A DNA stretch of 64,000 nucleotides from Turritopsis dohrnii (Eukaryota > Cnidaria > Hydrozoa > Anthoathecata > Oceaniidae): contig BQMF02000120.1 of NCBI GenBank assembly GCA_027922465.2, positions 496,001 through 560,000 on the forward strand, read 5' to 3'. A program made the translations under genes and the position numbers. Below, in pieces: positions 1 to 64,000 of the stretch; the stretch's first letter is position 1, and every line of letters begins with the position of its first letter. The notes under the pieces are model-generated. The model worked only from the letters and a program-made list of their open reading frames with translations, made no database searches and had not been told where the DNA came from.

Positions 1-3000
1 GGAAATGCTCTGCCCATCCCATCACAGTCTAGGACTGGTATACCAAGTTCACCAGCAAGAACTAATGGCTCGATAGCATTTAAGCCACCTATTTCGCATG
101 GAAAGATGGCAGCTGGTAAAGATTCCAGTGTTTCGGTCTGTGGTAACTTCATAACCTTAGATAGAAAGAGAAAAGTTGTGAGCAACAATGGTTGTGATCA
201 TTATCCTATTCTCAAGCTATTCCTCAAACACACGAGTTGCACATTTACCACCAAGCTATCCATTTTTGATATTTTTTGTACAAATGTTCCAGTTAATGCA
301 GAAGTTCAGAAAAAGAGATGTTCTGCAGTAGGTCTATGTGGTGTATAGCTTAGCTTCCTTGTGAAAAAACCTTGAAAAAACCTTGAAAAGCTTGAAAGGA
401 ATTTTTAATTGTACTAATGTCCTGTCACTTAAACAAAAATGAAAAGGGCTTTCACCTGATCAAGAGGACAATCATTTTTGATTCATAGAAAAAACATCTG
501 GCTAAATTTACTCGATCACGTGAATGATGAATTTTTATGTATTTCGATTTGAGTGCTTGTTACTTGCCACTTATATACAAGTTTACAAAAAAGTAGCTCT
601 GTAAGTGTGAGTACTATAACACAAATGAGCAACATGAAGTTTTTCACAGTTTAGTCATTCACAGACAGGTAATTAATTTTTAAAATCAGCATTATATTCC
701 ATTCGTGTAACTTACTTCTTTAAAAAAAAATTAATGAAGTACAACATTCAGCCTTTCGATTATTTTAGTCCTTAATTAATGGATACAGTATACCATACAC
801 ATAGTTGCTATCAGACAAGAAATTTCTAAAGAATTTATTTACAAACATTTGTTCATACGAATGATGTGCTACATCATGGTAATTATTCAACGAATGAAAG
901 TTGTTTGAGTGAAACCCACAGTGGAACAATTTCAATCAATTTGCAACATAGAAAGTTTGTATGGTTATCTTGATAAAAAAATTAAATTAACATTGCTATT
1001 AACATTTAATTAAAATTTTTTTAAAAATTTAATTAACATCACTATTTTAATTAAAATTAGAAAACATGGACCAGAACTATCGATGAAAGAATAATAATTT
1101 TTAAACATAACGTACCTTACAATGTTTACCATCAACATTTTCTAGCTTCCAGTCGTTATCTTTGGCAATCTGTTCTATACAGGTATCAGAAACACCTACT
1201 TCCAATAGTTTTTGCAATATTTTGAGCGCATCCTTTGTCTCCCTATCACTTGTCAGCCGTTCAATCAGTGTTTCAGGAGCACCCATGATTGCAACAGAAA
1301 AAACTTTCTGGTTTTCTTCCAAACTGTATGAAAAATGAATTGTAAAAATCATGAAAATGTCACTGCAGTGAAGAGCATTTTCATTGAAATAGTGTGTATA
1401 TTTATATAGAATTGCACTCCCACTCAATGATTTTTCAACAAATTTACCCACTGGGTTGCCCAATTCTAAACGTATCTTACCTTGATGGGTGTATGACTTT
1501 AACTTGAAGACCTTTCTCGATACATGTTCTCAAACGTAACCGCCCTAGATACGGACTACCACCGCCACCGCAACCAAAAATACCAGCCCCAATTGCTATA
1601 CAGTCTGCATCCCATAGATTTAGTATCCATTCACCTTTGTCTGTTACAAGTGGATTGTGATATAGAGGTGTCTCAGTTTGCTTCTGAACATTGCTTACAT
1701 CTTTATCTGAAAATATTAATCGTCTTGTGTACATTCAAATGTTCATAATGTCAAGTCTGGTTTTGCTTAAAAACTTAAAAGACCTTTTAACAATTTCTGC
1801 ATCAGCAAAATAATCTCCAGCTTTACAGAAAAAAAGCAGAATTGAGGTGGAACATTTCTTTCAGTGATTGGATCAGAAGAAAGAAACAAATCAATTATTA
1901 TCGTGGATACACAAGCAGCACATGCCATAAAACCTTTGATACAGGAATACAGGAAAGGTTACAGCGCACAAACAGCATTAGTGAATATGATTGAAAAGTT
2001 CAAGAAAACCTTAGACAGAGGGAATGTATCAGGAGCATTTACAACAGATTTATCTAAAGCCTTTGACACCATTAATTATGATCTTTTGATAGGAAAGTTA
2101 CATGCTTATGGTTTACATTTTGGTAAGAGCTTTTAAAAGGCATCCCTGAAGGCTTGGTTTTGGGACCAATCTTGTTTTATATATACCTGAATGATTTATT
2201 TTTTATTATGAATAGTTGTGATGTGTGCAATTTTGCAGATGCTACGACTCCCTATACCATACTTTGGATTTATGTCTCAAACTCGAACATGATTGTGCTC
2301 TCCTTATTGACTGATTACATGAAATTGAACATTGAAAAATGTCATCTCTTTATATGTGGCAAAAAAATAGAAGAAACATTTGTGACTCTTGAAGATGACT
2401 TAATTTGGGAAGAGAAAAATGTAAAACTCGTTGGAATTACAATAGACAATCCAACAACAGAATAAACCAACTCCATGAGAGAGCTTTGAGATTAGTCTAC
2501 ATTGATTTTAATCAACCTTTGATGAATTATTAGACAAAGACAACTCATTCACTATCCATCATAAAAAATCCAGAAACTAGCTGTAGAAATGTTCAATGTG
2601 GTTAGAGGAATAGCTCATAAAGTGTTTACGGAATTGTTCGAAATAAATGATCAAAACAAGATTCGCAAAAATGGGACTATATATTTCCCCAAAGTTCAAC
2701 CCCCGTTTTAAAACATACTATGGTCGTATTTTTTATGTTTTATATTTTTTAATTTATGTGCTAATGAGAAAGCTTATCAGACTGAAACTAACAATTTGGC
2801 CATGAATGTGGTGAACAGACTATACATGGTCAAATGATAAGATTTCTCTCACAATTTCTAAATGACCTAAATGTGACTTATATTTCCCCTTAAACAACTG
2901 AATAGTCTTTTTGCAGAACATTTCATAATAAACATATGATCATTATTCATGTTGAAGACAAGCTTCCTATCCTTTAAACAAAAAAAATCACAGGAAAAAT

Positions 3001-6000
3001 GTAATTCAACAGAGCAAACTTGCTTTAACTCAGATGAAACTATCTTAATTTGTATAAAGGTTTACAAAAAAAGAAAAGAAAATTGTCAAACCTTTGGGGT
3101 AGACATTTAAGCAAATAACTACCTTTAAGGAAGAAATTTTTGCGGAAAATATTTTTGCGGAATATATTTTTGCGGATAAATGATCCAAAAATGCCATATT
3201 TTGCGGAATAAATTTTTGCGGATGACGATTTCAAAAGAGATTTTGTGGAATTAATTTTTGTGGATGCAAGAAATTTAATAAAATCGAAAGTAGGGAAACA
3301 CTTAATTCAGTGCCTGGGTGTATATACAAACTTTAGGTGGAATGGAAAGAGCAGATTTATGGAATAACATCTATTTTTCATCAGTTATAATATCAAAATA
3401 GAATACTTAACTGTAACAAACAGATGTGGCTGGCTCTTATGTTTGTTCTCAGGAGGTTCAGAATATGACTCAGTCTATAGGTTCACTTCCATAAAAGAAA
3501 AGGGCAAATAACAATAAAAACTGTGATACCTCTGCCGACATCGTTCCCAAAGTAAAAGCAATGGTACGAAGTGCAAAACCTGTTCCATGTGCAGGTGCTG
3601 CTTGTATTGTTATTGACGAAGTCCTTAGATGTTCAATAACCATGACGTTTTTCCTTCATCATTTTCCAAACGTTTTGTAAAGATGAGATTTTCATTTATA
3701 TGCAAAGCAAAGTGAATAATCAATTCTTTACGGGTGAAAAATTTCTAAATCTTTGCGGAGTAAATCTTTGCAGATGGAAAATTTCGAAAATCTTGCAGAA
3801 CTTATTTTTTTGGATGACAAATATTTATTCATTTTTTTATCTATTCAAAAAAAAGTACCGTACAAATTTCTTCCGCAAACAATTTCTTCCCTTAAGGTAT
3901 CAAAAGAAATCAAAAACCAATCTTTACTAAAAAATATTATGTGAAGCATTTCAAATTAGGGATGAAAAAATCACAATTTATAAAATTAAATTCAAGTATT
4001 CAAAGTAATCATCTCTGATTCAAAAAAATATGTTCACATACTATCATAGTATATCATGTATGTAATAAAAATGACTTTCATAAATCCCAAATGAAAAAAA
4101 AAATATTTTGGTAGTGAAAATATACATCCATAACCAAATCACTGCTATCTGGAAGTAGAAAATTTTGTATTGGCTTGATTTAAATTACAGACTGTTATGT
4201 TGGATTGTGTTTTGAATTACGTTCGTTGTTTGTAAGGAAAATTGACATCATAATTTCTGCGAAATAAAATATTACACACAATATCAAAACAGTATACGTA
4301 ATCATGGAATTGAATGAATGTTGTTGATTAAACGACTATCCCGGGAGGCATATTAAACCAGATTCTTTCAAGAATTATGTCCCAATCCTGTGTGTGTGTG
4401 TATTAAAACGTAATTGGTTCTCTGAACTTCTTTTTGCATATACAACATCAAGCTTTTACTTGCAGTTCTTGTTATGTACTCCTTGAATTAACAACTGGTT
4501 GTTCTCCACCAACTGTAAGAAGGGTTTCCTTCATAATGGTTGTACATCTACGTGTTTTCAGCAGTTGGGCTACATCATAATCAGGATGTAAAATAAAAAT
4601 AAATCTGCAGCTTGGCTTTTAATAATGAACTTTCAACTTTGCACTGAAATCACAGATTCAATGCTCTACTGTTCCAAGACCAAGCACTTAATTACCATCA
4701 TAACACTCACATTGTTATCAATAAAAACAAAACGTCTGTAACAACATCTTAATATCTCGCTTTTTTCTCTTACTTGCATTCATTCAAAAATTTTAAAATA
4801 AACTTTTATTTCTTTAATATGTCTTACTGTAACCGAATTAAAATAAAGAAATAAAAAAACCCCAAAAAGCCACCAAAATAGCAACTATTCAAACAAGTAA
4901 GGCATGGCACAGAACAGTATAGTAGGTAACAAAATGGTATAGCATGTGCAGCATAACTTATCATGGATATATGACATCGAAAAGAGTTAGATGCTCAAAA
5001 GTTTAACAAAATTACCTGATTTATCATTCTGTTTTATATTTCTTAACGGATCAGCTAGTGTCTCTGTTTCCATTGCTGGTGTTTGACGCACTGTTTTGCA
5101 ACTTTCATCAAGGAATTCTAATTCATCAATGGCGCCATTGCTCACTGCAACACTAATAGCTTCTTTCTTTGCACTCTCCAGTACTACATCTCTTGAAATT
5201 GAATCTGTCATTGTGACTAACTTGTCGATGGAACCACTTACTTTGCTCAGTGCAGCACCAACAGCATTGGCAACCTAATATAAAACCAAAGTTTCTCATG
5301 AACAAGCCTTACTGACGATAGAGCTATGTGAATGTATTAATACATGGTTGTCATTGTGAAGAGTGAATATATGAAGTCAAGGCTTTCCTTTATAATCTGG
5401 TGACCCATGCAATCAATTATGTTATGATCGATATTTGATCCTTGGGTGGTCAGGTTTCAATTTCCATCTGATACCATTTTCATTAAGTTCTAGTTCTCAC
5501 GTGACGTGATGTCATAGTTTAAAACAAAATGAAAAATGTCATGTCTCAATCAAAAGACCATAAAAAAAGACGAGACAAACTATTAGAACCAATGTCATCC
5601 CTACATATTTGGCAAAAAAATAGGTTAAAAAATGATCTCATCTGTGACATCATCCAAAATTAAAAAGTGGCCAAATTCAAAAACAACTTTTGGATGCTTG
5701 GTACCACTTTTTCTGGGGAAAAATTAATTATTGCAAGTTTGTTACTGAGATATCTTTGTCTATCATTAACAAAATGCACCAAATATCACTTCTATATCAA
5801 TTTTATCTTGCATGTCTATCACCTGATAGTGTAATGGTTTTGTTATTGATGATGCACCTGCAAACGTTTGATTGCAATCTATTAATATACTGCCTCCTCC
5901 AACCAAAACAACTGGACACAGTTCATCATTAAGCTAAAAAAACAATATAACACCACAATAATTAGATATACATTAGCTTATTAAGGAAATATATAATGAA

Positions 6001-8701
6001 AACTAAAAGAGAATGGTTACCTTCACAGAATCAACAGTATCTTCTACCATTTTCTTAATGACATGCAAAGCCTTCTCCTTCAGTTCATCGTTTAAGTTTG
6101 CTACATTTGATTTATCTCCGACATCAGCAATACCACAAGCGACTGCAATGTCTGTTGACACAAGAACATCCCCACCAAACACAACAGCATCTCTTGTAAT
6201 GTTATATTCAACTGATTTTGGTCCAACAGATACACTCTACGATGAATAAAAAGAGCTTTTTTGACAAGTTTAACTGAGATGATGTAATTAGTGCCATAAC
6301 TGATTAGGAGGAATTATTATTGTTTTGAAAATGGAGTATCATATATTGAACAAATCGCTTTCATTACATTGATCTTATCGATGCATGGCACATAAACAGA
6401 GGGGTTGTGGAAATTTCAAATTGCAACTGAACTTCTTTTACCTGATCTTCGTGAACCTTGACAAGGGAACCTCCACCTAAACCAATTGATTTCACGTCTG
6501 GCATATGAAAATTTGTGTTTACTCCACCAATCTACAAAGTCATAGATTTAATCCAAACTACCCAATGGACATAATTGTAAAAAGGTCACTGCAATGAAGA
6601 GCATTCTTATTGATATAGTGTTTTGCCAAGAAATACAGTCCTTTGCAGGGGTTTTTCAATAAATTTACCCACTGGTTAGTGGCAATGCTTTATAATATTT
6701 GATAAAATTTTAAATATGTATGCTACACAGATCTTGAGAAACATATAAATCTGAAAACAAAATATTAGAAGTAGTACTTTTATTCTTGATGAAGCTTCTC
6801 TTGGAAAGCCATTTTTCAATACACCAACATCAGTCGATGTACCACCAATATCAACGATAATGGCGTCTTTCAATGATGATAAATGAGCAGCACCTCGCAT
6901 GCTATTAGTAGCACCAGATGAAAATGTAAAAACCGGATAGTTCAAAATGCGCTGTTCACTATAATGAGAATGGTTGCATATTCAATTTAACTCCTAAACA
7001 CATAGCAAGTATTTAAAAATGACAATATGATGGAAAAAATGTTGATGGAATGAACCTGATAAGTGTGCCGTCATTTTGAGTAAAAAATACAGGACAGTGC
7101 AAACCAACTTTGTTCAAAGCTCTTTTAAAGCCAGTTATGGTTTTCTCGCATAATGCTTTTAAACTTTCATTCAAGATGCTAGCATTCTCACGTTCCAATA
7201 AACCAAGATGGCCGAGTTGATGTGACAATGTATATGTTATGTCAGGATAAAGTTTCTGTAGCATGTCACCAATGAGATTTTCTTGATATGGATTTTTAGG
7301 AGAGAAAATGCCTAAACAAAAAGTTGAGATAACTTAGAATGCATAGTTTAGTTTACAATTTCATTATAACAAGTCTCAAATTTCAACATGGCAGTAAAAT
7401 ATTGATCATTTCAGCTCTCAAATTCGAAAACAGAGTTTTTTCCATAAAGAATTACAAAGAGTTACAAAGGGTAGGAATCTATCAAAGACTATAAAGTGTC
7501 GTTATCAAAATTGTCGGAAACATCATATATGGTTTATATTATGATGATCATACCTGAATTTCTATGGAGCTCCAACAAAACAAAAAATTTTTACAGTCAA
7601 GAGAAAAGGAAAAATAAATGCTGTTAAACAAAATTAACACCTTTAGAGTGTAATTCATACAACATAAATCTGCAAACCTATAACTTTAACTGAAATCCTT
7701 CATTAACCACATTTGTTTTTAAAAGACCAACAACAGATTTTTCTATTAGTTTTATGGCTACTACTTTTGTGTGAAGATGCAGCAACTCATTCATGTTGTG
7801 TGTAGATACTCTATTCCAATGTGCTTTAAAAGCAGCAAATGGTTGGGAGGCATCACATGACTGTTCTATCTATAAGTTGGGGGATAAAAGCAGAAGAGCT
7901 CAAGTTTTCCACTCCTGGTTACTATACATAAATATTGTATGAAACTGACAATTGCAATCATTTCGGCAGTATTTACAAACAACAGTATTCAGATGGCAGG
8001 GGAGGTTGGGCCACAAGTTGCCTTGTTCCTGCCATGGCCTAAAGAAGGGACTTAGAATGAGACCAGCTCCCATTATGGTACTTAATAAATATGGTTATTT
8101 TTGTCTCTTAAAAAGGTTAGGAACTTCATCGCCATAATGAGAACGGAACCACAATTGCACAAGCAGGGATGCTACCGTATGACCAATATACCACAAGGCT
8201 ATATTTCAATGAGAAAACTGAGAAAAGCTTACCTGAAACAGCCACATGATTTATTCCTTCTGTTGCAATTGTTTTGATCACTTCAGTGATTTCATCAGTA
8301 TCTACATCACTAATGACACTACCATCGAATTCGAAACCACCTTTCAACATATGAGAACCTCCATTAACAATCTCTGACAGATCTTTTGGAAAATCTGTAA
8401 ATGGTGGTAAACTTAGAGAAGCCTGGCCACATAATCGGATACAAGCAACCTTTGATAGACCTTTACGTTTGATGACAGCATTAATGAAATGTGTGGTGCC
8501 AATATGGACTCGCTTTATGTTAGTGATCACATTCTTGTCAATAGAAGAAGCGCTATCAAGAGCTGATTGGGTAGCATTAACTACACCGTCAAGAATGTTT
8601 TCAGTCGTTGCGGATTTACTCCATCCAATCACTTCACTGCCATGTATAATTACCACATCAGTATTTGTGCCACCAACATCAATCCCAACAACGAGTGACA
8701 T
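1..8701 (-). CDS. Hydantoinase/oxoprolinase A fused to DUF917 (3' end outside window)
   Basis: Ten exons, read downward: 8701-8233, 7311-7056, 6958-6778, 6531-6442, 6236-6021, 5933-5823, 5274-5016, 1706-1481, 1323-1116 and 137 to beyond base 1. All junctions keep frame, giving about 717 residues in the window. The N-terminal two thirds is an actin-fold ATPase of the HyuA/oxoprolinase family: phosphate motif GIDVGGTNTD (6-15), the LGLLERENASILN and FTQNDGTL segments in exon 2, second phosphate motif VDIGGTSTD (277-285), and VGGGS (415-419). From about residue 555 it is DUF917-like: GAGIFGCGGGGSPYLG (567-582), then EIGGLN (687-692) and DGMGRAF at the window edge. The family hydrolyses cyclic amides such as hydantoins or 5-oxoproline with ATP; the substrate here is unknown. 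It is not the HyuA-HyuB fusion of animal 5-oxoprolinase. The start is the first ATG before the phosphate loop. No targeting signal is visible, so it is probably cytosolic. Confidence 0.88.
138..1115. other. Intron 9 of the hydantoinase-DUF917 gene
   Basis: This AT-rich interval lies between acceptor CCACAG at 138-143 (minus) and the donor after 1116. It holds short repeated words (ACCTTGAAA around 360-395, TTAATTAAA-type runs around 975-1055). I see no coding sequence or complete mobile element in it. Confidence 0.6.
1340..1454. mobile_element. Small palindromic MITE, family P1, copy a (intron 8)
   Basis: About 115 bp. Its consensus shape is CCAGTGGGCAAATT at one end, TCACTGC(A/G)ATGAAGAGC and a TTGAAATAGTGTGTA core, then GCACTCC and AAATTTACCCACTGG at the other end; the two halves are roughly complementary. 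It fills most of the 156-nt intron between exons 8 and 9 of the hydantoinase gene. The left outer end is worn. Confidence 0.7.
1864..2720 (+). mobile_element. LINE reverse-transcriptase fragment (CR1/L2-like)
   Basis: Plus-strand pieces of a LINE reverse transcriptase: YRKGYSAQTAL, DLSKAFDTINYDLL, then after a deletion VLGPILFYIYLNDLFF and CNFADATTPY (the FADD catalytic motif is changed to FADA), MKLNIEKCHLFI, and a C-terminal stretch with LHERALRLVY and KDNSFTIH. A deletion, frame changes and stops show it is dead. It sits in the 3.3-kb intron 7 of the hydantoinase gene, in the opposite orientation. Confidence 0.8.
3121..3898. mobile_element. Inverted-repeat element, ACCTTAAGG family, copy 1
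   Basis: The ends are ACCTTTAAGGAAGAAATTTT (left) and, reverse-complemented, ACCTTAAGGGAAGAAATTGT (right). The subterminal parts repeat words such as TTTTTGCGGA and GCGGAATAAATTTTTGCGG. A second copy with the same termini lies at 51861-52514. No transposase is recognised. The middle (about 3530-3640) has an open stretch in both strands that I could not identify. Confidence 0.7.
3899..5015. other. Remainder of intron 7, no gene seen
   Basis: AT-rich intron sequence between the inverted-repeat element and exon 7 (5016-5274). I see no convincing coding sequence, structured RNA or complete mobile element. Confidence 0.5.
6562..6675. mobile_element. MITE family P1, copy b (intron 3)
   Basis: Begins CCCAATGGACATAATTGTAA and ends AAATTTACCCACTGG, with the family core GTCACTGCAATGAAGAGCA inside. 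It occupies about half of the 246-nt intron between hydantoinase exons 3 and 4. Confidence 0.72.
7663..7871 (-). other. Exon-like open stretch inside hydantoinase intron 1
   Basis: A minus-strand frame open for about 60 codons, with segments AAFKAHWNRVSTHN and LLHLHTKVVAIKLIEK, follows an AG-ending pyrimidine-poor stretch and ends in a stop. It resembles coding sequence in composition but has no match I recognise, and exons 1 and 2 of the host gene already join in frame without it. It may be a fragment of another gene or element. Confidence 0.25.
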
Positions 8702-9853
8702 TGTTTGAGAATTTATTTTGAAATTCTGTTAACTGACAAATTATTAAAAACAATAATTGAATCAAAATGGTAAGTAAAAACAAAAAAAATTATCTGATAA
8801 TAAACAGAGTTTGGTGATATTCAGAGCTTGATGATATACAGATATTTATTGTTTCTATACAGCTTATATTCTTGTCCTTTTTTTGCACCTAAAATGTGCA
8901 TCTATAAGTTGCTGTTACTAGAACAGTTAGAAAGATACCATTTGATATCAATATACTCACATCACAATACAAAGCTTTGATAGGTTTCATTGCATAAAAA
9001 AGTTTTTAGGTAAACAAATAGTTTTCTTAGGGAAAAGAATGGGGGAAAAAAAGGAAAATGGTTCTTTAAAATTTTTGCAGAAAAATATATAATAAATCTA
9101 GACTACAATTGCAAGTGCAAAAAATATTTCCCCAACATTATAATTTTATTATAAATAAAGTGAGTCAAATATTATATATTGAGAAATTTAAATAGTTAAA
9201 CCTGGCTCCCACTTTATCATTAACATTTATATCAACATACTAACCTCATTGTAAACAAATTCACTACAACAATGTTGATTTTATTTATGAATGAATTTTG
9301 ACTTTTTATCAATTCCAACATCCAAAGGATATTCAAAAATACTGAAATAAGGAAAAAGAAAAAGATGATGAGAAATGCCTGAGAAAGAAGAAAAATTTGA
9401 AAATTCTAGAAGTAAACAAAATCATGAGTCGCATCAATAATCGTCAAACTTTAGTTCATGGTGGGATACCAAGCTTCATGGAACAAAAAAAAACAAAAAA
9501 AAAACTGTTAATGCAAATTGATTATATAAAAAATAGTACAGTCATTTATTTATACAGTCAAATAGGACTAAATCAATAGGCCAAAAGTAAACACAGACTC
9601 AAAATTTAGTACAGAAATTTACAAATCTTTAAAAACAAGCTAAATTAGAACAACCTCAAACTTTAATGATAAAAGTTACCAGAAAATGAGAATAACATCT
9701 TTTCTGTCTCTTCTCTTCAGAAATAACCAAATAAAAAAGTGATAAAGAATGAACTAACATCTTCAAGGCCAAAGAACTTAAAGTTTGTAAGTTGATTAAA
9801 ATACTTTTTTCTCTCCTTCTGGTTATTATGGTATATTAAAGAGGTATTTCTCC
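8702..9853. other. Intergenic region between hydantoinase and anoctamin genes
   Basis: Both flanking genes are on the minus strand, so this holds the promoter and 5' leader of the hydantoinase gene (8702 upward) and the 3' end of the anoctamin gene. It is strongly AT-rich with A runs. I can place no TATA box, polyadenylation site or repeat with confidence. Confidence 0.4.
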
Positions 9854-9967
9854 CTAACGTAATAATGGTATAAAATTGGGTTTGGATTTCAGTTTGGAAC
9901 CAAGGCCACGATGGTTTTGTGAAGGAGAGGAAAGCGAAAAACTTTCAAGTGTGATGGTACACACTTC
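9854..9967 (-). other. Possible alternative last coding exon of the anoctamin gene
   Basis: A minus-strand stretch follows acceptor GGAATATAG at 9968-9976 and is open in phase 0 for 37 codons before TAG (starts EVCTITLESFSLSS, ends NFIPLLR). Exon 11 of the anoctamin gene ends in phase 0, so this could replace the last exon at 10519-10575, giving 689 aa instead of 670. Another frame is open for 36 codons, so the choice of frame and the exon itself are uncertain. Confidence 0.35.
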
Positions 9968-10518
9968 CTATATTCCTAAGAAAAAAAGAAAGAAATTCTA
10001 TTTGCTATTCACGTTATTTTAGACAAGCCAGCCATTTTGTTGGGTTTGATATTTTTTTTACAATGCCATAATAGAAAATACATCATTTAGGCAAAACTGG
10101 TATATATCTACTAAAAAATGAAATTGATTAAAAAAATTGAACTTATTATTATATACAATTCAAACTTTCGTATGTTTTAGAATAGTATAAATAACAAATA
10201 AAATACTATAATGTATTCTTCCACGTTCAACACATTCCAGAGATTACTTTTCGTGTGCCACTAAATGATACAATGACTTTTCCTAAAAAGAAAAAATCAT
10301 GTTAAAATCATGTGGTAGTTTCTGCTGATATCAATTCAATACAGTAATTTCTTAGCAGTTTCCCTCAGCAATTTTTATATGCAAGAATAAAATGGAAAAC
10401 TTAAGAAACTTTCCAATACAATGTTTTATCACTTTCTTTACTAAGAATAAAAAATTACTGTAAAGACTCAACACTTATTCAAATTTCAGTGGTTTTGAGA
10501 CTGGGAGCGTATTCTAAT

Positions 10519-13500
10519 TTACTTAGGTAGAGGTGTTTCAAAGAAGGCAAACCCTGTAGTGATGGTCGTGCCATGCTGAAAGAACAGCTAGAATTCGTGA
10601 ATGTGACAGAAAAGAATCTGTTTATTCCTGACGAGAACAACTGAATGGGAGCAGTTCCAGAGGGGTTACTCGTCGATGAGGATGAAGAAGGTGAAGAGGA
10701 TGATACAGATATTTTGTAATTCGTTATTATTGTTTAAAGATTATTTGTCTGAAAAATTATTTCTGAAAACATTTTTAGATATTCGTTATCGAAAAAATAT
10801 AATACCATAAGTGAAAATAATTAATAAGTAACGCCCTTGACTAAGAATAAGAATAAAAGCTGTAAAAAGAGTTCTTAAACAACTTTGCAAGTTCTATCAT
10901 CCCTTGAAATATTGGAATTCCTTTAATATACAACAGAGACCAACAATTGTTTTCTCCAAACCTTGCTTTCTTGTTGTGCCTTATATTCAGCTTTGGCTAA
11001 CAGTTTCGTTATTGATCCAGGAATATCAGGAATCAATTTAGCAATCAAAACTTTTAACATGATCAGAAAATGCTACAAGAAAAAAAGAATTTCAAAAACA
11101 TATAGTTCCGAAACAGGGTTGAAGCGGTAATAGAAACAGCATTTGGGACTGCAGTGCTCATTTTGGTAAAGTTGACACAAACAAAATCTTGGATACCTCA
11201 AAAATAACGAACATAAGTATGTATTGTATGGGTTTGTTTTCCATCTCAAACCATTGCTGAGTACTGTTAGATAATGCAATGATAGCACAGTTCGTCATGA
11301 CAGCAATGATGCTCATCAGGTCGAAAGCACTCTAAAAAAAATAAGAGAAAATAAAGCTTTTAATACAGTAAAGAGACATTTGTTGCAAAAAAGACAGACC
11401 TGCCAAACACCAATTGAGCTTGTGGGCTGTGCGAAGGGACGTTGATGCAACTTGCAAAGTTTGAATGCATCCGTTCGAATCTCTACCATATTATTCACCA
11501 ATGCCCAAAATCCAGCCAATGGGTAGGCAGCAGAGAACATGAAAACGTACCCAAATTGTGTGAACATTTCCAAATAATCACCGAAAGTGTTCTAAAACAA
11601 CATGGCAATAGAAAAATTTATAGAATTGAATGTGGTTTTCTTAAACTAAATAACTTTAGTTTTTTCTGTTTGTTTTGTTAAAATTGACTACAATGTCTTA
11701 TTATGTCTAATGTTCAACTGTCAAACCCATCACCAAGAAAATCATGAAATATAAAGGTCTGTAGTCATGGTAACAAGAAAACAATAGCAGAATTACGTTG
11801 ATAAAAATGTACTCTAAATAAACCTTACAGAATAACATGGCATGTTTCCTTCTCGAATGACTTGATTTTTCGGATCTCGAATTCTTTGCAGAACTAACGT
11901 TTTTCCTTTTTTCTTTGCCTGAATATTGTTCTTTTTGAACTGAATATAAGGAATGCCAGACTCTTGGACTTGTTGTATCAGCTGCTGAGTAATTAATTGT
12001 GTTGCAAGTTGCTAGAACAGAATCATACGGAAAATGTTCTTAAAAGGTTGTTCTCATTTTTCTTTCATGCTGAGCTTTTGGAATTTAGAACCAAAATTTA
12101 AAATTACCTGCCTCAACAATGCCATATCACAAAGATAAAAAGCAATATAAAATAATGACAAAAAGCTGTTGATAAAGTAAAACTAAAAAAATGGAAAAGA
12201 ATAATTTAGAGATTGGCATGCAAGAACTTAATGTTCAAAAATTTAAGGAAGTTATATTTACTACTTACGAAGACTAGCTTCACAATTAAATGATTATTAT
12301 AAGTTGACTGTACTCTATGGTTCTCTAAGAAAGAGAAAAATTATCGTCACTAACGGTCTCATAAGTGACGTAAACAAGATTAACAACATAAACAACGTAT
12401 ACTTTACTCTAACAATAATAACACAGCAGAAAAATTTGTTGAAAAATCGAAGGAGTGCATTCTATAGACACTATTTTAATAATATGCTCTACATCGTATT
12501 GGCCTTCTTTTATGATTTTGGCCGATGGGAAGCTGTTTGAACATTGCCTTATGCGTACTGGACTCTACGCTTTTTAAAAAAACTTCTAGCAAGACTATAG
12601 GAGAATAGTAAGAAATGAAAGAATGTTGTTGTATAGACATACATCTCACAGCAAAATTATGACTTAAACATTGTTTGTTGTTTTTTCTTTTTTTATGATA
12701 AACATTTTGTGACCATTGACTGCTTAAGAAACCTAGGTTTAAATTCCTACCCCAATCATTCAACTTAACAGCAATCCTTCCGTAAGCATTATTCAATCCA
12801 TATATAGCTGCAGCATATAGGATTCCTGGTAACTTTTTAATGATCATAGACCAAAATCCACTAGCATCTTTGTATGTTTTGGCCATTTTCTCTTGAAACT
12901 GAAAATACAACCACATGCCAGACATTGCGAACACCAGTGAGATTAGAAGGACTGGATAGGACACTAAGTACATCTTCAACCTTCTGCGCCATGTTGGATA
13001 GTATGGTTCTGGAAGCCCAGTAACAGGATTTATGCGAGGGTGACCTTTATATTCGGCTCTTGGTTCTTCCAGGAGCTTGCTTGACTCTTAAAAAAATATT
13101 GGTTTATACTTTAAATAAAGTAATTTTCAGGGGTTTTTTTGCAAAAGGTCTTCTCAGGTACACAATAAAACACAGCTGTTTAAAAATCACTATGAACTTT
13201 GTCAAAAATGAAAAAAAAGTAAATTAATAATAATGTTACCATGTGGATTCGTTAGTCTACCCCAATCAAAAACAATTGACGAGCTTTTTCGTTTCCACAA
13301 CTCTAAGAATATTGTTGCCCAGACTAAGTTAAGAATCGCAAACCAAACATTCTCAGCTCGATTTTCGTCCATCACAAACAACCAATTACATAGACCAATT
13401 ATCGCTGGTGGTATGAGAAATTTCGTATAGAACTCAAGAAACGCGAAATATAATGCAATGTTTTCTCCAAAATACGACTTGATATCATCTAGATAATGAA

Positions 13501-15818
13501 ATTTAGCATTAATGTGAAAAGGTCTTTATATGAAGATACCTTAACGAACATTATTGTTCATGCCTGGAAACAACATGTCATGATTGCCATTGAATATAAC
13601 CACCAAGGTAACAATGCAGGATTTGAATATACGGTCAAGCGATTGAAAAGATAAAGCATTAAGACCTTGTTAGACTGTCCTTGATGGAAGAGAAATTATA
13701 AAACATTTGCAATAAAATTTACCTATGGGTTGTTTCCACGAACTGACATAATAGTTCATATACCATTTACGTTTTAATGGCTTTAAAGTATCATTGTGGT
13801 GCAATGGATAAACCTGGATGACATTTTGTGCTATGCAACGTGGCACTAAAATGTAAGAATAATTATGTGACAACATAAAAAAGATGGGCTTAAACATTAT
13901 GATGTACACTCTTATGCCAGTGGGCAAAATCGTCAAAAATTCACTGCAATGAAGAACCTTTTTATTGAAATAGTGCATACATTTATATAAAAATGCACTC
14001 CTTTGCAGTGTTCATCACCATTAGGTTACAAAAGCTCTGCAACAATGAACTGCAACATGCACAATATGTAAAATGATTACACAATATATATCAATGAAAT
14101 AAACCAGGGCATACTCACATACTGGTCGGTTTTTGTAAATTTTTACTTTCTCAAATTGCGGCACATTTCGTGTTTCTTCTTCTTCGCAAGTCACATGATC
14201 TAGTGCCTGCTTCAATAAAAACTGTTTTTCAGATGGCAAAAAGAATTCTTCATTGTCATCTTCATAACTTTCAAATTTATGTCGATTTTCCAAGCTAAAA
14301 GGTAATAAATGGCCTTCGTGTGTTCGCTTTAGAAGTTGATATCGCTCTGCAGCACAAAAGAATTGTTGCAATGAAGCAGAAATGATATAATAGCTTGAAT
14401 TTGAGTCGTCATCATCACTTTCATATTTCTGAACTTTGACACCAGCTCCACCAGATGAAACTACATGGAAGAAAATAGACTTTTAGCAGAGGCAAACTGA
14501 AATTGAAGATGTTTAATTTCTTATTGGCAGAACTTTTAACTGGGGCTTTATCAAACTTGCATAAGCATTACTCCAATTGGCAAAGATATTATCATTACAA
14601 AATTTGAACTTTAAGATCTGAAGGTAACTATAATCAATTCATTCAAAATGTTTTTTCTTTATGACAATTGCCTTTATGACAATTGCCAACACAACCAATG
14701 CTCTATTTCAATCTTTGATATCTCTTTTCACTAGCAATAGTGACAAGGTTTCTCATTTTTCGTTAGTCATCTCTAATCCTACAGACTCTACTATGGAACA
14801 TACTCCCTAAATCACAGTGCCACAGTAATAACAGTAACACATCTGCCACTGCTGTTTATACTATTACCTTCCTTTGTTGTGACTTAAAACACCAGCAGCT
14901 GTAATGTCAAGATTCCTTACAAGATATGTGGCTGAGTTAATGTTAAATAGAAAGTTTCCTAAGAGCATGTTAAAGTAGAATGAAGATTAAAGTGACTGCC
15001 GTATGGATGCTTTTATGAGGATTTGACCATATATTATGCAGAGACATTCTCCACTAGATGCAGAGGAGGCGGCTGTTGTACAGAGGTGACCATTATTAGA
15101 TGTTCCACTGTATGTTCATTATGCTGCATCAGCACCATAACCATAACAAAATAATCTTACTGACAGCCAACATTACTATTACATTACAAATGCGCAAAAA
15201 AAAGATTGCGACGTAATTTTCTATTACAGATCCCATTCATGGTGAACATAAGCTGTGGTCATAACTATGTTTTTTGTTGCATTTATCTAAATCGATCCTT
15301 TGCACTCCCTGGTAGCTAAAGTATGACCTGCAGAAGATCGCAACATTTTCCTATTCTTTTACTCCCTTAAAACATGTTATTAAGTATTACACATTTTTAA
15401 ACAGTTAAAGAACGTTAATAAATCGTTAAAAACGGTGTTTTAAAGAAATTTTAAAATTGACAATGAATGATTGAGTTTCTAAACTCAATTCAAAATTGAC
15501 TTTCAACCGGTAAATGATAGTTGGAAAGTACTTGGAAAAATCCCTGTGTCATTGTACAGACTAGGTAGTGAAAATGATCTAATGAAAACAACCATGCTAA
15601 CAACAGAAAAAAACAGGCATGGTTTCATCCACAGGATTATTAAACATTAACAAAATAATATTACTTGGTCTTGCTATTAGATTACAAATCCAATCTACTG
15701 TTTCAACTGGTATGTTTGCATTAAATTTTAGTATGATGGCTGTTGTGTCAAGCATTTCTACATCATCAGTGGTAAAATCATTGACCAGTTCTTTGATGTT
15801 ACTCTTAAGCCTTTCCAT
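10519..15818 (-). CDS. Anoctamin of the ANO10 (TMEM16K) type
   Basis: Twelve exons, read downward: 15818-15665, 14460-14119, 13845-13723, 13488-13240, 13086-12751, 12324-12269, 12182-12108, 12011-11829, 11591-11400, 11331-11197, 11072-10962, 10575-10519. All junctions are in phase; the product is 670 aa, close to vertebrate ANO10 (about 660). ANO10 hallmarks are NVIQVYPLHHND with a following KWYMNYY, SYFGENIALYFAFLEFYT at membrane helix 1, GHPRINPVTGLPEPYYPTW, and FGDYLEMFTQFGYVFMF then PLAGFWALVNNMVEIRTDA (530-548), the helix-7 segment with the acidic residues that bind calcium in this family. GIVWQ-like IGVWQ follows. ANO10 is an ER-associated scramblase/channel-type membrane protein; activity here is inferred. 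The ATG follows a likely 5'-UTR acceptor at 15835. The last exon is the least certain part. Confidence 0.9.
13917..14025. mobile_element. MITE family P1, copy c (anoctamin intron 2)
   Basis: Begins CCAGTGGGCAAAATCGTCAA, contains TTCACTGCAATGAAGAACC, TTGAAATAGTGCATACATTT and ATGCACTCCTTTGCAGTG, and ends CACCATTAGG. It lies in the 273-nt intron between anoctamin exons 2 and 3. Confidence 0.72.
14461..15664. other. Anoctamin intron 1
   Basis: A 1.2-kb intron, bounded by donor A|GTAATA after 15665 and acceptor CATGTAG at 14461-14467. No coding sequence or complete repeat is evident in it. Confidence 0.5.
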
Positions 15819-16293
15819 GCTTCATTCCTCTTTACCTAAATAAAGTTATGAATAAAGATTATGATTTTCATGAATAAATGAAAATGACAGTGCACTCAAA
15901 CTAACATAGACATCAGTTAACACTGTGTGATTTTTAGGATCATATCTGGATGACGGATGGTGTGCTGAAACGATGATGTACGAAAACTTTGCAAAAAAAT
16001 AGATAAAATAAATGTTTTTATAAAATTGCTTTTTTACTTTCAATACGACCTGTGGCTGCATATTTTAATTCATTTTTTATATGCACACTCAATGCTAAAT
16101 ATTAATGGTGGATTGAAAATGGGATAAGGTTTGTTGCTCTGTTATATATATAATCATCAGCCTTACAAGATTGCGCAAATCTGATTGGCTTAAACAGCAT
16201 TCAAGAGTGCAAATTAAATTGCTAATTGCACTCTCTAGAGTGCAAATTACATGTAATTGCACTGCTTTAAGGGTAAAAGTGTAAAACGCGGAC
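15819..16293. other. Region upstream of anoctamin gene
   Basis: Contains the anoctamin 5' leader (minus) and probably its promoter. From 16140 to 16270 the word GAGTGCAAATTA and its complement TAATTGCACT recur several times, giving a small imperfect inverted-repeat cluster. No coding sequence is seen. Confidence 0.4.
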
Positions 16294-16526
16294 TTAAAGC
16301 TTGGTTTTCAATAAAATTATTTTTGTTGCTCAACCGTTTTGCAGCATTTTGTTGTGCAACAAGTGTAGGAAATTGTTGCAGAGATAGATTTTTTTCTATC
16401 TCTGGAACAGATGTTGTACAACATATCTTTTGTTGCACAACATTCAGACTGTTGTGTAAAAGTTCTGAAAGACGGTTGCACAACCATTGTGCAACAAAAA
16501 ATAATTTTATTGGAAACCAAGCTTAA
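16294..16526. mobile_element. Fold-back MITE with TTAA flanks
   Basis: About 233 bp with near-perfect 33-bp inverted ends: AAGCTTGGTTTTCAATAAAA on the left, and the same sequence with one substitution and one extra T on the right. TTAA lies at both borders (16294-16297 and 16523-16526), as in piggyBac-type insertions. The interior is full of TTGTTGCACAAC-like words. No protein is encoded; the six-frame openings here arise from its self-complementarity. Confidence 0.75.
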
Positions 16527-16779
16527 GTATTCCTGACTTCACTTTAAGTTTCTCATTTTGTTGTGCAAATGCAATGCAATGTTTTCGGGTCTTTACTGTG
16601 ACTTTACTGAAAGATGACATTACAGTGCCCTTCGTATTTCATGTTTACACGACGTCAAAAGTTTGAAATGATTGTTCTCATTTTATGCTCAGAATCATGA
16701 AATAACAAAGAGCAATTATTATTATTTACTATTATTTTTGTTGACGATTACTTGATTTTGATTAGACATTACAAATACA

Positions 16780-18706
16780 TTCATTTTAGAAGTAGTATCA
16801 AGGTCAATTTGTTTTGGATGGATTCCTACCAGCATCAACTTCATCAGAGCACTTAGCACTATAGCACTTGTTATATACTTTAATTTCTATATACGTATAA
16901 GAAAAAACAACGGTTGTTTCGTTTGTACTTAAAGTTTCATGCCTACATCGCAGACAATCTTCAGCAAACTAAACCGTTAGATAAAAAACTACAATGTGAT
17001 GGTTTCATTGAAATGACGTCAGTCATTGAGGCCGTGTTTGAATATTAGTTGGTGTTTTCTTCTATGTCTGCACTTGGCCATAATTTCAGTCCGCTTGTTG
17101 AGAAGGTTTTCATACAGGTAGTTTGCAATTTCATACTTCTCGCATTGGCAAAGATGGCAATGGTTTGTTTCTGTTGAATATGTCTTGGTGTGTCTTATTA
17201 TTCTCCATGATACTGTTGGTGTTCTGTTTTTCTTTCTGATCTTCCAATATTCAGTGTTGTGTTGCTATATTTTTCGTTGGTGAACGAACCATTGTGCCCG
17301 TAATATCTTTGTTTGAATGTTGGCTCACAAAGACCAATATACATCATGGGTTGGTATTGGGGGATGTCGGCTATGATAGTTGCTGCGAACACTAAGGAAG
17401 ATGCCAGGCAGTTTCCCTTCATTGGGCATTGCTTTTTGTTGGTACAGTTACACTTTCTTTCGTTGGTGTTTGTGCATGTTTGATTGAGGGTTTTCTTGTT
17501 GTGCATATTCATTACTTGTTGCATATTCGGCATACAGCTGTAGCTGACTTTAACAGAGTTTTTGTTGAATATTTTATTAAACTTATTGGTTTTCGGAAAG
17601 TGTTTCTTTACGAGGTTTAAAAAGTATTTTCCAATGTTTGTTTCAAGGTTTAGCTTGTATGGTGGGTTAAACCAGATGATTTTTCTTTTTCGGTTTCTCC
17701 TAGGTTGGTTTGCATTCGTGAGGTATTCGAGAGATTGGTTGTAGCCAGATCTTCTTAGGGCTTCTTCGTAATATGGTTTGGTTTTTTTTAATATGTCTTC
17801 GTTGGATGATAGGTTTGATAAGCGAGTTTGTATGGATAATGGTATTTGCTTGATGACATTTGGTGGGTTTGATTTTACGTGTACGTAATTTATTTCATTG
17901 TCAGGCTTGCGGTATGGTCTGTATGTGCCAGTATTTAGGTTGACGGTTACATCAAGATAATTGACTACTTTCATGTTACATTCTACCACTATATATGTCT
18001 AGATGGTGACTTTCGAATATTTTTTGAAAGTCCTTTTTTATCTTTTCACTCTGTGGACCGCTGATGTCTTCGAATACCACTAATACCATCATCTTGGTAA
18101 AGTCCAACATTGTTTTTGTCGTACCTCTGCGTTATTTTAGAAAGTAGGAAACAGCCAACTAGTTCACAAACTTCTGCACCATCGTACGCTCCCATGGTTA
18201 CGTCAAACAGTTTGTTTCCTCTGTTGACTCAACTTTCCTGGTTCTTGATTAATAGTGACTTATACATGCTTGGAATATAATTTCTTTGTCTTGCTGTTGT
18301 ATTTGGGGAGATGGAATGCATTCTTAAGAAGGTTTTCGTTGATCAATGAGTAGAAGTCCTTGACATCAAACATCATGAACTTGTGGGCTTGTTTGATTCG
18401 TTTAAACCATTCGATTACATTTATGGTACTTTTCTATTGGTTTACTAATTGTGTCCTGGTTTTATTGTTGACGTTTTCTATTATCACTTTGCTTAATCTT
18501 CCTATTTCGTTCTTCGCTGGATTTATTAGCCTGGTGGTTGGGTTGTTGAGGAAATTTTCTTTGTGATCTTTAAGGGTTACAAAACAATTGTTTTCACCAT
18601 TAATGTCGAGTCTGTCAGCTACGTGATGGTCTTTTATGATATGTTTACCGCTACTATCGATACTGTCTTTTATCCCAGGGTCTGCTTTTTTGCATGTTAA
18701 AATCAA
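16780..18706 (-). pseudogene. Penelope-like element, 5' truncated and frameshifted
   Basis: The minus strand encodes, in several frames, the retroelement order reverse transcriptase then GIY-YIG endonuclease. RT pieces: CFVTLKDHKENF and NPTTRLINPAKNEIGR (18434-18706), INVIEWFKRIKQAHKFMMFD and DVKDFYSLINENLL, then NVGLYQDDG, the catalytic YxDD loop. The long open piece at 17198-17989 has the cysteine-rich linker CNCTNKKQCPMKGNCLA and the endonuclease YIGLCEPTFKQRYYGHNGSF. After a frameshift the C-terminus reads NKRTEIMAKCRH. The 3' untranslated part probably extends to about 16780. Stops and frameshifts between domains show it is inactive. Confidence 0.88.
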
Positions 18707-18714
18707 AAATAGAC

Positions 18715-19620
18715 TCAGCTGTGAAAAACCAAGGAAAACTATATAATGATAAAAAGGAAAAAATCAGTAATGACTCAAATGAGATTTCATGATAGATTTA
18801 AATTTTGGAAATTTGATAGAAGACAGGTTATATCTGAAAAGCGCATTTGAAAGCAGTACCAATTGAGAATTGATTGGTAATGCATAGACAATAGCCCATA
18901 GATATGTCTTAACCATGGGTTTAGATAGGAGGTGATAAGTTTGACCACGAGTATGATGTGAGTTACTTAGGTAATTAAGACATAAGACATCCTGAATTCT
19001 AGAAGGAGTAAGCTTGTTAAGAATTTGAAATACAAGGGTAAGATTTTGAAAGATTACAAGATCATAAAACGTAAGAATACTAGCACTTTTAAAAAGGGCT
19101 TTAGTGTGAGCAAGATAGTGAGAAAAAGAAAGCAGGCATATAGATTTCTTCTGAACAATAAATACTCTGGAAGTGAGAGTTGAAGATTAGCCCCAAACAA
19201 GCGCAGCATAACTTAGTTGCGAGGTAAAAAGAGCATGGTTAACTGAGGTTAGAGGTAAAAAGAGCATGAACTTCTGAGGGGAGATAGTGCCTAAATAGAC
19301 TTAGTATGCCATTAGATTGACTTAATTTGGAACAGACGAAGTTAATATGAAAAGAAATTCATTGATTAATACACCAAGATATTTCACATGGGATTCAAAA
19401 TTGAGTTCAGCATTGTTGAGAACCAGTCTAAAAGTTATGATTGATTGATTTTCTAGCACTACGAAATAACAGGGCTTCAGTTTTGATAACATTTAAAGCA
19501 ATCATGTTGGCTTGGAGCCAATTTAAGAGGTTTGAAAGATCCACATTTTATTGGTCTTCCAGATGAACTGGATTCTTTCCTGGAACAATAACTACCAATA
19601 CTATTAGCTTATGACGGAAA
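18715..19620 (-). pseudogene. LINE reverse-transcriptase C-terminal remnant
   Basis: Minus-strand pieces in sequence: DLSNLLNWLQANMIALNVIK, KTEALLFRSARKS, then after a frameshift LNNAELNFESHVKYLGVLIN, LFTSQLSYAALVWG, HYLAHTKALFKSASILTFYD, NKLTPSRIQDVL. This is the usual C-terminal half of a Jockey/CR1-type LINE. Stops and frameshifts make it dead. The Penelope-like element abuts its 3' side, so one probably inserted into or beside the other. Confidence 0.8.
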
Positions 19621-19683
19621 TTCAAGACAGGCCAATAATATGAAGCACCTTTGTTTGAATAAAATGTTTTGGTATGAAGTACT

Positions 19684-20129
19684 CACTTTTTTTATAAGAA
19701 CAATTATATAAGAACACAAGTCTCAAATTTGGCCAAAATATAAGAACAAAATAAGAACAACCTGAGGCCCAGTTCCAAAAATTAAGAACACTGTGAGCCT
19801 CAAGTTTCTTGTAAAATGAGAACATTCATGATGTGAATTCTTTGTGAATGTTTATGGTTGTGAATGGTTTAGAAGTTTTGTTACTTTTTTACCTTCAATA
19901 AATGTACGAATGAGCTATTACCAAACATGCTTTTTACCAGTTGCTTTTAAAAAGATTTTTTATTTTAGAGGAAGTTCCATAATAAGAACAAAAAAATAAG
20001 GCTGAAATTTGAAACTGTGTTCTTAAAGCTAAGAACAAAATAAGAACAATTCAGGCTGAAAAAGTCTAAAAAAAATAAGAACAGCCAGCCTAAGGCCAGA
20101 TTTTACTGGTTCTTATAATAAAAAAAGTG
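19684..20129. mobile_element. MITE saturated with ATAAGAAC words
   Basis: Left end CACTTTTTTTATAAGAAC; the right end reads CACTTTTTTTATTATAAGAAC-like when reverse-complemented. About a dozen ATAAGAAC or AAGAACA words lie between them. Length is about 446 bp and no protein is encoded. Confidence 0.6.
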
Positions 20130-21048
20130 TGTAGGTTTTTAAAAGAGCAACAGATAACTTCACTTTGAAGTAACACCTAATTAAATCATATCAATATAAC
20201 CTATGAAATACCCGTAACACCAATGCTTGGTATTGATTAAGTTAGCTATTACATGATTTGATAAAAGGGCTGTTGGATTTTACTTCATTGCACCTCCTTT
20301 CCTATCACTACTGATCAATCCATCTATATTATCTTATACTCAATCAATACCGTTTTTACTGAAGTTTAAGATCTCCGTTATTATAGGTGTTTTACATGCA
20401 CTCTTTTACCCCCCGTGGCAATACTGTATAATTGCGTTGTGTCGATTGTTTACTGTGTTTAGGAGCCAGACTATTATTGTTGAGTGCAGATGTGTTTACT
20501 TGTCTCTCTCGCAAAAATAGAACACCGCCCCTTGTCTAACGCCCTAGATCAATACAAATTTGACAAGAAATTGTATATACATTAATACAAATTTTTTATT
20601 CTTGTTCTGCTCTTTCGTGTCATTTATTATTTTTCTTCTGATACATCTTATTTATATTTAAATTCCATTTGTGTTTTTTATGTTAATTTATCTTATTTTG
20701 AACACAAAAGTGACACTTTCCGCCCGGTTAACAAATTAACAAAGCGGCAAAACACCGGAAAACACGGAACAGAACAATCCTGTCCTGTTAGGTCTGTGGT
20801 TCTGTTTGTTCTTGTATTGGGTGTAATATTCCAATCTATATCATGTGATACTCAATAAACATTGCTTTTCAATACTTTATTCAGATCTTCTTCAAACAAT
20901 GTTATCACTGTGATTTGAAATTACACGCACGAGTGTCAAGCAAGAAGCCAATTTAGCTAATTAAAATTAACTCTTTTATTTATTTAACTTTTAGATAATA
21001 AAAGTCTTAATTCTTCTCAGAAAGGTAAAACTGGGAGCTGACCACTTG

Positions 21049-21050
<2 letters not shown>
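20130..21050. other. AT-rich intergenic sequence
   Basis: I see no gene, tRNA or complete mobile element here. Confidence 0.45.

Positions 21051-21085
<35 letters not shown>
21051..21085 (+). repeat. Homopolymer of 35 G
   Basis: Thirty-five consecutive G on the plus strand in otherwise AT-rich DNA. Such a run can form G-quadruplex structures, and its true length is likely uncertain because sequencing and assembly of long G runs are error-prone. Confidence 0.9.
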
Positions 21086-21086
<1 letters not shown>

Positions 21087-21959
21087 TATAAGAAGCCAAT
21101 GAGTAGAAACTTCCCCAACTCATTTATTTATATGTTAATTGACATCTGTTGTTCATATTTATGTTGTTTATAAGAATTTCATTGAAGGTTTAATGGAGAT
21201 GGTTAAAGAAAAGTTTAAATCACTTATATTCATTAATAGTGAAAATGCAACACTAAATCCTGAAAACCAAATAAATAAAAAAATCTGCAGAAATACATTT
21301 GTACTTGTGCACAGAAGAAGTCCATAGGAAGAAGAAAGGCATTTACATGAAGACCTTAAAATAAAGGTAGAGACATTTTATTGTATGTTGATAGATTTTC
21401 TAGAATGTGTCTTTAGAAAAAAAAGAATTTTCTTCAGTTAGAGGAAATTAAGATGGGCAGGCAAAGTTTAGAATTATTTTTTGCCTTACAATTTTTTTAT
21501 AAGGAACCTTATACTTGGCTTTTATTCTGCTGTTCTTTATTTTTCCAAAAGTATAATTCCTAAACGAGTTTTTAGCTGCTTTCTTTCCTCATGTAAACAT
21601 ATATATTTGAATCCTGTTGTTTTGCACAACTTTGCCATACGTGCAAGTACTTGTATTTAAGTTCTTGTTTTTAAATATTTGCTTCTTATTTTAAAAAAGA
21701 GAATGCTTCTTGTTTCTTAATGTCTTTTTCTTGTGTTTCAGCCTGTCCAGTTCCTTTAGCAATAATTTTCAAGCTTTGTTCAGCTTCAACTTGACGCAGT
21801 GTTCCTTTCAATGTGAGCATGGTGTTCATTATAACAAATGTGAAGCCTACTTAAATTTGCTTGATAAACTATGATTTATTCAATCATATTGACAAATGGT
21901 TGAATAGCAACTAACAAGGTTAATCTATAAGTGTTGTACATTATTCCTAAAAGTATATC
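21086..21959. other. Intergenic; one small unassigned minus ORF
   Basis: The minus strand at 21686-21820 has a 44-codon ORF (starts MLTLKGTLRQVEAEQ, rich in K, E and Q) that resembles coding sequence in composition but has no recognised family and no visible splice sites. A plus ORF at 21139-21327 (62 codons) is likewise unassigned. Nothing else is supported. Confidence 0.25.
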
Positions 21960-22908
21960 ATGAAGTACCCTTATGATAATGAGGTATACCTTAGGTATAC
22001 TTTTTTTGTACCTAAGGTATACCTTTTTTGAACCTGAGGTATACCTCAGGTACATACACAATGACACATGATTGTACCTCAGGTATACCTCAGGTACACC
22101 TCGGGTATGTTATAGGTATTATTATGCGCAAACCTTTCATTTAGATCAATGCACCATAACTGTACCTCAAATGTACATAAATAGGCCTAATTTAGGACAT
22201 TCAGGTATACCCGAGGTATACCAACGAAGATACATCTCAGGTACATCAAGAGTACATTTGTGGTACAGCGTTCGCCAAATCTCGGATTTCTTAAAAATTG
22301 ACCCAGGTACAGTTTGGGTACATTAAATGTATTGTTTGGGTACATTGAAAGTATCGATTGGGTACATTATTAAAAAGTTAATTTTGGACTGTTTAAGAAT
22401 ACCTTAACTGTACCTAAAATTCACCAAACCTTCAAGCGTTTGATAACAAGTATTCCTGAAGACTTATCAAAAAGAAATGAACGACTTTGGATCTGTTGTC
22501 CTATTAATACCTAACACTTAATACCTAATAATGGCCTGAAGGTATATAGGTACAAATTAGGTACATTCTAGGTATTAGATTTATTGCTATTGCACGCAAG
22601 GTTTTCACATTTTATACCTGATCTTGAGGTATATTTTAGGTACATAGCAGGTACACATTAGGTATGTGGCTTTTTTTTACCCATACTGTACCTGGTCTTG
22701 AGGTACGATTTAGGTTCATAGTAGGTACACTTTAGGTATGTGGCTTTTTGTACCTATAATGTACCTGATCTTGAGGTACATTTTAGGTACATAGTAGGTG
22801 CAAATTAGGTAGTTTGCTTGATGTACCTTTTATGTACCTGAATTTTAAGGTAAAGTTCAGGTACATTTTTTTACGCATGTGTCAAAGGTACATGTTTGGT
22901 ATAACTTA
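21960..22908. repeat. GGTAC/GGTATAC-saturated repeat tract
   Basis: Over about 950 bp, words such as AGGTACATTTTAGGTAC, GAGGTATACCTCAGGTAC and their complements recur tens of times at irregular spacing. They are largely self-complementary, so both strands can fold on themselves. The tract is non-coding; short apparent ORFs are by-products of the repeats. No clear terminal inverted repeat was found. It is probably the body of a non-autonomous mobile element. Confidence 0.65.
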
Positions 22909-23179
22909 CTATCATAAAAGGGTAGTTTGATTTTTCAAGTTTTGTAAACTTTGACCAAAGTGGTACATCCTGATAGTTTCAGCTTCTGGATTACACTGTT
23001 AAGCAGCCAAATACCAACCAAGTGTTGCATAACAAAGAAGGTTAAGAAAGAATTGTTTAATAAATAATGTGTGTTGGGAAATTGTGCTTGAATGTCAATA
23101 AGTCAATAAGTCCATGTGATAGTGTTGGAAAGGTGTTGATTTTTGAGTGGTGCCAAATGTTTCAATTTACTGATCAAAA

Positions 23180-23600
23180 GACGACAACATAATCATTTAT
23201 ATACGTTATCTCTCATCTACTAGTTGGAAACATGGATTTTTCACTGAAACTTCCTAAGGTAAGGACTGAATTTGCCAGGAAGTCAGCTTTCTTTATGGGA
23301 TCAAAAATATATAATGATCTCCCCGCTGATGTTCGCAAAGCTGAATCTTTTAAAGATTTCTGCAGGAGGTTGAATAACCATTTTGTGTGAACTATGGCGA
23401 AAGTCCTTGATACCAAGTTTTCTTTTGTGTGTGTATGTGTATTTTCTTATTCTTATCTTTGCCAGTGCGTGTGTCCACAATTTTTATCACAATTATCATT
23501 CTAGCATACCGGTATTCATTTCGTATACTTTTTTTTCTGATTTAAAGGCCCTACTTTTTTTTCTTTCTTTCTTTTTTTTTTTAATGCAGGACTCATATTG
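23180..23600 (+). pseudogene. LINE 3' end (RT C-terminus and tail)
   Basis: The plus strand at about 23210-23389 reads LVGNMDFSLKLPKVRTEFAR, then KSAFFMGSKIYNDLPADVRK, ESFKDFCRRLNNHFV and stop. This is the C-terminal signature of CR1/L2-type LINEs (RTE..KKSF..G...WN.LP). A pyrimidine-rich tail follows. The rest of the element is missing. Confidence 0.7.
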
Positions 23601-24697
23601 ATAACAGCATTTATTTGTTGAAGTGACAATCCTGTAAATAAATATTCGTTTAATAAAATAATAAATTTCCAATATAAAATGTTATTTTCAATTCAGGCTG
23701 TGCATTTACGTTACATTTTTTGCGTAATGACAGCAAAATAAAAATGTCTTGTAACCGAAGCTATTTTCTTATAATTTTAGTTTTTGTACTCTAGTCACAG
23801 AGTCAGTAATGGTTTATACAGTCATTCTAAGTAAGCTAATCTCACTGATCAAAAGTTGAACAGCTTGCCTTGAAGTGTTTTGCCTGTATTGAAGCAATTC
23901 AAAGGGCAATGACAACTGACAGGTACATTTAGACCCCTTTATAGTTATAAGTTAGTGTTAAGAATGTACTCTTGAAGAGCTATCAGACAAAGTTCAAATA
24001 TATATTGGTTTTGTACATATTTTTATCAACTTGTTATTTTTTAAAAAACATTACATTTTGCTTAATTCATTCATATTTAAAGTTAAAAGGAAAGTTATTA
24101 TGATTAACATTAATTAAACCATGTTATTACAAGTTATTAAAACATTGTTATAAGTTATGGTTCATGAATGTTTCTGTATAAATAAAATTACTGGACGGTA
24201 ATTTAATGTATCTTGATGAACTTCATACTATAAGCCTTTTTGTTTAGATTAAGATTGCTGTTATTTTAATACTAGTATGTTTTGGCATTTTACAGTGGTT
24301 TCACAAAACCTTCTATAATCATGTAAAATTTAATTTAACACCATGTTTATGTTCACTCCAGTTATTTTTATTTGATACCTATATACAATTTCACAAGAAC
24401 CTTTAATTAATTGTAATCCAATTTACCATTTTTTTCTGACTGGCCTTAAAACTTTAAAGAAAATCCTTTAAAACACCTTAATCCAATATCAAACACGTGG
24501 TGATTTAATCTTTCATATACATGTAGCGTATAATCTTTACTAATCTTATAACCAACTGTTTTGATTTTATTGATTTTGACATTTTCTTTTAGTGGTTTTC
24601 ATGTAGTTACATCTACTTAGCACATATAAAATAATGTCTGATCATAAAGACACAAAATCTGTTTTCATCTAATTTAGAGCCAACTGAAAATCAAACA
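23601..24697. other. Upstream region of the KIF16B-type gene
   Basis: AT-rich; it must contain the promoter and 5' leader of the kinesin gene. I could not place a promoter element with confidence. Confidence 0.4.
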
Positions 24698-27600
24698 ATG
24701 TCGTCCGTCAAGGTGGCTGTCAGGGTTCGACCCTTAAACAAGAGGTATTAATACAATTTTGTTCAATTTATTTTTCAATTTAATGTTATTATAGTTATCT
24801 TGCTATTTCTTTAATTAGATTATTGTTATTTTCTTATGCACATGTCAAGTTAATTTTTCAAAAACTTTTAGGCTAACTGAAAAGGTTTCCATCCAGTCAA
24901 AAATGAGAATTTGTAATAGCCAATTCACTATTTTCATTAGAAACATAATAATTTGATCTCGACCTTCAAGGTACTCTTCAAAACTATTGCATTGCATACT
25001 AAAATGATATCTTAATTTGAGTGTCCACCAAAGCGCCTATGATAAACGCAAATAATAATTAGATATAAAATTTATCGCCGGCACCAGAATGTCTGGCACA
25101 AAAACTAACACAAACGTGTCCATTGAATTTTAAACATAGCAGAAATGAATTGTGAAGAGGAAAACCCACTTGATATTTTGCTAGTAATGTTGCTACGAAA
25201 AAGTCGCGTCGAAGAACAAATGTTCATAAAAAGAGGGCTTTCTGGGTACAGGATGTTTACAAGGACCAAGAAGTGTATGATGCAGCAAGACTTAATAATA
25301 AAATGAGAGTTTTGAATAGGGAGGACTATTTCAATTATTTTACTTTTAATTACTTTTTTTTCTTCTCATGTTTTATTTTTATCGTTTTTGGCTCAATAGC
25401 ATTATTTTATCTCGCATTTCCATTTCGCATTTGAAAATGTCTTAAACACATTCCCCTATCACAATAGATTTTTTGTTATTAAATAGCATCACATGTTAAA
25501 GACCATCGGCATTTCTTTGACTTCTGAATAATTTTTCGTTATAACCAAAAGTTTGGCGTTAAAAGTTTGCGTGCGCCTACTTTTTTTTGCATTGATCATT
25601 TGCGTTAATGTTTTAGCGCGTTGGTGGGCACTAGGCTTTAAGAACCAATTGTTTTTGAGGCCTGAAATATTTGCAATGAGTGACAGAACCTGTAATGGTT
25701 GGTTATAGCTTGGTGGTCCTATAACTAGTGCCAAATGAGTACTTTCAAATGATTATTCTAGAGTTCATTTTTTACAATATGTGTGGTAGATGGTGTGCTG
25801 AAAGTTGTTCATGAGAGCACGTATCTGCTTGGAAGCTAAGATACCACATCATCAAAACATTTCAACAAAACATCTTTTAAACAAACTCATTTGCTTCCGA
25901 TTTTAAGCTTTCGCAGTTTCTAGGGCTTAATCAAAAGAACCCTCATGAAGTTGATATCTCAAAGTTTACCATTTAGCATTTTAGCATTTAGGTTTTTTTG
26001 TAGCTTAACAGGATGTATATGCACTCTGATTGTTATCACCCTTTTATTGTAGTGTCTGGCAATAATATTATATTTTCCAGTGCCATTTTTATTCAAGTTC
26101 ATAAACTATTCTTCTGCATTATTTGGTAATGAAGCAATGTTCTGTATTTTCAGGGTTTTTTTTGTTTTTATTTTATAGGGAAGTGAACATGAATTCAAAA
26201 TACATCATTGAGATGGAAGGAAAAAGAACTAGTATTTTAAATTTGAAAGTAAGGTTTTGTAACTTCAAAACTTGACCATTTTGAAAGTATTTCTGTGAAG
26301 TTTGGTATACAATAAATGTTTACAAGGCGTTTAAAAAGTAGTATTGTATGGCATGACTTATATCTAATTAAATTCAACAGATTGTGATTGGATATTTATT
26401 TTTGTTTGAGACCTCTGATTGGATACAATCTTTAAAATCTTGAGTTCTCTGAATTAATATAAATAATAATTTGTTTTTCTTCTTTTTCTTCCTTCCTGAA
26501 TTTTTTTTACAAACTTTTAAATCAAGGAGAATGTAATGCAGACTTCGAAAATCATGCAAAGCATTATTTTATAATTGCACATTATTGTTCAAACTTTGCT
26601 CATTCAGGAAAATATTTTGAAAAAACACACACTGCAATATACAGGGTTTTTTTCCTGAATGACTTCCTATCAAAACAGATAACGGGAAGTGGTAAACTGT
26701 AGTTCTGTATAGAATCAAATTAAAGCTACAATGTCCTCTGTTTAAATCATTATTATTTGTAGCATAGTATTTTTTGTATTAGGTAAATTGAATAGAAAAA
26801 TTAAATTGAACGCAATATGAATGTCTTTCATTTGTATGATATGCTGTCTGCTACGTGCATAAATTGTACATCTGGAACGTATTAAATGCATTGTTGGACA
26901 AGGCAATGTATTGATTGACATTTAATGAAACTTTTGTTCAAGAGGAGCAAATTTGTAAAATCCTAACAGGGTCTATTCTAGGCCAAAAGAGCATCCATTG
27001 ATCGGACGCTGCCCTCTACGTTTTTTTTTAAAAACTTCAAAAATCACTCTTGTATAGGGAGGTCACAGGTTTAGCCCACCAAAATAAAGCTAAGGTTGCC
27101 CTTTTCCTAAAAAAAGTGCCCTTTGGATGTTTATAATGTGCCCTTTTTCCTACTGCCGGACACTGCCCTTCCATTCTAGATTACACCCTACCTTTTCGTT
27201 TAGGACTTTTCCAAAATTTTTGTTATTTCATTAATTTTTGCATGCCATGATTGGAGACTAAAACCATCTAGATCAGGTGCTGAAAATAAAAAAGAACATT
27301 TAAACGCAACATGTTTGTTTATATTTTTCATTCAGATGGCTTCATATGGTTCATCGGAAAGTGAAGAGTTTGGGAGAGAAAGGTTGAAAGATTTTTTCTT
27401 TGACCATTCCTATTGGTCTTGTGATGAAAATTCCAGCCATTTCACCAGTCAAGCTAAGGTACGAAATTCCGCTATCAGTTATGACATTACCTTTTGTTGA
27501 TTTCAGGTCCAAAAGATTTTCATGTGTGTCATAACTCCTTGTGAAGAACACCTGGAAAGCATTGGTTTTTCACGATCTCTTGATATTTTTTCAATGATTT

Positions 27601-30600
27601 CGATTTAATTTTGTTGTATTAAAATTCTGCAGGTGTATCAAGACCTTGGTACTGATGTAGTGCAGGCTGCAGATGAAGGTTACAATGCATGCATTTTTGC
27701 ATATGGTCAAACAGGTACATAAACCGAAACCATTAACTATTCAACAAATAACAATTAAATTTGTGGCAGTTTCTTGATCATTTTTCGTCTTTGTGATTAT
27801 TGCTTCGAAAACTTTTTTATCTTCGTGTTGATTTTTGGTTTCAGGAAGTGGTAAAACACATACAATGATGGGCCAAACTGTAAGCAAAATTTTATGTTCC
27901 AAGCTTTTAAATAAACAGCATTTTTCCCAGAAAGGAAATTTTATTCTTATACTAGTCTGGTTCTTTCATAGGAAAATGAAGGACTTATTCCTAGAATTTG
28001 CAAAGTAAGTTATTTTTGTTGTTGTATAATTGTCTGTGTAAAAAAGAATAATTGTTTTTTTTTCTTTCTACTAGAATTTGTTTGCACAAATGCACGAAAA
28101 AGAGAGTGAAGGAATTTCATTTCGAGCGGAAGTTAGGTATGTAACACTTACCAAGCCAAGTCCTATTTTTTGAAATGATGAAAAACATCAAAGATCTTTT
28201 GTATATATTGTGATGATTTACCATTAGTTATTTGGAAATTTATAATGAGCGGGTACGAGATCTTCTACGTGCACCATCATCCAAAGGTCCGACTCACACA
28301 TTGAAAGTAAGGGAACATCCTAAGGACGGTCCTTACGTTCAAGGTTAGCTTTTTATGTATATTTATTACAAAATATATAAGTTTGAACACCGTTTTTGTT
28401 GCCATCTTATATTTTGTAATTAATGCAAATAATGTGAAATATCTTCACTTGCATAAGAATGTTTTTGTAATGAGTACAACCAAGTCAAATCATTTATATT
28501 ACTGCTTCTGGTCACTGCTTGTAGGATTAACGAAGCATTTAGTGTCCGACTATGCAGCAATCGAAACGATAATGAAGCAAGGAAACGATCTAAGGTGCAG
28601 TTTTTCAGTTGATATAAAAGTAATAGGAATAACATTCCTGTAAAAAAAACCCATTTGAATGGATGGTGAGGCATAATTTGCAGCAAAACATAACTTTGTT
28701 AAAGATATCTTAAACAGCTTTAAAGAATGTTATACCGGGTGCACCAAAAAAAGTCTAAGTATTTGAAAAGATATTTCTCGAAAACTGCAGTTTCTTGGCA
28801 TAAACTTTGCTTAGCTTAAATTTCGATGCATCATACAATAAATTTGATTCATTCGCTATATAGATACGAGGAAAAAACTTTCATGTCAGAATTTCAAAAA
28901 ACGTCAATTTTCAACAAAAATATGGATGTCAAAACACTGTTTGGAAATCCACTACTACAGGGGTAATAACCAAAAGGCTTGTTCCTAGGTGATCAAAATT
29001 TATAGTGAGTTTTAGCGCTGTTTTCACTAATTGTAAGATGTTGGTTTATTGAGTGTCACACCCTTAAAACAAAAATATTGAAATAAGGTCTTAAGGAAAT
29101 GATGCCATCCCAAAATAGTAAATACAACATATCTCCTCTCAATGAAGATCTCAATGTTTTATTTTTGTGTGTTTTTTGTAGAACTACTGCCTCGACCAAT
29201 ATGAATGATACAAGTAGCCGATCACATGCCATCTTTACTGTTAATTACACACAGGTAATATTCAATCTTCTTTTAGAATATATCCAGCTTTTAAAATGCA
29301 ATTACTGTTAGTTGATAATATTTTATTGACCCATCTTTTAGGCTAAATTTATGCATAATCTGCCCAGCGAGACTACAAGTAAAATCAACCTGGTAGATTT
29401 AGCTGGAAGGTGACATAATGCTCAAAAGACATTTTTACTCAGGAAAATAAATTGTATTTGTATTCCATTTTTAATTTTCATCTCATCTGTTTCGGCTTTT
29501 GCAGCGAGCGTGCTGATTCCACTGGTGCAACTGGCATTCGATTAAAAGAAGGTGCTAACATCAATAAGTCCCTGGTTACACTTGGATCAGTTATTTCTTC
29601 GTTAGGTATTAATTGTCACACTGTTATTTATATAATACATTTTATCATCTTAGCATTCTTTGATAGATTTTATTTGTTCAGTTGAAGGATAGCTTAACAA
29701 AAGTTTGCACAAATCAAATTTCAATGTCAGTTAAACCTGTATATCACGACCACTCCAGGGACCTTGGAATTTTGTACATGGGTGGTTGTTTTATACAGTA
29801 ACTTCTGACTAAAAGTAGTCGTTTGAGAGAAGCGATCTTTATGAAGTGGTATTTGATGCAGGTTTAACTTTATTTTGTTTGGTATTATCAGTACAACATT
29901 ATACGTAGCAATCACCATGACAACATTTACTTCCCATTAATCGTTTAGCTGAAGCTTCGACAAATGCTAAGAAGAAGAATCTTTTCATACCCTATCGTGA
30001 TTCAGTTCTGACTTGGTTGCTGAAAGATAGTTTGGGTGGAAACTCAAAGACAATAATGATTGCAAGTAAAGTAGCTCATTATGTTCTTACGACGGAGAGC
30101 ATTTTTATTGAAATTGTGTGTATATTTATATAGAAATGCACTCCGTCGCAGAGGTTTTTTAACAAATGTGCCGGCTGGGTATTGTCCCTTCTGAAGTAAA
30201 GTAGCTCATTAAGTTCTTATCGTCCCTTCTGTTGTTTACTGTGAATGGTAAATCCATGCTTTTCTTCTCAGCTATTTCACCTGCTGACTGTAATTATGCT
30301 GAAACGTTAAGTACTCTCCGCTATGCCAATCGTGCGAAAAATATTATCAACAAACCTACAGTTAACGAGGCAAGTTTATCCTGACTTGTTATGACGGAGA
30401 AGTGAAATTTCTTCTGTTTCTCAGTCATTCTTCATACGGAATATTTTTTAGGATGGAAATGTGAAATTAATCAGAGAACTGCGTGCAGAGATTGATAAAT
30501 TGAAATCTATTATTGGACAAGTGGGTTGATTTTACTTTATTAAAAGAAAAATATTTTTCTAGATTCTCAAATCAATGCGGAGCTTCTTCGACCATTTTTT

Positions 30601-33600
30601 TTTAATTGATGTCCCATTTCACATGTAGTAACACACGAACGAAAACCAAAAATCATGGACTAGCTAAAGTTGTTGACATACTAATTTGGACATGAAATTT
30701 TGGATTTAATGGTTTCTTCAAGTTTAAGGTTTGTTCAATGAGTTAAGAATTCAAATATTTTGTTTTATTTTTCTTTGAATAGGATATATTGAGCGATGCA
30801 GAGAAGGCTGCAGCCAGAAAACTATACGAGAATGAAGAGAGGTTAGGACTGCTTACAGATAAATGGAAAGACCGGTGGAAAGAAACACAAAAGATTATGC
30901 AGGTGAATTCCATTTCCATCACTAATTAAAAAAGTCTGAGAAAAAGATTTTTTGTTCTGCATCTACACGAGAGGGAACGGTGCAATTCTCATGTAAATTA
31001 AATGCACAGAAAAGAAAAATGAATTTATTTCACCTTCCACTTCAACCACTTAACATCTTCTTTGTATTTGGTAAAATTGTTTGTTTTTGTTTGATAGGAG
31101 CGAGAACTAGCATTTCAACACCGTGTTGATGCCGGTATACGAATGGAATCCGAACTTCCACATTTAGTTGCGTTAGAAGATGATCTCCTGAGTACAGGGA
31201 TATTGCTGTACCATTTGAAAGTGAGGAGCCTCGCTCATTATGTTGTTATTTGTGTGTTTTATTATATTGATCATCGTTTAATCGAGCCAAAAACATAGTT
31301 GTTGTTTACGTAAACATCAGTATTTTTATGGTGTTTTCAAATTTCTGGAAGTCGTGTCCTGATTGGTCAAAGTTTTACGTCTCTCCTGTGCAATTTCAAA
31401 ACATTTTTTTTTTTTTAAAAAAAAGCCATCTTATACACAAAGTATTTTTCGAAAATAATTTTAGATCAATATTAATTTTAGCGTTAGTTACAAGATGAGT
31501 CCGTAACTTTTTTATCTCTCACGATTTCTGGTCTTTTCAGGAGGGAAAGACTTTCGTTGGTACAGAGAATTCCAAAACGAAACCAGATATAGGTAACTTG
31601 TTCCCTATTGGTGTAAATTGTAAATTTGTCTCGCTAACATCATACTGAGTTTCTTCGTTCCTAAAAGTTATCAGTGGACCAAGTATATTGGATGATCATT
31701 GTATAATCGAGAATAACGACGGTTTCGTTGTGTTGGATCCGTTTCCAGATGCTTCAGTATCGGTCAATGGAACATCAATACGGAAGAGGGTGCGCTTGCA
31801 ACAAGGTGCGTTGTACGCATTAAAGTAAAATCTCTCTTTCCAGCATCCCGACTTTATGAACCAAATTCCACGTATATCTTATACGAAAATCCCTCCACTG
31901 CAGCCATCTCTCGATATAACGAACTTCGAGTATCGAGTCCCCCGTCAAAGTTCGCTTTATTGAGATTTTCCTCATTACCGAGGGGGAAAATTTGTTGAAA
32001 TGTGAAGGAATGCATTTCTATAGAAATATAGCTATACATTATTTCAATAAAAATACTCTTCATCGCAGTGACTTTTTGAAGATTTTGCCTACTGGACATC
32101 CGCTAGAAAGAACTTCGACTGTGATGGATACCATATGTAGCACTAGTTCACTTACACTTTCAGGTGATGTTGTGATCCTGGGAAAGACTACAATATTCCG
32201 TTTCAACCATCCGAAAGAAGCGGAAGAGTTAAGAGAAAAGAGAAAGTCCGTTGGTCCTGGTTTTAGTAATTTGACATTATCATCAAAGTATCATAGTGAA
32301 TCCGATTTGCTTCCGAAAATGAGAAAGTACGTTTCGGATGTCGAAAATCCTTCTCTCTTTTTTGCCTTGATGTTGATAGATTGTATAAAAGAGGTTCTAT
32401 AACTGACTGAGGCTAGTGGTGACATTTAAAACCATGTAACGACAAATTTGTAAATGCACTATTGAATAATGGTGTTCTGCCATCGTTCAAACTCGCTGAT
32501 GTTTCTGTGTTGTTTTATAGCGCTGATCGGGAGAAACGTGAAGAAGATTTGTCGCGACAACTGGAAGAAGCTCGGTAAGGAAGGATGAAGTCAGAATCGG
32601 CTGACGTTTATTTAGTCAAAGAACTGAAAATAACGGAGTATTTTTTGACGTGTTTTCAGGTTGTTACTGGAGAAGCAGAAACATGAAGAAGAGAGAAGAA
32701 TGGAAGAAACCAGGTTGGTTAATCACACTAAAAGTATTTCTTTCATACTTTCTGATCGTTACGTAAATTAACGGCATGTTATAAACTAGCGCATGCGTGA
32801 TTGATTTCTTTCTTTTTTAGAAATGAGTTCTCAAGACAAATTCGGGAAGAATCGAGAAGGCTAAAAGAAACTAGGTATGGTTCTGTTTACACGTGAAATA
32901 TTTGTAAAGCTTGTTTACATTGCATGATGATCTCTTGACTTTCTTTTTGTGTTCAGTTCATTCAAACCTTAACTTATTTCGGGGCCTTAACCGACGAAAA
33001 GTTTAAGGTTTAAGGTTTGTTTTTTGTTTGTTTTAGAGGCGAGTTAGAATCTCAAAGAAGGTTACGTTTGTATGAGGCGCAATCACCAGAACAGATAAGG
33101 TTAGTGCGATTTGAACATGCTGATTGTGAGAATTTTTTTTCTATCTTCTGCTTTAATTTACTTGCTTATTTTTGTGACAGGAAACATTTAGAGGAGTTGG
33201 AAAAGCTTTACAAAGAGGCTGAGGAGAAACGAACTGACCGAGAGAAAGATTTAATCGAGAGTATACAGAAGAAGGAAGACTTGATCGAATTGCAGAAACA
33301 AAAGCTGTCTGATATACAGGTGAACTGTGACAAAACTAAATTACAAAAAGAAAAACAGCTGTCAAACGAAGTTGAATCATTTTTGAAGTCCCGTTCCGAT
33401 GAAACGAACAAGTTAGATGCGGAAATTCGGAAAATAGTGTCGTCCGAACGGGAAAAATCAAATTCAACGGATACTGAACATATTCGTTCGATATGGATTG
33501 CAGAGATGAATAAAATTGTCACCCAGGAGAAGTTATGTGTGGCCTTACGTGACGAATACAACGAATGTGTAGCCGTCTTAGAAGGCAAGGAAAATTTTAG

Positions 33601-36600
33601 CGACGAACAAAGACCTGACTATGAGAAGCGAAAAGAAGAGTTAAAAAAGAGTTTAAGTAACTCCCAATCGAGGCTGGAGGAGTTGCATCACAGCAAAGCG
33701 AAAGCCTTGAGAAAATACGAACAAGACTATAAAAATCGATACGAATTTATCACATGGGAGCGTGAACGAACAGTCGAGAAAAAGAACGAGCGTATAGCGT
33801 TAATCGAAAACGATCGAAAAACGCACGAAGAATCGTTGCATGACTCGCAAAGTGCGTTAGATGAAATGAAAGCAAACTATTTCAACGCGGTCAGTAATTT
33901 AAACGAAAAGTTATCTGGTGAACGCTATAAAGCAGACCAGCGGAAGAAAGACTTGATGAAAAAGTCCATTGAAGACCAACGCGACTTTAATGAGAAGGTA
34001 CAACAATATAGAGATCTTTTGAAAAAAAGTCAAGAAAAAATTACGAGTAAAAAAAACGAGACGGAAGATCTTAGGAGAGAACTGACTGCTCTGATGAAAA
34101 TTAAAAACACGGATACTAAACTGAAGATAGACAGCGTTCGTATCAGTTTGAATGATCTCATTGAAGATGTGCACGAACTTGAAAAAAACCACGAAGTTGT
34201 GAAGAAGGAGGAAGAACAGGTGATTGAAACGATGATGCAGGAATTAAATAAGAAAAAGAGAAATCACGAACAAGATATGGAAATGTCGGATAAAATTCTC
34301 CTCGAGTTGGAGAAAGTGACTCGCGAAAAAATTTTGCTGTTACAAGAAGAGGTCGACGCTTGTGAAAAACAAATGTTGCAATGTAAAGCCGACATCGAAC
34401 GCGATGAAGAAAGTCTGGTTGAAATTGATAAACTATTTGAAGCAGACACTGCGAAGTTAGATACCGAATTACTGTATGTTGCTTACTTGGTTGAGAAAGA
34501 ATTTCAAAACAGAACGGACGCCCCAGAGTTGGCTCTCATACAAGAGACAAAAACTAAACTTGAAAATATCAATCGTGCGTACAAGGCCAACATTGAGAAT
34601 ATACAGAAATCCTCAGATGGGATTTGGAAACCATTAATCGAAAATCGAGAGAACGCACAAGTGGTATTAGAGGATTTGATTCGAACACGAGGTATTGCCG
34701 AGGTCACACTGACCGAGCTGAAAGAGCAATTCGCATTGGAGAGAAAAGAGGAGCTTGATGAAATCGAACGTTTACGAGAACGATTAGCTGATTGGGAAGA
34801 GGAAAGAAATATCTCCAAAGATTGCAGTCAAAATGAAATTTGTGCCCTACACAACACTTCGAACGCTGATCAAGAACACTTTCAAGAAATCCTTCAGAAG
34901 GAAAAACAAAAGTATGTGTTTCTCTTTGAAAGTTTAACCTATATGTATATAATCATACCAGCACGATAAGATTATGAATAAATATCATATTACATCGCCT
35001 TTGTAAATTTACATGGCTGGCATATCCCACTTAGTTTTTTCGCCAGTTGCAACTTGCAACTTGCTTAGTTGTGCAGTGCTGTTACACCACCTAAACCTAT
35101 ACAAACCCATTGTTTTTGTCTAGTGTGAATGGCCTTAAGATTTTATCTAAGTATTCTATGGCTTTGTTGGGCTATAGTTACACGATCGTGGGTTTTGTTG
35201 TAGGGTTCAAGATGAAATGTATGAGAAGATCTTGACGATGGAACGTGTCATGCAAGCTGAGATAGATAGTTTGAAAAAAAGAGAAATGGAGTTGATAGCT
35301 TGTCTTCAAGAAGATCGAGAAGTTTTGGTGGAAGAAAAAAACGCCCTTGTATCGGTAACGTTTCTCCTCCAGTATGATTAAAAATGAATGGAAAGAGACC
35401 CAATGGGCAAATTCGTAGAAAAATCACTGCGAAGGAGTGCATTTCTGTAATGTACACACTAATTCAATAAAAATGCTCTTCATCGCAGTGTTTTTTTACC
35501 ATTAGTCCAGTGAATCCAATCAAAGTTCAATCTTTTCCCTTAGAATAATAGCACACAAAACGTACGTTTCACAGAACTTGAATGTTTACTGAACAAAAAG
35601 GACGCGCAACTGAAACAAGCTCAAAATGATGCTGACAAAGAGATTGCAGAATTGAAAACGAGGCTCTCCTATGCTAAAAAGTAAGTCCAATTTTTTATTT
35701 TTTGTTTGTTTGGTTTTAATTATTACTTTTTTTCAATCGTTTCATTCTATTTTTAGAGAAATCAATGTGTTACATGAAAAACTGGAAAAATACGGGTCGC
35801 TAACAGTAAGTACCTTCGCCTTTTAACTTCACCGCATTTTTTCTCTACACTCTTATAAACTTCATTTTGTGTAGAGTTTGAATCTTTATAATGGCACTGA
35901 AGAGGACGATCTTTCCGATCCAGAGATGACTCAAATTCTGATTCGCGTCAATCAAAGCGTTAGTTTGATTATGTTGTATGCATGTCTGTTGTGCTAGTAC
36001 ATATCAAAATTCTTTGTGGTTAAAATGCTCTTATTTTTGATTGAATAAAAGAGCCGATACGGAATAGTTTTGCTCGCTTAATCCAGACAGTAACAAAGCT
36101 CTGACAGTAAACCATCAGGTCTGAACATTCTCCATGTTTACTTTTTCTGTTTAGAGTGATGCTGAAGAAGAGGAGCAGATCGCCCGCCTTCGAGTATCGC
36201 CCCCGCCCACCCCTATCCATCGCTTCGTAACTTTCGCGAACATATACAAGAAGAATCATATAAAAGTTTCCATTCCAAGATTCATCTTACGTGGCATAGG
36301 AAGGGGGTCGTACCACGTGTTTGAGGTGAAGGTAACATGGAACCTTTTATTTTTTTTATGTGTCTATCTTCTTGAGACAATCTCATCTCCAATCTCCAAT
36401 CTTGTTCCGTTGTATAGTTACCAAACCAAACTATTAAACCTGCATGCGTATCTTATGTCACTTTTATTTTCAGTTGAGTGTTGGCGACGAAAATTGGTGT
36501 GTATTTCGTCGATACCGTAGATTTCGCGAATTGCATCAAGCGATGCTTCACGACTACCCCGTTGTAAGTTAAAAAGCGATTTCTTTACCTCTTCATGAAA

Positions 36601-37142
36601 ACTTTGTCGTTTGTTTTTTTTTATATAAAAACATAAATTTTTTGTCAATTTTTCAAAGATTTTTATCGCTTCCAGTTTTTTGTCCATAACTTTTTTTCTA
36701 CCTTTCATAATTATTCAATCTAAAGATATTTCACCGGTACTTTTTTTTACTCACCCGGTATATGAAGGTTTTCTTTCTCAGATATCTAGTCTTGAATTCC
36801 CATCCCGACGTTATTTTGGAAACAGAGCAGAAAATTTTGTTCGTGTTCGACGAGCTCAGCTTGAGGTATTCCTAAAAGCTATTATTGTTTTCTTACACCC
36901 TGATCACCCCCTCCACCTTATTAATACTAGAAGTTGGAATTGTATTGGTTTCTTTTATTTAGGCTTACCTGACGGCTTTTCTTGCGATTATGTCGAACGT
37001 CAGTACATGTCGTATTTATGCCGTGACAGATACGCCGCTAACGAAGCAAGATTTGGGCTTGTTTCATCCATTCTTCAAGCAAGGTGTCTATGAATACACT
37101 AAAAATGAAACGGATTTTGACGGATTTAACGGGGATTTCTAG
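24698..37142 (+). CDS. KIF16B: KIF16B-type kinesin-3 with C-terminal PX domain
   Basis: Exons: 24698-24744, 26179-26248, 27336-27458, 27633-27714, 27845-27879, 27972-28004, 28075-28136, 28228-28343, 28525-28594, 29182-29254, 29342-29409, 29505-29605, 29949-30065, 30272-30369, 30452-30520, 30783-30902, 31098-31220, 31541-31592, 31668-31805, 32164-32326, 32521-32574, 32660-32713, 32821-32874, 33037-33099, 33181-34911, 35204-35354, 35544-35680, 35757-35805, 35875-35958, 36155-36331, 36474-36563, 36782-36865, 36963-37142. All phases agree: 1555 aa plus stop. The motor (1-365) starts [12 protein letters not shown] and has P-loop GQTGSGKT (105-112), switch I NDTSSRSH (221-228), switch II DLAGSE (256-261). 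FHA about 470-560 ([37 protein letters not shown]). Coiled coil about 580-1370. PX about 1413-1535 ([33 protein letters not shown]), ending near [17 protein letters not shown]16B carries PI3P-positive early endosomes toward microtubule plus ends; that role is inferred by family. It is longer than human KIF16B (about 1317 aa), mainly in the coiled coil. Confidence 0.95.
25020..25632 (+). mobile_element. Internally deleted PIF/Harbinger-like element in kinesin intron 1
   Basis: Left end AGTGTCCACCAAAGCGCC with AAACGCAAAT further in; the right end is AGTGCCCACCAACGCGC with TTAACGCAAAT when reverse-complemented. Inside, plus-strand 25190-25340 reads [20 protein letters not shown], then [16 protein letters not shown] and NREDYFNYF. 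This matches the start of Harbinger nuclease (KRRFW.R, then D..YF.Y). The rest of the nuclease is missing, so the copy is inactive. A minus ORF at 25489-25734 crosses the right end and is not recognised. Confidence 0.65.
26249..27335. other. Kinesin intron 2
   Basis: A 1.1-kb AT-rich intron. The word TGCCCTT recurs between about 27010 and 27180, perhaps a worn repeat. No coding sequence is supported. Confidence 0.4.
28595..29181. other. Kinesin intron 9 with a possible worn transposon end
   Basis: At 28737 the sequence CCGGGTGCACCAAAAAAAGT resembles the terminus of a mariner-type element. No matching inverted end was found in the intron, so only a possible solo end is noted. Confidence 0.25.
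30090..30180. mobile_element. MITE family P1, copy d (kinesin intron 13)
   Basis: Contains GAGAGCATTTTTATTGAAAT, TGTGTGTATATTTATATAGA, AATGCACTCCGTCGCAG and ends ACAAATGTGCCGGCTGGG. The outer left end is missing. It splits a duplicated stretch of about 30 bp (GTAAAGTAGCTCATTA at 30066 and again at 30196). Confidence 0.68.
31980..32095. mobile_element. MITE family P1, copy e (kinesin intron 19)
   Basis: Inverse orientation relative to copies a-d: AAATTTGTTGAAATGTGAAG, GGAATGCATTTCTATAGAAA, TTATTTCAATAAAAATACTC, TTCATCGCAGTGACTTTTTG and the end TTTTGCCTACTGG. It lies in the 358-nt intron before exon 20. Confidence 0.72.
35399..35508. mobile_element. MITE family P1, copy f (kinesin intron 26)
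   Basis: Begins CCCAATGGGCAAATTCGTAG, contains AATCACTGCGAAGGAGTGCA, AATTCAATAAAAATGCTCTT and CATCGCAGTG, and ends ACCATTAGTCC. It fills more than half of the 189-nt intron between exons 26 and 27. Confidence 0.72.
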
Positions 37143-37776
37143 ATTAGGGTAGATACAAACACGTTTATATTCTTCCGCTAAAATCTAATTTGATTTTGGA
37201 ATAAAAACCATGGTTTGAATACATGCATGTTATAGTTGCAGTTATGATGTGTAGCGGAACCTTCAATTCTCTGTTTTGTTTCATAAACGAAATTTATATT
37301 TCACGATACTTGACATGACATCAATTTTATAATGTTAGATGAATTATTACAATATTATTTAATTTTTTCTATATATGTATTTCTTTAGTTTTGTTTTTTT
37401 GTTGTTGTTTTTTTTTTACATTATATCCCCAATTATTTTTGTTACAGGTTTATCTTCAATTTTGGCCTGAACTTATTGTTGTTGTTTTTTTTTTTTCAGC
37501 TATCTGTCATGACTTTTTTTTTATCGCTATGGCTATTCCACATTTGTTTTGTTATGAGAAGTGATATTTTCAATGCTGTTCTACAGACTATTTATTTATA
37601 TATATATAATATGCAATGAATTATGGATCCTATTTATTCTCCGAATTTCGTTTATTTCTTCATTGTTTTTGTTTGTGTTCAAGTTGTAAAATTTCTCGAT
37701 ATAATTTAATGTAAAAAAATATTGACGAATCAGATGAAACTTTTTCTTTAAGAGGGCGTCTGATTCATCGCTTTAG
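37143..37776. other. 3' untranslated region of the kinesin gene and spacer
   Basis: T-rich sequence after the TAG at 37140-37142. AATAAA occurs at 37200-37205 and is a reasonable polyadenylation signal, giving a very short 3' UTR. Long T runs and a TATATA tract follow. Confidence 0.45.
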
Positions 37777-38103
37777 GTTGAAATTAACGCCCATCTGCAT
37801 GACACCACTAAACATACAGTTCATGGGACAGGATTCAAGATAGAATCTAGCATTGAGGATTGCAGTGTTATGATGTCAGCAGTAGGAATTCCTTATCAGA
37901 ACCACAACAAAGGGGTCTGGAACGAGCTACTGACTTTGGCAACTAAACGGCATAATTACGAAATGTTGATGCGTGTAGTCCTTGGTGAGCGAGGCAGCAG
38001 AATTCGATTACATTTGAGATCAGTCAATCAAAACATCAAATTAGTCGCTGATCTATCCTCTGACGACCAAAAGTTGCTCTGTGGAGATTTTGCCTTAATT
38101 TAA
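37777..38103 (+). CDS. Exon-like ORF of unknown family
   Basis: After acceptor ATCGCTTTAG (37767-37776) a plus frame is open for 108 codons to TAA: it starts VEINAHLHDTTKHTVHGTGF and contains NKGVWNELLTLATKRHNYEM, MRVVLGERGSRIRLHLRSVN and LSSDDQKLLCGDFALI. It has the composition of real protein. The first ATG is at 37867, so alone it could make about 78 residues; more likely it is the last exon of a gene or a displaced copy of one. I do not recognise the family and found no upstream exon; the kinesin gene ends 0.6 kb before. Confidence 0.4.
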   Translation, partial: VEINAHLHDTTKHTVHGTGFKIESSIEDCSVMMSAVGIPYQNHNKGVWNELLTLATKRHNYEMLMRVVLGERGSRIRLHLRSVNQNIKLVADLSSDDQKLLCGDFALI

Positions 38104-38244
38104 AATTCTTAAATATAGTTTGAAGTACACTGAGAATACAATGTCAATGTATTATACGTCACGAAAAGCTGTAAAAATGCAAGCCGATACTACTGCCAGC
38201 TGATCATTCATCCATGTTTGCGTTTGTACTTCTTCGAATATAAT

Positions 38245-38577
38245 GTTGGCACCGTAGTATAACTGTAATTTCCTCGGAATTCATACGAGAGTTCGGGGTT
38301 CAATTCTCCTTGGCAACGTTTTACCATGTGTGAGAGTGGTTGTACCACAGCAGCCGGGTCGACCCATGCCATGTGAGGGAAATTGGGTAGATGATACATC
38401 GGGTGTTGCAAGAGGTCATCAAGGAGAGCACAGGTCATTCATTGGGTTCGTGTCGCTCATGAGGAGAGTGTCCAACACTTCGTTGCCTCCAACCTAAGCC
38501 GTGGCCTCTTCTGGAAAACAGATGCAATAACAACTGTGAGTGTGGCTAGCCAAATAAAACAATACCTAATAATAATG
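38245..38577 (+). mobile_element. tRNA-Asp-derived SINE
   Basis: The head (38245-38317) follows the tRNA-Asp pattern: TAGTATAACTG as box A and GGGGTTCAATTC as box B, with GTTGGCA at the start able to pair in six of seven positions with TTGGCAAC at the end. The anticodon arm is degenerate. A non-tRNA body of about 250 bp follows, and the copy ends in a short CCTAATAATAAT tail. It is not a working tRNA gene, because the arms have mismatches. Confidence 0.62.
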
Positions 38578-39309
38578 ACCTGATTCAGTTGAGAATATGT
38601 AATTATTACCATAATTATTATGAATTATTACATTTGTCATATAATTATCATGCAATCATTAATCTGGGTTATCCGTTTTGTCGAGTTTCTGTGGTTGAAG
38701 AGATTTCACCACAATCAATCATAAGTACCGTGCATTCTAGTGCGACTGTTTTTCAATATGATTTGTAAGATAACTCAGTAAAACAGACGATTAAAAAGTG
38801 ACTGCAACTGTTAAGCAGGAACAAACAAAAGTTAAAACACTCGAGCGCTTGTGGATAAAATCTGCAAACAATGTACTCAGTGGAGCCACGCTTCAAAAAT
38901 AAGTTGAAAGAACGTTAAGTAAGACTATCGATAGTGCAAAAAATATAAGTTATATAATATTTTTCTTAAACAACGGGTAACTAAACCATTATTCCCAATA
39001 AAAAAAAATTCTTGCCGAACAACATTTCTGACCTTTGTTCTCATTATAATAAGAGGTCATATCGAATAGCAAAAGTATTCTTCACTCTTGAATATTATAT
39101 TTGTGCTTTACACATATAGTATATAGTAGCAATTTCATCCCCCAGGTCACTATCGACACAAGAAGTCATGGGGACCAAGTTGATTTTTATTAGTACTTCT
39201 CCTAATATAATAAAAGGAATATCAGTTTTAAAAATTTAACAACCTTGAACTCGGTTTCTCTAGCCTTGCCTGTATATCAAATAGGTAAGAGACACTGGAT
39301 TTGAAGTTT
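38578..39309. other. Spacer downstream of receptor-channel copy A
   Basis: AT-rich; must contain the 3' UTR of copy A (minus strand). No other gene or element is supported. Confidence 0.4.
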
Positions 39310-40677
39310 TCAATTCATTTGAATTTCCTCTATGACAGTTGTCTCCTTCGTTTCGCTTTTGGATTTTCGTTTTATATCCAGACACTTCTTTCCGCATTCA
39401 GCACAAAGTCCCAACGTTACGAGGAAAAATACAACAATAGTAGTATACTTTGCCAACCCATAATCAGAACCATCAAAAATATCTGTTAGAGATCGAACAT
39501 AATATGGTGTTATGGATGGCTTTCTGGTGTACTTTTCACTAAGATACAACTGATGTGGTTCATACAATGCCTTATTAAAGACCGAATCTTCGCAAGTTTC
39601 AAACGCATCTTGTTTTTCATCTTGAGCAGTTTGTTTACTTTTATGGATAACATCATCGATTTGAAACAGCAAAATGGTTTGATAACTTGAAAACCTTTTT
39701 GTTATTTTCAACGACTTCGTTTGTGGAAGAAGTTCTGGTTGACTTTCAAAGTAAAATGAAGCAGCAGTCAAATCAATGAGAGCAGCTTTTGCTTCATTGT
39801 TTAAAACACTTTCAAAGACTTCCTCATACGAACTGTAAGTGACACCATATCCCCCTAGAGAACTTGCTCTGGTTTCTTCGAAAGAGTTTCTCAAAGTCGC
39901 CAATTTTTCTCCTTGAACTGATAAATCATTTTGGGCTTCATTCATCACTGTAGCTGTTACCATGGAAGTCAACAATAAACTTAAAATTGTCCAACATACA
40001 CTGATAACACGTGACATAAAGTGTTTGGGCACAACATCTCCGTATCCTACTGTTGTCATAGTGATTATAGAAAGCCATATTGAAGTAGGTAAACTTCTAC
40101 TTAACGATAGATATGAACGTTTTTCAGCAATCGATTCAAAGAAATTGATAAAAAAAGCAACTAGAATTGCCAACAATATTGCAAGATAAATCACAGGAAA
40201 GCTACTTCGTATTCCTTTAAAAAGTTTGTTGATCAACAAAACGTCCGTGTTTCTTGCTATTAGAACAACACCATTGCTACGAACTAGAGTGCTACTTGAG
40301 AACTCTGATGTAGGATCTTTATAAATTCCAAATACAAAGATTAAATCATCTCGAGTTGCGTTGATATCTGATAACATCTGTTGTGGATTCTTCATGTATT
40401 TCCACATTTGTTCTATACTGTTTATTGGATGTATGTTGATTCTTATAGTTTTATAGAAAGGTAGACATGAGTTTCTGATGTATTGCAAGTGTTCTATAAC
40501 CATACCTTCATATGTTCCTGTTGTTGAATTCTCATATACATATGGAGGATTATTTTTCCAAGCCACCAAATGAACTGTCAGATTGTACACATCTCCATCC
40601 TCACCAATGGTTTCTTGTGATGAAATCGAAGGAAGTACACACCATATTGTCAGAAGAATTTGCTTGAAGTTAACCAT
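39310..40677 (-). CDS. Ionotropic glutamate receptor-like channel with K+ filter, copy A
   Basis: Single exon, 455 aa. It begins with a signal peptide (1-20). Then comes a ligand-binding S1 lobe (about 30-158; NNPPYVYENSTTGTYEGMVI resembles the PF....N..YEG..ID start of iGluR S1). A membrane helix spans 159-180. The pore helix and filter read SIWLSIITMTTVGYGD (199-214), a second helix about 222-246 ends LLLTSMVTATVMNE, an S2 lobe spans 250-405, and a last helix 410-426. The order S1-M1-pore-M3-S2-M4 is that of ionotropic glutamate receptors, but TVGYGD is the potassium-channel filter. Precedents are cyanobacterial GluR0 and rotifer AvGluR1. The arginine that binds amino-acid ligands in typical iGluRs is not obvious, so the ligand is unknown. 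No intron is seen, unlike the neighbouring host genes. The gene appears intact. Confidence 0.82.
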   Translation of the reverse strand: MVNFKQILLTIWCVLPSISSQETIGEDGDVYNLTVHLVAWKNNPPYVYENSTTGTYEGMVIEHLQYIRNSCLPFYKTIRINIHPINSIEQMWKYMKNPQQMLSDINATRDDLIFVFGIYKDPTSEFSSSTLVRSNGVVLIARNTDVLLINKLFKGIRSSFPVIYLAILLAILVAFFINFFESIAEKRSYLSLSRSLPTSIWLSIITMTTVGYGDVVPKHFMSRVISVCWTILSLLLTSMVTATVMNEAQNDLSVQGEKLATLRNSFEETRASSLGGYGVTYSSYEEVFESVLNNEAKAALIDLTAASFYFESQPELLPQTKSLKITKRFSSYQTILLFQIDDVIHKSKQTAQDEKQDAFETCEDSVFNKALYEPHQLYLSEKYTRKPSITPYYVRSLTDIFDGSDYGLAKYTTIVVFFLVTLGLCAECGKKCLDIKRKSKSETKETTVIEEIQMN

Positions 40678-40710
40678 TGCTGTTTCGGTTCTATAAGGGT
40701 AAAAATTTGG

Positions 40711-40719
40711 CCTTTTATA
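40711..40719 (-). promoter_or_regulatory. Possible TATA box of copy A
   Basis: TATAAAAGG on the minus strand, 34-42 bases before the ATG of copy A. If used it would give a very short leader. Placement is by motif only. Confidence 0.3.
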
Positions 40720-42705
40720 TTTCTTTTTATATTTCTCTTTACCTGGGTTAGCTGAATTTAAATCCCGAAATTGCAGGTGGAATGGAACTCTGTTTGATCC
40801 ACATTTTTCGCTATTTTTTATTTATTTATTTTTTAAAAATAATCATAAAATCTCTAAATAGACAGAAATAAAATTCATCTATGCGAAGGTTAAAATATGT
40901 TCGTAAAAATAAAATAAAATAAAATAAAATAGATTAAAAGAATTGATTATTTTGCACACTTGGGAGAATTGTAGCCGGGCAAAGAGAAAGATCGAAAATC
41001 AAAACATGCTGTGTGAAAACTGGGGAAAACTGAAGCCAATTTATAGATAATCTCGAGGGACTCGCATTGACTTTTGTCAACGAATCAAGAACGTGTGGCT
41101 TAAGATATCAAATGTTTACAGTCTTGCTTCATCGCAACCAAAGGAAAATCATCCACACAATCTGCGTTCACATTTTTCGCTATTTGGATGTTGAATTGAA
41201 TATTTTTTAAAGTAATCAATCGTATTATTAGAGCAATTTGTTGTTAAAATTATGGTAAAGTTTGTCCTCAGGTCTTTATTGATGTTATTTCACAAGATGT
41301 GTTTCATTATTAATAAGACCAGAGATATGTAAAAAATATATACATATTTAATGTGATAAATAATAAATGTTAACATATATAAAATAATATATTACATATC
41401 TCTGATAAGACCTTAGTGATTTTATATGATTTTATATTTTATATGAATATGAACTATTCAACTATCCAACTGTTGTTTTGTAATGGAAATTATTTTCCAG
41501 TAGTTCTTTTCTTTTCCTTGATTTGAATTGATCTGTATTGGTTGGTTTTGTGGTTTTGTGGTATTTTCGTATATTTGATATTTGAGGCATCACAATTGTT
41601 ACCTTGCATAGGTTGTGCTTAACGTGATTTAATGTCATTAAACAACATCGCAAAGTTATGCAGAGGTAACATCTCTGTAGAAAGCGATCTGTTAGTTCCG
41701 TGTCTTGTTAGCATGCTAGAAATAGGGCTAAGTCTAAAAGCAGCAACATTCACATCAATGACTTCTAATCACAAATTAAGGATCTTCAATTTTTTTAAAA
41801 AAATATTGTCTTCAGTGGATAAATTGGTGTCCCATTTCAGCTAGATATTAGTAGTGAGATGTAATCATCCGGTTTTTCATCCGGTCCAATACTCCTCTTG
41901 TTTTGCTTTTTATGTAAACATCCCCAAATAAAGCAAAGACTTCTCCTAGTTAATTATCCACACATTTGCAGAGAGTAATTTGTCAATATCGTGATTTGAT
42001 CTAAATTTTTTTTTGTCAACCGTTTAACCGCTTCCATAGCGTTATTCTTCTACAAAGTAAAACTTTTGCCGTAGTAATGACTATTTCTTATTATCTCTTC
42101 TCCTTTCTTATCTACCAAAAACAATTAGGTTCCTTATTTACAAGAAAAACCACAGAAAAACCTCAAATTCAAAGTCAGCACTACGAAATTTTGCAACCTG
42201 TAAATTTTCATAGGAATTGAACCATTTTCAAAAGTATCAGTCCATAGTGGTCCATAATTGACAAAAAGACCTTTCTTTTGACCAAACAATGAATAAATCG
42301 CCGATAAGAAATTTTAGCGTGTGCAAATCTTCATAAGAATTAAACTACTTTCAGAATTTGGTCAAAAAATACCTTCCCCAAAAATGCCTTTTTGGTTGTC
42401 AAATTCAATCAGCAATTTCAAATTGCATTGTTCGCAAAGCATTAGGTAGACGGTCTAATGTTCGTTTTGTCATAAAAATAATAAAAATTAGTTTGATAGG
42501 GATCCCTGGTTTGACAGACTCCAAAACTGTCACGAAAATTTTTAAACAATGAATAAATGGTACCAAATGTAGCTATATTTTATTGTCTGATATTTTCGCG
42601 GGAAGTAAATTTCTCGCACTTATTTTTTTGCGATCCCGAAGGTTACACTGAATTAAGGTCTCGATGTGATCGATAGAGTGTGAATGTCCTTCAGTGTTGC
42701 TATTA
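40720..42705. other. Spacer upstream of copy A
   Basis: Holds a short (AAAAT)n run at 40908-40932 and a fold-back sequence at 41320-41404 (separate entry). The stretch 42380-42440 resembles 58695-58755 (AATCAGCAATTTCA words), so it may be a worn dispersed repeat. No gene is supported. Confidence 0.4.
41320..41404. repeat. Fold-back sequence with CAGAGATATGTAA arms
   Basis: The left arm CAGAGATATGTAA at 41320 and its exact complement at 41392-41404 enclose an AT-rich spacer; the flanks AAGACC and GATAAGACC repeat directly. The same arm forms a perfect palindrome at 53841-53862. Confidence 0.6.
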
Positions 42706-42950
42706 CAGTGGAATCTGTCTAAAGCGGACATGGTCTAAAGCGGACATCTCTGTAAGACGGACACTTTCCTTTGGAGCGGAATGATTTCTGGTCAAATTCT
42801 CATAAGATATCCTCTATAAGGCGGACAGTTATAAAGCGGACACTTTGTAAAGTGGACACTTTTTTTCGCACCAAATGGCGTTTTCCCTATAAAAAAATCT
42901 GTTTAAAGCGGACACAAGACAAAAAAGTCAATTTTTGGTTTTTATTCCTT

Positions 42951-43355
42951 TCATTTTGTGCATTCTGTAACTTTTTTATTTACAATTTCTAAACTTTTTT
43001 CAATGTTTTTCTTTGCCCAATCAACAGCTTTATCAACACCAACAAGTTCGTATTTGACAGGGATCTCTAAGCCATAACCAGCACCTCTGTTCACGCGTTT
43101 TCCAGTTACTCGGCACTTTAATTCACAATTGGGGATCTTGGTAAAGCGGTTAAATATTTTGCTGAGATTTTTAGGGACATGTCCAACTGTACGTCCCTCA
43201 AAGGTGACGGCCATCGCAAACTTGTCGTGTACGTTGTCTTCTTCGTGGATGAAAGAAAAATCTTCGTCACAGTCAAAGTCAAAGTCAAAGTCAAAGTCAA
43301 AGTCAAAGTATGCTGCTATCAGTGATGAAAAAAATGGAGGATTTTCAAATATCAA
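42951..43355 (-). CDS. HIRAN-domain-like ORF inside the Tigger-like element
   Basis: A 134-codon frame. The first part includes an (FD)n run made by a six-base tandem repeat (GACTTT). From about residue 35 it reads FIHEEDNVHDKFAMAV, then GRTVGHVPKNLSKIFNRF, ELKCRVTGKRVNRG and GYGLEIPVKYELVG, the pattern of HIRAN domains (N.hD..AvaV....vGhvP..ls). HIRAN domains bind DNA 3' ends in HLTF-type remodelers and also occur as stand-alone proteins. No helicase domain follows. The true start is unclear because the N-terminal part is tandem repeat; expression is unproven. Confidence 0.55.
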   Translation of the reverse strand: MIFENPPFFSSLIAAYFDFDFDFDFDFDCDEDFSFIHEEDNVHDKFAMAVTFEGRTVGHVPKNLSKIFNRFTKIPNCELKCRVTGKRVNRGAGYGLEIPVKYELVGVDKAVDWAKKNIEKSLEIVNKKVTECTK

Positions 43356-43393
43356 ATAAAAAGCAATCTTCGATCCGAGATTACTTCAAGTAG
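43334..43393 (+). pseudogene. Possible transposase C-terminus with PIP-box motif
   Basis: A 19-codon frame ending KKQSSIRDYFK and stop. QSSIRDYF fits the PCNA-binding PIP box (Q-x-x-I-x-x-aromatic-aromatic), and pogo transposase is known to carry such a motif. It is therefore likely the 3' end of a lost transposase gene, tail to tail with the HIRAN-like ORF. It is a short motif, so chance is not excluded. Confidence 0.35.
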
Positions 43394-43693
43394 ATTATTA
43401 CATGATGTATAAATTTGATAGTTGATCTTTGTTTCAAAGTTGTTGTTCATTTTTTGATATCAGTTTTATCTCGTAAAAGATTACACAGTTGTTCTTTATT
43501 TAGTCTCTGTCTAATTTTCCTATCAAAATTCAATAAAACAAAGAAAAAACGTTATAAATCAAAATTAGTCATTTTTTCGGCAAAATCTTGATCTGAGAGT
43601 CATTTTTGGGTGCATTCTCTATAAAGCGGACACCTCTCTAAAGCGGACACTTTTTTGCGCACCAATGGTGTCCGCTTTAGACAGATTCCACTG

Positions 43694-44633
43694 TAGTGGC
43701 TTTTTAATTCGAAAGTTTTTTCGCTCACGTGAAGACAATACATTGCACGAACGTAACACTCCAGCCCTATTCAGTCATCGCCAGAGCGGCTAGAGGTAAA
43801 GGAAGGAAAATTTGTTTCTCTGTCTCAAACAGGGGAGGGGGGTCTCTTTCCAAAAGATGACGTCAACTCAGGGGGAGGGGGTCAAAAATCTTGAAAAAAT
43901 GGTTGACATCATTTGTGAACAATCCCTAAAGGGAATCAAAGAAAAATCTTCAGATTTTCGCGGAATTAAATTTTGCGGCTCAATGCTTCAAAAATGTTCG
44001 CGGAATTTGTTTCCGCGGTTTACGAAAAAGCAATTCGTGGAATTAAATTTCACAATATTGCGAAAAAAAACACGAAACTGCGAAATATTCTCCCCGTTAA
44101 ATTTCTTGACAATACAGCAATCTTGCCCTTATTGATACATTTGACCACCATAAATATAGATTGAAGAAACTTTTAAAAACGGACAAAGATGGGAGTGCAA
44201 GCGAATCATTATTAAATTATTTCCAATATTATTATATGACACAGTCATTGTTTTCTGAAAGAAACTCAAATGGAACCCGAAGCGTCGCCGTTAATGTTGC
44301 TAAATCAACACTAGAAAATCTCAAATGCGTATCGCAGCTAATAAATATATTTGTGTTAAAATCTTGTTAGTTTCAATATATACAATTTTAAGCGAGATTT
44401 TAAGTCATTATTTCAAGCTACTTCTCTTCAATAATACTTTAAACCATATTTCAGCAAAATGTAGTTCCATCTTTTACAATAACATCCGACAATAAGTAAA
44501 TAATAAGAACAATGACACGCCAGTGTAAGAGGCAGTTTGGATAAAGTTATTTTACAACATAGTATTATTTGCAGGACTTCCAATTCCACCATTTGTTTCA
44601 CAAATTACATTGCTTTTAATTGCTTTTTATTTT
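43694..44633. other. Spacer between the Tigger-like element and copy B
   Basis: The stretch 43950-44110 repeats GCGGAATTAAATTT words, like the ACCTTAAGG element family, and may be a worn relative. The 3' side (44540-44633) resembles the 3' flanks of receptor copies C and D (AGTATTATTTGCAGGACTTC versus ATACTATTTACAGGACTTTC), so the duplicated block extends beyond the coding region. Confidence 0.45.
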
Positions 44634-46046
44634 TTATTCTGAATTTGATTCCGATTTTTGAGACATTGTTTTAATTTTTTCTTCTTTGATGATATCATCA
44701 ATTATCGATAGAATTGATTGCAGTCGACTGAATCTCAGTTCTGCTTCCCAGCAATCAGTATTTTCTTTTTCCGTTTCTTCTTTTGAACTTTCTTTCCAAA
44801 AATAGTACCTTGCTATTTGACAGCATAACCCAAGCACTCCCAACAGAAACACAGTGACAGTTGTATATTTCACCAAGCCATGATCGGAATCATCAAAAAT
44901 GTCTGTTAGAGGTCGAACATAATATTGGTCTACCAGAGGGTTTTTGGTGTGCCGTTCATTCAGATATACCTGTTCTGGTGTGTGCAGGGTATATCGGAAA
45001 ATTAATTGTTCACAAGTTCTAAACGAGGTTGAATAGCCAGCATGAAGGGCAACATATCTTCTTTCTCTTATAGTATCATCAATTTGAAATAGTAGAAAAC
45101 GTTGATAACTTTTCACCTTTTTTACTATTTTCAACAACTTTGTTTGTGGAAGAAGTTCTGGATGACTTTCAAAGTAAAACGAGGCAACATTGATATCAAT
45201 GAGAGCAGCTTTAGCATCATTATTTAGAACCCCTTCAAATATTTCCTTATATGAATTGTAAATCACATTGTAAGCTCCAAGGGTACTTGTTCTGGTTTCT
45301 TCGAAAGAATTCCTCAAAGTTGCAAGTTTTTCTCCTTGAACTGATATTTCACTTTCTGTTTCATTCATCACTGTAGCTGTTACCATGGAGATTAAAAACA
45401 CACTGAATAAAGTCCAAAGTGCGCACACTACGTGTGTTAGTATATGTTTAGGTGAAACATCTCCATATCCTAATGTGATCAAGCCACAAATTTGAAAACC
45501 TCTTTTGAATGATATACAATGTTGGTGTTTGAAGGATTCAAAAATACTCACCAAAACAACCATCAAAAGTAACAACAACATTCCCAAATACATCACTGGG
45601 AAACTGTTACGTATTCCTTTAAAAAGTTTATTTATCAATAGAACATCTATGTTTTTGGCAATTAATACTATACCATTGCCACGAACTAGTGTGCTGCTTT
45701 CAAACTCTGAAGTAGGATCTCTATAAATCCCAAATACGAAGATTAAATCATCTCGAGTTGCGTTGATATCTGATAACATCTGTTGTGGATTCTTCATGTA
45801 TTTCAATATTTGTTCTATACTGTTTATTGGATGTATGTCGATTCTTACAGTTTTATAGAAAGGTAGACAAGAGTTTCTGATATATTGCAAGTGTTCTAAA
45901 ACCATACCTTCACTTGTTCCTGTTGTTGAATTCTCATATACATATGGAGGATTATTTATCCATGTCACCAAGTGAATTGTGAGGCTGTACTTTTCTTTGT
46001 CTTTGGAAATGACGTCACTTGATAATATAATGTGAAGTAAACACAA
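44634..46046 (-). CDS. Ionotropic glutamate receptor-like channel with K+ filter, copy B
   Basis: A single open frame of about 470 codons, largely colinear with copy A: S1 lobe with NNPPYVYENSTTGTSEG, helix 1, filter GLITLGYGD (TLGYGD at 191-196 counted from the TTG at 46046), helix 2 ending ISMVTATVMNE, S2 lobe, last helix, and a longer charged tail ending in SESNSE. The signal peptide continues upstream of 46046 (ISKTLAATFLCLLHIILSSD), but the codon that aligns with the ATG of copy C is AAC and an in-frame TAG lies one codon further upstream (46081-46083). Either the start was lost or an upstream exon supplies it (TTGTCTAG could be an acceptor). The pore helix is seven residues shorter than in copy A. 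Confidence 0.7.
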   Translation of the reverse strand: MCLLHIILSSDVISKDKEKYSLTIHLVTWINNPPYVYENSTTGTSEGMVLEHLQYIRNSCLPFYKTVRIDIHPINSIEQILKYMKNPQQMLSDINATRDDLIFVFGIYRDPTSEFESSTLVRGNGIVLIAKNIDVLLINKLFKGIRNSFPVMYLGMLLLLLMVVLVSIFESFKHQHCISFKRGFQICGLITLGYGDVSPKHILTHVVCALWTLFSVFLISMVTATVMNETESEISVQGEKLATLRNSFEETRTSTLGAYNVIYNSYKEIFEGVLNNDAKAALIDINVASFYFESHPELLPQTKLLKIVKKVKSYQRFLLFQIDDTIRERRYVALHAGYSTSFRTCEQLIFRYTLHTPEQVYLNERHTKNPLVDQYYVRPLTDIFDDSDHGLVKYTTVTVFLLGVLGLCCQIARYYFWKESSKEETEKENTDCWEAELRFSRLQSILSIIDDIIKEEKIKTMSQKSESNSE

Positions 46047-46288
46047 AAATGTTGCAGCTAATGTTTTGCTGATTTTGTTTTTCTAGACAATGTTTTCTGT
46101 CTCTTATTTTTGATTTGATTTTTGCAAAGAATTAGGAATATTTCATTTTTACTGGGAGAGCAAGTCCAAATTATTAAGAGTGGTGGATTTCATTTATTTG
46201 AATTGTTCTAATTCCTTTCTTTGTTTCTTTCTTTTGCTTGCAGTTTTGAATTTTCTTTTAAAACCTTACTCACGTATACGCAGATGCT

Positions 46289-46411
46289 TACTTCGTGATT
46301 GGTTCTTTAGGAAAACACTACTTCGTGATTGGTTCTTTAGGAAAACACTACTTCGTGATTGGTTCTTTAGTAAAAACACTACTTCGTGATTGGTTCTTTA
46401 GTAAAAAGTAC
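46289..46411 (-). repeat. Four tandem CCAAT-containing 30-bp repeats upstream of copy B
   Basis: The unit TACTTCGTGATTGGTTCTTT plus AGGAAAACAC occurs four times with a period of 30 or 31. On the strand of copy B each unit contains AACCAATCACGAAG, a CCAAT box. A single related copy (TATTTCGTGATTGGTTCC) lies at 56870 upstream of copy C. It could be promoter DNA; that role is inferred. Confidence 0.6.
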
Positions 46412-46677
46412 ACAAGGAATTGCATCGTAGGTTGAACACTGCAGGATGTGGCTCACAATTGCATCACTGCGTCAGGCAATATTGAGAAATTCTCAAAGTA
46501 CATGATGATTTTAAATAGGTTTTCATAAAACTTTCTTCCTGATGTGATATTTGAAATATGAATTTATACTTTACAATAAACATTTTTTGAACACTCTTGT
46601 GTAAATTTTTATAAAAATTGGAAGTGCATCAGAATTTGATTGAAATTTTTGTTTGAGCCTCGAATATTCTTAACATA

Positions 46678-49600
46678 CTAGCCGCCAAGGCGGCGTCGCT
46701 CGCCGCCCATGTGCACCTGCTCTGTGTCACTGTATCAATAAACGTCAAATTTCCTTATAAACGGCTCGTATAACTTGTGCTCAACCAGAAGCAGATTCGA
46801 AGTCACAACCTCTGGTAAAACCAATCTTTTATCAGTGTAACAATACACTCAAAACGTAGAGAGAGAAAACTTCAACTTTTTATTAGCTTTTGTTTTAAAA
46901 AAGTTACGCGCTCTAACATGGGTGCTATCAAACAGGGGGAAAATGGTTTCTCTTCTTAAAAAGTTCACACGGAGGAGAGAAAAAAGGCACGTGCTAAATG
47001 AATAAATAGAATAAAAAAACGTTCGATCAGAACGCTTAACAATTAAAAGAAGAAATTAATTTATTAAAAGAAAAGCAAAAAAAAACATTTTGTTTTTATA
47101 TGATACTCTTTTTTTACCTATCGGTTTTTAAACATTTTGATTGCTCAAAAAAAAGTTCACCCGTCTCAGACAGTCAGGCAAGAGTTAGTGGCAAACCAAA
47201 CATATGCTGCCACGTTCTGCCACTGCTGCTTTTTGTCCAAAATGTTTAATCAGTTAGTTTGATGTACTGTTTTCAAAGCCAAGTCAACGTGGAATATAAA
47301 ACTAACAATAATGATAAAAACAAAACGGTATTCATATTAGTTCATCAGCCAAAAAAAGTCACGTTCGATTGGGGTTGCAATGTATTTGCTTCGAACTCAC
47401 GTCGCACACAAAAAAAGAAATAATTTCGCTCACAACTTAATCTACCATTTTGCGTGACTTACAAACAAACAAACAAACAAACAGAGAATCGGCTATTAAT
47501 ATATAGACTAGCCGCCAAGGCGGCGTCGCTCGCCGTCCATGTCCACCTGCTCTGTATCACTGTATCAATAAACGTCAAATTTCCTTATAAACGGCTCGTA
47601 CAACCAGAAGCAGATTTGAAGTCACAACCTCTGGTAAAACCAATCTTTTATCAGTGTAACAATACACTCAAAACGTATAGAGAGAAAACTTCAATTTTTA
47701 TTAACTTTTGTTTAAAAAAAGTTACGCGCTCTAACATGGGTGCTATCAAATGTAAGGGGAAAATGGATTCTCTTCTTAAAAAGATCACACGGGAGGAGAG
47801 AAGAAAAGGCACGTGCTAAATGAATCAAGTGAATAAAAAAAACGTTCGATCTGATATAAAATAAAATAGATTAAAAGAAATCGATTAAAGACAACTATTA
47901 TGACAAAAGCAAAAAAAAAATATTTTGTTTTATGATATTTTTTTTTTTACCTATAGGTTTTTAAACATTTTCATTACTCGAAAAAAAAGTTCACCCGTCT
48001 CAGACAGTCAGGCAAGGATACGTTAGGATACACTGGCAAACCGAGATGCTACCACGTTCTGCCACTGCTGCTTTTTGTCCAAAATGTTTTATCAGTTAGT
48101 TTCTTTGTATTTAGTTGATGTACTGTTTTCAAAGCCAAGTCAACGTGGAATATAAAACTAACAGTAATGATAAAAACAAAACGGTATTCATATTAGTTCA
48201 TCAGCCAAAAAAAAGTCACGTTCGATTGGGGTTGCAATGTATTTGCTTCGAACTCACGTCGCACACAAAAAAAGAAATAATTTCGCTCACAACTCAATCT
48301 ACCATTTTGCGTGACTTACAAACAAACAAACAAACAAACAGAGAATCGGCTATTAATATATAGACTAGCCGCCAAGGCGGCGTCGCTCGCCGCCCATGTC
48401 CACCTGCTCTGTATCACTGTATCAATAAACGTCAAATTTCCTTATAAACGGCTCGTACAACTTGTGTTCAACCAGAAGCAGATTCGAAGTCACAACCTCT
48501 GGTAAAACCAATCTTTTACCAGTGTAACAATACACTCAAAACGTAGAGAGAGAAAACTTCAACTTTTTATTAGCTTCTGTTTTAAAAAAGTTACGCGCTC
48601 TAACATGGGTGCATCAAACGTAAGGGGGAAATGGTTTCTCTTCTTAAAAAGATCACACGGGAGGAGAGAAAAAAAGGCACGTGCTAAATGAATAAATAGA
48701 ATAAAAAAACGTTCGATCAGAACGCTTAACAATTAAAAGAAGAAATTAATTTATTAAAAGAAAAGCAAAAAAAACAAACATTTTGTTTTGATATGATACT
48801 CTTATTTTACCTATCGGTTTTTAAACATTTTGATTGCTCAAAAAAAAAGTTCACCCGTCTCAGACAGTCAGGCAAGAGTCAGTGTTAAAAACCGAACATA
48901 TGCTGCCACGTTCTGCCACTGCTGCTTTTTGTCCAAAATGTTTAATCAGTTAGTTTCTTTGTAATTAGTTGATGTAGTGTTTTCAAAGCCAAGTCAACGT
49001 GGAATATAAAACTAACAATAATGATAAAAACAAAACGTTATATTCCTATTAGTTCATCAGCCAAAAAAAGTCACGTTCGATTGGGGTTGCAATGTATTTG
49101 CTTCGAACTCACGTCGCACACAAAAAAAGAAATAATTTCGCTCACAACTCAATCTACCATTTTGCGTGACTTACAAACAAACGCACAAACAAACAAACAA
49201 ACAGAGAATCGGCTATTAATATATAGACTAGCCGCCAAGGCGGCGTCGCTCGCCGCCCATGTTCAGCATGCGTTGACTTCACGAAAAATAAAATTAAGGA
49301 ATTGGCAACCAAAAGTGTTACCATGTTGTAGAGCTCGAAAAACTGATTAAAAAAATGTATGGGATCGTTCCGCTACGATCAACCGTTACAGAGATATCAT
49401 TCTTCAAAGATTTTGATGACGTCACAGACCCCTCCCAAAAAAATTAGACCCAAATTTTTTGTCACCCCATCGTCTGTATCGCGGACCCGTAAAAACGTCA
49501 GTTATCCTAGAGGCAGATTCGAAATCAAATATCAAATATCAGTTTAAAAAATGGTTCCAAAAAAACCCAAATTTCATGAGTTATTTATTTTTTAAAACAA

Positions 49601-51658
49601 TCGTTGATCAGTACAACAATGCACTCAAAACGTAGAGAGAAAAAAACTTTTTATTAGCTTTTGTTTTAAAAACGTTACGCGCTCTAACATGGGTGCTATC
49701 AAACAGGGGGAAAATGGTTTCTCTTCTTAAAAAGATCACACGGAGGAGAGAAAAAAGGCACGTGCTAAATGAATAAATAGAATAAAAGAAACGTTCGATC
49801 AGAACGCTTAACAATTAAAAAAAGAAATTAATAATTTATTAAAAGAAAAGCAAAAAAAAAAAAAAAAAAAAACATTGTGTTTTGATATGATACTCTTTTT
49901 TTACCTATCGGTTTTTAAACATTTTGATTGCTCAAAAAAAACGTTCACCCGTCTCAGACAGTCAGGCAAGAGTTAGTGGCAAACCGAACATATGCTGCCA
50001 CGTTCTGCCACTGCTGCTTTTTGTCCAAAATGTTTAATCAGTTAGTTTCTTTGTATTTAGTTGATGTACTGTTTTCAAAGCCAAGTCAACGTGGAATATA
50101 AAACTAACAGTAATGATAAAAACAAAACGTTATTCCTATTAGTTCATCAGCCAAAAAAAAGTCACGTTCGATTGGGGTTGCAATGTATTTGCTTCGAACT
50201 CACGTCGCACACAAAAAAAGAAATAATTTCGCTCACAACTCAATCTACCATTTTGCGTGACTTACAAACAAACAAACAAACAAACAGAGAATCGGCTATT
50301 AATATATAGACTAGCCGCCAAGGCGGCGTCGCTCGCCGCCCATGTCCACCTGCTCTGTATCACTGTATCAATAAACGTCAAATTTCCTTATAAACGGCTC
50401 GTACAACCAGAAACAGATTCGAAGTCACAACCTCTGGTAAAACCAATCTTTTATCAGTGTAACAATACACTCAAAACGTATAGAGAGAAAACTTCAACTT
50501 TTTATTAACTTTTGTTTAAAAAAAGTTACGCGCTCTAACATGGGTGCTATCAAACGTAAGGGTAAAATGGATTCTCTTCTTAAAAAGATCACACGGGAGG
50601 AGAGAAGAAAAGGCACGTGCTAAATGAATCAAGTGAATAAAAAAACGTTCGATCTGATATAAAATTAAAAGAAATCGATTAAAGACAACTATTATGACAA
50701 AAGCAAAAAAAAATATTTTGTTTTATGATATTTTTTTTTTACCTATAGGTTTTTAAACATTTTCATTACTCGAAAAAAAAGTTCACCCGTCTCAGACAGT
50801 CAGGCAAGGATACGTTAGGATACACTGGCAAACCGAGATGCTACCACGTTCTCCCACGGCTGCTTTTTGTCCAAAATGTTTTATCAGTTAGTTTCTTTGT
50901 ATTTAGTTGATGTATTGTTTTCAAAGCCAAGTCAACGTGGAATATAAAACTAACAAAATAATAAAAACGAAACGTTATTCCTATTAGTTCATCAGCCAAA
51001 AAAAGTCACGTTCGATTGGGGTTGCAATGTATTTGCTTCGAACTCACGTCGCACACAAAAAAAGAAATAATTTCGCTCACAACTCAATCTACCATTTTGC
51101 GTGACTTACAAACAAACAAACAAACGCACAAACAAACAAACAAACAAACAGAGAATCGGCTATTAATATATAGACTAGCCGCCAAGGCGGCGTCGCTCGC
51201 CGCCCATGTTCAGCCTGAGTTGAGCTTACGAAAATTAAGATTAAGGAATTGTCAATGTTACGAAGTGTTACCATCTTAAAATTCTGAGCAAGAAAATGTA
51301 TAGGATCATATGTCTATGACGCACCGTTATGGAGATCAAAAATTTTGATGACGCCATAGGCCCGTCCCCCCGAAAATTTAGACCTAAATTTTTCGTCACC
51401 CTATCGCCTGTATCGCGGACCCCCAAAAACGTCAATTATCCCTATTGGTTATCGAGATAATTTTCCCTAAACGTCGCATTCGATTAGGGTCTTAATGCAA
51501 TGGTTTCACACTGACGTCGTCGCGCACAAGAAGAGAAATAATTTATGTGTGATCTTACATTGCTGACTCTCTTTCGCAGTTCACATCTACCATTTTGCGT
51601 GACTTACAAACAAACAAACAAACAGACAGACGGAGAATCGGCTATTAATATATAGACT
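46678..51658 (+). repeat. Tandem array of a 0.85-kb repeat, six units
   Basis: Units start CTAGCCGCCAAGGCGGCGTC at 46678, 47508, 48365, 49228, 50311 and 51175, and end with (CAAA)n then AGAGAATCGGCTATTAATAT ATAGA. Four units are 830-864 bp; unit 4 is 1083 bp and unit 6 is 484 bp. After the GC-rich start, units 1, 2, 3 and 5 continue CATGT(C/G)CACCTGCTCTGT, whereas 4 and 6 continue CATGTTCAGC and share a GATGACG(T/C)CA...GTATCGCGGACCC segment. Unit 4 returns to the common sequence later, so it looks recombinant. No protein is encoded; repeated ORFs here are by-products. It could be RTE-type retrotransposon 3' ends or a Helitron-like array; the sequence does not decide. Confidence 0.85.
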
Positions 51659-51860
51659 CTTAATTTCTAGATTGACAAACGTCTTATAATATGCTGGCCA
51701 ATGAAACCAATGAAAAACTATTATGTGATGTGATATTTGAAACTATATGTGATCTTTGAAATACGACTAGTAAATTCAAATTCGTGTGGCTGTTACACAA
51801 TAAATTTCAATAAATAAGTGACTCTGCTCAAGGGCGTTGTTAGTATAGGAGGTGATTATT

Positions 51861-52514
51861 ACCTTAAGGGAAGAAATTTTGGCGGGAAGAAATTCCGACG
51901 CAATTTAGCGGGAATTAATTTTGGCGGATGCCCCCAATAACAATAACCAATTTTCAATTAAGTGAAGAAAAGTCCATCTTTCCTTCTTTGTTTTTTCAAA
52001 AAACAAAAACATTACAGGTTTTTATTACAAGTTCAAGTTCATTATCTATAATAAAATCGAAAGCGTTTCGTTCAAAGTCAATGTTATCATCTTTGGACTG
52101 GATTGGATTTTTTGTCGTCGCCATCGTCTTGCACATTGACAAAATCATCTAAAACATCTGATCCCGACAATAAAAGAATTGGAATTAAAGACATCAGAAC
52201 CTTTTTCTCACCAGTTCAGAGAGAGCCAGCAAAAAAAGACAAGGGTCAGAAGAGAGCAGCAATCGCTAGTACTGATTGATACAAAATGAACAATGATGTG
52301 CAATGCTGAAATTCTAGCATTTTATACCTTTTAATTCCTTTTGAAAAAAAATTGGTGGTTTACGAAAATAATCAAATTCGCAGGGAATTAATTTTGGCGG
52401 ATCCCAAAAATAATCATTTTTGTCGGGAAGAAATATTGGTGGATTTTGGCAGTTTTTAAACCTATTCGCCAAATCCGCCAAAATTTATTCTCGCTAAAAT
52501 TTCTTCCCTTAGGT
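51861..52514. mobile_element. Inverted-repeat element, ACCTTAAGG family, copy 2
   Basis: Left end ACCTTAAGGGAAGAAATTTT, right end (reverse-complemented) ACCTAAGGGAAGAAATTTTA, both followed by GGCGGA-type words. ATT flanks both sides (51858-51860, 52515-52517), a possible 3-bp target duplication. A plus frame inside reads GIKDIRTFFSPVQREPAKK before a stop, possibly a protein end with a PIP-like motif. No transposase is present. Confidence 0.7.
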
Positions 52515-53115
52515 ATTTCTTTTTCATCATTTACTATTGCGCTTTAATATGCTATTTACGAGGTTCATTTGCTAAAGTTGGTTTGAAATTTTTCATATAG
52601 CTTTTTGTCGAACTTTATGGAATCTTAAATTTTTCAAAACATCTTTTTTTGTATGCGCTGAGGAGTTGCAAGGAATGAAACCATCCAACGGTGTAAAGAT
52701 GAGTCTTAGAAGAAAGACGAGTATACGATTAAACGTTTTCAAAGGAGGTGTGAGTTCAGAAAGGTCCCATGAGCAGTGACGATGGAAATACTTATAGAAG
52801 AGACAGAGGGAAGCTACACGGCGACGATTAGACAGAGAATGGAGCTGTGCATAGAGCTCAGGTCCAGTGAGATTAAAAACACGCCTCTGAATTACAGTAA
52901 GCAAGGAAAGAGTCGAGGCAGAAGCACCAGCGCAGATATGACAACAGTACTCCATGGAAGGCCGAGTAACAGACTTATAAGCCAACCTTCATAGAAGCTG
53001 AATTTGAAATTGAAGTGATGTAAGCAGTCCAAGAGAGATCCTTAGAAAAAGAAAGACCAACCAAACGAAATGAGAGAGATTTAGGGAGATCACTTCCATC
53101 CATTCTATCAGACAA

Positions 53116-54787
53116 CCCAGCGGGGACAAAGACGTCGTAGAGACGTCGTAGAGACGTCTTTCCAAGACGTCCCTAAGACGTCGCAAAATGGTCGTGAAGT
53201 GGGAATCTCAAAAGACGTCCCAATTACATGTTCACTGAGACGTCCCGATGACATCCCAACGACATCGTAACGACGTCACAGGAGTATGAAATTTACTCGT
53301 TCATCTTCGTAAAGTCGTCGTAGAGACGTCGGTCAATGGTCGCGAAGTGGAATCCTCAGAAGACGTCCCAATCACACCTTCACTGAGACGTCTCAACGAC
53401 AGGATATCGCAAAGACTTCAATCTCTGGCCGTAACGACATCGTAGAGACGTCCGATTAACAACCTCCTTTTTCTGGGATCATAGGCCATCTATGTTGGAA
53501 TCATCAAAACAACAAAACATACAAATTCAATAGATGTCTCCTTTTTAATTCTTTTTAAACGTTTACAACGCAACAATTTACAGTTCAACATATACTAGCT
53601 AATTTGTCATCAAGTTATAAAATTTTGAATCACATGTATTTCCACATTTAAAACTCCCTTCGGCTAGCCTTTTTGAAATTTCGCCAACCTCATTATCGAT
53701 CAGGAGATCTTTGAGCATCAACGGAAGTTTTTTATGTCATCTACAGTGATTTTCTGATGCTGGAATGCTGAAACTAAGTTCAACAAGAATGTATAAATAT
53801 GTATAAATATACCCACCGAATGGATTCAGAAAACAGAAACCAGAGATATGTACATATCTCTGCAGAAACTCACCGTTAATTCATCGAACAGGATCGTATC
53901 TTTTCAAGGTGTTTTTCCATTTCCACTTTGCCAGTTTACCTTTGACAAAACGCCATGTTTAATTAATTCTTCTAAGTTCTATCGAAACGTCTTTTATCGA
54001 AACTTATGTTATATATTAACCTTTTCTTACAAGAAAGTCTTTGCTTTTGAAACTTTCTATATCACATGTGAACTTTATAACCCGGGAATTTCTCTTTGTC
54101 TTACGTATTTGTGAATGGTCTATTTTAAATTCTTTAAATCATGCAACTGTAGTAAAATTTATTCGATGAATCTTTGTTAATCGCTTTTGAAAATTTATAA
54201 TTCTTTCGAAGGTCGTAATTAAATCTGTATATAGAGACGTCCCAAAAACGTCGTGAAAGCATCCCTCTAACGACCAAGAAAAAAAATCGGTACGAATGTA
54301 AATTCCATATGGAGTATGTTGTTGTTACTCAAAGTTTACTGTTTAATGACTGCCGAATAAAATTTGAAAATTTTTATCAGGTCCCAAATTGATTGTAAAA
54401 GGATCCCAATTGCGGCATCCCATTTTCAGACGTCTCTACGACGTCGCAAAATGATCTTAAATTAATAATTATTTCGAAGGTCGTTATTTAATCTGTATAA
54501 AGACGTCCCAAAAACGTCGTGAAAGCATCCCTTACACGACCAATAAACAGAATTCGATACGAATGTAAATTCTATATAAGCATGTTAGTATTACTCGATT
54601 TATACTGTTTAATGACTGCAGAATGAAATTTGAAAATTTTTATCACGTCTCATATTGATCGTAAAAGGATCCCAATTGCGACGTCCCATTTTCAGACGTC
54701 CCTACGACGTCGCAAAATGATCTCAAAACCAAACGACCATTTTACGATTAAATTGAGACGTCTCAAAGACGTCTTGTGCCCGCTGGG
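53116..54787. mobile_element. GACGTC-saturated element with CCCAGCG termini
   Basis: The ends are CCCAGCGGGGACAAAGACGT and, reverse-complemented, CCCAGCGGGCACAAGACGTC, flanked by AA on both sides. The subterminal parts hold dozens of GACGTC, AGACGTCC and ACGTCGTAGAGACGTC words, partly as two longer inner repeats (54230-54480 and 54490-54720). It inserted into an older LINE. No protein is recognised. The AT-rich middle includes an 88-codon plus ORF (53848-54114) that I cannot assign. Confidence 0.8.
53841..53862. repeat. Perfect 22-bp palindrome sharing the CAGAGATATGT arm
   Basis: The half-site is CAGAGATATGT joined directly to its own complement. The same arm, with a spacer, forms the fold-back at 41320-41404. 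It lies within the AT-rich middle of the GACGTC element. Confidence 0.7.
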
Positions 54788-54875
54788 TAAGTAATTGACG
54801 ATGTTGTTGCAATTAGCAGAAAGAAGTTTCGTCTTAGAGGCATTAAAAGGAACACGCCAATCAGAGACCAATGCG

Positions 54876-55188
54876 TTATAAGTTTTGTATTGTCAATTCT
54901 TGAGAAATGATTTATTGATCAGTATCTAGCTAATGGCATAGCCTCATCGCCTCATGTACCAATTCTTGTGACATTAATTTTAGAAAATAAATATTTGTAT
55001 TTTCAAAAGTTAACACTACCTATCTAATGGCTTAACAATGTTAACGAACACGCAAATACGTAAAAAGTTAACGATGTTTTATGACTTCATACTATTTACA
55101 GGACTTTCAATTTCATGATTGTTTCGTTTCAAAAGATATTACAATGATGATCTAAAAATTATATTTTCATTTTTTCTAATTGTTCCTT
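54876..55188. other. 3' flank of receptor-channel copy C
   Basis: Includes ATACTATTTACAGGACTTTC, shared with copies B and D. It must contain the 3' UTR of copy C (minus). No other feature is seen. Confidence 0.45.
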
Positions 55189-56631
55189 CTATTCCAAATT
55201 AGATTCAGACTGAAACATTTCTTTAGCTTTTTCCTCTTTGATAAGATCTTCAATTATTGTCTGCATTGATTGTAGTTGTTCCAATCTCAGACCAGTTTTG
55301 GAAGAACTGTTATTATCTTTATCCCTTCCTTCTTTTGAAGACTTTTTCGTCAGATAGATCCTAGACATTTGATAACATATTCCTAGGATTGCCAACAAAA
55401 GCACAGTAACACTTGCATATTTCACCAAGCCATGATCGGAATCATCAAAAATATCTGTGAGAGATCGAACATAATATGGTGTTATGGATGGCCTTCTGGT
55501 GTATTTTTCACTAAGATACAACTGATGTGATTCATACAATGCCTTATTAAAGACCGAATCTTCGCAAGTTTCAAACCTAGCATCATATTTTTCATCTTGA
55601 ACATTTTGTTTACTTTTATGGATAACATCATCGATTTGAAACAGCATAATGGTTTGATAACTTGAAAACCTTTTTATTATTTTCAACGACTTCGTTTGTG
55701 GAAGAAGTTCTGGATGACTTTCAAAGTAAAATGAAGCGGCAGTCAAATCAATGAGAGCAGCTCCTGCTTCATTGTTTAGAACACTCTCAAAGATTTCCTT
55801 GTATGAATTGTAAGTGAGCCTATATCCACCAAGAGAATTTGCTTTTGTTTCTTCGAAAGAATTCCTCAAAGTTGCGAGTTTTTTACCTTGGACTGACATT
55901 TCACTCTCGGTTTCATTCATCACTGTAGCTGTTATCATGGAGATCAAAAACACACTGAATAAAGTCCAAAGTGCGCACGCTACGTGTGTTAGTATGTGTG
56001 TAGGTGAAACATCTCCATATCCTAATGTGATCAAGCCACAAATGCGTAATCCTCTTTTGAACGGTACACAACGTTGGTTTTTGAGGGATTCAAAAATACT
56101 CACCAAAATAATTATCAAAAACAAAATTAACATTCCAAAATATATAACTGAGAAACTGTGACGTATTCCTTTAAAAAGTTTGTTGATCAACAAAACGTCA
56201 GTGTTTCTTGCTATTAGAACAATACCATTGCTACGAAGAAGTGTGCTGCTGGAAAACTCTGATGTAGGGTCTTTATAAATTCCAAACACGAAGATTAAAT
56301 CATCTTTAGTTGCATTGATATCTGATAACATCTGTTGTGGATTCTTCATGTATTTCAATGTTTGTTCTATACTGTTTATTGGATGTATGTCGATTCTTAT
56401 AGTTTTATAGAAAGGTAGACATGAGTTTCTGATGTATTGCAAGTGTTCTATAACCATACCTTCATATATTCCTGTTGTTGAATTCTCATATACATATGGA
56501 GGGTTATTTATCCATGCCACCAAGTGAATTGTTAGGCTGTACTTTTCTTTGTCTGTGGAAATGATGTCACTTGATAAGGCAATGTGAAATAAACAACAAA
56601 ACATTGCGACCAACGTTTTTTCTTTCAACAT
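55189..56631 (-). CDS. Ionotropic glutamate receptor-like channel with K+ filter, copy C
   Basis: Single exon, 480 aa, with its own ATG and signal peptide (MLKEKTLVAMFCCLFHIALS). S1 lobe about 30-158, helix 1 about 160-182, filter GLITLGYGD (TLGYGD 202-207), helix 2 ending ISMITATVMNE, S2 about 250-410, last helix about 415-435, and a 45-residue charged tail. The helix 1-pore-helix 2 block and the tail match copies B and D; S1 matches all copies, and the S2 part (YQTIMLFQIDDVIHKSKQ, ETCEDSVFNKALYE, YTRRPSITPYYVRSLTDIF) matches copy A almost exactly. So C is a mosaic. It looks intact and is the likeliest working TLGYGD member. Function as a ligand-gated K+-permeable channel is inferred from architecture only. 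Confidence 0.82.
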   Translation of the reverse strand: MLKEKTLVAMFCCLFHIALSSDIISTDKEKYSLTIHLVAWINNPPYVYENSTTGIYEGMVIEHLQYIRNSCLPFYKTIRIDIHPINSIEQTLKYMKNPQQMLSDINATKDDLIFVFGIYKDPTSEFSSSTLLRSNGIVLIARNTDVLLINKLFKGIRHSFSVIYFGMLILFLIIILVSIFESLKNQRCVPFKRGLRICGLITLGYGDVSPTHILTHVACALWTLFSVFLISMITATVMNETESEMSVQGKKLATLRNSFEETKANSLGGYRLTYNSYKEIFESVLNNEAGAALIDLTAASFYFESHPELLPQTKSLKIIKRFSSYQTIMLFQIDDVIHKSKQNVQDEKYDARFETCEDSVFNKALYESHQLYLSEKYTRRPSITPYYVRSLTDIFDDSDHGLVKYASVTVLLLAILGICYQMSRIYLTKKSSKEGRDKDNNSSSKTGLRLEQLQSMQTIIEDLIKEEKAKEMFQSESNLE

Positions 56632-56991
56632 TTTTTATTATATTTTTGTTGGCAATGTTTTCTACCTCCGACTCACATAAAGATGGCAAGTTGTTTTTGG
56701 AATGGAATAGGAACGTCTTGTATTTACAGAAAGAGTACGCCAAAGTTTTTGAAGATTTGATAATGAATGGTTTCTATTTGTTTGAATTATTCTAAAGTTT
56801 TTCATTCTTTTTCTTTTCCTTGCAGTTTTTAATTTCCGTTTCAAAACCTTTATTACTTTCATGCAGATGTCTATTTCGTGATTGGTTCCTCATCAACAAT
56901 GAAAAATTAAATCGTGCTAATTTAATTGCAAAATTTGAAATGCTATTCTCTCTTATAAAGATGATAAAAGTAAACAAAAAGCTGCACCATA
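56632..56991. other. 5' flank of copy C
   Basis: Probable promoter region (minus). It shares with the 5' flank of copy B (46130-46290) the stretch TCATTCTTTTTCTTTTCCTT, the following TTGCAGTTTT segment and the CGTGATTGGTTC word, so the duplication includes upstream sequence. Confidence 0.45.
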
Positions 56992-57825
56992 CAGTGTGTC
57001 CCAGAGAATTCGGTCTGAGATTTTAACAAGCTATAACTTTTCACACATATATCAGATTTTAGAGATTTTTACATCATTCGATAGCATTTCTTTCAAGGAT
57101 TTCAAAAACCTATATTTTAAATAATTTAGTCCAACACCTTTGTAGTAAAAAGGATTTCTTTAAACTGTCACGGTCATTAACTTCTTAATGGTTAATAAAA
57201 GTAAGTTTTCACGTGCGATTATTCTTTTGTTTATTAAGAACATGTGGTGGTGTTATTGAACACACTAAAATTATAATCTCATCACAAAGTTAAAAATTGT
57301 GAGACGGGGGCTTCTACAAAATGTTTTTGACATCATATGAGCAATCTTTAGCTGCTACAAAAAATGTTCTCCACTGAGATCCAGAGTCTATCAGAGTTGA
57401 GAAGTAAAGTTGTTGGCGCAGCAAATAATCTTAGACAAAATCAAAATTTTATTCGCCACTCTTTATGACAGCAAGAGCAAATAGCTGTGTCCAGAGAAGC
57501 GGGGGACATGTTGAGACAGCTTAAAGTTTTGTTTTTAATGACTCTTGTGTTTTACAGTCACTTGACTTGTTATTTTTTTTGATAATGACCTTTGATAGCT
57601 GTTATTGAAAGTTGTGTTAATTAACCATTCAGAAGATAATTGGATTTTTTCATGGCAAAATCCTTAATTGTTCCCAAACTAAAAGGATTTGGAGAACAAA
57701 ATGTATATTTTTAAAATCTATGAATAAAATCCTATCGAATGGTGTAAAAGTTGCTGAAATCTGATATATGTGTAAAAAGTTATGAGCTGTTAAAATCTCA
57801 GACCGAAATTCTCTAGGACACACTG
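56992..57825. mobile_element. Mariner-like non-autonomous element with about 110-bp inverted ends
   Basis: Both ends start CAGTGTGTCC(C/T)AGAGAATT and continue GGTCTGAGATTTTAACA, CACATATATCAGATTT and CATTCGATAG, with TA on both borders (56990-56991, 57826-57827). Length is 834 bp; no transposase is recognised inside. Confidence 0.78.
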
Positions 57826-57865
57826 TAGATTGAAGACTGAAACTGGCTCACAATTAGTGAGCTTA

Positions 57866-58570
57866 AGCAACTACGACGGCAACGTGGACGACGACGTGAG
57901 CAAAAAGAGCAAAATAATAAAAGTACTTGTGAATAGTATTTTGAAGAACTTCTTTTTATTGAAGAACTCATTCAATTGATAAACTTATAACGACTAGAAA
58001 GTTATTGAGCTTCAATAAAATCTACATAAGAGAAAAAGACTTTCTCTATAGATGAGTTTCTAAGTGACGTGATGTTTATAAACATTAGTGTTTTTTGCTC
58101 GATAATTGCTGTGAGTTTCAACATAAATGCTTAATAGATCAAGTCAATTTCCTACCAATATGCGCACGCATCTTGGTTGGCAATTAGATGCTCTCTGCAC
58201 ACTGTCGGTTAAACCGGTTCTCAGGAGGCGTTTTTAAGACAAAAAAAATTATTAAAAATAATACTCATTAGCACTCGAAATCTATTTTTGTGAAGTTTAT
58301 TAAATTTTTAGTTTAAACAGATCTTTAACTGGTAATTAACATCAGAAACTCATCTATAATCGCGTCTCCGTTGTCAGTACGACTTCAAATCATGACTTTT
58401 CACGTTGTGCATAGAACGTGCAAATATGTTAATGATGTAATTATCTTACAAAATTTTCCCAAAGGTCTCATAAGTAGTAGACTCCCTTTCAAAACAAACT
58501 CCAAATAGAAAACAAAAGCTTTAGTTTCAAACACGTCGCCGTCTTCGTTGCCGTTGCGATGTCTCCTCAA
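57866..58570. mobile_element. Possible inverted-repeat element with GCAACGGCAACG words
   Basis: The left side has GCAACTACGACGGCAACGTG then GACGACGACGTG; the right side, reverse-complemented, reads GGAGACATCGCAACGGCAAC then GAAGACGGCGACGTG. The inverted similarity suggests a MITE of about 0.7 kb. The borders are not defined, and no coding sequence is seen. Confidence 0.4.
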
Positions 58571-59379
58571 AAGGCACTCCTTTGACGAAATTATAAAAAT
58601 TGACCCCTGAACTAGAAATAACCGGTCAGAAGTGTTAGAGCGCACTAATATAAGTCGAAGAAATTTCAAATTTCGACTTAAAATTTACAAATTTGATCCA
58701 AAAAGCTTCCTTTCGATTGTCATATTCTAAATCAGCAATTTCAGACTGCATCGTGTGCAATTTATTGATTAATTATTTTATATATTTTATATATAAATTT
58801 ATTTGTTATAAAAATATTTACAGAGGATAGCTATTTTAGTTTAGAATAAAAATTGCTATCAATATAGGTCCTCTATCTCACAGTCAGTCAAATAAAATTT
58901 CTATCAAAAACTTAAAAAGTATTGAAAACCTATAAATATAAAAACCAATAAAAAGTAGCTTGAAGAAAATTAAAGCCAACATCTGCAAAGAATCAAAAAG
59001 AAAGGAAAAATTTGAAAAAACAAACTCACGAGGTTTGAAGTAGGTAGCCATATGAAAATCTTTGAGCTCAAAATGAGCAATCATGTAAAAAATTAAAAAT
59101 GATTATCAGCAAAAGCCCTTAACTCGTTCCCGAAAGGCGTGGAGATCACCCACTCCCCTTATCTCTATTTACAGAGAGTTAAAAGCTCTCGCACACATAA
59201 AGAAACAATAAGACCGGGCAACCTCCGGACGAACCTTCGAAAGAGTCCCGATCCTTCCCTGGTTTCTTGTTCTCATGGAATGATTACTATTTTAACGATA
59301 CAAGCTTGCCTTTTTGACACGTCGTATAGATGATCAGGCTCGAAATCGTTTCTTCCTTGTAAGTTTATCTTTGAAGTTG
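58571..59379. other. AT-rich spacer
   Basis: No gene or complete mobile element is supported; a long TA-rich run lies near 58760-58830. Confidence 0.4.
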
Positions 59380-61070
59380 CAGGACAAGTTCAAGAAAAAA
59401 TATGCAGTTAAATCTGAAAACTGACACAATCATTGCATTGTAAACCGTTTTTCAGCCTCCAATGTTAAATAAAATCTCAACTTTTTTAGAAGATGTGGCT
59501 TCCTTGACATAGATATATTAGCTTTACCAAACAGATTATTCATGGTTTGAGTAGGTTCGATCATGGTCCCAAGGTACGTGTAAGAATTGGTGGTATTTAT
59601 GAGATACCCATTGAACGACACTTCTAGGCCATTGCAATTGTTTAACTTTCTACGTGTATCAGCATGGACTACGTTTTTCCTTTTTTGGTGTTAAGAATCA
59701 AATCGTTGATGGAGAGATAATTAGAGATGTGTTGCATATCGATGTTTAATGATCTATCCAAAGATTCTTTGCCAGAAGTGATAACATTTGAATGTAAAAC
59801 AGCATCTTCTATATTATTAAAATATAGTAAGAAAAGAAGGTGTCCCAAGATCGAGCTTTGGAGAACCCCACATGTTTTTCCTGCAGGTGGTGATGTCGTC
59901 ATCAAACTGTACGCATCGATGTCGGCCGAATAGGGAGTCTGAAAACCATGTTATTTCAAACTTGATACTCCATAAACAGATAACTTTTGCAATAAAACTG
60001 AATGGCTGCTCGTAACAAATGCCTTTTGGCAATATACAGATCGGTCTATAGTTATCAGTGTTTGTTGTATCACCTGACTTGTGTATTGGTGCGATTTTCC
60101 AGTCCTTCGGTATTATGGATGTCTGAACGGATACATTTGTGAGATGAGACAGAGGTTTCAGAACAAAAGCACTGTTGAGTAGTGCTGAGTGATGAGTAGT
60201 GGAGGTAATTCGTCCAAACCGGTTGCCTTATCTTTTTTTTTATTTTCTTCAACTGGTTTTGTACGAATGTAACAGAGACGTACCTGAACTTGAATTTTTC
60301 TGTTGTTCTAAGGGATGTGATTGAAGCGAAGCTCCAAGTACTGTTTTTTAATGGAAATGCTTTCTCTTTTAAAGAACGAGCATTGTTGGAGAAGAAAAGA
60401 CAAAATGTTTGTTCCTTGGAATGAAGGTTTCCTAGTTATGATTTGATGAAGGGTACAAAATTCGAAGACTTACTTTTGGAGCCATTTGGAATGATCTCTT
60501 TGATGTAACTCCAAAATTTTTGAGAACTTCGAGCATTTTCTTGTAACAGCCGTTGATGGTAATCTTTTTTCGCTCTACTAATCGTTTTTTGTATTCGTCC
60601 CAATCCTCTTGTTGCTTGGATTTTTGTGCTTTACGGAGCATTTGGTCACGTTTATTAAGATAGTCTGATATTTCCCTTTCATTTTCTTAATGATCTTGGG
60701 TGCATGTTTGTCATAAACAATTTTCAAGTTTTCGTTAATATACCAAATTTCTTAAACGTCATTTAGTCGATAAACAGTCCCAGTCAATTTTACGAAGATC
60801 GGATACCATTTCTTCTTTGTTGTATCTGCACTAATTGCGCGAGTGAATAACTGTATTTTTGTATTTCTAAAAGTTTATTTTACGAACACATCCAATGAAA
60901 TTATGATCTGAAATTCCCATTTCGATTACATCGGTTTTGGAAATGTTTTCTGCTTTGCTTGAAGTGATAATGTCAATTAATGGAAGGGAATTAAGGGAAC
61001 ATCTTTGATTCCAAGACCTTGAATGATTGTTGCCCATAATAAAAATAGCTAAGCAATCTCCACGTAGAAT
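59380..61070 (-). pseudogene. LINE remnant with endonuclease and RT pieces
   Basis: Minus strand, reading down from 61070: an endonuclease end (NNHSRSWNQRCSLNSLPLID, VIEMGISDHNFIGCVRKI), a linker (AQKSKQQEDWDEYKKRLVER), then RT pieces IPKDWKIAPIHKSGDTTNTD, NYRPICILPKG, CGVLQSSILGHLLFLLYFNN (from GVPQGSILGPLLF), LNIDMQHISNYLSINDLILN and YTYLGTMIEP. The order is that of a Jockey/CR1-type LINE. The catalytic FADD box is missing and frames are broken. Confidence 0.82.
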
Positions 61071-61289
61071 TAGTGAATTGTTGTTATTTTACTATTTTGT
61101 CAACGATAAATCAATAAATCAAAGAAACAAATATTGGATAAATAAATGAATTTTGAAATATCATGCTGCAGTAAATAAATAATAAAGAAGATTTGTGCAA
61201 AAACCAGAATGAGAGTTGACATAACGCTATTTTTACAACTTAATACTATTTACAGAGCATTTGTCCAGAATCCAGATATTTTGTGACAA

Positions 61290-61815
61290 TCTACAAATTA
61301 TGTTTTCATTCTTTCTAATTGTTCTCTTGACTCTGATTCCGACTGAAACATTGCTGCATCCTTTTGCTCTTCCATGATATCCTAAATCTCAGCTTGAATT
61401 GATTCTAATTGAACCAATCTCAGTTCGGTTTCGCAAAAGTCATTATTATCTTTTCCCGAAGCTTCTTTTGAAGTTTTTCACCTTGAACTGTTACCATGGA
61501 AGTTAAAAACACACTGAATAAAGTCCAAAGTGCGCACACTACGTGTGTTGGTATGTGTTTAGGTGAAACATCTCCATATCCCAATGTGATCAAGCCACAA
61601 ATTTGAAAACCTCTTTTGAATGATATACAATGTTGGTTTTTGAAGGATTCAAAAATGCTCACCAAAACAACCATCAGAAGTAACAGTAACATTCCCAAAT
61701 ACATCACTGGGAAACTGTTATGTATTCCTTAAAAAAGTTTATTTATCAACAGAACATCTGTGTTCCTTGCAATTATTACCATACCATTGCCACGAACTAG
61801 TGTTCTAGTGTTTTA
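61290..61815 (-). pseudogene. Receptor-channel copy D, truncated pseudogene
   Basis: The remains start in the end of S1 (TLVRGNGMVIIARNTDVLLI, with an in-frame stop in KLF*GIHN), then helix 1, GLITLGYGD and helix 2 to FSVFLTSMVT. The next words VQGEKL join directly to the cytoplasmic tail, so the S2 lobe and last helix are deleted. The tail has a further stop (SIQAEI*DIMEEQK). The 3' flank still matches copies B and C. It cannot make a working receptor. Confidence 0.85.
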
Positions 61816-62683
61816 TTATATATAAGATAAAAGAATAAAATTAGTGCATGAAAGGTATTTTTATCGAGCTAAAAATATTCTTACCTGAGGAAATGGGGAT
61901 TAATATCAATTCAAAAACGAAAATTAGAATCTTCTAAGTAAACTTTACCTGTGACATACAAAGGGCGACTTCTTTCCTAATCTCTTATTTTGACAAATTA
62001 CAATTTTTTCTTAACTTGTTGAACTTGACAAACTTTAGTGATTGACCAACCAAGAAAACCAACGACACAGAATTTTGCTAGCACGAGTATCATGCGAGGC
62101 ACGGGGAACACAAAGATGAAAACTGCATAAATTACTTACTGAACAAAGGCTCTCTATTTTTCCACGATTATAATGGCCTATTGCTCTACATCTTTCGCGC
62201 CGCTGGGGGTATTTTCATAAATCGTGTTACGTCCTTCCATCTTTAAAAAGCGAAATTAAAAAATGAATCAACTTTTAATTTTCAAGTTGAAAACGAAAAT
62301 CAATTAAATAACTCAATTTTCAGCTCTCGTTTCTAATTTAGATAACAAAACTAGAATCAATTTTCAATTTTAAAAAACGGCGAAAATTCAAATTTCAATT
62401 TAAAAATCAAATTGAAAATTGATTGAACGAAATATACACGGTCGTAAACATATTTACTATTTTCTCCTGTAGGTTCTTCAAGAGCATCATAAAATAAGCA
62501 CACAACCTCTAAAATTTAATATTTCGTGTAATTATTAAATGTGAAAAAATTTATCGAATATGCCTAAATTGATGAGAGGTCTGGACACGTGCTTCGCTAA
62601 TGAATGGAAAGACGGGGCAGCTCTACAATTTATAAAAATTTCAGACAAAGATAACAACAAGTTAAATCTTTCGGAGGATAATC
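61816..62683. other. Spacer with TCAATTTT-rich tract
   Basis: Between about 62260 and 62430 the words TCAATTTTCAA and AAAATTGA recur in both directions, another self-complementary motif-rich stretch. The 62440-62683 part would hold the promoter of the integrase-like gene. No coding sequence is supported. Confidence 0.45.
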
Positions 62684-63312
62684 ATGGCTCTTTCATCGGA
62701 AAAGTATAAAATCGAAGAGCTTGTAAGAGAGAGCAAAAGCTACCTGGAAATTTCTAAGTACCTTAAAGAACTTTATCCGTACGAAAGAGGGCTGTCTGAA
62801 AAATCGGTTCGTCGCTTTTGTTCTGAAAATGATGTTAATAAACGATCTGAGCTCGATGAAAATTACGTGGATTCTGCAGTTTCATTATAAGTTTCATGTG
62901 TAAGTATAGTATTTTAAGAGATAAAAAAAACTTTTGACTGTTTACGATTCTTATTCCTTTAGAATTTTTTGTGGTTTTTGCAAAGGTTGGTTCTTCATAC
63001 GGCCGAAAAATGATGACTGGTTTACTGAGAAGCAAAGGTGTTTCTGTTGGAGAGTGTCGAGTTGGCCGGTCACTGAAGAAGTTGCACCCAGAATCCCACA
63101 AGAAAAGGACGGAAACCGCAGGGCGTTCACTGAATCATATGTTACAAAGCCGACTATTTTTGGACATAAAGTGCACATTGATCAGAATGAAAAATTAGTG
63201 GTGTATGGGGTTACGCACATACTGGCACGTGACGGATTCTCTGGTATGATTGTGGCTAACACAACTATTCCGGTGAAGAATAATCCATCCATCTATGAGA
63301 AAATTTTTAGGT
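62684..63312 (+). pseudogene. Integrase-core (DDE) family gene, frameshifted
   Basis: The first segment (62684-62878) starts MALSSEKYKIEELVRESKSY and contains RGLSEKSVRRFC, a helix-turn-helix-like N-terminus. After a likely intron (acceptor TTTTTGCAAAG at 62975-62985) it continues VGSSYGRKMMTGLLRSKGVS and RVGRSLKKLHPESHKKR, the usual start of an integrase-like family common in fish and cnidarian genomes. At about 63130 the frame shifts (one base missing), then FGHKVHIDQNEKLVVYGVTH and LARDGFSGMIVANTTIPVKN follow, including the first catalytic aspartate context. It ends at donor TTTTTAG|GTAATT (63311), so further exons would lie outside or be lost. The first donor is weak (GCA|GTTTCA), and an in-frame TAA follows at 62888. 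A broken transposon-derived gene is most likely. Confidence 0.65.
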
Positions 63313-63318
63313 AATTGA

Positions 63319-64000
63319 CAGGGGCGGATTTAGGCTGGTGTACTGGTGTACTTACACCAGTGAAATTCGGTCATTTAATTGAACCTAAAGTATGGAATTA
63401 TTATTCCTTCAGTTAATACAGTTTTTAATATGACACTTCCTTTTTTCTTTCCTAACTGTGAAATACTGTTTTCGAGAATTGCGCTGCTGCGATATTTTTC
63501 ACCTTCACGGAATTTTTTTCGGTCGATAATTTTATTTTTGAAATATTTGGCCCCCATAGCAAGTATGAAACGAGGTGCCGCTTCGGAAAATACACGTTCA
63601 GTAGGTCGGTTGCCGGCATTGCTTTTTACACCACTCGAGTGGTGTAAAGATGCGGAGTTCTAGGGGAAGAACTTCCGAAGATGGCGGACGCTTTTGCGCC
63701 AACGGAAAAAATGAAAAATGATTTAGCGGTGAAAAAATGTCAAATGTCTTCTAATAACGCATCGAAATGCTGAAATATTATTAAGAAGAACTTTTCATCA
63801 AGGCGAGAAAAAAAAATCAGTGAAAATGAATCAAAGCCAAATACCGTGCATAAAATGCGGAAAAATTTTCCGAACTGCAAGAGGCGCTATGCAGCACTAA
63901 AGACATTGCAAAGTAGTTGCAGCAATTGTTGATGTCTCAACGCCTACACAAACACTGCCGAATGAGAATCCGATTATAAAAGAAGCAGAGATTCAAGAAA
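63319..64000 (+). mobile_element. Transposon fragment with CAGGGGCGGATTTAGG start
   Basis: CAGGGGCGGATTTAGG resembles the end sequence of hAT-type elements. It is followed by a hairpin (ACTGGTGTA, two bases, TACACCAGT at 63342-63361) and, at 63625-63648, a perfect 24-bp palindrome with half-site TTTACACCACTC. From 63826 a plus frame starts MNQSQIPCIKCGKIFRTARG and continues AMQH, stop, RHC: a C2H2/C2HC finger broken by TAA, running open to the window end. Whether the terminus and the finger belong to one element cannot be decided here. Confidence 0.45.

Follow-up and report, generated by a model that had tools for sequence, protein, structure and literature searches.

In the literature found, as far as the accessible parts of the sources extend, glutamate-receptor-like channels with a potassium-type selectivity filter are described from bacteria and from one rotifer. 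In the available text of two reports, AvGluR1 of Adineta vaga is presented as an animal protein resembling ionotropic glutamate receptors (iGluRs), with four membrane segments and a K+ signature (PMC12332018, PMC11479355). The main text of a 2018 survey, in the portion available, contains no occurrence of “potassium”, “selectivity filter” or “GluR0” (PMC6307864), and a literature search with most subscription journals outside its coverage recognised no cnidarian K+-filter iGluRs.

Here we describe a family of at least 30 glutamate-receptor-like proteins with a K+-type filter from the hydrozoan Turritopsis dohrnii. We consider it moderately probable that this family is one of ligand-gated channels in which six clustered copies have become mosaic by gene conversion.

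Results

Open frames in the window

The window, i.e. the whole stretch of 64,000 nucleotides analysed here, was placed by genome search at C120:496001-560000 within an assembly of 891 contigs and 435.9 Mb. Six unbroken copies lie on this 943-kb contig, C120, three of them (A, B and C) inside the window. The features are listed below in window positions, except for the copies lying beyond it.

39310..40677, minus strand: copy A, intact 455-aa frame, pore type 1 (TTVGYGD, full turret), cassette alpha
40228..40587, minus strand: copy A S1, residues ~31-150
39928..40200, minus strand: copy A M1-pore-M3, residues ~160-250, where pore type is defined
40036..40056, minus strand: copy A filter TTVGYGD, residues 208-214
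39472..39762, minus strand: copy A late-S2 cassette, residues ~306-402, common to copy C, edges approximate
39388..39456, minus strand: copy A M4, residues ~408-430
44634..46082, minus strand: copy B, open frame, pore type 2 (ITLGYGD, short turret), cassette beta
45351..45602, minus strand: copy B M1-pore-M3, position from alignment
44892..45185, minus strand: copy B late-S2 cassette, position from alignment, edges approximate
55189..56631, minus strand: copy C, intact 480-aa frame, pore type 2, cassette alpha
55903..56154, minus strand: copy C M1-pore-M3, position from alignment
55444..55737, minus strand: copy C late-S2 cassette, common to copy A, edges approximate
~61328..61812, minus strand: remnant D, with late S1, a type-2 M1-pore-M3 and part of the C-terminal tail
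C120:566299-567741, minus strand: copy E, beyond the window, pore type 2, cassette common to F
C120:575280-576650, plus strand: copy F, beyond the window, pore type 1, cassette common to E
C120:577984-579402, plus strand: copy G, beyond the window, pore type 1, cassette beta

A first-pass annotation of the window had described four minus-strand copies, and the three long frames that it listed (39310-40677, 44634-46046 and 55189-56631) were confirmed to be open; 455 open codons would arise by chance at the base composition of the window with a probability of ~7e-16. The K+-type filters that it had read were found again (TTVGYGD in A, ITLGYGD in B and C, TLGYGD in D), as was NNPPYVYEN..EG in A, B and C, and in these same copies hydropathy peaks correspond to the proposed membrane segments M1, M3 and M4. 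As to the claimed signal peptides, an ATG precedes a hydrophobic start in A and C, and in B no in-frame ATG was found upstream of EGMV. Copy B, whose cassette is common to copy G outside the window, comprises 470 aa if counted from a TTG (44634-46046), with the frame open up to 46082; lacking an ATG before EGMV, it would need an upstream exon, or else is not normally translated. The fourth copy, annotated as a remnant at 61290-61815, spans ~61328-61812 and keeps its pore filter; most of S1 and S2 is gone, and one in-frame stop (TAA) is present. The term “intronless” is apt for the coding frames and is limited to these. The frames of A, C, E, F and G are unbroken, each with an ATG near the start, which disfavours a pseudogene-only reading of these copies.

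Repeats of ~0.8-1.9 kb, 86-94% identical, occupy 46677-51441 between copies B and C, and broken retroelement-like frames were seen by eye at 52593-52988 and 59430-60227, near copies C and D. Other coding matches in the window are to hydantoinase/oxoprolinase (8126-8701), anoctamin (12476-13525) and kinesin exons (29419-29685), together with a HIRAN-domain frame (42951-43385) that scores just below its cut-off.

A genome-wide family

The annotation had treated the copies as a locally amplified family. The cluster on C120 bears this out in part, but amplification is not local alone: matches on many further contigs rule out an isolated tandem family in the window. A genome search with one query listed 64 matches, from 60 of which loci were taken (C195, C184, C59:336091 and C212 were left out). 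To be retained, a frame had to reach 300 aa and carry a G-x-G motif, so that short or broken members were dropped. Of the 54 single frames so obtained, 34 reach 211-546 bits with the family profile; a gap follows, the next scores being 121 and 69. Second copies on other contigs, 97-100% identical and perhaps haplotigs, account for four of the 34; their removal leaves at least 30 distinct single-frame members, a lower bound given that 93 of 105 candidates were scored. The tree and all counts of 30 leave out these four copies and locus L038.

By a crude hydropathy test, a signal-like start is present in 28 of the 30 members, the exceptions being copy B and one gene on C34. In the FastTree phylogeny, Hydractinia proteins are joined by two members, located on C86 and C220, and the C120 cluster groups with other genes of the same genome and with proteins P0001-P0003 (support 1.0 in each case); several lineages of the family thus seem, from their sequences, to predate the split from Hydractinia.

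L038 (G000:C12:1313500-1318500, ~1252-3435) is a TTVGYGD relative of a Nematostella-type protein, P0010. An intron apparently interrupts its pore region, and it may be a multi-exon sister of the single-frame family, so that single-frame structure would mark the expanded group. Six further loci on C350 and C229 (L027, L028 and L033-L036) hold clustered single-frame genes that resemble K+ channels, encode 368-423 aa and contain GYGD; at 35-56 bits to the family profile, they suggest a distinct amplified family of K+ channels. Far from the cluster, G000:C59:336091-336177 holds a fragment that matches residues 54-82 in the S1 of copy A at 72% identity.

Protein identity and predicted fold

Profile searches gave an Ion_trans_2 match in each copy (A 6e-13, B 7e-5, and C 5e-4, the last under the curated cut-off). 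The Lig_chan match was obtained for A at 2.4e-5, again under the curated cut-off (24.6 bits, 30.8 required); B scored 12.9 bits, and C was absent from the listing. In a set of 12 aligned family members, all 12 match Ion_trans_2 and ten match Lig_chan at E<=0.01. A protein search returned 44 proteins at E<=0.001, which divide into members of the family, GluR0-like proteins of bacteria, and ordinary K+ channels. The database family members share 24-42% identity over the aligned part, and the relatives include three Hydractinia proteins, encoded on a single contig or on several of equal length (28,449,500), one Nematostella protein and one divergent Clytia protein.

A profile of the 12 members matches five bacterial GluR0-like proteins with 99.9% probability. 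Taken by pieces, the pore carries this match (2.6e-36) and S2 adds to it (1.9e-6, 89.5%); S1 alone has no profile match to the bacterial GluR0-like proteins (probability 0.2%). PDB sequence searches gave no glutamate receptor among the 60 matches listed of 262 and of 447, and in an alignment-based protein search ordinary K+ channels swamp the 49 hits among the matches listed. The VIA lists held no AvGluR1 core among the 50 matches listed, which excludes nothing.

AlphaFold models of A and C contain M1, a pore helix, M3 and M4, but at middling confidence: mean pLDDT is 62 and 60, and much of the cassette, in copy A from residue 341 onward, lies under 50, and both observations count against our favoured reading. 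S1 and S2 are predicted to form a two-lobed binding-protein fold, and the fold match of copy A covers both (residues 30-385). The order S1-M1-P-M3-S2-M4 with a two-lobed ligand core is accordingly a prediction drawn from the A and C models and from the hydropathy of A, B and C. GluR0 does appear among the fold matches, although its Z is tied with those of solute-binding and sensor domains. NMDA and AMPA receptors rank first in Foldseek; whole-chain TM-scores are low, at 0.19-0.53 by target among the matches naming receptors.

All 30 members carry GYGD, with T before x-GYGD throughout (frames were preselected by the looser G-x-G); the residue preceding this T is T in 18, S, I and V in three each, and F, L and C in one each. 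The M3 gate motif of iGluRs, given as SYTANLAA in the accessible text of PMC3483616, was sought as SYTAN and found in none of 46 aligned sequences. As five of these are bacterial GluR0-like proteins, the motif does not separate them from the hydrozoan family, and its absence from the family leads us to use the label “iGluR-like” rather than membership of a metazoan iGluR class. The ligand-gated K+ channel reading of the annotation is supported in part: segment order and GYGD filters are seen in the sequences, while gating and K+ selectivity are our inference.

Pore types and putative ligand pocket

Between the acidic residue of M1 and the filter lie 30 residues in A and 23 in B and C, copy E having the same gap as the latter; ten relatives and five bacterial proteins used for comparison have 28-34. 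The turret of B, C and D is seven residues shorter than that of A, and B and C lack the pore-helix Trp and have Ile in place of Thr before TLGYG. Since the relatives have the type-1 pattern, type 2 is likely derived. A search with residues 140-260 of copy C against the protein database yielded 157 candidates, none at E<=0.001; the short turret is therefore known only from the C120 cluster. Type-1 pores are constrained (dN 0.10-0.20, dS 0.60-1.04), as is the type-2 pore between B and E (dN 0.02, dS 0.13, dN/dS ~0.15). The pore of C is less so, with dN 0.12 against dS 0.16 (B) and 0.24, which speaks against the favoured reading.

In amino-acid-binding iGluRs, according to the available part of the 2018 survey, Arg485 holds the alpha-carboxylate, together with an acidic S2 residue (PMC6307864). 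By sequence pattern, each of the six cluster copies has a K/R-D-x-T-S-E-F/L string, which starts with Arg in two of them (B, G) and with Lys in the other four (A, C, E, F); a pattern search found it in none of the 24 other members. We take this string to resemble the REExIDF region of iGluRs. The S2 acid column holds Asp in 12 of 30 members, A, B and C among them, Asn in 17 and Ala in one; S2 opens with a column-conserved S/T-x-E/D motif (S 26, T 4; E 28, D 2; n = 30). A charged ligand is plausible for the C120 cluster.

Segment-wise mosaic of the cluster

Different parts of the six copies group them differently. Early S1 (A residues 40-110) is near-identical across all six (pS 0.02-0.10; 93-100% identity over ~60 codons). 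M1-pore-M3 separates A, F and G from B, C and E, with pS 0.53-0.63 and pN 0.33-0.39 between types; within type 2, pS is 0.12-0.21 and pN 0.02-0.11, and within type 1, pS is 0.41-0.56 and pN 0.09-0.17, a wide synonymous distance that we count against the favoured reading. Late S2 (A residues 306-385) instead pairs A with C, B with G and E with F (pS 0.02-0.08 within pairs, 0.38-0.46 between), cassette partners being 91-97% identical over alignment codons 331-390 and 80-95% over 391-420. Tested on the pore alignment, the cassette topology is rejected (delta lnL 139, AU 1e-57), and on the cassette alignment the pore topology is rejected in turn (delta lnL 255, AU 9e-7); the S1 alignment rejects neither. 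At synonymous sites of A, B and C, like patterns are clustered beyond all but 1 in 20,000 shuffles.

C139 and C666/C556 likewise show similar pores next to divergent late S2. A segment-wise mosaic was also sought in the seven-gene C86 cluster, and none was seen. As read from these alignments, exchange of segments between neighbour genes by gene conversion is most likely.

Each of the two pore types is combined with each of the three cassette versions, so that the six copies of the cluster fill a 2 x 3 grid. Given three pairs, 6 of 15 pairings yield such a grid by chance, and the grid was accordingly rejected as a significant sign of pairing; as a hint it is suggestive only. At the far end of C86 (L018) and on C220 (L020) lie adjacent pairs in which a TTVGYGD gene stands next to one with FTVGYGD or LTVGYGD. 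In the tree each gene of one pair groups with its counterpart in the other (1.0 and 0.85), a possible echo of pairing.

Discussion

The reading that we favour, a large family of probably ligand-gated K+-filter channels with a cluster made mosaic by conversion, would work as follows. Ligand would close the two lobes, a tetrameric K+ pore would open, and the cell would be hyperpolarised or shunted. A large and diverse single-frame repertoire would suit chemosensation of varied, possibly non-glutamate ligands, as in insect IRs with their cation pore, and a chemosensory role is the most likely one that we infer. Gene conversion would hold early S1 uniform and pass the late-S2 cassette between genes with type-1 and type-2 pores, and the short-turret type-2 subunits would most likely act in heteromers with type-1 subunits. 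Several further results tell against this reading: the low whole-chain TM-scores, the tie in Z of GluR0 with solute-binding and sensor domains, an S1 without profile match, no glutamate receptor among the PDB matches listed, the lack of SYTAN in the alignment, the missing start ATG of B, a grid that chance could well produce, a C86 cluster free of segment-wise identity, and no short-turret protein among the 157 database candidates.

Some of the same evidence fits a plainer account, in which relict amino-acid-gated K+ channels of the GluR0/AvGluR1 type underwent moderate duplication and neutral conversion, and neither the cassette nor the short turret has a special role. Filter and segment order are those of GluR0-like proteins, conversion among tandem copies is common, the grid is not improbable by itself (6/15), and segment-wise identity recurs in C139 and C666/C556; yet 30 distinct members spread over many contigs exceed moderate duplication, and the Arg-type S1 motif of amino-acid receptors matches by pattern in 0 of 24 members, while the six copies of the cluster carry either Lys or Arg. 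We regard this account as unlikely, though it is the strongest of the alternatives. Somewhat less likely still is a decaying cluster, with type-2 copies B, C, E and D pseudogenes or becoming so: B has no ATG, D is truncated with a stop, the C pore is poorly constrained relative to B, and B and C lack the pore-helix Trp and have the shorter turret. Against decay, B, C and E are free of internal stops across ~480 codons, GYGD is retained, the B-E pore has the low dN/dS given above, and dS of 0.92-1.40 between types leaves no recent conversion of the type-2 pore from type 1.

That the proteins are no kin of iGluRs, but K+ channel pores with an independently gained, unrelated ectodomain, would agree with sequence matches dominated by the pore and an S1 without profile match; we think this very improbable. 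Least credible is an assembly artefact, a mosaic of mis-joined repeats, for which early S1, at 93-100% identity over ~60 codons, could have offered a mis-join site: all six copies lie on a single contig, the identity by segments reappears in C139 and C666/C556, and cassette partners are not identical, which marks them as separate copies.

Beyond the favoured reading, we tentatively propose an extension that we ourselves doubt, in which the genes encode modular chemoreceptors. Pairs A+C, G+B and F+E would each join a full- and a short-turret subunit with a common cassette. This cassette would set ligand response and partner choice, conversion would copy it between the two pore types and so keep partners matched, and the system would form a K+-conducting, inhibitory counterpart of insect IRs of separate cnidarian origin. 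The late-S2 cassette presumably sits where AMPA receptors carry the flip/flop dimer-interface segment.

With at least 30 hydrozoan members, and relatives in Hydractinia, Clytia and Nematostella, the family would imply that iGluRs of K+ type persisted as a lineage in animals and expanded greatly. If expressed in sensory cells, it would be a cnidarian chemoreceptor family that inhibits instead of exciting, and would permit a direct test of the exchange of ligand-domain pieces among channel genes.

The AKDF, NMDA, Epsilon and Lambda iGluRs, which have a Q/R/N-site pore and an amino-terminal domain, resemble the family in that NMDA and AMPA receptors rank first in its fold matches. Insect IRs are cation channels without a K+ filter, and are alike in gene structure and expansion only. 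In the available text of Croset et al., divergent IRs are iGluR-derived, clustered and mostly single-exon in D. melanogaster, and IRs were not found in Cnidaria (PMC2924276); many chemoreceptor families lack introns, according to the accessible part of PMC11526382. AvGluR1, according to the text available, is iGluR-like, comes from an animal and has the K+ signature and four membrane segments, but is set apart as one amino-acid-gated receptor against a mosaic family of 30. Bacterial GluR0 and GluR0-like proteins differ in that M4 is predicted as an addition in A and C, in that the S1 of the family is not recognisable by profile, and in forming a separate clade (support 100/100); compared with GluR0, the family is a large single-frame repertoire of an animal.
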